Shown piece after piece: positions 1 through 64,000 of a DNA stretch of 64,000 nucleotides. The position numbers were made by a program, and so were the translations under genes. Under the pieces are notes generated by a model. The model did no database searches, was not told the DNA's origin, and worked only from the letters and a program-made list of their open reading frames with translations. This DNA comes from Ehretia macrophylla (Eukaryota; Streptophyta; Magnoliopsida; Boraginales; Ehretiaceae). The stretch spans positions 11,351,262 to 11,415,261 of the forward strand of contig CM075783.1 in NCBI GenBank assembly GCA_037974665.1. The letters are read 5' to 3'. How positions within the stretch are numbered: the stretch's first letter is position 1; each line of letters starts with the position of its first letter.

Positions 1-306
1 GTTGACTGTTTGACCTATATTAGAATATATTGTGCTTTTAAAAAATTTGAGGGCAATATTGTACTTTAAAAAATATGAAAGCGTATATTTGAGAAAGAAA
101 AAGAAAACAACTTCCAACATTATATAAAAAAAGCTTTACAAAAGCCTATTTTGAAAAGCTCCAATTTTGATCTTCTTGTTTTTCAACTTTTTTTAGCTTC
201 AATTTTTACCTAAAAGCACTTTTAGAATTGGGCCAAATAGGTATGATCGGTTTTAAAACTCACAAGAAGCACTTTTGAGTGTTAAAAAGTTAGGCCAAAC
301 AGAGCC
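1..306. repeat. MITE-like element end, cut by window start
   Basis: The block ends at 306 in gccaaacagagcc; read on the minus strand it begins GGCTCTGTTTGGC, a start often seen at plant non-autonomous DNA transposon ends. It is followed by repeated AAAAGTGCTT / AAAAGCTTTT motifs. No reading frame is present. The other end lies outside the window or is degraded, so superfamily and target duplication cannot be set. The assignment rests on sequence style only. Confidence 0.35.
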
Positions 307-309
307 TAA

Positions 310-2355
310 GCAATAATCATAGCGGAAGCAAGCATCAAGTTTTAAAAAAAAATTCAGATTAAAGCATTTTGTTCATATCAAACCCTAAACTTGAATTCAT
401 ATAATTAACATAATCAACACATATATATAACAAATATATGTAATCAAGAGTTAGTATAAAATTATACCTCTTAAAGACAAGCCATGAAGTTCAATGAAAT
501 CAAGCTTTTCTTCACTTGATGCAAGACACCATCTCTCACAAGTGCAAGAATCCTAGTTGATCCATACAAGCAAAGAATGGCATCTTATGGTCTTCTAAGA
601 CCTTAGTGCTAGCATGGTCTTTGAAGATTTAAACTTCTATGATGAAGATTTGAAGAGAAAAAATTATTCTCTCTTTTTTCTCTCTATGTGGTGAAGACAC
701 CCAAAGGAGAGGGTGAATAGTACTATTTCTTTCTATTGTTTTGTATCTATATACATAAGTGCTTTGGTCAACTAACCTTGACCAATATATTTTTATATCT
801 TACATATACACACATATAACATACATATGATTTAACATATACAATATATGCATCATATGTGTAGAATATAATCTCAGCCCTTGACTCAAATTGGTAAGTA
901 GACAAGATGATGTGGCTAAATCTAGTCCATCTTTAGTGTTCTTTATCTTTTTGGAAGTCATACATACATATATACATATCATATACATGTTATATTAATC
1001 TTCCAAATATGTAATTAATTAATTAAAGTAATCTCCATTAGTTTAATTAATTATGGTAACATCATTTCCATATTTGCACATTGACCCTAACATTAATTCA
1101 AAATTATATATTGGCCCTATAATTAACAATTAATTACACATCGACCCCATTAACTTTTAATGATCAATTACACTATTATTAACTCCTTAACAATACAAGG
1201 AGAAAAAAAATATAATTGTTAACACTTTAACAATTAAAGAGAAAATAAATGCGATTGTTAACACTTTAACAATTCATAAGAAACTAGATACAAGCTCAAA
1301 AGATAAACCACTCACAAGTGTTTTATTGTGTATGACTTTCTAGATTCATTGTCATATAGCAATAAGGGACCATTAAATACTTTTAATCTATTTTGGTAAT
1401 GTCTCCTGTCATTCTCAAAATACCCTCAAGTTCTAGGATGACGTCTAGCAACGTGCCTAAACAATTTATAAGGTAATGAAGTCCAATTCAAGTGAATCTA
1501 TTTATAGTCGCCAATTACCGTGCAATTCGATCATTCCATTAATATGTCTTGATCAAGTAAGATTAAGTTCATAGACTCGATTTTATGCATAGATCTAAAT
1601 GGTGTAATGAGAGATGACATATGGAAAAATCCATTTACATCATTCACACATTGGCCAAGGATTTCCTCATTCAACAACCATAATTAGATCGCATAGGACA
1701 TCGGCTCACGACGGAGATTAATAGATCATCTTTGGACAACTATCTGCCACTCACTATATTGCAAGTATAAACCGCAAGTGGCCTTAACTCATCTCGTGCT
1801 CGAAGACAAGCATTGTCCAAACGCTAGATTTATACCCCAATATATAGGACAACTATAATGCCACAGGTCAAAAGATTACTAGCACAACAACAACGAATAA
1901 CAAATCATTAATTCAAAACCATGTGATTTGTTATTCACATTACATTCAGTGATCTATTCCACTAATAATCACTCACATGTTTGTTAATCGCATCCTATGC
2001 TATTATGATACGTGGCTCACCATCTTTTATCATTAACCTCCGTATGTTAATCAAAGGTAACAATACATATGATAGTCCATAATAGATTATTAAAGTCCCG
2101 ATCAAATAATCCAAGGACTATAAATATTTTAAGTATTTATCATAATAAAGAATTATGTCAACATATTCTAAACCATTTAAGAATACATATCTTTAATGAA
2201 AATATCATAGATTCATTCAAATACAGAAAGAATGAGAATATGAATGTCAATATATAAACAAATACATAGACAGTATTTCCATAATGTACAAGCTAATGTC
2301 AAAATGCCCCAAAATATGTCATCTAAATATATAGCATTAGGACATATATCTAACA
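310..2355 (-). mobile_element. Copia-type LTR, minus strand, solo or truncated
   Basis: On the minus strand the block begins at 2355 with TGTTAGATATATGTCC, the TGTTAGA-type start common in plant Copia LTRs, and runs about 2 kb without any coding region. It resembles in style the better bounded solo LTR at 35358-36909. The distal end near 310 (tagcggaagcaagcatc on the plus strand) is only approximate. I found no matching 5-bp duplication: the right flank is tataa and no equivalent is clear on the left. No primer-binding site, gag or pol is attached, so it is a solo LTR or a truncated remnant. Confidence 0.5.
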
Positions 2356-2439
2356 TATAATAGTTCCACTGAGTTTTTCATTAGATTTTAAACGTAGAAT
2401 GTGTCACCTTCACTTTATTGTAAATTGGCTAATATATTG

Positions 2440-3247
2440 CAATGAGAATACAAAAATGACTCATCGGGAAATATTAGGACTTTCAAGTGAATGAAAAGAA
2501 TATTGATGTCATGTCTAATCGCTGGCTGCCTAGATATAACGAGTTGGTCTAGCTACTAAGTTCGACTATCAACAAAGTGTAGGATTTATTCAGGCCTAAC
2601 ACAAGAATATGGAATGATGCACCATTGGATTCCTTATTCTACAAGGAGGTCGTTCTGAAGATCAAGGCCCTATATTAATTCCATTTGAGGAATGTGAAGA
2701 TACATGCTACTGGCCTCATTCTAAATCTGCTTTTTTCTTCAGTCAAGCCTAGTTATTACTATATACCGTAAAACAAAATAAGATAAAACTATTATTGCAA
2801 ATCAATCAATGAAGAGTAGATCTTCGTATACAACTCCCAAAGCCATGTGGAAATCTATTTTTAGTCTTAAAGTGCAGCCAAAAATAAAAATAAAAATAAA
2901 AATTATATGGAAAGCTTGTAAATGGGGACTGCTAATAGAAGAGAATAAATTAAGAGAAATTCAACAGTGGAACCCCTCTACAAAGTAGGTGGTTGAGCAA
3001 GATGGATCAGTCGAACGCATGCTACAAACACCCTCTTGGATCCAAGCAGTGTGCTTGGCCTCTCTATCCAGTTCTTTGTGAGCTTAATTTATGTCTCAAC
3101 ATTTGATGCCTGGTTCCTCTATCTTTGTGAGTGTTAATACAAAAATGAGGTACTTTAAAAGGGAAGCCGAAGCTATTATAGTAAACTATTGTTGGAAAAT
3201 ATGGGAAGGTAAAAACTCCTTTATGTTTGAAAGGATATGTGTGGATC
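2440..3247 (+). pseudogene. LINE ORF2 fragment, zf-RVT region
   Basis: Translation of the plus strand in several frames gives pieces typical of the region downstream of the reverse transcriptase in plant LINEs: NRWLPRYNELV near 2520, then TRIWNDAPLDSLFYKEVV near 2610, and NYCWKIWEGKNSFMFERI at about 3190-3240. The frame is broken several times, so this is a dead copy. It stops in a valine-aspartate codon pair at 3240-3247 where the hAT transposon inserted, and the same reading frame resumes at 42774-42782. The 5' part of the LINE is absent; the Copia LTR at 310-2355 lies directly upstream. Confidence 0.6.
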
Positions 3248-4127
3248 CATAGTTACTAGATTTGCAGTATGGTCCGAGTTCAAGTACGAGGTACGCCACT
3301 TAGGAGTTTTAGGGTACGATGGGGGTAGGCTTCTTCGGTACACTAATTAAGTTCATGGTACGCTGTAAAAATTATTGTGTTCAAATATCATATATCAAAC
3401 ACAAACCCAGAAGTAAACTAGAAAATTTTTAAATCTTAATGAAATGTTCTCTACATATTAGTAATATAAGCTTAAAACTAGAAGAAAAAAAAAAAAACAA
3501 TAGTACTTTAGATTGCTCCGACAAGAATTTAAAAGAAAAATCAGGTTGCTTTATCCTTTCCCTTTCTCCTGTTTGCTCGACTTTAAGGCTTAACAACATC
3601 TTTGTGAGGTGTAGTAGGTAAAGCACTTAAAGAAATTCCTTGAACTTCATCATCTTCATACTTATTCTCCAATCCTCTCCACTTCATATCTTTTAATTTT
3701 ACTACAGAATCTTCCAAGTAAGTATTATTTGGATCAATGTCCTATTTTTGGTAGGGACCATCTTTGTAACTTTCATAAAACATGCTTGAAGGCGGATGTT
3801 AGATTGAATAAATATTAATTTATCAGCTCTTGCACAATTTAATATATTTCTTTTGACATTGTGGATATAAGAATATGTACTCCAATTTCTCTCGGCTGAA
3901 GAACTACTAATTGGTTGAGATATTACCTTTTTTGCTACCTCAGCCAATTCTGGAGTTTCTGAACCATATGATGACTACCAGTCAATTGAATCCATTGTCA
4001 CAACATTAGCTTGAGCTGCTACCATCGCATATATACCTTTCCTCATATGAAAAATTGCAAATTGTTCTCGTAAGAGCTTTTGTTCTTCTACATTTTCATC
4101 TATTCTGTCAAAAGCTTCCATGACACC

Positions 4128-6263
4128 AGTAATGACCCAACCCCGTCCTATCGCTAGGCTAAGGTCGGAACGCCATATTCATAACCGATAAACCTGTAAA
4201 TTGGAAGCTTAACAACTTGTACCCCTATATTATATTCCATCAGAGTTCAAAAATCAACCAAGTCATCGACCTTAGAAAGGTATCCATAACCAGTTATATA
4301 TGCACAAGGCCTTAACCCTCATGTTCAAGCATATTGTCTAACCAACAATCAAGTTTCTGGGCCTCAAAAGAATATAAGTATTTAGTTACATTAGAGTTGT
4401 CCAAAAGAATAAGCTATACATTATCTATATCTCGCGCACATCAACAAGTAGTAATCACATAAAGCAGAAGTCCTCGGGATTACACCAAAGAGTTCCGTCA
4501 TCATCTTGCGTGGCCTGCTCAGACTCAACCTCTCCTAAAATGTTAAAAGAAGAGTAAGTTAGATCCTCACGTATAGCCCAAGAAGGGTGAACAAGAAAGG
4601 TTTTATCCTTTCACAAATGGTTGATAAAAAATGTCATGCACATAACCACACAAAAATATCTTAACACAAGCCTTTAATTAATAATGAGAGGGTCGAGATA
4701 TACTGGTAAACCCAGAGGTCCCGTCACTTCCTCTATTAACAATGGGAGGGTCGAGATATACCGGCAAATCCGGAGGTCCCGTCACTTCCTCCATTAACAA
4801 TGATTATAACCGTTGCGCATATATAACTCGAATACATTTGTAATTATCAATGGATATCAAAAAATCATATAATTTGTATGCATATATAGCACTTGTGGAG
4901 CTTCAAGTAATGCCAAATATGAATGAATAACAAAAGACATCAATAGAGCCTAATTTGCCTACATTCATTAATCTCCTAGGTAACATATAGTAGTTGACAT
5001 CTATATAGTACCCAAAACATAGAACAAATCCTTAATTACATACTACCATGACAAACTTGGGTTCGATACGGTTCTAATGCTTTTGACCGTGCCCCATTCC
5101 GACGTGTGTAGCTCCCGGAATCCTTAAAACAAGTTCATTGCGCAAAGCTGAAAAGTTGAGTCGGACGAGGGAGTCGGACGAGGGCACTCGACTGACTCCC
5201 TCGACCAGTTGGGCCCTCCCAGCCCAAACAGCACACGAAACATCAAGATTTTGCACCAACACTTCATCCTACTTGCAAACCATCATCCTACCACTTCTAC
5301 CACACCTCAAAGTGACTTCAAAACCCATGTTTAGCATTCCAATAACTCAACCAATAACCTAAGAAACCAAAGATCAAGCAAAATATCAAATCAACCATTA
5401 TAACACCCATATCCTTGGTTCAACAATTTCACATCTAGTTTCTACCAAGTCAACTACCCAAACTAGCAATCATGTATACCACAACCATCTGCACATCATT
5501 CTAGCTAGCAAGATCAAGATTCAACAAGTATTACACCACAAGAAGCTTTAGCAACTAATACCTAACCATATATGAGCTCAATTATCTCACAAGCATCTAT
5601 ATACCAAGATTAAGCTACAATGGTAGTTAAAGATCATAAACAAGTAAGATATGAATTTGTTAAAGCCATAGGTTTAGATGAAAACATCCTTCACCTTTGC
5701 CTTGAATTCTAGATGTGAATGGAGCAAGAAAACTTGATGAAAGGTAGAGAAAATGCAAAGAAATTGGTTGAGTAGTGGCTGAAAACCTTCTCCTTCCTCT
5801 TTCCCTTCTTTCATCTTCTCTTTCCTTCTTCTTCTTCTCTCTCCTATGGACAAAAATCAGTGGGGTATGTGTGTAGTGTGTGTTTGTGTGGGCTGATTGT
5901 GGGTGTGTGTGTGTTGTAAAGATTTGGTGTGTGTTGTGTATGTGTAATGTGTATGTAATATGTTGTAGATAATATCCAAGTCCAAAAGACCACCTTGCCC
6001 CTTTAACTTAAAACTATTTATTCCAAGCTATTCCAGTTATATACTAACTAGTTAGTTGCTAGGCTTATTCCAATAATACTTTATTAACTTCCTACGACAT
6101 CTCAAACACTTAATGGCACGTTAAACGATGAAATGCACATAAATCGAGATAAATACATATTAACCCATATAAAAGCATGTAAAACAAGGTAAATGCATAT
6201 AAAATGATCTATATATGTATGATATGACATATATGCACGTGAGGTCTCGTGTTGGGCCTTACA
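4128..6263 (-). mobile_element. Solo Gypsy-type LTR inside the hAT transposase
   Basis: The 2136-bp block is flanked by the 5-bp direct repeat acacc (4123-4127 and 6264-6268). It ends ...CCTTACA on the plus strand and begins agtaatgaccc, apparently a mutated TGTAATGACCC, so the TG...CA rule holds if one base changed. Removing it rejoins the hAT frame across the VMGV / GVMEAFD junction. There is no coding capacity. It contains a pyrimidine-rich tract (5780-5850), GT-rich runs (5870-5960) and a GC-rich repeat island near 5155-5215. Its style resembles the LTR starting at 59877, so I infer a Tekay-like Gypsy lineage. The element reads on the minus strand. Confidence 0.72.
4688..4803. repeat. 58-bp tandem duplication in the solo LTR
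   Basis: Two adjacent copies start with gagggtcgagatata at 4688 and 4746. Each carries a short potential stem: CTGG/CCAG in the first (4703-4706, 4712-4715) and CCGG/CCGG in the second (4761-4764, 4770-4773). The two copies differ at both sides of one pair, T-A against C-G. Confidence 0.8.
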
Positions 6264-7999
6264 ACACCCATTACAACTTCTTTATTAAGATTTGGAGCTT
6301 TTCTAAGAATTCTTCCAGGAGCTAGTATTTGAAGGTAGAGAGGATCATAAAATCGAGGATTGAGTGCAAAGGCAAGACAATGCATTGGGATGTTCATCTT
6401 TTCCCATCTAGATAACAAAATTGTTTCTATTTGAGGGTAGGAAGCTGCGTATTTGTTTTTCTTCATTATATCTTTTATTTCTCCAATCATGTTATCCATT
6501 CTTTCATAAATCTCCCCCATTTTTGGACCTTCACCATCAATGAACTTAATTAGCAAATATATTGGCCTAGCAATCGCAATCACATTTTCAACATCTTCCC
6601 AAAACTCTTCACTAATTATTGTTTCAACAATTAAAACTCCTATCTTTCTTGTATTTTCATCTCCGTGTTTCACCCATTCTTTCCATGCCTTAATAATAGT
6701 GGTGGTTTGTAAAGCCTCTTTGCAATCAAGCAACTGTTTCAATAAAATATAGAGTGATATAACTCTAGTCTTTGCAACTTTTAACAATTCTAGCGTTGAC
6801 TGAGTTCTGAAAATTGCTAAAGGTTGTGAATGATTAATGAAGTATTTGACAATGGCTTTTCCCCTTTTATATGTGCTTGATAACCAATCAAATTCTTTGG
6901 AAAAATCTTTAAAAACTAAATTCAGAGTATGAACCACACAAGGAGACCAAAAAATATGTTTATGTACATTCTCTATCTCATTTCCAGCCGCTTTGCAATT
7001 TGCTGCATTATCAGTCACCACTTGGAGAACACTTAATGGCCTTACTTCTTCAATTACTTTCAGCAAATACTCTGCTGTAACAGAGCCTCTTTTCTCTCTT
7101 CCTGTGAAGTCATCTACATACATGAACATTGCTCCGTGACTATTTATTGCAATAACATTGATCAGTGGCCTATGCTTGACATTAGACCACCCATCAGAAA
7201 CAATAGATAGCCCTTGAGTATACTAGGTATCTTTTATTAGAGTTAGATCTTTTTCAACACCTATTTTACATTGTCCTTGCCTTTTCAAATAAGGGAGCTT
7301 TATAACCTTTAGGGGCTCTATTAATCGCAGAAACGATCTCATTGAATTGAGGATTTCACAACACATTAAAGGGAATACCATTAGCACATAACCCTCTCAT
7401 TACTTTCATATCAACTGCATTCTATTCCATGATTCCAAGGGATTGTTCAATGCCTTTAGCAGGAAGTTCTTTACTTCTTAAAGTGATTTTTGAACTTTTT
7501 AAAGATGGTGACAAACCTGCCTTCTCTGCTTCTTCAACCTTCCTTCTAAATCTCTCATATTCAACACGCTTGCTCAAAATTGTTGGCCAATGTTGATTTT
7601 GTGCCTTTTTCCCAAGTGGAAGACCAAAAAAATGATAGTGTATTCTGGTATAGGAACTTGTGAACCTATTTTTGCAATGTTTACATGACTACTGCTTTGA
7701 ACCCCCAGAATTTTTTATTGGCAATACATCATGGAAAACAACTTCATCTAGCAATGTCTTTGACTTTGAATATGTTATTTTTGTTGGTGTATGTATTGTT
7801 ACTAGACTATTTGATGGTTGAGTTTGATAATTTTCTTGGCAATCATCACTTAGGTATTCTTGCTCTTGCTCTTCATATGTTTCTTCTTCTTCAAATAAAT
7901 ACTCTTCTAATTTTCTTTTACCTTAGACCATTTTCAACAAGGGAAATATGATAAATTCTTTTTAGATTGATGGAAAGAAGTCAGGGACAAGGAGTTTAA

Positions 8000-8592
8000 G
8001 CTTTTTTTAGATGTGGAAAGGAATTTTAGTTGAATGCTTGTATGTAACTTAGACTGGTTGGAGAAGATAAGGAAAGAAGATATTATAGACGAAAAGGCAG
8101 TGAAGAATCTGTATCATTCTCCTTTTTCTACCAACATTGAGCAGTGTGTAATCCTTTACTGAAAAGTAGTTTAACTAATACCAAACTCTTCCAATCCCAA
8201 AGCCTTTTAATGTTATTTGCTGTAATCCCATGTTTTCTTCAATACCCAATGAATCTGTCATAATATAACTTGACAATTGTGGGATCAAATATAATGAGTA
8301 TTTTAGTGGAAGCTTAAGTGCTTAACTAGGTTCAAGTAATTAATCTTGTAAAGTATTAACATTCTACTTATTAATATCTCTATACCATATGGTTTTGTAT
8401 ATCAATATTCATTTTTTTTTGAAAGGTTCCTTATATCATTAATCATGTTAAGTAATCTTATAATGTATAAAACTACCGTATTCTAATCAAATATACCTCA
8501 AATTAATCTATCATTCATATTCTTATTTTTTTTCAAAGGTTTATTATTATTGTATAACTCTTTATTCTCAAAGTCACAAAATTGTTTATATT
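8000..8592 (-). other. hAT non-coding 5' region, left of SIRE insertion
   Basis: This AT-rich stretch lies upstream of the hAT transposase in minus-strand sense. No reading frame or RNA gene is seen. Its last 60 bases (ctttattctcaaagtcac onwards) loosely resemble the segment preceding each unit of the tandem array at 40908-41780, suggesting that the SIRE element inserted at or within that array. Confidence 0.5.
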
Positions 8593-9625
8593 TGATAGAG
8601 TTATTGCAGCGTAAGTATGGATAATTTGATTAATTAATAGAGTTTGTGGTATGACCAAAAAACTGTTACAAACGATGTTGTAACATTAACTGAAACCCTC
8701 TATCTGTTGCAATACATTCATAGTCTGTTTTACTTATTGCTTCAGTTAGTTAATGAGTTGTTTCACTTAATGTTCCAACATGGTCAGAGACAAATTAAAC
8801 AGTAGCAGAATAATTAAAGTTGTAACAGAAATAAACAACACCAAGATTTAACGTGGTTCAACCATGCAATCTACGTTCACGGGACCAACCCCTAGTCCAA
8901 CAAACCAATTCATTATGAAATATCAAGTTACAACATCAATGGACTTACACAAATAAAGACTCTCTTTTGACTTTTGACGCCTTGATAAAGAACTCCTTAA
9001 TGAACTTCGGTTTGGCAAGCTCCCATCGACTTGCAACATTTTCTCCCAATAACTACACCTTCTTCTCCCAAAGAATGAACAAAAGATACAAGAATCTAAA
9101 CATTCAAAGGCTTAAATAAAGTACTCATGACTCACTGTCAAAACCAACAAAGTTGCAACACTTGATACGATCAAAGAGTAGAACACAGATCGTGTTGCAA
9201 CAGGATATGGAACATTGGATATAAATCTCTTATATTTTCTCGTTGCTCTCTCTCTGCCTCTATCTGATCACCTTCTGTCGCAACTGCTGCTTCATATAAA
9301 TACACAATTGCTGCTGCAGGTCATCTTGGGCTGTAAGAAAAAGTCTTGACTCATAAAACCCTAATCTTCCTTTTATTCTTCATTTCCCTATGAATATGCA
9401 ATTAATGTCATTCCTTAAGCAGCACAAATCTTCTTCTTATATGATAAGTTACCATAAGATTTTTCCTGCATAATACAAATGGTAATAACACAAGTATGGT
9501 AATAACAAAAGTTTTGCAAAACATACACACTCAATTTCCAATCAAATTAATTGCTTTAATAGTAATAACAAAAGTTTTGCTAAAACATAGCCAATTAATT
9601 CCTAATCAATTTAATTGGCTTAACA
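8593..9625 (-). repeat. SIRE 3' LTR
   Basis: This 1033-bp LTR matches the split right LTR (net 1025 bp) along its length. It begins TGATAGAGTTATTGCAGCG and ends GGCTTAACA. A polypurine tract lies directly outside it at 9626-9639 (AAAGGGGGAGAT on the minus strand). At its right edge are two tandem 63-bp units, 9500-9562 and 9563-9625, present also in the other LTR. Confidence 0.85.
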
Positions 9626-10433
9626 ATCTCCCCCTTTGGCTTTGTTTTGGCAAAACCCTGTTATTGCAATATGGTAACATTATACTGCACAAGTGCTTAA
9701 GTCCAAGCCAAAGACCCCGTTGCAATAGTCAAAATAACATCACAAAAACACAGATAGGAAAGTATCAGAGCAGAAAAGACAATGACCCTGCAAAAGAGAA
9801 TGACATTGTTGCAACAAACAATAAAACATCACAGATAGACAAGAAAGTAGCAGAGCATAATGATCTTGTGGTAAAGCTGGTGACCCTGTTACAATAGTCA
9901 ATGTAACATCACAGTCAGTATAGCAATAAGGAAATAAGAAGCAGCAAGTCATAGCAAAATCAATAGCAGCAACAACAATAAGCAATAAACAATATAGCAA
10001 TATTCTCCCCCTTTTTGCCAAACAGAGAATATCAACACAACCTCTATATCAAAGAATGCAGTAAACAGATTGAAAAATAGTTCATCAACCCAATGGATCA
10101 AGAGGAAAGACATTATGATTTGGAAGACAGCTAGCCAGGTCAATCATCAAAATAACCAATGTAACGCAAAGCTTCAAAACATAAAACATCAAACCATTGT
10201 CTTGTAAGAGTCCATCTCCCTTGTGCCAAAAGAAACCAAAGTAGAAACGCAAAGTACCAGACCAAAGTACTTAACAGAAATCAGCAAACAAAAACATGGA
10301 CCCAAAGTAGAGCAGCATAATTTAAACATAGTAAAGTATCAGAGCAAAACTAAAACCAGTAAAGTATCAGAGTGATAATCATCAAGCAAACCAACATTCA
10401 AGCAGTGTATTTGGAGGCGAAATCGAGTAGGGT
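9626..10433 (-). other. SIRE 3' non-coding region with two polypurine-like tracts
   Basis: The tract next to the LTR is at 9626-9639. A second, at 10001-10020, reads TTTTTGCCA after tattctcccc on the plus strand, that is GGGGGAGAATA on the minus strand. Between them are loosely repeated segments with aacatcacag and aaagtatcagagcag motifs. No credible coding region is present; the open frames here are short and repetitive. Confidence 0.55.
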
Positions 10434-10918
10434 CTATTGTCCTTGTGATGTGACTACATTTGCAGCACTCAAACCATGGTATTTGTACTGCATTTGCATC
10501 TTAACTCTGGAATAAATGCAACACTTTGATACTTTCAATGCAATGTAGGAAAATACTGAAAAGTGAAGAATCGGGCCCGAAATGATCCAAATTGCAAGTC
10601 AAGAAGTAAGAATGGGAAAACATGAGAAGCGGTTGAAGAATGAAGCTCATAGAAAAGAAACTTGGCTGAAACTAGCACGAAATCGGACTTGGAACATTGA
10701 CCCAGATGATCTCAAATAGTGACCCATGTCCGTTTTTGGCAAATCATATCAGTTTTTCGGGTAGAAACAGCATTCTGAAAAGTCCTGCACGCGGTGTGAT
10801 TTTAGCCAAATTCCATCGTTTGGAGGGTCAAAACAGTGAAAAACGCCCAAAAATGCTGCGGTCAACAATCTGGTCAAAGTCAACAAACGAAAAAAGTCAA
10901 CTATTTCAGAATTTTGCC

Positions 10919-10926
10919 TATAAATA
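10919..10926 (+). promoter_or_regulatory. TATA box of Athila 5' LTR
   Basis: The sequence gccTATAAATAgag occurs in the same context in both LTRs (20328-20335 in the other). It is the best candidate for the element's RNA polymerase II promoter core, which would place transcription start near 10950. Confidence 0.65.
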
Positions 10927-11071
10927 GAGCTTCAACCCTTTGAGAATTCTTGAGTTAATTTTGGAGTATTATCAATATTTTTGATATAATTCCGAGTTAA
11001 TTCTAGTTAGTTTTAATTTTAGTTTTAGTTAATTAAGTAGTAGTAGAATACGGGGGAAGTCCCGCCTAGGT

Positions 11072-11250
11072 AGCTCTTATTCGGGAAAATTTTGCCCGAA
11101 TAGCTACTTTTAGGGGGAAGTCCGACCCAAGTTGTTATTATTCGGGGGAGGTTCTGCCCGAATAGCTTTTAATAGGAAAGCTCTTATTCGGGGGAAACTC
11201 ATCTCTAATAGTTCTTATTCGGGGGAAATTAGCTCCGCCCGAATAGCTAT
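11072..11250 (+). other. Stem-loop array in the Athila LTR leader
   Basis: Three perfect 8-bp stems TATTCGGG / CCCGAATA are seen: 11078-11085 with 11095-11102, 11139-11146 with 11157-11164, and 11216-11223 with 11238-11245. A further unpaired half (attcggggg) sits near 11186. Each is followed by gct. All lie downstream of the TATA box, so they would fold in the transcribed leader. The same array is in the 3' LTR (about 20480-20660). Confidence 0.75.
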
Positions 11251-12120
11251 TTTGTGTCGGACCTCTGCTCAAATTTCGGGAATCAGAAATACGCGTTCGT
11301 CAATATGGGGGAGCCTTTCTTGACTCTCTTTTATTTACATAACTTGTATTCATTTATGTCTGAGTAGATTGATATCTAGGGGTGAATATTGTAAATGATT
11401 GTATTTTAATATATGGTCTCGGATATAGTTTATTCAATTCATATTGCAATGTATGACTTGTTTTAATTAAGTATTTCATACGTAATGCTTTTAAGTAGAC
11501 GTTATGATTGCTTTACTTTCGCTTCATAAATATTATACTTGTAGTTAATATTATGAATGCATTACTTTAGTGTCATATAATTGTTTTAATCGTGAGTCTA
11601 TAGGTTGTACCATAGACTCCATGAAACTATAGGTTGTACCATAGTTTCTATCTGTAAGGTTAATTCCTTAGTTTAGTTTGCCTTGTTGTACTTGGTTAAA
11701 ATAAGCTAAGTAGATTAACTAGGTCTATAGCTTTTAGCTTAACCGGGTGTATGCTTGTAGCTTAAACCCTTGCAGAATTAGATAAACTAGATATCGAGCA
11801 TATATTAATTGCCTCATTTACATGTTCAAACCCCTAGATCACCACCTCTCGTATTCCACTAATACTTAGTATAACTTAGATAATTTAGTTAGTTTAATTT
11901 AGTTTACATTTCTCGCACGTTACTCAAACCTACCTTGCGATTTGTCACTTAAACGCTTTAACACTTTCACACTACTTCACTAACTTAAACTAGCGAGTTT
12001 CCCTGTGGTACGATTCCGCACTCAGAGCACACTACACTACAAAGATTCGTGCACTTGCGGGTATTTTAACTTGGTTATTTTGCGCACATTTTAACACACA
12101 ACCCGATCGCATCAAGTTTT

Positions 12121-12138
12121 TGGCACCGTTACCGGGGA
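12121..12138 (+). other. Athila primer-binding site
   Basis: TGGCACCGTTACCGGGGA begins seven bases after the LTR end. It differs by two transitions from the usual Athila site TGGCGCCGTTGCCGGGGA, which pairs with the 3' end of a tRNA (tRNA-Asp in described elements). Confidence 0.8.
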
Positions 12139-12180
12139 AGCACGGTACAGTTTAGTTATTGATAAAAGTATTTGTGAATT

Positions 12181-12390
12181 TTTTTTAAAGTGTTTATTTT
12201 ATCCGTTTTATTTAAAAAATAAATAAATAATAAATAAATAAATAAATAAATAAATAATAAAATAAAAATAATAATAATAAAAAATTTAAAAAAAAAATTT
12301 AAAAATTTTTTTTAAAATTTTTTATTATTTTTATTTTTTATATTTTTTAAATTAAATTTTGCAAAAAAAAAAGAAAAAAAATTTAAAAAT
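12181..12390. repeat. AT-only low-complexity tract in Athila leader
   Basis: About 200 bp of (AAAT)n, (AAT)n and long A and T runs between the primer site and gag. Complementary A and T runs could pair. No coding content. Confidence 0.85.
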
Positions 12391-12525
12391 TTTAAAGGTT
12401 GGGAAATGAGTCATTTTAATGATTCATCTGATCAATGAGCTTTTATCTATTACTGTTTGTAAAGTATATTAGTATTTTTTTAATCTTGTAATTTTATTTC
12501 GTATTTAAAGTTTATAAGTCGTTGT

Positions 12526-15147
12526 ATGCACGGGCGTCATTTTTTGGATCCAGAACTCGCCCCGTTTGATCCTGAGCTCGAGAAAAATTTGCGTAAAAAG
12601 TTAAAATTTCCAATGGCGGATCAAGAAGTAAATATCCCGCATCTTCCTATAGCTCAGCCTGTTAATCAACCTGTGAACCAACCGATGACTTTACGTCAAC
12701 ATTTTTCACTGGGTGATTTTGACCCTGAATTTGCCATAGCCCCACCGGCTTTTGGCAATATAAATTTTGAGCTCAAAACATGGACTATTTCAATGCTTCC
12801 TTCCTTCTATGGAAAAAACAATGAAAATCCTCACGCTCACATCGTGCAATTCATTGAAGCATGCACAACGCTTCACATTCCTAATGTGAGCCGTGAAAAT
12901 ATTCACCTGCGTCTGTTTCCATTTTCATTGAAAGATAAAGCCAAACAATGGCTAAATCATCTAGACGCAGGAGTGATCACTTCTTGGGGAGAACTTATTC
13001 GGAAATTTTTACATAGGTTCTTCCCAATGGCTAAGACTACTACTCTGCGAACAGGCATCATGACATTCGCATAGTCAGACTTAGAGCCATTTCATGAATC
13101 GTGGGAAAAGTTTAACGATCTTAAGAATCAGTGTCCTCGTCATGGGTTTGATCGTCCCGAACTCTTGCATTATTTCTTCAAAGGTCTTACCCCTCATAAT
13201 AAGATGATAGTTAATGCAATGAGCAATGGAGGTTTCTATAACCTCACAGCGGACGAAGCTTGGAGAAGAATAGAAAATATTGCTGAAGACTATCTGCAAA
13301 ACACTGCTGATGACAGAGAGAGTAAGAGCACCCAAAATCCCCAAAAGAGGGCATGGTTTGAAGTTAACTCTAGTTCTAATTCCCAATTGACTGACAAAGT
13401 AGATGCCCTAGCTCATCAACTAGAAAAATTCATCTCTCTAAGGTCTTCTTCTTCTTCAACTTCTCAGATCACGGAAGTTTGTACCGTATGTTCTGCAGTA
13501 GATCACTCTACTCTGAATTGTCCAATCGGTTCACAATTTCCTGAATTCATGCAAGAACAAATCTGTGCCGCCCAAGGATATACAAAGAATTACAATCTGT
13601 ATTCTAACACGTATAATTCAGGCTGGCGAGACAATCCCGCATTTTCGTGACGACAGGGGAATCAAGAGACTCAGTTTCCTCAACATCAATATCAAAAAAG
13701 ACAAGGAAACTATGAGCCTCAAAAACAAAGTCAGCAAGGAAATGTTGACAATCAATTCCCTCAACAGCAATATCAGAGGCCACAAAATAATAACCCTCCT
13801 GGTTACTATCCAGTCCAACAGGACAATCCGTTCAGAACACAACGGAACAATGTCCCAGCTCTTCCTCCTGCACAGTCATCATCTGATGACAAATTTCACA
13901 AACTTATGCAAATGTTCCAAGTTCAGCAACAGTCTATTGCTAAACTTGAAGGACAAATCGGGAAGATGGCCCAAACTTTAAGTAAGAGAGACGAGGGTAA
14001 GCTTCCATCTCAGACCATGGTAAATCCACGAGGACAGTGTAGTACTGTCCAAACTGAGACAGTACAAGAACAGGCCAAGATTATAGTTACCCTTAGTAGT
14101 GGGAAAACCATTGATAACCAGGTTAGAGTAAAGGTTAAGGATGTTCCAGAAGAAATTGAGGAATTAGAGGAATCTGAGATTGAGGTTTTAAGCAAAGATG
14201 TTCAAGATTGCCATAGGAATAAAAACCTAACGGTGGAGCCTATAGTTGAATCATCCTCACGAGCACCTTTTCCCATAGCTCTGTCCCGTCCAAAATCGAC
14301 TGATGATCCTAAACAACTTAAGGTCTTAGAGCATCTGAAAGATATTAAGATCAATTTGCCATTAGTTGAGGTAATACAACAGATTCTAGCCTATGCCAAA
14401 TTTCTGAAGGATTTATGTGTGAAAAAGAGACGGACCAACTCCATTCCTAAGAAGGTCCGTCTTACTGAAACGATTAGAAATATCTGCACTAGAGGACTGC
14501 CTCAGAAGTGCAGTGACCCAAGAGCTTTTACCATTCTATGCTTAATTAGTGACCAACGCATAGAAAGCGCCTTGCTAGACTTAGGATCTAGTGTTAACCT
14601 CATCCCTCACACAGTCTACCAAAGGTTAGGTCTTGGAGTGTTAACACCGACTAATGTGACCTTCCAATTGGTAGATAGATCTGAGCGACGACCTCGAGGT
14701 ATTGTAGAAGATGTGATCGTTAGAGTAGGAGAATTCTTGTTCCCAATGGACTTCATTGTGTTAGATATGGATTTAGGCCCTGATAACAAAAATATCACTC
14801 CCGTTTTACTAGGCAGACCATTCCTAGCAACAGCTGATGCTGTTATCTATTGTAGGACGGGTATGATAGAACTAACATTTGGGAACATGAGAACTAAGCT
14901 AAGGGTTGCTGATGCAGTCAACAAATTGAATCAAGATAAGGAAGAAGAATGCTTCCATGTTGATACCGTTGACTCATGTATAGATGAGTTTGCCCAATTG
15001 ATTCTAACTCCTAATCAAGAAATAGCTGAGTTAGAACGACTTTTGTATGAATGCGACATTTCTCCTAAAATGGTTGCCTCTGCTTCCATTGTTGTTGATC
15101 CAAATAAGGACGATCAAGTAACAACTCATTTCCCTGAAGTTAATTGA
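12526..15147 (+). pseudogene. gag: Athila gag and protease, two in-frame stops
   Basis: One frame runs from ATG 12526 to 15147, broken only by TAG at 13072-13074 and TGA at 13648-13650. It encodes the capsid-forming gag: the retrotransposon gag domain includes SLKDKAKQWLNHL and ESWEKFNDLKNQCPRHGF, followed by a glutamine-rich stretch (13660-13860). A possible single cysteine cluster lies at about 13480-13520 (CTVCSAVDHSTLNC). The aspartic protease segment near 14560-14600 reads ALLDLGSSVNLIPH. Athila proteins typically have DLG instead of DTG here, so this is not damage. The stops sit where relatives have glutamine and tryptophan. The frame ends just before the pol frame. Confidence 0.88.
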
Positions 15148-18070
15148 GTCCCTACCAGTTTTGGAACTCAAAACCTTGCCCCAACATCTTAAGTATGCCT
15201 ACTTAGGACCTGATGAGACTCTTCCAGTCATCATTGCCTCGGATTTGACTCTCGAGCATGAAGACAGACTGTTAAAAGTCCTAAGTACCCATAAACAGGC
15301 GATAGGTTGGACGATTTCTGACTTGAAAGGCATTGATCCCTCTGTGTGTATGCACAAAATTCATCTCGAGGAAGGAGTTACTCCTTCTCGAGAATTTCAG
15401 AGAAGACTAAACCCAAAGATGGGTGATGTCGTCCACAAGGAGATCATTAAGTTGCTTGATGGGGGTATTATATACCCAATTTCTGATAGTCCATGGGTAA
15501 GTCCGGTACAAGTGGTACCGAAGAAATCTGGGATTACTGTGGTTCCGAATGATAAAGGTGAGCTAATTTCTACACGCATCACAACAGGGTGGCGTGTATG
15601 CATTGACTATAGGAAGCTCAATTCCAAAACAAGGAAAGACCACTTTCCTTTACCCTTTCTTGACCAAGTCCTAGATAGAATAACCAAACAAGGCTACTAC
15701 TGCTTTCTGGATGGGTATTCGGGATATAACCAAATCCCAGTCTTTCCTGAAGATCAGGAAAAGACTAAATTCATATGCCCTTATGGGACCTTTGCGTTCC
15801 GACGCATGCCTTTCGGTCTTTGCAATGCTCCTGCGATGTTTCAAAGATGTGTGATGGCTCTTTTCTCAGACATGATCGAAAAGTTCATGGAAGTCTTTAT
15901 GGATGACTTCTCAGTATTTGGAACTACCTTCGACGAGTGCCTCACACACCTTTCTCTAGTGTTAGACCGATGCGTCGAAACAAATTTGGTTCTAAGTTGG
16001 GAAAAGAGCCACTTTATGGTTAGGCAAGGTATAGTTCTGGGTCATGTTGTTACACATGATGGAATCCATGTGGACCCAGCCAAAGTCGAGCTAATAGAAA
16101 AGCTGCCCGCACCCAAGACGGTGCGTGATATCCGATCATTCCTTGGTCACGCCGGTTTTTATCGACGTTTCATCAAGGATTTCAGCCATATTGCCCGACC
16201 ACTCTCTAGTCTTCTAGCAAATGATACTGAGTTCAAATTTGATGACTAGTGCTCAGAAGCTTTTGAGAAACTTAAATCCTTACTATCGTCTGCTCCTATC
16301 ATCCAACCTCCTGACTACAGTCTCCCATTTGAGATAATGTGCGATGCATCAGACTATGTATTGGGAGTTGTATTAGGACAGCGTAGGGATAAACTGCCTA
16401 CCGTGATATATTATGCCAGCAAAACCTTGGACGATGCACAAAAGAACTATACAACCACTGAAAAGGAATTGCTGGCTGTAGTCTTCTCATTGGACAAATT
16501 CAGATCTTACATCCTAGGATCCAAAGTAATAGTATACGCGGACCACGCAGCTTTGCGGTATTTACTGACCAAAAAGGATACAAAGCCCCGTCTAATCCGT
16601 TGGCTATTACTCCTTCAAGAGTTTGACCTTGAGATCAAGGACAAGAAAGGAAGCGAGAATTCTGTCGCCGATCATCTATCACGTCTTATACGTGATTCTC
16701 CTATTGACTCTTTGCCTTTCAAAGACACGTTCCCTGATGAACAACTTTTTGCCATCTCAAATAAGACCCCGTGGTATGCCCACTTTGTCAATTTTTTGCC
16801 TGCCCAAGGATTTCCACCTCACTGGGGTAAAAGAGAAAAAGAACAGTTCAGGGCACAAGTCAAGTACTTTATCTGGGAAGATCCCTATCTTTTCAAGATT
16901 TGTGCCGATCAGGTCATTAGGAGATGTGTACCTGAGGAAGAGTTTGACAGTATACTCCAATTCTGTCACTCTGAAACATGTGGTGGACATTTTGGAGGAA
17001 AAAGGACGGCTGCCAAAGTCCTTCAAAGTGGGTTCTTCTGGCCCACTCTTTTCAAAGATGCCCAGCAAAAGTGTAAAAATTGCCCACAATGTCAACAAGC
17101 TGGCTCTATTTCAAGAAGGGACATGATGCCCCTTACACCTATCCTTATTTGTGAAATATTCGATGTATGGGGTATAGACTTCATGGGTCCTTTCCCTCAT
17201 TCCTCAGGCTATTCTTATATTCTTGTTGGTGTGGACTATGTTTCTAAGTGGGTAGAAGTAGTGGCAACCCGAACCAATGACCACAAAGTTGGGGTCAAGT
17301 TCATTAAAGAGAATATCTTTTCTCGATTTGGGGTGCCACGTATGCTTATAAGTGATGGAGGACAGCATTTCCGTCACAGGACACTAGAAGCCTTATTAAG
17401 AAAATACTCTGTCCACCACAAGATAGCAACGCCTTACCACCCACAAACAAGTGGGCAAGTGGAGGTATCAAATAGGGAGATTAAGTCAATTCTTCATAAA
17501 ACGGTTAGGCCCGATCGCAAAGATTGGTCCAGTCGTCTGCATGACGCATTATGGGCCTACCGTACTGCTTTCAAAACTCCCATCGGTATGTCCTCGTATA
17601 GATTAGTATACGGTAAAGCTTGCCACCTTCCTGTTGAATTAGAGCATAAAGCCTATTGGGCTATTAAGGCCCTGAACTTTGACTTACAACAGGCAGGTGA
17701 AGGTAGGAAGTTGGCGTTGAGTGAACTGGAAGAGCTTCGTTTCGAAGCTTATGAGAATGCCAAGCTCTACAAAGAGAGAATGAAGAGGATTCATGATAGA
17801 TCTATTTTAAGAAAAACTTTCTCTCATTCTAATAAAGTTTGGTTGTTTAACTCCAAATTGAAGTTCTTCCCAAGAAAGTTAAGAACAAGATGAGATGGTC
17901 GTTATGAAGTGGTTAAAGTATATCCTTCTGGAGTTATCTTAATTAAAAATCTCACAAATGGGCATGTCATCACAGTCAATGGACAAAGATTGAAACATGC
18001 ATTCAATCCAAATATGGTTCCTCATGAAGTTGAATATGTAGAACTTCAGGACCTTGCAGGCATTCCATAA
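15122..18070 (+). pseudogene. pol: Athila pol: reverse transcriptase, RNase H, integrase
   Basis: The frame changes by one base around 15120-15160 and continues in a second frame to TAA 18068-18070, with stops at 16247-16249 and 17891-17893. Reverse transcriptase includes WRVCIDYRKLN, FRRMPFGLCNAPAMFQ and the catalytic FMDDFSVFG (about 15898). RNase H spans about 16337-16680 ([31 protein letters not shown]). Integrase has the H2C2 zinc site ([11 protein letters not shown] ... CKNCPQC), then DFMGPFP, SDGGQHF and the E of [12 protein letters not shown], the D,D,E triad. The tail after 17893 matches the usual C-terminal domain, so that stop most likely replaced tryptophan. The enzymes would copy element RNA to DNA and insert it. 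Confidence 0.9.
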
Positions 18071-18672
18071 ATGAGATTCTGCCAAGCTAAAGGCATTACA
18101 ACTCAGCACAACCGTCTGGCTGAAGACGTTAAACTTAGCGCTACTAGGAGGCAACCTAGATTTTTAAAATGCTTATATGTGTTTATTTTCCTTTGTCTGT
18201 GTGATTTTATGATTTCTTTAGTCCTCTGTATTTACTTTGTTTATGTATTTATAGATAACTCTTGAACCCCAGAAAAGAGGTTAAATGGTCTGGGTAGTTA
18301 AATTATTTGCTTAATATATTAGTTATTTTCCGTGACCATATTTCTTTGTGATTTTTCCCCTATATATTTGTTTGACTATTTTTATTTTTAGTATAGCTAA
18401 CTTTTATTTTTGCTGTGTTGATGATAATCTGTAAAATGCTGTGTCTACTAATCTTTAATTGCAGAATGATACATCTTTTGGCAAAAGTTAGTAGAAAGGC
18501 TTTGACATCAACATAAAAATGCTTCACATCAGGTAATATATTTTCTTACTACATTTCCCTTTATACCTGATCAAGATGCGGTGTAGAGTAAGCAAACGAT
18601 AGGTTTGGGGATGTAGCGTTTGTCATTCTATTCTTTCTTGCATATTACATTCTCACTGTCTTACATTGTTAT

Positions 18673-18690
18673 TTGCTTGAGGACAAGCAA
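18673..18690 (+). other. Stem-loop, first copy
   Basis: TTGCTTG-AGGA-CAAGCAA is a perfect 7-bp stem with a four-base loop. It is followed by agtttcggtgtggggg, a purine-rich tail like that before a 3' LTR, but it lies 1.15 kb upstream of the LTR. GCTTGAGGACAAGC is a recurring motif of plant Athila/Tat elements as I know them. Confidence 0.75.
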
Positions 18691-19802
18691 AGTTTCGGTG
18701 TGGGGGTGCGTATATTTCATGAAAATCTTTTTCAAAATATGCAAGAAATACACTATTTGTGTTCATGAGAAAGAGTATTTGCTATCTTACTTATTTAAAG
18801 AAAGATGATTTAGATGATTTGAGAACTTTTATTGTTAGCTATGTATTGTGAAAAACTCTGAGGAACCTCTGTAAGAAAAACTTTAGGGTATTGTATTCAT
18901 GAGTAAACCTAGTTGTTCTTCTTTTCTTCAATTGATAGTTATGTGATTATGAAAGGACTGAAATAGGATTACCGTTTGTTATAAGAACTTCTTGTGATTG
19001 AAACCTGAACCCTTATGCCATGTATGTACAGTATGTTATGTTATTATGTGTGTATGTACACTCTTGAAAAAAAAAAAGAAAAAAAGAAAAAAAAACAAAG
19101 AAAACAATGAAAAAAAAATAGAAAAAGAAAAAAAAAAGAGTTGTACATACCTTTACTGTTGAATAAACTTTTTGGTGTAAATATGTTGTAAATCTCTAAG
19201 CACCACTATCCTAGACATTGTAATTTGGGATATGTGCTATAGTGTAAGGTTTCGAGCCTGAATATCTCGGGTGATTAAGGCACGTAGGGGTCCCTTTGAA
19301 ACCTGCCAACCTCAGTCATAATGGCGGGGGATTGTTGGCCTTAAAGCCCGCTATATGGGATATTCAGAAAGCAAAGGAAACTGAACACTATATAGAGGTA
19401 TTATTAGTTGTACTTTTATATTTCTGGCAAATGTTAAAGGGTTAAGGCCTGATCAAGAGTTTGATTACAAATGTAGGTAAGAATATCAAGGTCCAATCTG
19501 TTTGCATAACTTGAAAGGTGAGAATTGTATGAACTTAATATGCTTAGTTTACTTCTAAATATGTACCCCGAAGCAATCAATTGTCGATTTCCAATAAGAG
19601 TACTTATTTGAGAAAAATTTGCAAAAGGTTCTCTTATCATGTTTATCATTAATTGCTGAATAGGTTTAAGATAGTAGATTGCATTTATCATGATTTATTT
19701 TTGGAATGTGTTTGACAAAAATTTAGGATAGATTTTTGCATCTGTTTTTGACTTGTAAAAATTATGCAAAAATTCACTTTCACATCTGTTTTAAAGACAG
19801 TC

Positions 19803-19820
19803 TTGCTTGAGGACAAGTAA
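19803..19820 (+). other. Stem-loop, second copy beside the polypurine tract
   Basis: TTGCTTG-AGGA-CAAGTAA repeats the stem-loop at 18673 with one C-to-T change that still pairs as a G-U wobble. It lies directly before the polypurine tract and 3' LTR (19840). Confidence 0.75.
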
Positions 19821-19839
19821 TGTTTAAGTTTGGGGATGT

Positions 19840-21523
19840 TGATGTGACTACATTTGCAGCACTCAAACTATGGTATTTGTACTGCATTTGCATCTTAACT
19901 CTGGAATAAATGCAACACTTTGATACTTTCAATGCAATGTAGGAAAATACTGAAAAGTGAAGAATCAGGCCCGAAATGATCCAAATTGCAAGTCAAGAAG
20001 TAAGAATGGGAAAGCATGAGAAGCGGTTGAAGAATGAAGCTCATAGAAAAGAAACTTGGCTGAAACTAGCACGAAATCGGACTCGGAACATTGACCCAGA
20101 TGATCTCAAATAGTGACCCATGTCCGTTTTTGGCAAATCATATCAGTTTTTCGGGTAGAAACAGCATTCTGAGCACAACGCAGGACTTAGTCCTGCGCGC
20201 GGCGTGATTTTAGCCAAATTCCATCGTTTGGAGGGTCAAAACAGTGAAAAACGCCCAAAAATGCTGCGGTCAACAATCTGGTCAAAGTCAACAAACGAAA
20301 AAAAGTCAACTATTTCAGAATTTTGCCTATAAATAGAGCTTCAACCCTTTGAGAATTCTTGAGTTAATTTTGGAGTATTATCAATATTTTTGATATAATT
20401 CCGAGTTAATTCTAGTTAGTTTTAATTTTAGTTTTAGTTAATTAAGTAGTAGTAGAATACGGGGGAAGTCCCGCCTAGGTAGCTCTTATTCGGGGAAATT
20501 TTGCCCGAATAGCTACTTTTAGGGGGAAGTCCGACCCAAGTTGTTATTATTCGGGGGAGGTTCTGCCCGAATAGCTTTTAATAGGAAAGCTCTTATTCGG
20601 GGAAAACTCATCTCTAATAGTTCTTATTCGGGGGAAATTAGCTCCACCCGAATAGCTATTTTGCGTCAGACCTCTGCTCAAATTTTGGGAATCAAAAATA
20701 CGCGTTCGTCAATATGGGAGAACCTTTCTTGACTCTCTTTTCTTTACATAACTTGTATTCATTTATGTCTGAGTAGATTGATATCTAGGGGTGAATATTG
20801 TAAATGATCGTATTTTAATATATGGTCTCGGATATAGTTTATTCAATTCATATTGCAATGTATGACTTGTTTTAATTAAGTATTTCATACGTAATGCTTT
20901 TAAGTAGACGTTATGATTGCTTTACTTTCGCTTCGTAAATATTATACTTGCAGTTAATATTATGAATGCATTACTTTAGTGTCATATAATTGTTTTAATC
21001 GTGAGTCTATAGGTTATACCATAGACTCCATGAAACTATAGGTTGTACCATAGTTTCTATCTGTAAGGTTAATTCCTTAGTTTAGTTTGCCTTGTTGTAC
21101 TTGGTTAAAATAAGATAAGTAAATTAACTAGGTCTACAACTTTTAGCTTAACCGGGTGTGTGCTTGTAGCTTAAACCCTTGCAGAATTAGATAAACTAGA
21201 TATCGAGCCTATATTGATTACCTCATTTATATGTTCAAACCCCTAGATCACCACCTCTCGTATTCCACTAATACTTAGTATAACTTAGATAATTTAGTTA
21301 GTTTAATTTAGTTTATATTTCTCGCATGTTACTCAAACCTACCTTGCGATTTGTCACTTAAGCGCTTTAACACTTTCATACTACTTCACTAACTTAAACT
21401 AGCGAGCTTCCCTGTGGTACGATTCCGCACTCAGAGCACACTACACTACAAAGATCCGTGCACTTGCGGGTATTTTAACTTGGTTATTTTGCGCACATTT
21501 TAACGCACAACCCGATCGCATCA
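19840..21523 (+). repeat. Athila 3' LTR
   Basis: A 1684-bp LTR with the same start, end, TATA box (20328-20335) and hairpin array as the 5' copy. It keeps the 15-bp segment missing from the 5' LTR. It is followed by the duplication ccttg. Confidence 0.9.
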
Positions 21524-21528
21524 CCTTG

Positions 21529-21984
21529 CATCAACGTCCCAAGGTCAGCCATTATCTTTTGTTGACTGGCTTTGACAATGGCTTGATCGTTGCGCAGCCC
21601 TCGGACTTTATCCTGAAGTTTTTGCACCTATTATAACAACGCATCAGTAGCTGTTGCAGAAGCTGGTCTAATATTGCCTTCAGTTGGAGGCTCTCCCTGA
21701 ATATCAACTTCCTGCAAAAACTTGTGAGATAAATGTAATGGAGGGGACAACTTCACAAAGGGTTCAACCCGATGATGGATATCATTTTGAGCAATAAAGA
21801 AGGCAAAGGAATTGCAAGATGAAAAATCACTGAATTGCTCAAATAAATCATGCCCTAATTGTGAGTAACAGACTGCAACGTCCAATTCCATGATCTTGGG
21901 AAATTCAAAAACTGCAAAATTGCACCAACTGCCAATTAAAGATATCCAAAATTCCTGCTCAAAAACTTTTTCCTTTCGGATCAC
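21529..21984 (-). pseudogene. SIRE third ORF (env-like position), split by Athila
   Basis: The minus-strand frame from ATG 21984 runs 117 codons to two adjacent stops near 21631. It then continues in the same frame as a heptad-like segment (VQKLQDKVRGLRNDQ) and, after skipping the Athila insertion, ends at TAG 10434-10436. SIRE elements carry a third ORF with a coiled-coil C-terminus between pol and the 3' LTR, sometimes called env-like. Position, orientation and coiled-coil style fit. I see no signal peptide or membrane segment and no residue-level homology. The mid-frame double stop marks it as dead. Confidence 0.45.
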
Positions 21985-22726
21985 TAAAATGTTGCAACAT
22001 TAACATATGTTACGCACTGTGATTCATAAAAAAAACATATAGAAGTGATGTTGCAACTATGTTTCCAATAGTATCTTCCACTTTTTGGCTCAAATCCCCT
22101 GAGATTTTACCTTTTTTTTGTTAACAGGAAATAAAAATGCATGATATGTTCAGGAGGCATAAAGTCACTCAATAAGGTTTACTTGTTAATACTTAATTCA
22201 GTTATGGATTTAATCAATGAACCATGTGTGTGTGTGTGAAACAGAATTCTAAAAAAAGATTACTTTCACCATCAAATTTGCAAGATGAAGAAACTCTCCC
22301 TATCAGCTCAAACATACTTGATCGTCTATTCATCCCGCAGAGAATTTTCAATATCTATCCATCATTTTTTTAATGTTTCAGCTCATGTTGCAACTGGTAG
22401 CTTTCACACTAATACCTTTTATTTAGGATTAGGTAGCTCTTTCCAGTGCTTGACATTCTCAATATTTCCTGTATATTTTGTTTTGCTGATCTTGAGGATG
22501 AATAGAATGCAGGAATGAATTAGAGAGACTTTTCTCGTTATCCCTAGTCATCTGATAGATCAAGCTCCTGTACTCACAGATCATCAAGATTAGTTTTCTT
22601 CATAAAACCAGAATTCGGTTGTGCATAAAGTATGGTTCATTAAATAAATCACCAGTTGAATTAAATATCAAATTTTCAAACTTCTCAAGCTTCTTTCACA
22701 ACCCCGATGCAGTCTATGATGTAACA
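21985..22726 (-). other. SIRE spacer between third ORF and pol
   Basis: No convincing coding region. A short GT run is at 22228-22237. In described SIRE elements a variable spacer separates pol from the third ORF. Confidence 0.45.
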
Positions 22727-24500
22727 TTATATACTACAAATTCCTAGAGCTTTTCTCAGGGTTTCAAATCTCAAAGGATCTAAAGTTTTAGTGAAGATAT
22801 CTGTCAATTGTTTCTCTATTGCAACATGTTCTAAAACAATGGTTCTGGTTTCAACAAGTTCACAGATAGAGTGATGTCTTATGTCAATGTGTTTAGTGCG
22901 AGAGTGCTGAACATAATTTTTGGATATATTAATGGCACTCATGTTATCACAAAAAATAGTTAAAACTCCCTGTTCAATACCATAGTCTTCCAACATTTGC
23001 TTCACAAATTCATCAGCCTTGTTTTAAGATATTGCACCAAAAACTATATCATCTACATAAATTTGTGCAATCAAAATTCCTGAACCAAATTTCTTAATGA
23101 ATAGAGGTTTATCAACTCCTTCTCTCTTGTAGCCTTTTTCAATCAAAAACTTGATCAATCTTTCGTACCAAGCTCTTGGGGCTTGTTTCAACCCATACAA
23201 GGCATTTTTTACATTTTTTGGTTCAATTTGTGAGGTAAAGCTTACATACCTGACCATTTCTCTGTAGTTCACCTTAGTCTTACCTCAAGTTTTGACCCCT
23301 TCATGAATGGAACCAATAACGTCTTCTACTGAGTGATTTTTGTTAACATGAGCAAGTAGTTCCTGAGCTTTTGACTGCAAAGTACTGCCTCCAAAAGTTT
23401 ATGATTTTTCCAGATTTGTTGCACCTCTTGTTGTACCAGCATCTGAAACATAGTCGCCGGTTGCTTCACCTGTTGTTACGACATCTTCTGCAACATGATT
23501 GGTTTCCATACAGTTATCATCATCTTCTGGAGCATCTACTGCAACCTGCTTGCCAATCTGACATGGTCCGTACACCTTGAATTTTTCACAATTCAACTTT
23601 GGAATACCTCACACTGCTCCTATGTTTACAATCTTGTTAAGCATTTCATAGTTTAAATGACCTAACTTATGGTGTTAGATTTCAGCATTAGTGAATTATT
23701 TTTACACAACAAAGTTTGTACACATGGTGAGGTCAACATATAACAATTGTCTATCGATCTAGTTTATGCAAGAACACAATTGTTAGATTTATCAAACATT
23801 TGATACTCATCCTTGGTGAACTTAATAAACAACTCTTGATAGCACAACTGACTAATGCTTATGAGAGTTGTTTTCAATCCTTCAACATGAAGAACCTTCT
23901 TTAATCTTGGAAAACCTTCAATAGCAAGAGTTCATTTTCCAAGAACTCGACCTTTCTCACCCTCACCAAAAGTTACTTGACCTTCTAAGCAACTTCGATA
24001 ACTTGTCACCATACAACGATCTCCTGTCATATGTCTAGAACAACCACTATCAAAATACCATGAGTTAGTGGTACAAGCTTGTAACAAGGTATAAACAACT
24101 AGACAAGTGTGTACAGATTTTCTTACCCATATTTGTTTCAAGTTTTGTTGCGATGAATCAACCCTTACTCTTAGTGATTTGCTAGGATTATCATAAAAGA
24201 AAGGATTGACAAACATACCTCTTTTTTTATCAATATACCTATAGCACCGTGGTTTGATGTGTCTAGGAATGCCGCAGTAATGATAGATTCGCTTTCCTTC
24301 AAAAAAATTTGTATATGTCGCAGGAGATGTTGCAACATGCAGTTCCAACTTCGGTTCCTCAATTTCTTTGACAAAGATAGTTTTACCAGTTGAAGTACCT
24401 TCTTGGAACCCAAGTCCAGTATAATCTCCAATTGGCTTTTCAAGTGACAACATATGATCAAGCTTCAAAGTACCTGAGTTCAACATCTTCACATTCTGCT
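22727..24500 (-). pseudogene. pol: SIRE pol remnant with internal deletions
   Basis: Read from 24500 down: a zinc-finger remnant (YHYCGIPRHIKPRCYRY), a protease-like site (WYFDSGCSRHMTGD, about 24060), and a GAG-pre-integrase part ending CGPCQIGKQ-like near 23550. The integrase core is missing. A hinge segment follows (VEDVIGSIHEGVKT), which jumps from PKNVKNAL straight into [14 protein letters not shown] and YVDDIVFG of reverse transcriptase. That jumps from FVKQM into the RNase H end (DNMSAINISKNYVQHSRTKH). Pieces at 22727-23596 stay in one frame with three stops. The deletions remove the enzyme cores, so this copy could not move by itself. Confidence 0.8.
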
Positions 24501-24863
24501 GAGTCTATTTCAGCTCCAGTTGCAACTCTTCAATCTTCAGTTGACTCTCGGTTACTTGGATCTGATGATTCCTCACAGAGTCTGTTAAGTCAACTTTCTG
24601 TTCCTCCAATTCATTGATCTTTTCTTCTAACTCTTGATTCGTCTTGCATACAATCAACCAATTTTCGTACATCTCCTTGTATGCTTTCATGATTCCTTCT
24701 TCATCCAGATCATCATCACTATCTGTTTATGAATTTGTGTTGTTGTCGCCTCATAGCACATGTCATGTTGTTGCAACAGATGGTGCGACATCTGTTGAAC
24801 CAGACTTTCTGCCATTCTGTCTTGTTGCAACAGTGAATGCAACATAATTGCTGGTGTATCCAT

Positions 24864-27369
24864 TGTAACGCCCCGATCCCTCACGAGACCGGGACTCCTA
24901 TTTATCATGCTATTCTCACCCAATTCCAAACCCCGGGCACAAAATTTAGGAGAAAACGGACGGAGTCTCCCCTGTTTATAGGACTAAACTAGTACCTGCA
25001 CAAAGACACCCATGATGCTAGATCCACAAACAGCAACTCTTATAACCAATCCTCCAAGATTTTTATGGGCCACCCGCGATCACAAGGCCATCCGAGCCTT
25101 GGAACAACAATTACATATAACACACAAGCAAGCAAAGCACTTATAATTTTAACTATAGGTAGTTAGATACAACAATAGCCAAGTTCTACTTCCAAGTTTG
25201 TTAATCACACAAGCATGCAAAAGAATAAGTTTACTATGGATTATTACATGTCGTTCCACTTTATATCCAACATACAAGATTACAAATTATTACATTTACC
25301 ATTTATACTCAAGACCCCAAGGTCACAAAAAGGCAATCAACAACAACTCCACGCAAGCTTCTCATTTTAGACAACCTTATCACACAAGAAGTCAGGGAAA
25401 TTGCTTAACTAGCACTTCCTCCTCTTCTACTACCGCTACTAGCTGAAGGTCTACCTCAAGTTCTCCTGAAACATATTAAATGAGGAGTGAGCAACGAAGT
25501 TGCCCAGTGAGGGAGGTGATGCAACATGCCAACATGCAATATGATATGCAAACATAAGAAAACATATATAATCCACATAAACCAACAAGACAATAAGCCA
25601 AGCAATTAATCACTTTAAAAAGGATACGGTTCCACTTCCAAGTCTTCATTCACGAGCCACGAACCACGAGCATCACGAACATGCCGGCAAACCCCAAACA
25701 CCACAATTGGGATACTCCGGATGTATCCCGATCCTACGACCCTTCTCTCGAGGTAGGTCCATGCCCAGCAGGTGAACCACGCCTCTGGGGTAGTGGAGTA
25801 TGCCTCAGCGAGAAAGGGAATAGGCACCATAGTAGTCGAGGGAGCACGGCAAGCCCGACGCCGCCCGTGTTTCTCGACGCTACCATGTTCGATAAAGGTT
25901 GCGCAACCCAAAACAAGTCACAAGCAATCAATATAACACATAACACATAAGAGGGACAACAAAGTAGGCCGCCCTCACATATATGCACGATAAAAGTTTA
26001 TATAAGTACGATATTAGCTAATAGATGTCAAAAGAAGCAATCAACACAATTAATTCTAATAATCTACTCAAATAACTTAAATACATCCTAAATATTCAAG
26101 GCAAGGCATTGCTAACACACAACAAGTTCCAAATGCAACTAAAATGGCTAAAAACTACATTTCCCCTTTCTTTAACCGAGCTTTCTTTCTCCTAAGCATA
26201 GTTCGAGATTCCCAATCAAACCCTAGTCTTTCTATATTCCTAATTAAGCTCAAAGGTACCTTTTAAAGTCACTAAAACTCATTTTTGAAGCAAAAGTTCG
26301 GGAAGGCCCCGAACGGGTTTGAACTATAGCCATACTAACCGAACCCCATTTTCGCGAAATGAAAGCACCAAAGGTGCTTCCTTAGCTCAAGGATACCCAA
26401 ATCGATGCCCAAACTTGCCCGGATTGCTTAACGTATAAAACCCCCTTTTTAAAGTAAGCTAATTATGCAATTAAGTTCAAATTCGAGTGATTCAACCTAA
26501 CATGGCTTTTCAACTAACTTCCCTAGGGTCTAGAGCACCTAATTGAGGCATCAATTCAAGCCAATTAGCAAATTTTCTCAAAACCCTAGTTCTAGGCACT
26601 ATTTATCATCTCTTTGATCAAATTCAATATTCAACCATTAACTTTGTTATCAACCCTCACAAGTTAGCTCTAGAGACATTAAATAACTCATAGGAAGCAT
26701 TCATAACAAGTTATATAGCTATAATTGACAATTCAAGAAAATTAACATATGCACATAAACTTTAAAATCAAGAAAATGAAACTCCCTCACAATTTTTGAA
26801 GATGATGAAGCTTGTAGAAGTCCCTAGGTTGCTCAAAACCCTCCCAAGATCAATCTAGAAGCTCAAGATGCAAGGTTGTTGAAGCAAAATCTCCTCTTTT
26901 TCTTCTCCTATGCAATTCTCGGATTTGCTACAGTGTTTTCAGCATGCTCTCTTTTTTTTTTTGCTAAGTTATGAGCTAATGTGTGTGTTGTGTGAGTTAT
27001 ATATTAAATGGGGCTAAGTTGCTTGCTTAAATGGTTCACTAAATGCGCTTAGTTAGCTTAAAACGAGCCTAGATAGTAAAATGAATGCTAGCTAATTCAT
27101 TCCCTAAATTATGTTACGTAATACTATTCATCCAACTATAAAAATTATTTTCTAAACGAGCTCTCCTATCGCCTCTAGCTCAAATGCACATTTTTCCCAC
27201 TACTCTAACAATTAATATGATTTAATAAAAATGCAAATTCGCTAATAGCATGAAGTTAAAAACAGAGTGAATAGTAATTTAAGAAGACAGTTAATACTGC
27301 ACAGAAGGAAATGCGCAAACAAGGGATGCAACAGTAATTGAATGCACGGCTAAAATCTCGGACGTCACA
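24864..27369 (-). mobile_element. 2.5-kb solo LTR of the LARD family, inside SIRE gag
   Basis: The block begins TGTAACGCCCCGATCCC and ends GGACGTCACA, flanked by tccat (24859-24863 and 27370-27374). Excising it rejoins the gag frame. The first 150 bases match the start of the LARD LTRs (28549, 34506) and the LTR at 55383, and a GC-rich core around 25640-25900 is shared by all. Orientation is inferred from the LARD, whose primer site lies on this side. No coding capacity; open frames near 25615-25988 are products of the GC-rich core. Confidence 0.85.
25709..25729 (-). other. Conserved hairpin in LARD-family LTR, variant A
   Basis: GGGATAC, loop tccggat, GTATCCC: a perfect 7-bp stem. The other three copies in the window have GGGGTAC / GTACCCC or a near match at the same place, so one pair changed on both sides. 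Confidence 0.75.
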
Positions 27370-28470
27370 TCCATTGTCACTTTTAGAAGAGTTATCTGAA
27401 TCCTCATCACTCCAAGTGGTATTCATGGCTCTGTTCTTTTTCTTTAAGGTATTTGCACATTCAGCCTGTATATGACCAAATCCTTCGCACTCCCTGCACT
27501 GAATACCTTTATTTCTCATTTTATCCTCGAATGTTTTTCCATTTTGCCTTCTGAATGTCTCAGGATTTGTTGTAACGATCTGTTTCCTTTCAGAAAATGT
27601 TGGCCTTGATCCACTTCTCTGCTTCTTCCATTTTTTTAGCACTTTGTTAAAATTATCCGTAAACAATGCTAAGGATTCAGTAATCTCCATGTCCTTATCC
27701 TCCGAAGAGCTTAGTGTCCATTTTCTTTCAACTTCAGCCCACAGAGCAATGCATCTTTCTTTCTTCTCCAGCTTAAATTTCATCTCAAAGGTTTGAAGTG
27801 ACCCCATCAATTCATCAGTCTTGATTTCATCAACATTCTTTGATTCTTCTATAGCAGCAACTTTGATTCTAAATCTGTTTGGGAGAGAGCGCAAGGTTTT
27901 CCTTACCAGCTTAGATTCTGAATATTTTTCTCCCAAAGCAAAAGCTTCATTAGCGATGTCGCATAGCTTGGCATTAAACTCAAAAATCGTTTCATCTTCA
28001 TGCATCCTCAGCTCTTCAAATCTTGTGGCAAGCATCTGCAATTTGGATCTTCTAACTGATGTTGTACCTACATATGCTATTTGCAGTATCTCCCAAGCTT
28101 CTTTGGCAGATTCACATGTTGAGATTAGCTTGAATTGATTTAAATCAACAATATTGAAAATTGCATTCAACGCCTTGGAGTTCCAGTTTGCCAACTGATC
28201 TTCCTCCTTGGTCCATGTTGTTTCAGGTTTTGTTGCAACATTGCCCTGAGTATCCGTAGTGGTAGGGGTTGTCCAACCTGTCAAGATCACTTTCCAAGCC
28301 TTTTCATCAATTGACTTGATGAACGCCCTCATTTGAACCTTCCAATAACAATAATTTGCACCATCCAGTAGCAATGGTTTCATGATTGAGTCTCCACTCG
28401 CAAAGTGTCCATACCTATTTCTACAAAATAACAACTCAAAACTCCCAAGAATCTAACCGAATTAGTTCGT

Positions 28471-28487
28471 AACCTACTCTGATACCA
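28471..28487 (-). other. SIRE primer-binding site
   Basis: On the minus strand it reads TGGTATCAGAGTAGGTT, starting two bases from the LTR end at 28490. It matches the plant initiator methionine tRNA 3' end and fixes the direction of the element. Confidence 0.85.
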
Positions 28488-28489
28488 CT

Positions 28490-28548
28490 TGATAGAGTTA
28501 TTGCAGCGTAAGTATGGATAATTTGATTAACTAATAGAGTTTGTGGTG
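28490..28548 (-). repeat. SIRE 5' LTR, first part
   Basis: These 59 bases match the start of the left LTR at 8593 nearly base for base. The LTR is then cut by the LARD insertion and resumes at 39937 after the duplicated target tggtg/tggta. Confidence 0.85.
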
Positions 28549-31500
28549 TGTAACGCCCCGATCCCTCACGGAACTAGGACTCCTATTAATCATGCTATTC
28601 TCGACCCATATCCAAACCTGGGCACAAAATTTAGGGAAAATGGATAAAGTCTCCCCTATTTATAGGACTAATAAAAAACCTGCGAGCAACAAGTATAACC
28701 ACAATACAACACCCCAACTCCAACCGTCCCACTTTTCCAGTCTCAAGGCCATCTGAGCCTTAGACAAAAAAACATAACCACACGAGTATGTGATCAAAAG
28801 ATAATAAAGTCTATCTTTAGCTATTACAAGTCACTACTCTATCGAATCACATAAGTCTTTAATTTAGTTTATAATCCAACAAGTCATACCAAAAATACCT
28901 ACAAGACCTCAAGGGTTTTAAAACAGAACATAAGCACATCAAGTCCCATATTCACAAACAGCTTCCAACCTCACCAAGATAAGCAACCAATAATACGACA
29001 CACAAGATAGATGTTCTAATTGCACCTAAAATATGTTAAAACGAGGAATGAGTAACCAAAGTTACTTAGTGAGGGAGGTGATGCAGCATACCAAGGAATG
29101 CTTTCTTGAGATGCAACAAAGATAATAACATATACAACACAAAATAACAAAGCTAATTAGACAAGTATTTAATCACGTATAAAAATGATATGGTTCCACT
29201 TTTGTCTTCAATCATGAACCACGAGCCAAAATCTTCAAGCAAGTGCCGGCAAACCCATTATTCCTCCAAATGGGGTACTACGGATGTACCCTGATCCTAC
29301 GATCTATTTCTCCCGAGGTAGGTCAGTATGCCCCCAACGAGGTGAACCACGCCTCTGGTGTAGAGGAGTATGCCTCAACAATAAAGGGAATAGGCACCAT
29401 GGTAGTCGAGGGAGCACGGAAAGCCCGATGCCGCCTGTGTTTCTCGACACTATCATGTCCGAAAAAGTTACGCAACCCCGAGTCAAGATCACGAGAGACA
29501 AGAATATCAAATCACGTAAGAAGAACGACAAACTAGGCCGCTCTCGCAATTAATCACAAATAACACGAAAAGACAAAAGATAGCAAGTAAATAATGCATA
29601 TAAACTTTATCAATTACTAAATAGTACAATCTAGAAACAATAAAATAAGTTAAGATGCACAGAGGAAGTGAAGACTCCCTCACCTTTACCAAGCCTCAAG
29701 ATGTAAAAATGACTTAGTTACTTCAATTTTCCTTGGGTTAGCTTGAATATGAATACCCTAGTTTTCATATAAGTATTACACTTTAGCAATTGACTATAGA
29801 AGGTTTAACAACTATCTTTCACATGCAAGAATTTATATTGCATACTTTATTTCATTGTAACTTAATTAAACACCATAGCTTTGTAACAACATAAAAACAT
29901 TTACTAATATATAAAGTTAAGCTAACTATAACTAACCAAAAGTGTATTTAACATATAAACTAAATGGCAATTGCACAAGTGGACTCAACTAACATGCATT
30001 GGTTAACATATTTACATTTAACTTACATTCTAATTAATTCTTCAAACATTCAATACAAGTTTCCAAGTGCAAAGTTAACACCGCAAGCTCAACTAAGACA
30101 TTTTCCAATTCCTCTAGCAGAAGCTTAATTTAATCCATTCGGTTACCTAGGCTATTGACCACCAAACTACCTGATTTTTACGTATAATCGTAGCTCTTCA
30201 AGTGCAGTTAACTTTAGGTTCAAACGGTGCTCAATTGCGAGTTAAATTCTGAAAGTTATAACATTTACCGTGCAACCACGCATAGCTGGGCAAAACCAGC
30301 AATTTTTTAGCTACATTTTGGAAATGATGTGATCAGAGGGCTAAAATATTAGAATTAGCTTTAGTCTTAGAAATCAACATTTTCTCTAAACTGCCTAATC
30401 TAGCAGCTGTACAAATTTCATTCAATTCTAAGCTCATTTACTATGTCAAGACTTCTCTAGAAGATGGTAATAGTGAACTGCCCAAACAGGGTATCCACAC
30501 ACACATGCACATTTCTTGCAATGAACTAACTATGAGCATTATACTAACATGTGACACAATCCTACACTTCATTTAGGACATTAAACAAACACCTTAGCTA
30601 CTACTACAAAATTTCATTCAAATTTTACTAGTTGCAACTAAAATCACAACCAACATTCAAGATACAAGTAATACAATGCCAAAAATTTACTCTACAAGCT
30701 CTCTAGCTATCATTTCATGTATTAGAAGCAATAAAACGATTAGAAATGCAAAAATCCCAAAATTCGTAGGTTACTATTCATATATACTATTCATCATCTT
30801 CTCCAAGTTGCATTTTACATTTCTAGTCAATCAACACGCTAACAAGCTTCAAAAATATGTTCTACAACCCCTATCAAGTGTATTTCAAGCAACAATAAGT
30901 ATAAATACAACAATAATTAACAATTACAAATTATCAAGTTAAGCCCTAAAAAATTAAAATGCATATAGGATGAATCTCCCTCACCAAATGCAAGATGTAG
31001 ATGCTAGATGAAGGCTCTAGGAAGGCTTAAACACACTCCAAGCAAGCTCCAAGAACCAATTTTGCAAGACCAAAGTTTTTACTTCTTTTTTTTTTGTCTA
31101 AGAACCTACGGGATCTTCTCTTTTTTTTGTTTGTTTTTAGTCCTCTTTTGTTTGGTCTAATATAATATATATATGTATATGATATGTATATGTATGTATT
31201 TAATATGATTGAGCTTTAATAAATGGTGTTGGCTAGTTATATATATTATAAAAACTAACTAAAACATTAATGACCCAAAATAATTTATTTGTTACTATTC
31301 ACTCAGGGACACTAACTATTTTCTATCTCGTGCTCGAAGCATGCAATGCACAATCTTCTAGTGAACGAATATATTAAATATGAAGTATATTGAGGAAAAA
31401 ATATAAAATTTGAAAAATAAAATAGTTTAAATTTTTCCCCGAGCACCTATTAAACATAAAATTTGAACTAACAAAAGTAAGATCCATGTCAAATAAAAGT

Positions 31501-32417
31501 AAATATGCAAATAGAAAATTTAAATAAATTAAATTAAAGACTTCTCTAGACTCGAGAAATTCAAGTCAATTAAATGTAGGCATATAGTAAATTAATAAAT
31601 TATTTACTTCTCATAAACCATTTAGATGTAAATAAAAAAATGTAATTATTAAAAATAATAAACTAGCCCGTTCAGTTCCGGGCCCTGGACTTCTATTCGA
31701 ACAGTGAAACGAATTAACTCAGATGCAAGTAAAATAAATTTGAATAATTAAAATGATAAAAGAAATATCCCGGGCAAATTAGTTAAATGAGAAATTAAAT
31801 AAAAATAGATAGATATGAATGCTCATTTTTCAAGAAATGCTAATTCCTAAAGTAATTAAATGTAAATTAATAAAATAGATGCACGGTCGGGCTCGAGCTT
31901 GATTTATACGCTTAGTTAATTTAGTTTAGTAGCTAAAGATGGCCCAAATGCTAGATCAATACACCTAATGGCCCAAATAAAAGTTCTACACTAGTTACTA
32001 TTCATTTGTGTTACACTATTCAGTCAGAACTTTCCTGAAATGCAATAAATGCAATTCTCTCGATGGACGTGCACTAAGGAGAGGTTAATTAAGATAGATA
32101 TGCATGCCGAATAATTTAATAAAATAATTTTTAAAAAATCACTCTTCTTTCGGAGCTACTTATTCATATAGTTAAAAATAATGAAACTTTCAATTAAACG
32201 CAAAACAATAATTCAAAATAAATATAGTACCAAGATAACTAACTCATATAATTTATTTAAATACACATTGCACGTTTTCAAAAAATGTCAAAATAGTGCT
32301 AACAAATTAATGACATTAATTAAAGTAAACACACATTTATATGCAAACATTTAAGATAAACATATAATCATATGCAAATAGGTATTATTCACTACATGTT
32401 AGGTACGGAGTCTCACA
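28549..32417 (-). repeat. LARD 3' LTR
   Basis: Starts TGTAACGCCCCGATCCC, ends GGAGTCTCACA. The polypurine tract lies outside at 32418-32430. It carries the conserved GC-rich core at about 29170-29480 and a TATA-rich stretch near 31160. Two minus-strand open frames near 29304-29692 belong to the core and are not genes. Confidence 0.85.
29272..29292 (-). other. Conserved hairpin in LARD LTR, copy B
   Basis: GGGGTAC, loop tacggat, GTACCCT: same place as variant A with one G-T end pair. Confidence 0.65.
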
Positions 32418-34505
32418 TCCTCCCCTCCTTACAAAAAAAATAGCGTCCTCGTAATTTCTTAGGTTCAAAAGAACTCTCAATAACTGTAGCAGCTCTAGTT
32501 GGTCCTGGAGTCAAATGAGCACGATACTCAGAATACTAGCAAGAATTCTCACACTAACTTCTTCAAGAAGTCTAGTAAGAATACTAGAAGAATCGCACCG
32601 ATGAAATTTTGAGTGTGGTAGCCAAATAAAGGCTCCTATAAAAATACCAGATAAAAATCCGAATACCAATATCATAAGAGAAGGCCATTTAATAGTCCCA
32701 AGAAAATACAAATTTAGAAACTACCTAGGTAATACCAAGAGGAAACCCATATATAATGATTGGAGATGACGTCGAATAGAAACCCAATAGTTGCTGAGGA
32801 ATACCCTATAGGAATACCATGGATATGGTATATATGAAACCCGGATAAGAAATCCAAGTAAGAATACCTGGCTAGACATTTGTAAATGTGAATTCCTCCA
32901 AATAGAAGCACCATACGAGAATTCCACATATGATGGCAAATAAGAATCCATTTGAGATTCCCAGATAATATTGCTAATGAAAACGCCACTAAAACCCACT
33001 GTTAACATATAGCCTTCGCCAAGAATGCCAAAGTAAATACCCCTCAAGAAGTTCCACCATGTATAACACCTCCTCGTAGGTCCGAAATCACGTATAGATA
33101 CAAATGATTATGTGGATATCTGACTAACAGCCCCTTCTTCTTGTTGGTTCACATCTCTAGAAGTCTCACTACCGACCATCGTACTATAAAGGGGAGAGAT
33201 CACTTACCAATTCAAAGGGTAATATATATGCATGCAGTCAAAATCATATAAAGTACACATGTATTAACATGTACACAACTTATTGAATGCAATTCTCACA
33301 TTAGTTTCTCAACTATTAAACAATTATTGGCTATACTAGGATGTACTATCACCTACTCTTACTTGTCAAGTTATCCTAACATAAATAACAATTTACTTCA
33401 TGAAGTTAAATCATACATATGACTGCTAATAAATAAGACGAGTATTTCTCTGAGAGTCAACTAAATGTACACATAGTGCACATTTTTCATATTTCACACA
33501 AGTAGGACACATAAGCACACATTTTCCTTCAAAACATACAAATCTCACATACATACACACACATCTCAACCTAACCTGTAGATTTCATGCAAATTTGATT
33601 CCAACTTAAATGCTATACTCTCATAACTAGCATTTATACCTATTTAACACTTTATATGTAACATAAGGTTTCTAAATCAATTCTAAATAACTAAGTGTCA
33701 ATCTAGATATTCAAGCAAAACCAAACCAAAAGATTACTCATACAACCTAGGTAATTAGGTAAGTATGCATATAAGTTCAAATATCAATTAACAACATGTA
33801 ATCAACATTTACTCCAACTTTTAATCATTAACATAATGCACAAAGATGATTTCCCTTTACCTAGCCTGATGATCATGCAAATATTAGCTAAAGCAAGCTT
33901 ATCCTCTTTGACCTAGACAATGTATAAACATGCATGCAACTAGTTATCTATCAAGGTAAGTAGTTACAACTCCTTCCTTGCTATCCCAACATCTTGTCTC
34001 GAAGCGTGATATGACTGCGTTCTGGTTCTTCATCTCCTGACTGCCGTACCAGAAGAAGTAGTGATATAATTGATAGTCATATAACACATAAAGGCAAAAT
34101 ATTTACATTCAAGTCATCTTGTTCGTATAATCACATACAATGCACTTAGCTTACAAGACAATCTAAACATTTCACAACTCTTACAATAGAATCTTCATAT
34201 TCTTACTTTCATGCTAGCATGCTATTTACTTAGACAATCATACACTTAGACAAGTAATCAATCACACAACCATATAATCACACAAAGCCACTTAAATCTT
34301 GAAATAATTACAAATGCATAAAGCTCACACTAATACACAATTTTACACATTCCGAGCACATAACACATTAACATGCTTAGCACACAAGTCACGTATAACA
34401 CTCTATCCACGTAACACATTTTATAAGCACACGATCAAAGGTCACTACCCGATAGGCCAAAGATCTTTTCCCGGCTGTGAGCTATCTAAGCTCTAATACT
34501 ACTTC
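32418..34505 (-). other. LARD internal region, no coding capacity
   Basis: At the left is the polypurine tract (AAGGAGGGGAGGA on the minus strand). 32500-33060 is a series of degenerate short units containing gaatacc / GGTATTC every 20-40 bp. The rest is AT-rich. At the right edge, 34490-34502, is AGTATTAGAGC on the minus strand, a decayed TGGTATCAGAGC primer site. Open frames at 32511-33047 exist in several overlapping frames and reflect base composition. Confidence 0.7.
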
Positions 34506-35227
34506 TATAATGCCCCAATCCCTCACGGAACTAGGACTCCTATTAATCATGTTATTCTCAACCCATATCCAAACCCGAGCACAAAATTTAAGAAAAATGG
34601 ATGGAGTCTCCCCTGTTTATAGGACTAATCAAAAACCTACAAGCAGCAAGTATAACCACAATATAACACCCCAACTCCAAACGTCCCACTTTTCCCAGTC
34701 TCAAGGCCATCTGAGCCTTAGACAAAAAATATAACCACACGAGCATGTAATCAAAAGACAATAAAATCTATCTTTAGCTATTACATGCCACTACTCTATC
34801 GAATCACATACGTCTTTAATTTAGTTTACAATCCAACAAGCCGTACCAAAAATACCTACAAGACTCAAGGGTCTCAAAACATAACATAAACACATCAAAT
34901 CCCATCTTCACAAACATTTTCCAACCTTACCAAGATAAGCAACCAATAACACGACACACAAGATAGATGTTCTAATTGTACCTAAAACATGTTAAAACGA
35001 TGAATGAGTAACCAAAGTTACTCAGTGAGGGAGGTGATGCAGCATACCGAAGAATATTTTTATGAGATACAACAAAGATAATAACAAATACAACGCAAAA
35101 TAACAAAGCTAATTAGACAAGTATTTAATCACGTATAAAAAGGATACGGTTCCACTTTTGTCTTCAATCACGAACCATTAGCTAAGATCTTCAAGCAAGT
35201 GTCGGCAAACCCCTTATTCCTCTAAAT

Positions 35228-35248
35228 GGGGTACTCCGGATGTACCCC
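35228..35248 (-). other. Conserved hairpin in LARD LTR, copy C
   Basis: GGGGTAC, loop tccggat, GTACCCC: a perfect 7-bp stem. Confidence 0.75.
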
Positions 35249-35357
35249 GATCCTACGACCCATTTCTCCCAAGGTAAGTTCATATACCCCAACGAGGTGA
35301 ACCACGCCTCTGGGGTAAGGGAGTATATCTCAACGAGAAATGGAATAGGCATCATGG

Positions 35358-36909
35358 TGCAGGAAATCCGTGAGACTATCTCTTGAAATTCTACCAGGAT
35401 CAACTCGTTATACATAATAATTGGCAATTTTAAATCATAGAATTAGGATTACCTCTTCGAATGATTCATGGTAGTGTTATGGAATTGCCCAACGTAAGCG
35501 TCTAGCTCCTTCTACTTCACACACGAACAAGGATGAAAGAGGAGGAGGCTATAATTTTTCAGAGAGAGGGCTTTTTTTTTTTTTCTTGTTCCTACATTTT
35601 CAGAAAAAATTATATATATCAATCCAATTTTGAAAACCCTACATGGCACTTCTTATAAAGACCATGTGGGCTAGGCTCTTCAAAAGGCCAACTCCCAAAA
35701 TATTTTTAAAAAAATCCAATCTTTTAATGTGGGTTTCCATAAAGCCCACAACGATTCAAATTAAATCACTATTTAATTTAAATCAATCAGCCTAGGATTT
35801 AATTGATGAATCATAAATCTAGTGCTAGCTAGAAATTGTCAAATTATTAAATCCACAACCTAATAATAATAATTAGATAATATTTAATTCTTAATTAAAT
35901 ATTAATCATAAATAATATTTAATTCTTAATTAAATATTGATTATGATTAGGCCGTCTCTCCAATTAAATCACTTATTCTTTTGCATGACTTCATAGGTTC
36001 AAACTTAAGCTGGTAGCATAAAGGCTATCCTTATACTAATCGAAGATACCATCTAGCAATGGTTCTCGACGACCGAATAAGCTGAATAGGTGGAAGGCAA
36101 CATTCAACGAACCTCGGTACAATGGTGAATTCCCTATGACCCTCGGTGTTCAGAAATACCCCTAGGAACATGGTTAACTATCAAATCCCTAATTAGTTAC
36201 TTCATGTCAAATTTCAATCCTGTCATGACACATCATGACTTACCCTCGTGACTCATCATGAGATGTGCTTTGGCCAAAGACTTTCTGAATTAAAATTAAG
36301 CGAAATACCATTCTCTAAATACCCGGAGTGGTCAATCCCATCTTGACTCACACATTGATTTCTCCGGCATTTGCCCATACCCAGTAACCTTCCGTTACCA
36401 GATTAAAAATCTGGATAGTCCGGCACCTAAGCATGATGAGTAATCTGTAAGTCTCTATGGCAATCTCAGGTCAAAGGGAACATGTCTACCACATGCACCA
36501 CGAGCTATCCTTAGACAGTAGGGTACATACCATAGGACGCTTGTAAAGAGAGTCATGTTCAGTGAACATGTCTCCACATATCACCTGTTTATCGCACCGG
36601 TGTTCCAACACCCATTGGTCATAAGGATAACCAATCAATGCAACAAACAATAACCTATACTCGATGAAATTGACGTCTCAATACCAATTTCATCATTTGT
36701 TATGAACAAAGTTTAAGAATGACCAAAATCAACCCTCATTCATATGATTCCATAAAGTCATTATAAGGACTACATCATGATCAATCAAAGGTAAAAGAAG
36801 ATGGATGATATGATGTAATGGCCAAATATTATTAATAGAACAATAATCCACAAACAAATTAATTTGCCAGCTACACTCGATGACTGACTTTAGGACACAA
36901 TTTCTAACA
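35358..36909 (-). mobile_element. 1.55-kb Copia solo LTR inside the LARD LTR
   Basis: Plus-strand ends are TGCAGGAAATCC and AATTTCTAACA; read on the minus strand it starts TGTTAGAAATTGTGTCC, a known plant Copia LTR style. Flanks are catgg (35353-35357) and catag (36910-36914). Removing it restores the sequence seen at 29396-29420 in the other LARD LTR. No coding region. Confidence 0.85.
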
Positions 36910-39900
36910 CATAGTAGTCGAGGGAGCACGACAAGCCCGATGTCGCCCGTGTTTCTCGAAACTATCATGTCCAAAAAAGTTGCGCAACCCCGAGTCAAGA
37001 TCACGAGAGCCAAGAATATCAAATCACGTAAAAGGAACGACAAAGTAGGCCGCCTTCGCAATTAATCACAGATAACACGAAAAGACACAAGATAGCAAGT
37101 AAATAATGCGTATAAACTTTATCAATTACTAAATAGTACAATCTAGAAACAATAAAATAAGTTAAGATGCACAGAGGATGTGAAGACTCCCTCACCTTTA
37201 CCAAGCCTCAAGATGTAAGAATGACTTAGTTACTCCAACTTTCATTGGGTTAGCTTGAATATGAATACCCTAGTTTTCATATAAGTATAACACTTTAGCA
37301 ATTGACTATAGAAGGTTTAACAACTATCTTTCACATCCAAGAATTTATATTGAATACTTTATTTCATTGTAACTTAATTAAACACCATACCTTTGTAACA
37401 ACATAAAAGCATTTACTAATATATAAAGTTAAGCTAACTATAACTAACCAAAATTGTACTTAACATATAAACTAAATGCCAACTGTACAAGAGGACTCAA
37501 CTAAAATACATTGGTTAACATATTTACATTTAACTTACATTCTAATTAATTATTCAAACATTCAATACAAGTCTCTAAGTGCAAAGTTAATACCGCAAGC
37601 TCAACTAAGACATTTTTCAATTCCTCTAACATAAGCTTAACTTAACCCATTCGGTTACATAGGATATTGATCGCCAAACTATCTGATTTTTACGCATAAT
37701 CGTAGATATTTGAGTGTAGTTCATTTTAGGTTCTTACGGTGCTCAATTCCGAGTTAAATTCCAAAAGTTATAACCCTTACCGCATAACCACGCATAGCTG
37801 GGCAGAACCAGCGGTTTTTGAGCTACATTTTGGAAATTATGTGATCAGAGGGCTAAAACGTTAGAATTAGTCTTAGTCCTAGAAATCAACATTTGCTCTA
37901 AACTGCCTAATCTAGCTGCTATACAAATTTTATTTAATTCTAAGCTCCGTTACTATGTCAAAACTGCTCTAGAAGATGGCAATAGTGAACTGCCCAGACA
38001 GGGTATCCACACACACATGCACATTTCTTGCATTGAACTAACTATGAGCATTGTTCTAGCATGTGACACAATCCTACACTTCATTTAGGACATTAAACAA
38101 ACACCTTAGCTACCACTACAAAATTTCATTCAAGTTTTACTAGTTGCAACTAAAATCACAACCAACATTCAAGATACAAGTAATACAATGCCAAAAGTTT
38201 ACTCTACAAGCTCTCTAGCTATCATTTCATGTATTAGAAGCAATAAAACAATTAGAAATGCAAAAATCCCAAAATTCATAGGTTACTATTCATAGATACT
38301 ATTAATCATTTTCTCCAAGTTGCATTTTGCATTTCTAGTCAATCAAGAAGCTAACAAGATTCAAAAGAATATTCTACAACCCCTATCAAGTGTATTTCAA
38401 GCAACAATAAGTATAAATACAATAATAATTAACAATTACAAATTATCAAGTTAAGCCCTAGAAAATTAAAATGCATATAGGATGAATCTCTCTCACCAAA
38501 TGCAAGATGTAGATGCTAGATGAAGGCTCTAGGAAGGCTTAGACACACTCCAAGCAAGTTCCAAGAACCAATTTTGCAAGATCAAAGTTTTTCCTTTTTT
38601 TTTTGTGTCTAAGAACCTACAGGTTCTTCTCTTTTTTGTTTTTGTTTTTAGTCCTCTTTTGTTTGTTCTAATATAATATATATATGTATATGATATGTAT
38701 ATGTATGTATTTAATATGATTGAGCTTTAATAAATGGTGTTGGCTAGTTATATATATATATTATAAAAACTAGCTAAAACATTAATGACCCAAAATAATT
38801 TATCTGTTACTATTCACTAGGGGACACTAACTATTTTCTATCTCGTGCTCGAAGCATGCAATGCACAAACTTTCAATAAATGAATATATTAAATATGAAC
38901 TATATTGTGGGAAAAATATAAAATTCCAAAAATAAAATAGTTTAAATTTTACCCCAAGCACCTATGAAATATAAAATTTCAACAGACAAAAGTAAGATAT
39001 AAATCAAATAAAAGTAAATATGCAAATAGAAAATTTAAATAAATTAAATTAAAGACTTCTCCAGGCTCGGAAAATTCAAGTCAATTAAATGTAGGCATAT
39101 AGTAAAATAATAAATTATTTACTTCTCGTAAACCATTTAGATGTAAATAAAAAAATATAATTATTAAAAATAATAAACTAGCCCGTTCAGTTCCGGGTCC
39201 TGGGCTTCTATTCGAATAGTGAAACGAATTAACTCAGATGCAAGTAAAATAAATTTGAATAATTAAAATGATAAAAGAAATGTCCCGGGCAAATCAGTTA
39301 AATGAGAAATTAAATAAAAATAGATAAATATGAATGCTCGTTTTTCAAGAAATGCTAATTACTAAAGTATTAAATGTAAATTAATAAAATAGATGCACGG
39401 TCGGGCTCAGGCTTGATTTATACGCTTAGTTAATTTAGTTTAGTAGCTAAAGATGACCCAAATGCTAGATCAATACACCTAATGGCCCAAATAAAAGTTC
39501 TATACTAGTTACTACTCATTTGCGTTACACTATTCAGTCAGAACTTTCCCGTAATGCAATAAATGTAATTCTCTCGATGAACATGCACTAGGAAGAGGTT
39601 AACTAAGATAGATTTGCATACCGAATAAGTTAATAAAATAATTTTTTAAAAATCACTCTGGGCTCGGAGCTACTTATTCATATAGTTGAAAATAATGAAA
39701 CTTCCAATTAAATGCAAGAGAATGATTCAAAATAAATATAGTACCAAGATAACTAACTCATATAATTTATTTAGATATAGTTCGCACTTTTTCAAGAAAT
39801 GTACAAATAGTGCTAACAAATGAATGAAATTAATTTAAGTAAACACACATTTACATGCAAACATTTAAGATAAACACATAATCATATGCAAATAGGTACT

Positions 39901-39936
39901 ATTCACTACATGTTAGGTACGAAGTCTCACATGGTA

Positions 39937-40902
39937 TGACCAAAAAACTGTTATAGACGATGTTGTAACATTAACTGAAACACTCTATCTGTCGCAGTAC
40001 ATTTACAGTCTGTTTCACTTATGCTTCAGTTCGTTAATGAGTTGTTTCACTTAGTGTTCCAATATGGTCAGAGACAAATTAAACAACAGCGGAATAATTA
40101 AAGTTGGAACAGAAATAAAGAACACCAAGATTTAACGTGGTTCAACTGTACGGTCTACGTCCATGGGACCAACCCCTGGTCCAATAAACCAATTCATTAA
40201 GAAATATCAAGTTACAACATCAATGGACTTATACAAATAAAGACTCTCCCTTGACCTTTGACGCCTCGATAAAGAACTCCTTAATGAACTTCGGTTTGAC
40301 GAGCTCCCATCGACTTACAACGTTCTTTCTCGATAACTACACTTTCTTCTCCCGAAGAATGAACAAAAGATACAAGAATCTAAACCTTCAAAGGCTTAAA
40401 TAAAGTGCTCATGATTCACTGTCAAAACCAACAAAGTTGCAACACTTGATACGATCAAAGACTAAAACACAGATCGTGTTGCAACATGATATGGAACACT
40501 GGACAGAACTCTCTTATATTTTCTCGTTGCTCTCTCTCTGCCTGCTCACTTTCTGTCGTGACTGCTGCGACATATAAATACACAATTGCTACTGCAGGTT
40601 ATCTTGAGCTGCAAGAAAAAGCCTTGACTCATAAAACCTAATCTTCCATTTATTCTTACTTTCCTTATAAATATGCAACTAATGTCATTCCTTAAGCAGC
40701 ACAAATCTTCTTCTTATATGGTAAGTTACCATAAGATTTTTCTTGCACAATACAAATGGTAATAACACAAGTATGGTAATAACAAAAGTTTTGCAAAACA
40801 TAGCCAATCAATTTCCAATCAAATTAATTGCCTTAACAGTAATAACAAAACTTTTGGTAAAACATAGCCAATTAATTCCCAATCAATTTAATTGCCTTAA
40901 CA
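39937..40902 (-). repeat. SIRE 5' LTR, second part
   Basis: Continues the LTR begun at 28490 and matches 8653-9625. It ends GCCTTAACA, then the duplication atatt. The terminal 63-bp unit is tandemly duplicated here too, and each unit ends CCTTAACA. Confidence 0.85.
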
Positions 40903-40907
40903 ATATT

Positions 40908-41780
40908 AATCTTTGTTTCCAAAGGTACAATAGTATTCATATTAATGTACTAATTGAATTCATAGGACATGTCCCATGCGTCATATAAGGCTACATATTA
41001 AAGAGATGCCAATTGGTTCAAAAGTGGGATCACATATGACATATTATATTATATTGAATATCTTGGTAATATTAAATAAACCTTTTTTTTTCTAGCATGG
41101 GTATTTGGAATTTGAGCTTCCTACTTATTCGTTTGTATTCTGTACTAAGGTCTTACGATTATAAATCTTGTTCTCGAAGGCATAATATTTTTTGTATTAA
41201 TCTTTCTTTCCAAAATTACATTAATATTATTCATATTAATATACTAATCGAATTCATATGGCAATGCGATAAAGGGTATCATATAAAAAGATGCCAATTG
41301 ATTCAAAAGTAGGATCATATATGAGATGATTATATTATATGAAATATCTTAGTAATATTAATTAAACCTATTTTGTTTCCTAGCATGGGTATTTGGAATT
41401 GGAGCTTCCTACTTACTAGCTTGTATTTTGTACTTAGCTATTTACAATTATATAAAATCTTGTACTCGAAGGCACAATTTTTCTCATATTGATCATTATT
41501 CCCAATGGTACATTATTATTCATATTATTATACTAATCGAATTCATATGGCATATGCTATAGCGGGTCACATGTAAAGAGATGTCAATTGATTCAAATGT
41601 GGGATCATATGACAATATGAGATTATTATATTACATCAAATATCTTGGTAATATTAATTAAACCCTACTTTGTTTCATAACATAGGTATTCCTACTTACT
41701 AGTTTGTACTTAGCTATGTACTAATTACCTACTAAATTTATTTTGAGATTAATTCAACTTTTTATAATTTTTTTCTTATC
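40908..41780. repeat. Tandem array of three units of about 290 bp in the hAT element
   Basis: Anchors repeat at regular distance: tactaat[t/c]g at 40948, 41242 and 41531; tagcatgggtatttggaat at about 41093 and 41381, with a decayed third copy near 41678. Each unit contains an attcata tail, a gatgccaattgattca-like segment and an aatatcttggtaatatta segment. It lies in the 5' non-coding part of the hAT element. The SIRE element inserted at its left edge, and 8535-8592 may be a remnant of a further unit. Confidence 0.75.
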
Positions 41781-42773
41781 CAATTGTCGATTAATGTTTT
41801 TAAATATATGTTTTTTCTAAATAATCGAAGGAACCTTTTTTTTTTGGTACATAATAGATTATTATTCAATTTTTTCTTTTGGTACATAACAGATTATTAT
41901 TTTAACATGCCTACTAAGTCCTAACAATTTATTTACATTTGTATAGCATAGTTTTTGTTTTGTGGGTACACATAAAGTATAGTTATTTCTATTAATATTA
42001 ATTATTTACATCTAATAGTTTGGTAAATCTAGTGACAAAAATTATATATCTATAAATTTTTTATTTTTTATTTCCTTAAAATTCATTACTTTTATGTTAA
42101 TTAATATTTACTGGGAAAGAAATATCCTCGAGAATTCAAATATTTTTTTCCTTAATAATACCAATGAGACCTCAAGAGTTAGAGGTTGGAACTTACTATA
42201 CTTATTATACTCCTTTTTTCCCAGATAATTATAACTTCTCAACTAAAGCATTTATATGGTCCAGCACAAAATCCCAACCCCTTTCATTGCCCAACTACTC
42301 TCCATTCCCAAAACAACTATTCATATTCTCAAATTTTGCCTCCAAATTCAGTCGATAGATAAGAGGAAACAGTCAGTGTTTCCTCTTTCTCCAACGATTC
42401 CAACGATCTTTTTTGCTTTTTGAGCAGATGATCGAGAAGTTCATAATATTACAATTCAATCATTGTCTTCAATATATTCATCTTTGTATATGCCTAGAGA
42501 AAGCAGTCTACAGGGTGTGCGTCCTTCATCTCCGGTAAGCCAAATCTCTGTTTTATACATTCTTCTACTTCTCTCATCCATATCTAGTAGGAATTTAAAT
42601 TTTATGATCACTTTCATTATTGGTTTTGGAAAAAAATTGTATACCATTTGAGTAGCCAATATTAGTGAACTGGAACGTGAATCGCATCGTTTCAGCACGC
42701 AAATATACCGCGAATCGGGACGTGCGAACCAATATGTGGTTCCATGAGGGATAGGGCGAATCTGGTAACTATG
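41781..42773 (-). other. hAT 5' terminal region
   Basis: AT-rich DNA with a 35-bp tandem repeat (ggtacataatagattattatt at 41846 and a close copy at 41881). The end is GTAACTATG at 42765-42773. The 114-codon minus-strand open frame at 42456-42800 crosses the hAT end into the LINE and so is not a gene of either. Confidence 0.6.
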
Positions 42774-43423
42774 TGTGGATCCATTAAAGCTAGTCCTCAA
42801 AGCTAATGCTATTTGGACTGAATTTCAGTCTGCTTATCAATCTACTGAGATAATTTCCTATGGTCCCAGTTCATCTGATGTTGTTGCAACAACAAGCTAA
42901 AATGTCCCTCCTCCAAATTGGATCAAGATTAACTGTGATGTTGCATTCATTTGTAATTGAAAAGCTTCTGTAGCTGCCATTTGCAGAGACTACTTTGGTA
43001 ATATGCTGGATGGTAATGTGTGGAGTTTTTACTCATGGTCAGCAACTCTAGCTGAGGCTATTTGTATCCATCATGTCTTCCTTTTGCCCAAGAAGCATAG
43101 CTTGTCGAACATCGTTCTAGAGAATGATGCTGAGGCTATTTTAATGGCATTATTGTTACAGAGAGCTCCATGGACTGGAGGTCCAAACAGTAGTAAAAGA
43201 TATTTGAAATTTGATAGATGATATTCCTTCAGTGCAGTTCCCTTTAGTAAAGAGGCTTGGCAACAAGTCCACCTTGCAAAGTGTAAACTAGGTGACAAGC
43301 TTAATTGAAATTCGTTAACAAATGCACCTTGCAATCTTCTTAAGTCAAACCTTGAATTCGAGGGTATTGACTAACCTTGATGTATCTTCTTTTATCAATA
43401 ACAGGTTTCTTTATTGACAAAAA
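42774..43423 (+). pseudogene. LINE ORF2 end: RNase H-like domain
   Basis: The frame resumes from the left LINE part after the hAT duplication. Peptides NWIKINCDVAF, AICRDYFGNMLDG, AEAICIHHVF and LSNIVLENDAEAI are the RVT_3-type RNase H domain found at the C-terminus of many plant LINEs. Two stops occur near 42898 and 42958. The domain fades after about 43290 (VKRLGNKS). A short A run (gacaaaaaaag, 43416-43426) may be the decayed tail. Together with 2440-3247 this is one LINE copy in which hAT inserted. Confidence 0.7.
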
Positions 43424-43462
43424 AAGAGGAAGGGGGCGTTAAGGGACGGGTTAAAGTAACAG

Positions 43463-43824
43463 AAAAATATTTGGTTAGTTTATTGGACCGTCAGTCTAAG
43501 AGGGGTAGGCTCCACACATGTAGACCCACCTTATGTGAATGAAATTGACGGTTCAATAAACTGATCGAAGAATCCCTCTAAAGTAAATTGTGGGGAAGTG
43601 GACACAACTCTCTTATTGCCCCTACATAGGGGTCAGGTTCAATAAACTGATTGAAGAGTCTCTCTAAAGTAACTTGTGGGGAAGTGGACACAACTCTCTT
43701 ATTGCCCCTACATAGGGGTCACTCTTCGGTCAATCTCATTCATATAGTGTAGGCCCCACACGTGTGGGATTCACCCCATATATTTTTTAGATTGATGATC
43801 AATTTGACTGACCGAATATTTTTT
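43463..43824. mobile_element. MITE-like inverted repeat with internal 86-bp tandem duplication
   Basis: The left end aaaaatatttggttagtttattgg and the reverse complement of the right end aaaaaatattcggtcagtcaaattg are similar. Inside, the segments around ggctccacacatgtagaccc and its inverted partner near 43770 also match. Two copies of an 86-bp unit start at 43551 and 43637 (gttcaataaactgat). No clear target duplication and no coding region. Confidence 0.55.
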
Positions 43825-44130
43825 CCTACATAGTCTCATAGGTAGCAACATCATTTATCAAGCTCAGACTCATTCTCGATATCACGGCCAAATTTCACAC
43901 ACTGAAACTTATTGATTCGAGAACAAACTAAATGCTGCTTCCATGTATATTTATCATGGGATGCAAACAACATTATCTCACACAAACTTTACCAAACCCT
44001 CATTCATTCACTAGCATTATTTTCCGTCCTACACTAAACCAGGATGAATGACCTAGATAGTTAAATACTAATCATGCATACAAGGTGCATTGCGTCTGGT
44101 CTAGCATGAACTTATTATTACAATGTCTTA

Positions 44131-45230
44131 TTACCCTCTTGCCTCTTGAGATGGCGATGATTTTGAGGTAGAAAAAGCTTCACTCACTGCGTTTAGTGCT
44201 TCGAGGAGGTGAGTCTCGATATCTTTTGTGAGACTACGATGAAAGTCCATTAACGTGTTCGGATTTGGGACATCTTCATTCAGCTTCTCGTATTCGAAGG
44301 TCCATGTCACCAAGGTGTTTTCACCCTTTGTTTCCACTTGAACAGTTGTCACGAAGGTCTTGTATAACTTCAACAGGTCTCCTTCAAGCGTCTTTAATGT
44401 CACTGACTTCTTTAACTCATCTATTGCTTCAATTATGTCTTTAGCAAACAACTCTTTCCCATCTACAGTTCAAGAAAATTATTTTGTTGTCAGTACAGTT
44501 CAAGAAAATTAAGTCTAATATCACTATCATATTTTTAATATATTACTAACACTTAAAATTATTGTAAAAAGTTTAAAACCGTTACAAATAATTTTAATCA
44601 TTGCATATGGCCATGTTATAAATTCTTTATTGCGAAAGCTTTTTAAGAAAAAAATAATAAGCAATAGTTTAAGAAATCATTGCAATTAAATTATAATTAT
44701 AAAAATATTGTGAAAACATAATCTCATGAGTAGTTATCCTCCAAAAATTTAGAAAAACATTTTAAAACTGTTGCAATTAAATAAAAATTGCTGTAAGAAA
44801 TTTTATTTTATACAATGATTAAAAACTATTGCAATATTCAACCCTAACCTGGCCTACGCAAAACTACATTTTGAAAGCCAAGGATCGAAGGCTTTGAATG
44901 ATCATTTTATTATTTCTAAGACGGAACAGATTTATCAATCGTTTTTCATTGTGTACGAATGCAAACACGGAGAGAGAGATGATAGAGGTAATGTAAATTT
45001 CAGTTAGATTACAAGTAAGTTATCTACTATAACCATATTGGCTTACCATGAAAAAAGTTCCACAAGAGGACAGATCCTACAGTTCCCCATTCGCCTTCAT
45101 GTAAAATACAACTTTTAATTTTATCAGGGCTCATAGTAGATAGATTGTGCGGTCTGTACCTAAAGAGCTCATAAAACACGTCCCCGTCAGACTTGATCTC
45201 AATTTGGTCAACCATCTTGGTGAGGGCCAT
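44131..45230 (-). CDS. Major latex protein (MLP)-like protein, two exons
   Basis: Exon 1 is 45047-45230 and exon 2 is 44131-44462, with a 584-bp intron bounded by GT (plus 45045-45046) and AG (44463-44464). The join falls within one codon, giving FFHDGKE. The product is 171 residues. MALTKMVDQIEIKSDGDVF, the glycine-rich GEWGTVGS loop and the C-terminal helix region (SLTKDIETHLLEALNAVSEAF) mark a Bet v 1-fold MLP. The family binds small hydrophobic ligands and is often stress- or latex-related; the ligand here is unknown. Usual length is about 150-160, so the serine-rich tail (STSKSSPSQEARG) is an extension. An upstream in-frame ATG (45246) is less likely, because the start at 45230 matches the paralogue at 63900. 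The frame is intact. Confidence 0.88.
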
Positions 45231-45614
45231 CTCTTCTTCGGAGCACAAAGAAACCTAGTCTAAGAAACAATGGGAAAATATATATCAGTTGACGAAGGCA
45301 AGTAAAATTAAGATAATGACCGGTTGAAATAGGGGTAAATGATCAAAGAGTAATGTTAGATAGCATCTAATTTTCATCACTAATCTATTGTCTACTATGT
45401 CCATGTTCGGTTGTTATGTTAAAAGAAAAAAAAGAAATAAAAATAATTATTATATCAACATGTCAATTAAGTATTTATGTAAGAGGTAATAAATTAATAA
45501 TAAATATTAGGTGGTATTAAATACTAGACAACAAACTATTTTACATAAATTACATTTGGTAAATGTCATAATATATCGTTAAATCCAATAAAAGCACTTT
45601 GTTATTCTGTAGAA
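45231..45614 (-). promoter_or_regulatory. Upstream region of the minus-strand MLP gene
   Basis: The leader just before the ATG aligns with that of the other MLP gene (TCAACTGATATAT, TTCC, GGTTTCTTT, AAGAAGA). At the place where that gene has TATATAAA, this one has no TATA box. A TATATATTT at 45277-45285 lies within the aligned leader and is only about 50 bp from the ATG. The foldback element starts 384 bp upstream of the ATG. Confidence 0.5.
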
Positions 45615-46098
45615 GGGTAAATTTCACAAATAGTCCCTATTGTTACTTAATTGTCTCAGTTTAGTCCCTATTGTTTTATTTGTCTCAATTTAGTACTTAT
45701 TGTTTGCAAAAAAATTCCACTTTCGTACCTATTGTTTAAAATTTCTCAATTTCATCCTTAATGTTTGCCAAAAGTTTTAGTGTCTTCCTTATTGTTTTTA
45801 AAAAAATTCTAATTCGTCCCCATTTTTTTCTTAAAGTTTTAAAATCATCTCTTTTATTTTAAGACTAAATTAAAATTTTCTGAGAAACAACATGGATGAA
45901 TTTGAAATTTTTTAAAAATAATAAGGACGAAACTGAAACTTTTGGCAAACATTGAGGATGAAATTGAAAAACTTTAAACAATAGGGATGAAATTGAAACT
46001 TTTGGAAAAACAATAGAGACTAAATTGAGACATTTTAAACAATAAGAACCAAACTGAAATTTTTTGTAAACAATAGGGACTAAATGTGAGATTTTCCC
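45615..46098. mobile_element. Foldback (MULE-like) element, 484 bp
   Basis: The left arm has GGGTAAATTTCACAAATAGTCCC and the right arm is its inverted copy (GGGAAAATCTCACATTTAGTCCC). The arms continue with repeated variants of agtccctattgttt, so the whole element can form a long hairpin. The flank ttctgtagaa is present on both sides (45605-45614 and 46099-46108), a 9-10 bp duplication as for Mutator-like elements. No coding region; short open frames on its edges are not genes. Confidence 0.75.
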
Positions 46099-46108
46099 TT
46101 CTGTAGAA

Positions 46109-46414
46109 ACTTAACTTACCACGTAGAGTACCATTGTTTCGTAGTAGCTTTGTGACTTTCGACCAAATGTAATTATTATAGTACAACTAAACACCGTTTA
46201 GATATTAATTACATGTTCTGAAACATTTATTAAAACATGAGATTCAATGCTATACTTGGAGAAAATATAAATGCCACTAAAAATCAACTGACGTCATTAC
46301 TATACATCTGATTATGGAACCTTGCAATATAAACAAAGCTCATTTTGTTGAGGTTAAGGTAGAGAAATATATAGTTGAAGCCTAAGGCTTGCAAGAGATT
46401 TTGGAGGAGAAGTC
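46109..46414. other. Unassigned spacer before the Copia element
   Basis: No gene or repeat recognised. It continues after the Copia element at 53641 (join gaggagaagtc / cacccag), which gives the empty target site. Confidence 0.4.
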
Positions 46415-46889
46415 TGTTAAAAATCAAGCTAGAAAATTCCAAAATCAAACAAGCCAGATTATTTTGGAGTTGAAAAAATTCAAATATTCCAAAAATCTTC
46501 ATGGCGGAAGAAAATTCAGAAAATTAAAGAAAACCCCAGATCCATGAACTCTGAAACATGTTGGAAAATCAAAGTTAATATTCAACAAGTGTGAAACAGG
46601 CTATTCAGATTACAACTTATATACAACTAGATCAGAGAATTCTAGATTTGTTGAATATTGTCTATCCATATTAGTTTAGAATTTCGTATACAAATTGTAC
46701 TGCATATTCTTAGGCATTCCATAAATTACTATAAATAGGCATATGATGTACTCAGTTTAGAATATGCAGAGAATGTATGTAGAAAATATGTAGAGAGTTT
46801 TCATCACAGAAATAAAAATCAGTTTATTCATCTCCCAAATTTCAGTCTCTCTGCCATAAACACAATATTTCTTGTCCCAAAATCTAACA
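46415..46889 (+). repeat. Copia 5' LTR
   Basis: 475 bp with a TATA box TATAAATA at 46730-46737, matched by the same motif in the 3' LTR near 53463. The primer site is at 46894-46905. Confidence 0.87.
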
Positions 46890-46893
46890 TTAA

Positions 46894-46905
46894 TGGTATC
46901 AGACC
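46894..46905 (+). other. Copia primer-binding site
   Basis: TGGTATCAGACC lies four bases after the LTR and fits the initiator methionine tRNA. Confidence 0.75.
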
Positions 46906-47583
46906 CCGGTTGAATCATCAACTGGGTATCTGCATATTCCACTGAAAGAAAAAGAAATCACTCTCTCATATACAAGAGCCCCAGATCAGAAAAATATTTT
47001 CTCATATACAAAAGAAACACCTACCAAAAAAAGTGAAGCTCCAATACCTTTCTGTTGCCAAACTCAGTAGAACTATCGTTGCAGACCAGAAAGTTTTAAA
47101 GACGCGTGAAGACCCTGGTATTGTTAAGCCAAGAAAAGTCGTTGCAAGCAAAAAAGAAGAAGACGTTTGGAGTCTTTTTTTAAGCGTTTGCTGGTACACG
47201 TTTTTTTGTTTTTCTTTTTGAAAAAAAGTTTGTGAGCACTTAGTTGGCAACAATAACCATCCCAAGTGATCATTATCTGACGTTGGCCTACAACCAACCT
47301 ATCAAACTTTTTTAAAAGTACTTTTCATTCATTATCGTTCACGTGATCTGTTTGAAATTGTGGACCTGTGTTTTCCTTGTCCCCCTTCTATTTGTCTTAC
47401 ACTTCAAAGCTATTCACAATGATAAAAACTTTTAAGAATGTCTTGTCGTATGTATGAGAAAGTTAAGCTTTTTTGGATATTTTGGGAATACAAATTTTAG
47501 TGTCTTTGAATTATTTAAATTGGGGCTAGCCAAGTTGAAGTTTTTATTTCTAATCCCTCGTAATCTCTCTTTTCTCATGCCAG

Positions 47584-47695
47584 CCGCTTGAGGAGACGTG
47601 TTGCAACATCAATAATGAAACATCATCGTGCGATTGAAAGGAACAATCATGCTATACAACCTGTATCTCCTGCAAGTTATAGCAGTTCAATGGAG
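47584..47695 (+). pseudogene. Captured exon fragment, USO1-like coiled-coil family (tentative)
   Basis: A pyrimidine tract and acceptor (ctctcttttctcatgccag, AG at 47582-47583) precede a 112-bp open stretch encoding RLRRRVATSIMKHHRAIERN, then NHAIQPVSPASYSSSME, and a stop directly after. From memory this resembles a conserved stretch in a plant family annotated as intracellular transport protein USO1-like (Arabidopsis At5g41620/At1g64180 group), where VSPASYGSSMEV-like sequence spans an exon end. No other exon of such a gene is seen nearby. It lies inside a Copia element in the same orientation, with its intron border kept, so it was probably captured as DNA rather than spliced RNA. Confidence 0.42.
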
Positions 47696-48819
47696 TGATT
47701 GAAAGGCGTGCTCTTTGCATTTGACAAACTGTCCACTTTGTCGAAGAAAGATTTAACCCGATAGTAAAGACTTTTTGTCACTAAACATAAACATTCTGAG
47801 ACTCCATACCTCACAAGTAAAACGTGGCTAATCTCTCACGCCAAGCTACTAGTCTAGAGATTGTTGATTAAAGTTATAAGTAATTTTTCTTCTTTTTCTG
47901 TTAGTATAAGTCTAGGGTGTTGAGGATAGCTCTTTAGTAGCCTTTGTAGATGATCTCTTGTAAAGTTTTATTTATCTCGTATAACTGAGGTCTTAGTTTC
48001 AATTGCACATTGTTCAGTTTTCCTTACTGTGTGAAATATATAATATCTTTTCACTTTTGATGTGTAATCACAATATTTTGTTCCATGATAATTGATAGGG
48101 ACATAAGCATATATTGACTATACCTGGATAAATCTATGTTTCCAATGGTTGGATTGGTCATGTAGCGGTTCGTTATACTGTTGGTACTGTATTCGATTCT
48201 TATTATAACAAATATTGTCAGGTTTTTGACTGTCATGGAGTATTTGTTAAGATAAGTTGTTACATCATAGAATTTGTAATCTTACAATGTATATATAGTC
48301 GTCTATTGCATGATTGTGTATAGGTTGTTTCAAAAGTAGAAATTTTGTAGAAAACACGTAATCTAAAGGAATCTATGCTTGGTGATTGAAATTATTTTTC
48401 TCATTCAAACTCCAAAGATCTATGCTTGGTGGTTAAAATATTTTTCTCGTATATTAAATTGAGGTACTCTCATATAGTAAATGAGAAGATAAACAAGAAA
48501 AAAAAGAAAATGATAAATATAAGTCTTCAATTAAAAAATTAAAACATATCGATACTTAAAATAGCCTTCTCAAATATTCAGCTTCAATAGCTTACTCAAA
48601 TATTCAATTTTAATGCACAATTTCGAAGAATACCCAAAAGCCAAAGCATACATCTTAAAATTCAAAAACCAAAGAAAGTACTGCAAAAAATAACACCTAC
48701 ATCTAGAATCTTATCGTATATGTGGAGGTAAATCTCAATTCAAAATTTCTTATACAATTTCATTGAATTTAGTGGACAAATGGTGGTCATGTATATGGCA
48801 ATTGTGTTGCTTGGGCTTC

Positions 48820-49408
48820 TCAAAGTTGATCCTTGGGTGCACTTTCTCCACCATTTGGATTGCAAGTCACAAATCCTTCACATTGCTAGCATGTAACATT
48901 ATAGGGGAAAAGTGAAAAATGTTAGTCAGAGATAGCAACAAAAGTGAACTAAAGTGAGAAAAAGAGTAAACATGTAAGAGCTGCATACAACTAGGATGAA
49001 TTCCAGAATCATTTGTAAACTGCTTATCATGAATAAAACAATGATTAACTCATCATTGATTAGTCAATAAAGAATACAAAATGAATGATTAATAGAACTA
49101 TAATGCTTACTTGAATACTCATTAGTGAGTTGATTGAAATGATACTTTCTTGTATTGTAATATTTGCAACTTGAGATGTTCCAAGAGGATCATTTGAAAG
49201 TATATTTTCTGCATTTACAGACAGAGCTTCCTCGTGTTGAACATCTGAGATATTTCTCCTAACCTATAATAATAAATATAGGCAATAGTCAAGTTTTTAT
49301 TCAAGTAATTAAGTGAGAAAATAAGAGTTTATTTTTTTTCACCTTTTGTCTCTTTTGAGTAGCCATGCTAGATTGTGATTCCTTTTCCTTGTGGTTTCTT
49401 TGACAAAT
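48820..49408 (-). pseudogene. Captured three-exon gene fragment, unknown family
   Basis: On the minus strand three blocks have proper splice borders and stay in one frame: 49343-49408 (66 nt, acceptor ...GTATAG, donor GTGAAA), 49111-49263 (153 nt, acceptor TTATAG, donor GTAAGC) and 48820-48885 (66 nt, acceptor ATGCTAG, stop TGA). All lengths are multiples of three. Peptides include RNHKEKESQSSMATQKRQK, ENILSNDPLGTSQVANITIQ and QCEGFVTCNPNGGESAPKD. I do not recognise the family. The first block lacks its own start, so upstream exons are missing. It is antisense to the surrounding Copia element, which would explain retention of introns. Confidence 0.4.
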
Positions 49409-49547
49409 CTATACAACTAATCAATTGAAACCAATATAAACCAGCATAATAGTAAAAAGAGTACCAGAAACAAAAAGTTGATAACATAAAAAGAGAAAAC
49501 ATGGATAGAATATTAATCAAATAATAAGTTTAGGAGACACAATAGAA

Positions 49548-52500
49548 GATAAAAAAAATTATTTAGAAAATTTTACAAAGCCTTCCAACTAAGGTTGATC
49601 ATGTAATGGCTGCAGTAGAAGAGTCAAAAAATTTATCTGAGCTATCTTTAGTTGAATTAATGGGTTCTTTACAAACACATGAAGAAAGAATGAGTAGATT
49701 TGAACAACCACTAGAATAGGCCTTTCAGTCAAAAGTAAATATCTCTAAGAATTATGGCGAAAAGAAAAAAGAAAACCACGAACAATGGTTCCAACAAAAA
49801 GGAACTACAAATTTTTATGGTCGAGGAAAAGGTCAATATAGAAATCAGAGAAGCAATTATAGAAATAGCCTTTACTGCAATTTGTGTAAGAAAAATGGCC
49901 ATGATACAAAGAATTATCAGTATAAGTGCAAAAGGTGCACACATCACACACATCAATAAAAAGATTGTTGGTACAAGGAAAAAGGAAAGGCCAATATTTT
50001 TGAAGAAAATGAAGCAGGTCATAATATGTATTATTCCTGTCTAAATGCAAAAGAAGATAAGCATGATTTTTGGTATGTGGATAGTGGTTGCTTAAATCAC
50101 ATGACATAAAATAAAAGCAGTTTTGTCAACCTGGATGAAAATACAAAATCAAAGGTGATACTTGGAGATGGCAAACATGAAGATGTTGAAGGAAAAGGTG
50201 TTATAACTGTCAAAGCAGAAGATAGTTCTACAAAGTATATTCAAGAAGTCTTATATGTTCCAAGTTTGGCACAAAATTTATTAAGTGTAGGTCAATTAAT
50301 AAAAAGAGGGTATATGGTTAAATTTGATGAAAATAAATGTCTCATTATTGATAAGAAAAATAGACAGTTTGTTATAGCTGTCAAATGACCTAAAATAAAG
50401 TCTTCCCTTTATCAATGTCACTAGTACAAAAACAAGCTTTAAAATGTGAAAATGTGGATGAGTCTACATTGTGGCATCTAAGGTTTGGGCATTTAAATTA
50501 TTATGCCCTCAAGAAACTAAGGGAAAGAAAAATGGTATTTGGGTTGCCTTTCATCAATGTAGAAAAGAAAATATGTAAGGCTTGAATCTTTGGCAAAATG
50601 CATAGATTACCATTTCCAACATCATCATGGCAAGCCCGGACACCACTCCACTTGGTGCATGCTGATATTTGGGGTCCGACTACAACTCCATCTGTGAGCA
50701 GAAAAAGATATTTTCTACTCCTTTTGGATGATTATACCTGTATGATGTGGGTATACTTTCTAGAGAAAAAGTTCGATGCATTCTCATCATTTGTTCAATT
50801 CAAAGGTCGAGTTGAAAATGAAAGTGGGCATTCTATTAAAATCCTACGCACAAATCGTGGGAGAGAATTTACAAGTCAAGAATTCAACACCTTCTGCAAC
50901 AAACATGGAATAAAGCAAGAATTGACAGTTCGGCGTACTCCTCAGCAAAATGGCATAGCAAAAAGGAAGAATCGAACAATTGCAGAAATGGCTCATGGCA
51001 TGCTTCAAAGCAAAAAGTTGCCAAGACATTTTTGGGGCGAAGTTGTCAACACTGCAGTATATCTACTCAATAGATCTCCTACCAAAGCAGTTCTAGACAA
51101 GACACTATATGAAAGCTTGGTATAAAAGAAAGTCCATAGTGCTACATTTCAAAATTTTTGGCTGCATCGCTTATGCACACATTCCAAAAGAAATCGGGAG
51201 CAATTAGATGAAAAAGGCAAAAAATGCATCATTATTGGCTATAGTGATCAATCCAAAGGATATCGCCTCTACAATCCATAGAAGAAGCAGCTAATTATCT
51301 CAAGAGATGTCGCCTCTACAATCCATAGAAGAAGCAGCTAATTATCTCAAGAGATGTCATCTTTGATGAAAATGTAGCATGGAGTTGGGAAGATAATAAA
51401 GTCCAATCTCAATCACAATCACTAGAAACAAGTGTCGACATTCCAGCTGATCCAGGACCAAATACAAGACCATCAAGTCCACAACCTTTAGCATCAACTT
51501 TTGAATCCAACTCAAGTTCTTCATCTCCAGATTCAACTCCGCCAAGAAGAACCAGATCTCTACGAGAAATATATGAAACCACAGATGTAGCATTCTTCGC
51601 CAGTGAACCTCAAAGATAAGAAGAAGCTGCAAAGCATGAAAAATGGATTCAAGCCATGGATGAAGAAATGAAAATGATTAAGAATAACAAAACATAGGAG
51701 ATGGTGCATAAGCCAGACAATAAAGAAATCATCTAATTAAAATGGGTCTACAAAATCAAGCACAATAAACATGGTTCCATTCAGAAGTACAAGGGTCGAC
51801 TAGTTTTCAAGGGATATTCTCAACAGCTTGGAGTAGATTTCACTGAGACATTTGCTCCAATCATTCGCATGGAAACAATCAGAACTATCCTTGCCTTGGC
51901 AGCTCAGCTAAAACTTCAAATATATCACCTAGATGTCAAATCAACATTTCTCAATGGTAAAATTGAAGAAGAAGTATATGTAGAACAACCTCAAGGCTAC
52001 ATCATCAAAGGAAAAGAAGGCAAAGTATACAAATTGAAAATGGCCTTAATATGGTCTAAAGCAAGCTCCACGCGCATGGAATAACAAGATTGACAAGTAT
52101 TTTTTGAATCACGGCTTCATAAAAAGTCCAAGTGAGCCATCACTCTATGTGAAGATAGAAGGAGCACAAGACTTTCTTATTGTGTTTCTATATGTAGATG
52201 ATTTAATCTACACAAGCACCAATGAGAAAATGATTGGAGATTTCAAGAAGTCAATGATAAAAGAGTTCGAGATGACTGATCTCGGCCTCATCAAATATTT
52301 TCTCGGCTTCCAGGTAAAACAAAAGCCAAGTGAAATATTTCTTTCTCAAGAAAGATATGCCAAAGAATTGCGGAAGAAATTTCACATGACAAATTGCAAG
52401 CCATTAAATACTTCGATGGCTATGAATGAGAAATTATCAAAAGATGATGGAGGGGAGAAAGTTGAAGAAAATATTTATCACAGTCTTGTGGGATCACTGA

Positions 52501-53139
52501 TTTATCTCACCAATACCAGACTAGATGTTGTATACGTTGTCAACATTACCTCCAGATTTATAAGCCAACTAAGCAAACTTCATCTCACCACAGCCAAGAG
52601 GATATTAAGATATATCAAAGGAACAAAAAGCTATGGATTACTATATAGGCCAAAAAGATTTTAGCTTGATTAGTTATACTGATAGTGATGGGGCAGGAAA
52701 CATTGATGACAGAAAAAGTACAAGTGGATATGTATTTCATCTGGGATCAAAAACAATTTCGTGGACGACAAAGAAGCAACAAACAGTAACACTGTCATCA
52801 TCAAAAGCATAATACATTGCTGCATCAAGTGCTACACGTGAAGTAATATGGCTACGAAGATTATTACAAGATCTACAACAAAAGATTGATACTCCAACAA
52901 TAATCTACTATGACAACATGTCAACTATTGCCATGACAAAGAATCCGGTCTTCCACAATAGAACAAAGCATATTGAGATGCGACATCACTATATTCGAGA
53001 ACAAGTTCAAGCTGGAGAAATTGAACTTCAATTTTGCAAAACTGGAGATCAACTTGCAAATATATGTACAAAGTTAATTGCCAAAGAAAAGTTTATTCAG
53101 TTCAGAGAAAAGCTTGGAGTACAAGATTTTCTAGCTTGA
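49548..53139 (+). pseudogene. Copia gag-pol remnant
   Basis: Gag begins mid-domain (ILQSLPTKVDHVMAAVEESK), then a zinc knuckle (CNLCKKNGHDTKNY) and protease region (WYVDSGCLNHMT, about 50075). GAG-pre-integrase and integrase follow at 50450-51125 (WHLRFGHLN, HADIWGP, RTPQQNG). The second catalytic aspartate is lost: RTNRGREF where TDRGGEF-like is usual. A hinge precedes reverse transcriptase at 51640-52660 ([21 protein letters not shown]). RNase H is at 52670-53139 (TKHIEMRHHYIREQV), ending in TGA just before the polypurine tract. Stops and frameshifts are spread throughout. Confidence 0.85.
51264..51357 (+). repeat. 47-bp tandem duplication in Copia pol
   Basis: The unit starting cgcctctacaatccatag occurs at 51264 and again at 51311 without change. 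Its length is not a multiple of three, so it shifts the frame. Confidence 0.9.
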
Positions 53140-53640
53140 GGGGGAGTGTTAAAAATCAAGCTAGAAAATTCCAGAGTCAAACAAGCCAGATTATTCTGGA
53201 GTTGAAAAAAATTCAAATATTCCAGAAATCTCCATTTGGAAGAAAATTCATAAGATTAAAGAAAACTCCAAATTCATGAACTCTGGAACATGCAGACAAA
53301 TCAAAGTCAATATTCAACAAAGTGTGAAACAAACTATTCAGATTACAACTCATATATAGCTAGATCAGAGAATTTTAGATTTGTTGAATATTGTCTTTCC
53401 AGATTAGTTTAGATTTTCGTATACAAATTATACTCTATATTCTAAAGTGTTCCATAGATTACTATAAATAGGGCTATGTTGTACTCAATTTAGAATATGC
53501 AGAGAATGTATGTAGAAAATATGTAGAAAGTGTATGCAGAGAGTTTTCAACACAGAAATAAAAATCAGGTTATTCATCTCCCAAATTTCTGTCTCTATGT
53601 CATAAACTCAATATCTCTTGTCCCAAAATCTAACAAAGTC

Positions 53641-54110
53641 CACCCAGAAAAGGAATACTAAGGTCGCATGAAATAGCCAAGGCCCGTACAATGGATGTTG
53701 AATCGCGAGCTCACAGGTCAGCAGGCCAAGGTCAAATGACTAGTTAGGTCCGGATACTGATACATTTAGGGGGTAGTGAACAGTTCAAGGGAACTCTGTA
53801 GGAAAGGAATGAAAGCTTAAGTATAATTAGGGAACAAATCCTTGGCCCAATAATCATGGAATTTACCCCTATCATATCTGTAAGAGTTTAGACCCTGGTA
53901 TGTATAAATAAATCATGTTGTTTTACTTTCATGTATCTTATCTTGAGCCTAAACACTCTTCTCCTACCCTATCTTTGAGCAATTCTGAGCTCCATAATTG
54001 ATTCCGAGCTCCATAACTGACTTGATCGTTTGAAGGGTCCTAAAAAAAAATACCCTAAGTTCTTTGTTTTTCAGGTATACAGATCGACAAGCATTCCCAA
54101 GACTGTTATT
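53641..54110 (+). repeat. Fragment of a Tat-like Gypsy LTR (tentative)
   Basis: Style features are a TATA-like gtatgtataaataaatc (about 53898), tatcttgagcctaaacac and tgacttgatcgtttgaagggtcc, resembling LTRs of plant Tat elements. No paired LTR, boundary or coding region is seen. Confidence 0.4.
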
Positions 54111-54832
54111 GAAATTCTACCTTAACAATTACAAACAAGAGTATTTGTGGAAGTAATAATAAGTTAGTAAATAGAAGCTCTATCCTGTCTTTCTTCATCA
54201 AATTGCTTGCTTTATTTGCGGTAAAATGGCTTCTGTAGTATATAGTTTGTATAATCTCTATAGTATGTATGTTTCTGTATAGTTTGTATATCTTGCGGCA
54301 AGAAAATAAGGAACGCTTAAATGTTCGTAATTGTTAGTCATATTCTATAAAGTAGGAATATTGTTATAGAATCGGCTTGTTGTTATAATGTTCTATTTTG
54401 GAGCCTTTGAGCTCATGTGTATAATGTTTGGTTGTAACTTTATATGTAGTGTATGATATGTATCTATGGCATATAATAACTAAATTCTTACTTTTAGTTT
54501 GTTGCATGCTTGTGTGTAGTCACAGGGGTTGAACTGGTTGACTTTAACCTATAAACATGTTTAATTGCTACCATAGAATGGTATGATAAACGTCTTTTGT
54601 AAAGAAGTTTATATTGTGGTATGCATGCTTGTATGTAACTAAACTGTTTGTATTGCTTAAGGCTCGGATGGCCTTTAAGCTAGGGTTTAATTAGAAATGG
54701 TGTTCTTGTTGTTTGGTGGCTTAAATTGAATGTTACAGGTTTTCAAAATGTCCACGGTACAGAGGAGACTCTGTCCGTTTGTCGGGTCCAGACTTAACCT
54801 TTAGCATAGGGTTGGGTCGGGGCGTGACATGT
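54111..54832 (+). repeat. LARD-family LTR end, plus orientation
   Basis: It ends ggttgggtcggggcgtgaca, the inverse of the TGTAACGCCCCGA start of the other copies, and carries ttaaggctcggatggcc and gaggagactctgtccg, the inverse of shared motifs near the start. Its upstream limit is not seen. It faces the minus-strand copy beginning at 55383. Confidence 0.55.
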
Positions 54833-55382
54833 AGTGGATGCATGCAATTGAGATTATACATGATGAACTTCTTATAGTATATACATACTATGTGATAAAA
54901 TTTCATAGGTTATACAACTATCACATATGCTCAATGAATACTTTAGATTACTTACGAAATTATAAACTGTACTAGAAACCAACAATACTTAGTTTGATTA
55001 GAAAGTTATCGTATTACTCACAATAACTTAGTTCACAGAATTCAAACACACGTATTTTTATTAATAGCCGAAGTAAGTAGTTATTTATGAAATCACTTGG
55101 ATGAATGCATAATCATTTAAGCACACATATCATATAAGTTTCACTTACATCACAAAAAGGTCACATAGATGTACACCAAATCACATAACGCAACATATAT
55201 ATAACACAATCCCCATTCATTACACAAATAAGTCACATAAGACACACATACATTCAAGCCATACAAACCATACATAACACTTGGTCCACGTAACATACTT
55301 TACAAGCATAGGATCAAAGGTCACTATCCAATAGGCCGAGGATCCTTTCTCGATTGAGAGCTATCTAAGCTCCGATACCACC
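54833..55382 (-). other. Internal region remnant of a LARD-family element
   Basis: Its right 130 bases closely match 34380-34505 of the LARD (ccacgtaaca, gatcaaaggtcacta, gagctatctaagct). The right edge holds a primer site, GGTGGTATCGGAGC on the minus strand. AT-rich otherwise and without coding content. Confidence 0.65.
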
Positions 55383-58300
55383 TATAACACCCCGATCCCT
55401 TACGAGATAGGAGCCCCGACCCAACACCTGAGGTCACGAAAAATAAGGGAAGACGGGTGGAGTCTCCCCTATTTATAGGACAATCCAAAACATGTACAAG
55501 CAACTATAACCTCAAAATCAAAGTTCAACCTCCTCTATAACACCCAACTTCTACTATCACCACATATAACAACTCCTCAAAGCCATCCAAGCCTTGGTAT
55601 CCACAAAAGTCCACAACGAACATGCATTAAGTCATAGAATTTCTAGATCATGAGATTGGTTATCATACCACTCCAATCTTATCTATTCAATTTTTTTATC
55701 TATTAAGTCCACCAATCAACTTCATTTTCCCCAAGCAAGCATGCACGACCATTAGACGATAAATAGTTCATTATGCTATTACAGGCCACCTACAACTATC
55801 AATACATTCGAGACTTAAACTTATATTACAAGACCCCATAATAAATCGAGTACAAACAAGACCCAAAACATTTACATGTCAAATTTCAATGATTCTAATC
55901 AAATTACAATTCATGAAGGCTAACATAACCAACCACGAAAATTCTCGAGCTTCCTCTTATCAACTTCTGAAGGTGCTGAACCTGAAAGGTGTTAGAAAGA
56001 GGTATGAGCATACAAAACATGTATGCCCAGTGAGGGAGGGAACATTTTCAAAACCATTTCGTGCTATGCATACAAACAAGCAATAAACTAGATGACACAC
56101 AAGATTACAATACTAAATAGTACACAAGGATACGAGTCTAAATAACACACAAGTACACGAGACTGAATAGCACGTTAGTATGCAAGTATACGACTCAAGA
56201 TAACTCACAAGCACACGGGCTAGATAGTACACAAATACACGAACTATGAAGTACATAAGTCTAGTTAACACGCAAGTATCATATAAAGCATATAACCATG
56301 TTTCAAGTAACAAGATAACGAATAACAATTAATAATCGAGTATCACATATTTAAAAGGATACGGTTCATCTTCTTGTATTCAATCTCAAACCATGAGCCA
56401 CGATCTTTAAGCAAGTGCCGGGAACCCCTTATTCTTTCAAATGGGGTACTCCGGATGTACCCCGATCCCACGACCCATATCTCCCGAGGTACGTTCGTAT
56501 GCCCCAATGAGGTGAACCACGTCTTTGGGATAGGGGAGTATGCCTCGGCGAGAAAGGGACTAAGAAACCATGGTAGCCGAGGGAGCACAACAAGCCTAAT
56601 ATCGCCCATGTTACTCGACACTACCATGCCCGAATAGGTTGTACAACCCTGAGCCTAGTTCACGAGAGCCAAGATCATCAAATATCACATAAGTTGGACG
56701 ACAAAGTAGGCCGCCCTCACAGTTAAGTGTAATATAAGTCATCAAACATGAAATAACGATATAAACACAAAAGAGATAAATAACATACTTTTCTACAAAC
56801 TCTTCACCTAGCTTGGTTATACCTTAGACAAGCATAAAAACACACAACAACACCTCTACAAGCTCATACAAGCATAAAGGTATCTATTTATTACTTTTCC
56901 CCTTTTGTTAACTACGCAATTCCTCTTCCGCACAAAATTCAAGGCCCCGAATCTACAATCCAATCATTCTACATTCCTAAGGAAGCCAAAAGACACATAC
57001 CAAGGCCCTTAAAATCCGCTTTAGAGACAAAATCTCGAGAAGACCTTGAGTGAATTTTAACTACACCTACCCTATCCGAACCCCAATTTAACGCAACGAA
57101 AGCTCCAAAAGTGTTTCCATACTCCAAGGATACCTAATCTAAAGCTCAAATATGCCCGGATTACATTTCATGAAAAACCCCCTTTTAAAAAGTTAGGTAA
57201 TTTGTATTTTAACTCAATTTCAAGCAATTTAACTACACGTGAGCTTCTAACTAGTTTCAATAATATCTAGAGCACCTAAATGAAGCATCTATTTGTTCCA
57301 AATATCAACCTAAAGCCAAACCCTAATTTATGTCACTATTCATTGTCTCTTTCACACAATTCAAGCTTTTACCATGGAATTTGTTAACAAGCTACTCAAG
57401 CATAGTCTATATAACATATAAAGAATCTATGATACCATATTTAAGCATTTCCATAACCATAATCAACAAATCACAATATAAAAGTTGACATAAACTTTAA
57501 ACTAACTTAAATGCAAACTCCCTCACCTTGGTAAAGCTAGGAAATGAGGAAAAATAGCTAGAACAACATTTAATCCAAGCAAGAATGGAAGAAAAATGAA
57601 TAAAGAAGTCAACCCTAAGCTCAAAGGCCTTCACGTTTTTTTCCCTTTGTTGTTGTTGCTCACGGGTTCCATTTTTTTTTCTTTGCTATCTTTGACCATT
57701 GTTGCTTAGTTAACAACTAATATAATATATATAATGGTATCTAGTTGGCTAAAAGCCTAGATCATAAAGGAACTCACATTTTTCCTATGCTGCTGCTGAT
57801 GCGTTTTCTTTTCTTTCTTTTTGCTAAATTTTTGCTTTAATCTACAAACTAATATATGTACAAATATATATAAGTTAAGTAAATAAATGGCCTAGATAAA
57901 GGATTGGCTTATTATAAAATACTAATGGCTAGTTAACTTGGTAGAAATTATTTAGAAAGCTAAATTTCCCAATTAATTAAATTTTACTATTCACTCGGGG
58001 ACACTAAAAATATTTAATTTCCTCACGCTTGGGACATGAAATGCACATTCTAGCAATGAACAAATATATTAAATACAATATTGTTCAGGGAAAAAATATC
58101 AAATTTGAAAAATAAAGCAGTTTAAAATTTTATCCGGGCTCAAGTTAAACCTAAAAATTAAAACATATAAAAGCAAATAAGACCAAACAAAGGCAATTAA
58201 GTCAAATATGCACACATAATAATTATTAAATATAATAAATTAAAAGTCTCTCTAGGCTCAGGCAGTTTAAATCAATTAAATATAAATAAATAATAAACAT

Positions 58301-58888
58301 ATGATAATCATTTCTAATAACTCTTTTAAATCCAATTTAAATAATTATAATTAATATTAAAAATAATCCAGCTCGTTTGGGTCCGAAAAAGATAAATAAA
58401 TATAATTATTAAAATAATAAACTAGCTCGTTCAAATCCGGGCCCGAGCTTCCCATTAGAACTGTAAGATAAATTAATTTAAAGTCATGTAAAATAATTTT
58501 AAATAATTAAAATAATAGAATAAGTTTCCCGAGAAAATCATTTAAATATAAATTAAATAAATACAAATAATGAAAGTAATAAATTAATGACTTTATGTAA
58601 ATCAATTAAATATAATTTAAGTAAATACAAATGGTGATAATAATAAAAATAATTATTCCCGGATTTGAAACTTCACATTCAAATAGTGAAATTAAATTAT
58701 TTTAAATTGTTAGTAAAATAAATTCTAATAAATAAAATAATAAAATAACTATTTCGGGAAAGCCAATTGAATATAATTTAAGTGAATGCAACAGTTATCG
58801 TGACATGTTTTTTGAGAATGGTGCAATTTAATAAAATGAATATATACAAATTAATAAAATGTCTATATGCTAGGTCCGGGTCGTCACA
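55383..58888 (-). mobile_element. LARD-family LTR, 3.5 kb, 5' LTR of a truncated element
   Basis: Starts tataacaccccgatccc and ends GGTCGTCACA. The primer site on its left shows it to be the 5' LTR of a minus-strand element whose remainder is lost beyond 54833. The GC-rich core is at about 56340-56640. TA-rich and A-rich stretches fill 57600-58850. Open frames at 56343-56637 belong to the core. Confidence 0.75.
56443..56463 (-). other. Conserved hairpin in LARD-family LTR, copy D
   Basis: GGGGTAC, loop tccggat, GTACCCC: a perfect 7-bp stem, identical to copy C. Confidence 0.75.
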
Positions 58889-59876
58889 GTCCATCTCGCT
58901 TTGCCCATTTATTGTTAAAGTATTTCTTCTTTTCGAAGCTGTTGTTTCCCTTATTGATCTATTATCACATGGAATCCTCAATTCCTTGATTTCTTATGAG
59001 AATTGCTTTATGAATCCATTGGTTTACTATTTCTTTTTCATTATGGTATTGTTTGTTCCTTATCGAATTGTTAGTATTCTGAGTTTCTAATTCATTGGAC
59101 TTCCTGCACTCGTGATTATTGACATCTCCTTTTTGAATATTGACGATTCCTTACTCGGCACACTATTTCTAGAATGAAATTGGATCATCATTGTTCCTCA
59201 TTCCTTCTTGCCAAATGTATTGTCCGATTATTGAGTATCAAAGCCTTTGTCTTGTTCATAACTATTCGCTTAATACACTTAGTACTTTTGTCATTGTGAT
59301 TCCTTCTTTATCGTATATGTTCCATTGTCGGGTACTGAGTTATTTATTTCATTTGTGCGTATGCCTTTCCTATTGGACTACTAGCTTATTGATTGCCCAA
59401 AATTCATTTGGTTTCCTGAATAATTGATTATTGACTTAACTTGGTCCTCTTTATCTTTGCTCATTGTAATTTCCCATGAGTCGTAAAGATTTTGGATTCT
59501 TAAGTGGACTACTTACTTTAGTAGAGATATTGTCATAATAATGTTAACGAGGTTACTGTTATTCTTATTATTGGAGATTGCCTTTAATGAGGGATTATAT
59601 TTAGAGTTACGTTTGCAGTGTTTAGAACACCCTATTGATATGAAGTATTGATTTTTTTATTTAGTGATTGAGATGAGTCATAAACCAAAGATATCTTAAG
59701 GTGGTGACCATAAACTTCTGACCAACCAAATTTATTTTTTTTGAGGTTCTAATGTAAATGGGATCATATGAGTTAGGTGGAAACAAAGGAAGTATTATTA
59801 AATTTAAGTGATTGAAAGCCTAGTTGTCCTAGTAAGAGTGAATTTCAAGGACAAAATTCTTGTAAGGAGGGGAGGG
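58889..59876 (+). other. 3' internal region of a Gypsy element, non-coding
   Basis: T-rich, with degenerate units containing attcctt / attgatt. It ends in aatttcaaggacaaaattcttg, which in intact Tekay-like elements is the last coding stretch (FEDKIL-like), and a polypurine tract aaggaggggaggg (59864-59876). The open frames at 58782-59427 have no family features. Confidence 0.6.
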
Positions 59877-61723
59877 TGTAATACTCGTGCCAAAGGTAAG
59901 TCGAGATAAATTGATAATTATTAGGAAATGACCCATTAATATTTAAAAGGTTATGAGTGATGTGGAATGTGTCAAAATGATGCTGGGATATTTCGGTGGA
60001 TGTTGAATTGAATTAAATAAGTTTTACTAAAAATTTACGAATTGGTTTTGGGCCAACTTTGAAATTAAAAATGTATCGATTAGGGAAGACTTAGATGGCG
60101 AATTATATATGATGGGAAAGCTCTACAAGTGTAGTTTCTAATGCTTCAAATGGTTCGCAAATTGAAGTTTTTTAGAAGAAGTTATGACCCTTTTTGTAAA
60201 ATGTGTCAAAACTTCCTCCAAGACACGAAAATGCAACTTTGTTGTTATTTTGTTTAGATTATGACTTATTCAACTCTGATTGGATTTATTGAATCAAAAT
60301 TAATTATAATTGTACACATGTTGGTAGTCTTTTACCGTTAGAGAGATATTTTTTTTTACCTAGCAAATAAATGCAAGCTTCTAGAAGGGGGACATTTGGC
60401 ATTAAAAGAAATAAAGGAAGAAAAAAATAAAACAAACAACACACACACACCAACAAGCTAGACCAAAATTGATCATAAGAGAAAGAAAGGGGGAGAGAGA
60501 GAGAGAGAAAGTCGGCCAAGAGAGAAAGAAAGGGAAGAAAGAAAAGAAAAAAAAAAAAAAGAAGGATGGAAGAAAGAAAAGAAGAAGAAGAAGACAAAAA
60601 ATGAGGTTTTGCCCATGCTTGACCATCTCCAACCACTCTAGATGAGAATTTTTAGTTATGTTACAAATTTTAGAGTTATAGGTTTTTATGAATGTTGTGT
60701 AGTTGTGTATATGCCATGGATAGATTAAATAGATGATATTTCCTTGCTCTAGAACCATGGTAAGTGATGATTTAAGAGTTCTATTGTATATTTGAACATG
60801 TAAGCTTGAGTTATGTATGTTGATGATGCCTTGACCTAGGGTTTGTATGATTCATTAAGAATTGAGCTCTTGGTGTTAAAAGACTGCATTTATAACTATA
60901 TGGATATGGATTTTCTTATTGTTGGGTTTAACTGTTGAAGAGTGGTATTGAGTTGGAAAAAGGGAATGTGGAGCTTTATCTAGGACTTGAGGAATTGAAG
61001 AGAAAAGGTTCAATTTTGCTTAGCTCTTGCATCAATCTTCATCTAAGTTGAGGAGATTCTAATTTTTTTCAAAGTTTTTGGAGTTTTTAAGCTTGAATGT
61101 TATGTGTGTGCTTATGTCTTTCAAATTGATTCACAACTGGACAAGTGATCCAGTCGAATCACTCGACCGGATGACTTTCCCGGTTATCTCTACCTCTCGT
61201 CCGGTCGAGTGGTCTGGTCGAGTCGCCGACCGGATGACTCGATCGGATGCATATTGCATTTTTCTGTGCTTTATGTTGTAATTGTGATTAAATGCATACA
61301 TGATTATTCGCTAGGGAGAGTTATTAATGAATATAAATGTATATGTAAATGGTATGGTGGCCTATTTTACCACCTACCAAATGTGTTATTAAAGTGCTTA
61401 TTGATTACTAAAATGTTATTGTTTGCTTAAATGTTAGAGGGGCAACCTACTTTGTTGTCCCCTCGCTTAAAGTGCATTGAATGAATGTTTTAATGATTTA
61501 TTGTGTGTTATTGAGATGTTGCAACCTTTTATCGAGACACGATAGTGTTGTGTCTCCACTAGGTTACAACGGGCTATTGTATTGTGCCTTAGCGGATTTA
61601 GGAGAGCAATCTTTTTAAACCCGTGACATCACAATTCTGTTAATGTTTTGTGAATTTGTAATTACTCTATAGTATCAGAAACTTTATTGATAGGGGGTCA
61701 TGACATTTCTATTTGACTTTATA

Positions 61724-61754
<31 letters not shown>

Positions 61755-61819
61755 ATATATATATATGTACATACATATATATATATATATATGTACATAC
61801 ATATATATATATATATATG

Positions 61820-61880
<61 letters not shown>

Positions 61881-62400
61881 GTACATATACATATATTCAT
61901 ATATGTATATATATGTGTGTGTGTGTATGTGTTTGTATAGGAATATATTTTAAATTATATTTGTGGTTTAGATTTATAAATTAATTTATTTATTTTTTAA
62001 ATAAGTAGGGTGCTAGTGGAATTAAGAGAAGTTCATTCGATGATACTGCTACATAGTGCAGTGGCGACGGCGAGGATGACGTCATGCCTGTGCTCGACAT
62101 CAAGGAGTTACGAGGTGTTGTTATACGGTATACTATGTACTTATCCAAGCCCCTAGTATGGTTTTTGTTTTATTTATTTATTTATTATATGATTAATTGA
62201 TAGAATGTTACTTATGTGCACATTTCGTTTCTTGAATTGATTCGATGGTGTCGTAATTGCTTTTTATAATAATTTTTTTTTTTATTTTATTTCAATTCTT
62301 CACTCTATTTGAGGGAGTCATTGCTCTAATTAGTGATTTGATTAATGTGAAATTTTGTATGTTTTTAGAAAATAGAAAGGGATTATTTACTATTTAATAC
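59877..62400 (+). mobile_element. Tekay-like Gypsy 3' LTR, right limit approximate
   Basis: Begins TGTAATACTCGTGCC right after the polypurine tract. It contains a purine-rich tract (60400-60600) preceded by CA repeats, a GC-rich island with repeated cgaccggatgactc motifs (61140-61250) and a TA-rich microsatellite. These parts mirror, on the other strand, those of the solo LTR at 4128-6263. The end is not defined; the gacggcgaggatgacgtc segment near 62070 is probably still inside. Open frames in the purine tract and microsatellite are not genes. Confidence 0.6.
61722..61925. repeat. TA-rich microsatellite / minisatellite
   Basis: (TA)n runs are broken by atgtacatac at regular steps of about 30 bp, followed by (GT)n. 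It yields tyrosine/isoleucine-rich spurious frames on both strands. Confidence 0.9.
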
Positions 62401-62421
62401 AAAGTACACATGTATATAATA

Positions 62422-62875
62422 GGGTGAAGTGCATCAGACCCCCTTGTACTTTAGCGAAAGTGCACAACACCCCCCTATAGTTTAAAAACCCCCTGAGTTA
62501 GTCCTTATAGTTTTCAAAAGTGCACAATACCCCCCTACCGTTAAAAAATCAGTTAAATTTAACAGAAAGTGTATTTCACACTCGTTAAGTGAGATTTTTT
62601 TTTTGATTTTTAACGAATTTATTTATTAAATAATTATATGAATTGACCAAATTACCTTTTTTTTTTTGGCCTAAACAAAACAAAAGAGAGAAATGAAAAA
62701 AAAGAGGGTATTTACGTCTTTTTTACAAAATCCGTTAAATATGACGGATTTTATAACTGTAGGGGGGTGTTATGCACTTTTAAAAAATATAGGGACTAGT
62801 TCAGGGAGTTTTTGAACTATAAGGGGGTGTTGTGCACTTTCGCTAAAGTATAAACGGGTCTGGTGCACTTCACCC
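62422..62875. mobile_element. Foldback (MULE-like) element, 454 bp
   Basis: The arms are GGGTGAAGTGCA...CCCCC and its inverted copy, with matching inner segments (actttagcgaaagtgcacaac against gttgtgcactttcgctaaagt). The flanks tatataata at 62413-62421 and 62876-62884 are an exact 9-bp duplication. No coding region. Confidence 0.82.
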
Positions 62876-63040
62876 TATATAATATATATACATGCGAATT
62901 TGTATGTGTAAACAGTTTTTTTCTTCTATGACCACACTCTCTGTGATTCGTAAGCTTCAAAAAGTGTATGAGTAAAGCAATCGGCTACTTTGTGCGTTGC
63001 TGTTATAGAGTCTCGTATTGATAACGTTTTATAAAATAAT

Positions 63041-63341
63041 TGTTAGAAAGACAATAATATAGACAATAATATAAGAGACAATTAAGAGAAAACTATAGAG
63101 AATTTTATTGATTTTACTATATATTTTGAATTACAATGAAATTTATTATAAGAAAAATATGATTACTATGTAGTTACTATATAACTATTTGTACAGTACA
63201 CAAAAATCAGCCCTATTTGTATAGTAACTGTTGGTGGAACTATTCATCACTGTTCATATGCGGGATTGGGTCACTGTGCATTACTGTTCATCACTATTCG
63301 TCACTGTACAAACACGGGTGAATATACATTGATTCTTAACA
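63041..63341. mobile_element. Small Copia-like solo LTR
   Basis: A 301-bp block TGTTAGAAAG...GATTCTTAACA with TG...CA ends. Its right half has repeated tcactgttca / tcactattc motifs. The flanks (ataat left, cttaa right) do not match, so the limits or the class are uncertain. It ends about 460 bp upstream of the TATA box of the second MLP gene. Confidence 0.5.
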
Positions 63342-63798
63342 CTTAAATGATTCTACAATTTTACCTCTAATAGTTAGTATACATAATAGAAAAATGAGTG
63401 GAATAATCAAAACAAAATTCAATTGATAAATTAATGGTCATTTTGAAATTAAAAAATAATTAAATGACTAAAACAAGACTCATGAGATAATTTAGTGACT
63501 TGAAAAATATTTTTCCCTTTATATTATGTCTTAGATTAATGGAAGACATCCCAATCACCCTCATTGCAGGACTTGACTTCTGCTTAAGAGCACATGCACA
63601 ATGATCACAGGCAACAAACAACGAGACAACAAAGAATTTTAAAGATAATTTGCAATGGTCAAGAGGTGACTCATTATCTCTCACAGTGTACCACTTTATC
63701 GTGCATAGTATTGTTTAAAAGGTTAGTATTTCTGGCTTAGACTGAGATGCAATGCACCTTAAATGCAAAGGTCACTTTCAGATTGTCCTCCCTTCAAC
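63342..63798 (+). promoter_or_regulatory. Upstream region of the plus-strand MLP gene
   Basis: Unique AT-rich sequence without repeats that I recognise. A minus-strand open frame at 63460-63684 has no family features. No specific regulatory element can be named. Confidence 0.4.
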
Positions 63799-63806
63799 TA
63801 TATAAA
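63799..63806 (+). promoter_or_regulatory. TATA box of the plus-strand MLP gene
   Basis: TATATAAA in the context ttcaacTATATAAAgacc, 94 bp before the ATG, leaving room for a leader of about 60-65 bases that aligns with the leader of the other MLP gene. Confidence 0.7.
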
Positions 63807-63899
63807 GACCAGAGGTTCTAGCATCTTTCCATCAGTTGCCTTCAACTGATATATTTTCCAAAGTTTCGTAGCTTGGTTTCTTTAAGATCCTAAGAAGAC

Positions 63900-64000
63900 A
63901 TGGCCCTCACTAAGATGGTTAAGCAAATTGAGATCAAGTCTGACGGAGACGTGTTTCATGAGCTCTTTAGGTACAAGCCGCACAATATATCTAGTATGAG
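63900..64000 (+). CDS. Major latex protein-like protein, 5' part only
   Basis: The ATG at 63900 opens MALTKMVKQIEIKSDGDVF and continues to the window end, 33 full codons. It matches the gene at 44131-45230 at 28 of 33 residues; the differences are D/K, Y/H, R/K, L/I and T/S, mostly conservative. The leader is also homologous, so the two are tandem-family duplicates now in divergent orientation. Expected structure from the paralogue is a first exon of about 184 bp, then an intron. Whether the rest is intact cannot be seen. The start is supported by conservation and by the TATA box 94 bp upstream. Confidence 0.85.
   Translation, partial: MALTKMVKQIEIKSDGDVFHELFRYKPHNISSM

Follow-up and report, generated by a model that had tools for sequence, protein, structure and literature searches.

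The window analyzed here, a stretch of 64,000 nucleotides of the Ehretia macrophylla genome (C20:11351262-11415261; the genome searched comprises 1.58 Gb in 20 contigs), contains a stack of mobile elements sitting one inside another in a plant chromosome, and our analysis has confirmed that this stack is real. From the outermost to the innermost layer, the chain consists of a LINE relic, an hAT transposon, a Copia element, a LARD-like element and a solo LTR. In addition, there are side insertions: a Ty3/Athila-type element and a solo LTR in Copia, and a third solo LTR in hAT. The nest itself sits in a tandem duplication of approximately 131-kb pairs, each made up of a long unit A (in this pair, the unit within which the window falls) and a short unit B.

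Composition of the nest

All seven insertions proposed in the original prediction are present, with definable ends and target-site duplications (TSDs), as follows from self-comparison of the window and reading of the joints (Table 1). Each was said to have a matching duplication, and indeed the TSDs are exact in five of the seven cases (one of 8 bp and four of 5 bp) and differ by one mismatch in the other two. The product of the TSD match probabilities, given the base composition of the window, is 9.5e-20 (a rough value, as the ends were set with knowledge of the TSDs), and chance TSDs were rejected on this basis. The description of the nest as five-step is correct in that there are five layers, but the steps are the four insertions of the chain plus the LINE, for which inspection by eye assigned neither a TSD of its own nor a poly-A.

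Table 1. Elements of the nest and the neighbouring MITE (coordinates in the window).
Feature	Position	Strand	TSD and remarks
LINE relic, left piece	2489-3247	+	67% to LINE-like paralogue L019, reaching L019:1653
hAT TSD, left	3240-3247		8 bp, TGTGGATC
hAT element	3248-42773	-	inverted ends CATAGTTACYAGATT; ~5.07 kb of own sequence minus inserts
Solo LTR in hAT transposase gene	4128-6263		ACACC, 4123-4127/6264-6268
Copia in hAT	8593-40902	-	ATATT, 8588-8592/40903-40907; ~7.33 kb of own sequence
Copia LTR, uninterrupted copy	8593-9625	-	self-comparison
Ty3/Athila-type element in Copia	10446-21523	+	CCTTG, 10441-10445/21524-21528
Athila-type LTRs	10446-12114 and 19843-21523	+	self-comparison
Solo LTR in Copia gag region	24864-27369		TCCAT, 24859-24863/27370-27374
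Copia second LTR, first piece	28490-28548	-	split by LARD-like element
LARD-like element in second Copia LTR	28549-39931	-	TGGTG/TGGTA, 28544-28548/39932-39936
LARD LTRs	28549-32417 and 34506-35357 + 36915-39931	-	self-comparison
LARD interior	32418-34505	-	between LARD LTRs
Solo LTR in second LARD LTR	35358-36909		CATGG/CATAG, 35353-35357/36910-36914; 1552 bp
Copia second LTR, second piece	39937-40902	-	split by LARD-like element
hAT TSD, right	42774-42781		8 bp, TGTGGATC
LINE relic, right piece	42782-43423	+	resumes L019 at 1654; RNase H-like region by eye
MITE	62422-62875		9 bp, TATATAATA; inverted ends GGGTGAAGTGCAYCAGACC; in unit A, not in B/B'

The LINE relic is matched on both sides of hAT by three paralogues (L018-L020). 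A start of the LINE at position 2440, as proposed earlier, does not coincide with any demonstrated boundary: clear homology begins at 2489, while a weaker collinear patch at 2125-2288 is matched by only one of the three paralogues (L020, 64%, E 3e-8). Neither LINE piece yields a Pfam family at E<=1; the ORFs of L019 and L020, read by eye, presumably represent plant LINE reverse transcriptase (RT) and zinc-knuckle.

The hAT element is assigned to its class by the 8-bp TSD on both sides, the short inverted ends and the transposase domains, DUF659 (PF04937, E 2.8e-30) in the ORF 6212-7222 and the C-terminal Dimer_Tnp_hAT (PF05699, E 1.9e-8) in the ORF 3705-3971. Homologues of this transposase are found in many plants, and many among the 120 listed carry both domains. 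The right arm of hAT contains a tandem repeat with a period of ~290 bp (40903-41727). Copies of the same hAT in C1:49016936-49483443 are spaced by ~148-160 kb, which suggests another very large tandem array.

The Ty1/Copia class is indicated by the LTR pair, the 5-bp TSD, and the gag_2 (in 27373-28452) and RVT_2 (in 23027-23281) domains; Pol_BBD is found in 23935-24504, and what is left of RT is a short, decayed piece. The SIRE lineage suggested for this element in the original prediction, like the Copia affiliation given there to the 1552-bp solo LTR, is a putative assignment. This Copia family is represented by three copies within 75 kb at C20:41816395, 41859492 and 41890577. The Athila-type element contains gag, protease, RT, RNase H and integrase pieces in the Ty3 order, and its succession of RVT_1, RT_RNaseH, Integrase_H2C2 and rve domains fits Ty3 elements generally, not Athila alone. 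The name Athila rests on the motif TGGCACCGTTACCGGGGA after the LTR, which we take to resemble a tRNA-Asp-like primer site.

The LARD-like element deserves this name in a limited sense, having LTRs of ~3.9 kb, an interior of ~2.1 kb and Pfam-negative ORFs (no Pfam family at E<=0.1 in any of the four inner ORFs tried). Its minus orientation is our assumption, made after visual inspection of motifs resembling a primer site and a purine tract. The three putative solo LTRs are classified by their ends and TSDs; they have TG..CA ends, but one of them starts with AG. We infer that they arose by recombination between two LTRs of one element. The 2506-bp solo LTR in the gag region and the LARD LTR have a common start.

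Insert-free host sequences and the order given by nesting

The original prediction proposed aligning the joined flanks with empty sites, and insert-free host sequence indeed passes through all seven joints, being provided by genome copies at five joints and by the partner LTR within the window at two. At the LINE joint, all five dispersed genome matches that reach the joint run through it uninterrupted (15 matches in total, with nine halves from the local array and one match short of the joint left out). The same holds for 21 of the 21 dispersed matches at the joint of the solo LTR in hAT (35 matches, with ten array halves and four matches short of the joint left out), where eight of the 21 come from one C1 cluster and hence are not independent; moreover, transposase homologues continue across this joint in all seven cases tried. 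The Copia-in-hAT joint is uninterrupted in four of the four near-full matches; the remainder of the 30 matches, left out of this count, are eight array halves, plus 18 partial hits located within or close to the tandem repeat in the right arm of hAT, some of which overlap the joint position. Judging by coordinates, hAT copies on C6, C4 and at C1:44.42 Mb lack both hAT inserts and show the expected ~2.3-kb spacing.

For the two side insertions in Copia, all 40 scored matches span the joint, these being the best 40 of 625 candidates for the Athila-type element and the best 40 of 1042 for the solo LTR in the gag region. Each set includes two neighbouring B units and 38 matches elsewhere, and it is the spanning of the joint that was scored, not the letters. 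As the sets consist of best matches, interrupted copies rank lower, and the window's own copy is in neither. At the site of the LARD-like element, the partner Copia LTR matches the joined flanks in 76 of 80 positions (21-26 of 80 at the other shifts, six shifts tried), and the flanks of the solo LTR in the LARD LTR, when joined, match the other LARD LTR in 68 of 80.

It was also claimed that most excisions rejoin a host reading frame or LTR. A frame is restored at the LINE joint, which is crossed by an open frame of 92 aa, and at the joint in the hAT transposase, and an LTR is restored in Copia and in LARD, but the three remaining joints behave differently. In the gag region more than one frame is open, making this joint ambiguous, and no frame longer than 40 aa is open on the one strand tested at the Copia-in-hAT and Athila-in-Copia joints. 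Similarly, the relative order of events is fixed along the chain, but nesting leaves the two inserts in hAT and the three inserts in Copia unordered. Part of the order among inserts sharing a host, which nesting alone lacks, is supplied by the tandem units.

Divergence of the LTRs and of the tandem units

The K2P divergence between LTRs is 0.0856 for Copia (bootstrap 0.0668-0.1052), 0.0785 for LARD (0.0687-0.0881) and 0.0233 for Athila (0.0164-0.0309). In this calculation the Copia and LARD LTR pieces extended past the LTR ends by five and six bases, respectively, and the cut at the Copia split was shifted by one base; these deviations fall mostly in gaps. The suggested dating of LTR pairs agrees with the nesting insofar as an inner pair never exceeds its host pair in age, and a conflict between LTR ages and nesting was rejected, as none is seen in the K2P values. 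Both Copia and LARD are more diverged than Athila (0 of 4000 bootstrap reversals each), but they are inseparable from each other (bootstrap P 0.26), and therefore the step from Copia to LARD is given by nesting only. At substitution rates of 1.3e-8 or 7e-9 per site per year, neither calibrated for this plant, the ages are, respectively, ~3.3 and 6.1 million years for Copia, ~3.0 and 5.6 million years for LARD, and ~0.9 and 1.7 million years for Athila.

The genome search with the LINE joint also hit near-identical neighbours of the window. In the 230 kb of sequence around it, unit A (from window base 1 to 87,782) is followed by B (43.2 kb) and then by A' and B', these limits being counted from the window start and not marking the true ends of the duplication. 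A with most of B aligns to A' with most of B' in one 127.8-kb alignment, 98.72% identical. The array, with pairs made of 87.8- and 43.2-kb units, covers C20:11339382-11700428, the right end being provisional and the left edge lying ~11.9 kb to the left of the window. In a third A-type unit, the distance between the hAT and Copia joints is the same within 11 bp by coordinates; judged by this length, it would hold the same inserts. A unit probe finds eight strong copies (93-100%) at 10.92-11.68 Mb, including an inverted one, along with five weak copies in other places; related unit copies are located at 10.92 and 11.27 Mb, that at 11.27 Mb being inverted. One right-flank copy, at C20:11700428, is inconsistent with a complete unit. 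We infer that the tandem copies come from unequal exchange.

In five shared segments (32.8 kb without gaps), the sites with shared differences support the grouping (A,A')(B,B') in 262 cases, versus 15 and 13 for the two other groupings, which favours the A/B split first and duplication of the pair later. The K2P divergence across unit types is 0.0189 (A-B), 0.0188 (A'-B'), 0.0195 (A-B') and 0.0183 (A'-B), and within unit types 0.0091 (A-A') and 0.0130 (B-B'). A single, clean duplication of the pair would predict equal values for the latter two, but B-B' exceeds A-A', and hence such a simple history does not hold. Moreover, the A-A' mismatch per 4 kb of the long alignment varies from 0.45 to 2.93%; this unevenness, together with the gap between B-B' and A-A', likely reflects more than one round of duplication or some exchange.

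The inserts are distributed unequally between the unit types. In B, hAT, Copia and LARD are each preserved in their left portion, and the solo LTR in the transposase gene is present in all five array units showing the left flank. Thus hAT, its solo LTR, Copia and LARD, being present in both unit types, precede the A/B split. On the contrary, B and B' are without the Athila-type element, the solo LTR in the gag region and the 454-bp MITE (which we take to be Mutator-type by its TSD length), and have a single target copy at each site. The target in B is exact at the site of the gag-region solo LTR, and at the Athila site it is CCTTC, one base off the TSD. Hence these three insertions, whose sites are empty in B and B', occurred after the split, on A, the MITE insertion falling in the same interval of history as that of Athila. 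B and B' also have a common deletion that joins window positions 29,618 and 50,599, with ~20,980 bp lost, including the right end of the nest. It removes the site of the solo LTR in LARD, so that this LTR has no place in the order relative to the A/B split. The unit differences combined with the site patterns place both the insertions in A and the deletion in B before the duplication of the pair.

Between duplicate units, the LTRs diverge approximately as their flanks do: the Athila LTRs differ from A to A' by 0.0091 and 0.0096, and the flanks by 0.0091. The Athila LTRs carry 21 old differences versus 13.3 expected for entry at the A/B split (P 0.03), of which 20 are transitions. This excess can be explained by fast early transition decay, by exchange between A and B, or by chance; the prevalence of transitions may hint at fast early decay of the new insertion. 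In general, the nest provides an order of events without a clock, the duplicated units supply an additional, independent clock for the same locus, and jointly the nest order and the unit divergence test LTR dating.

Several other features were observed near the nest. A foldback element at 45605-46108 has inverted arms of 224 bp, 79% complementary. On the plus strand, another Copia element occupies 46415-53635 (LTRs 46415-46889 and 53147-53635, K2P 0.105, TSD AAGTC), and a palindromic tandem repeat with a short period is found at 61668-61971. Beyond the window but in its frame, unit A contains a direct repeat pair at 64.2-68.4 kb, represented in B by a chimaeric single copy (116963-117709), as if B had lost the segment between the direct repeats by recombination. 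Further on, at 74347-80154 of unit A, there are three long ORFs on the minus strand, probably a retroelement; the stretch containing them is mostly absent from B.

Proposed history and comparison with known nests

The joints, the TSDs, the empty sites and the branching order of A, B, A' and B' are shown by the data, and they can be combined into a history that we hold, as a whole, with high confidence. An hAT transposon would have entered a dead LINE and itself become the target of two separate insertions, one by Copia and the other by an LTR element of which a solo LTR is left. One Copia LTR would have been hit by a LARD-like element, and one of the LARD LTRs by another LTR element, now a solo LTR. 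The block would then have been duplicated, giving units A and B. In A, the Athila-type element and an LTR element (now solo) would have inserted into Copia, and a MITE nearby, while B would have been shortened by the ~20,980-bp deletion that took away the right end of the nest. Finally, the A-B pair would have been duplicated again, leading to at least three A-type and at least two B-type units.

Selection on a gene carried by the unit, rather than neutral processes, could have driven the growth of the array, as might be suggested by the several amplification rounds and the eight strong probe copies at 10.92-11.68 Mb. We regard this as unlikely; seven translated ORFs of the unit, taken outside its three longest in A (849, 562 and 550 aa), appear by eye to be transposon relics or low-complexity stretches, which is a weak argument against it. 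Slightly less probable still is that the nest or the tandem units are an artefact of assembly, produced by a chimaeric join or by concatenation of haplotypes. The A-A' divergence of ~1% would agree with the latter, being within the range of plant heterozygosity. However, the 258.7 kb first compared holds no N, so there are no scaffold gaps between the units in this region; by joint coordinates there are at least three A-type units, exceeding two haplotypes; A and A' keep their joints within one collinear alignment; and two unit types with fixed differences alternate.

Very improbable, and already disfavoured by the data, is that the Athila-type element and the solo LTR in the gag region are older than the A/B duplication and were later lost from B, as could be suggested by the Athila LTR divergence being slightly larger than the A-B divergence (0.0233 and 0.0189): B and B' have one target copy and no remnant at either site, the 38 dispersed copies of the family among the best matches for each site span the respective joint too, and the loss of Athila was rejected on the single target copy in B. 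To our knowledge, there is no pathway for exact loss of an LTR element leaving one TSD.

With staged insertion before and after the A/B split as the preferred reading, the locus is a large and well-resolved case of a known kind, nests being common in plants, and it involves no new mechanism; its useful aspects are the unit size and the staged insertions. We tentatively suggest, while regarding it as rather doubtful, that old nests in this genome repeatedly become units of very large tandem arrays. If so, macro-repeats would grow from nests as their raw material, and successive copies would be tagged by new insertions.

On wheat chromosome 3B, 30,199 nested insertions with up to eight layers have been reported (PMC4290129). 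The locus studied here resembles them in having elements inside elements. It differs from what that report describes in its main lines in being one locus with five layers of mixed classes (LINE, DNA transposon and LTR elements), and in that each joint is backed by an insert-free copy.

A parallel in organization comes from maize CEN10, where a nest has undergone a 22.7-kb segmental duplication (PMC4806543): as here, nested and partial elements occur in two adjacent copies, one of which received insertions afterwards. Unlike the maize case as outlined there, the repeat here is ~131 kb long (87.8 + 43.2 kb), has undergone repeated amplification, and includes sequences of hAT, Copia, Athila-type and LINE elements.

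A survey covering 12 plant genomes, in which the nesting of LTR elements served as a relative clock, has found that inner elements are on average younger by LTR divergence, and that LTRs are a target not commonly hit by nested insertions (PMC6911290). Compared to the general trends given in that survey, we describe one locus, but here the duplicated units act as a second clock, and the LARD-like element sits in an LTR, that is, in the uncommon target.
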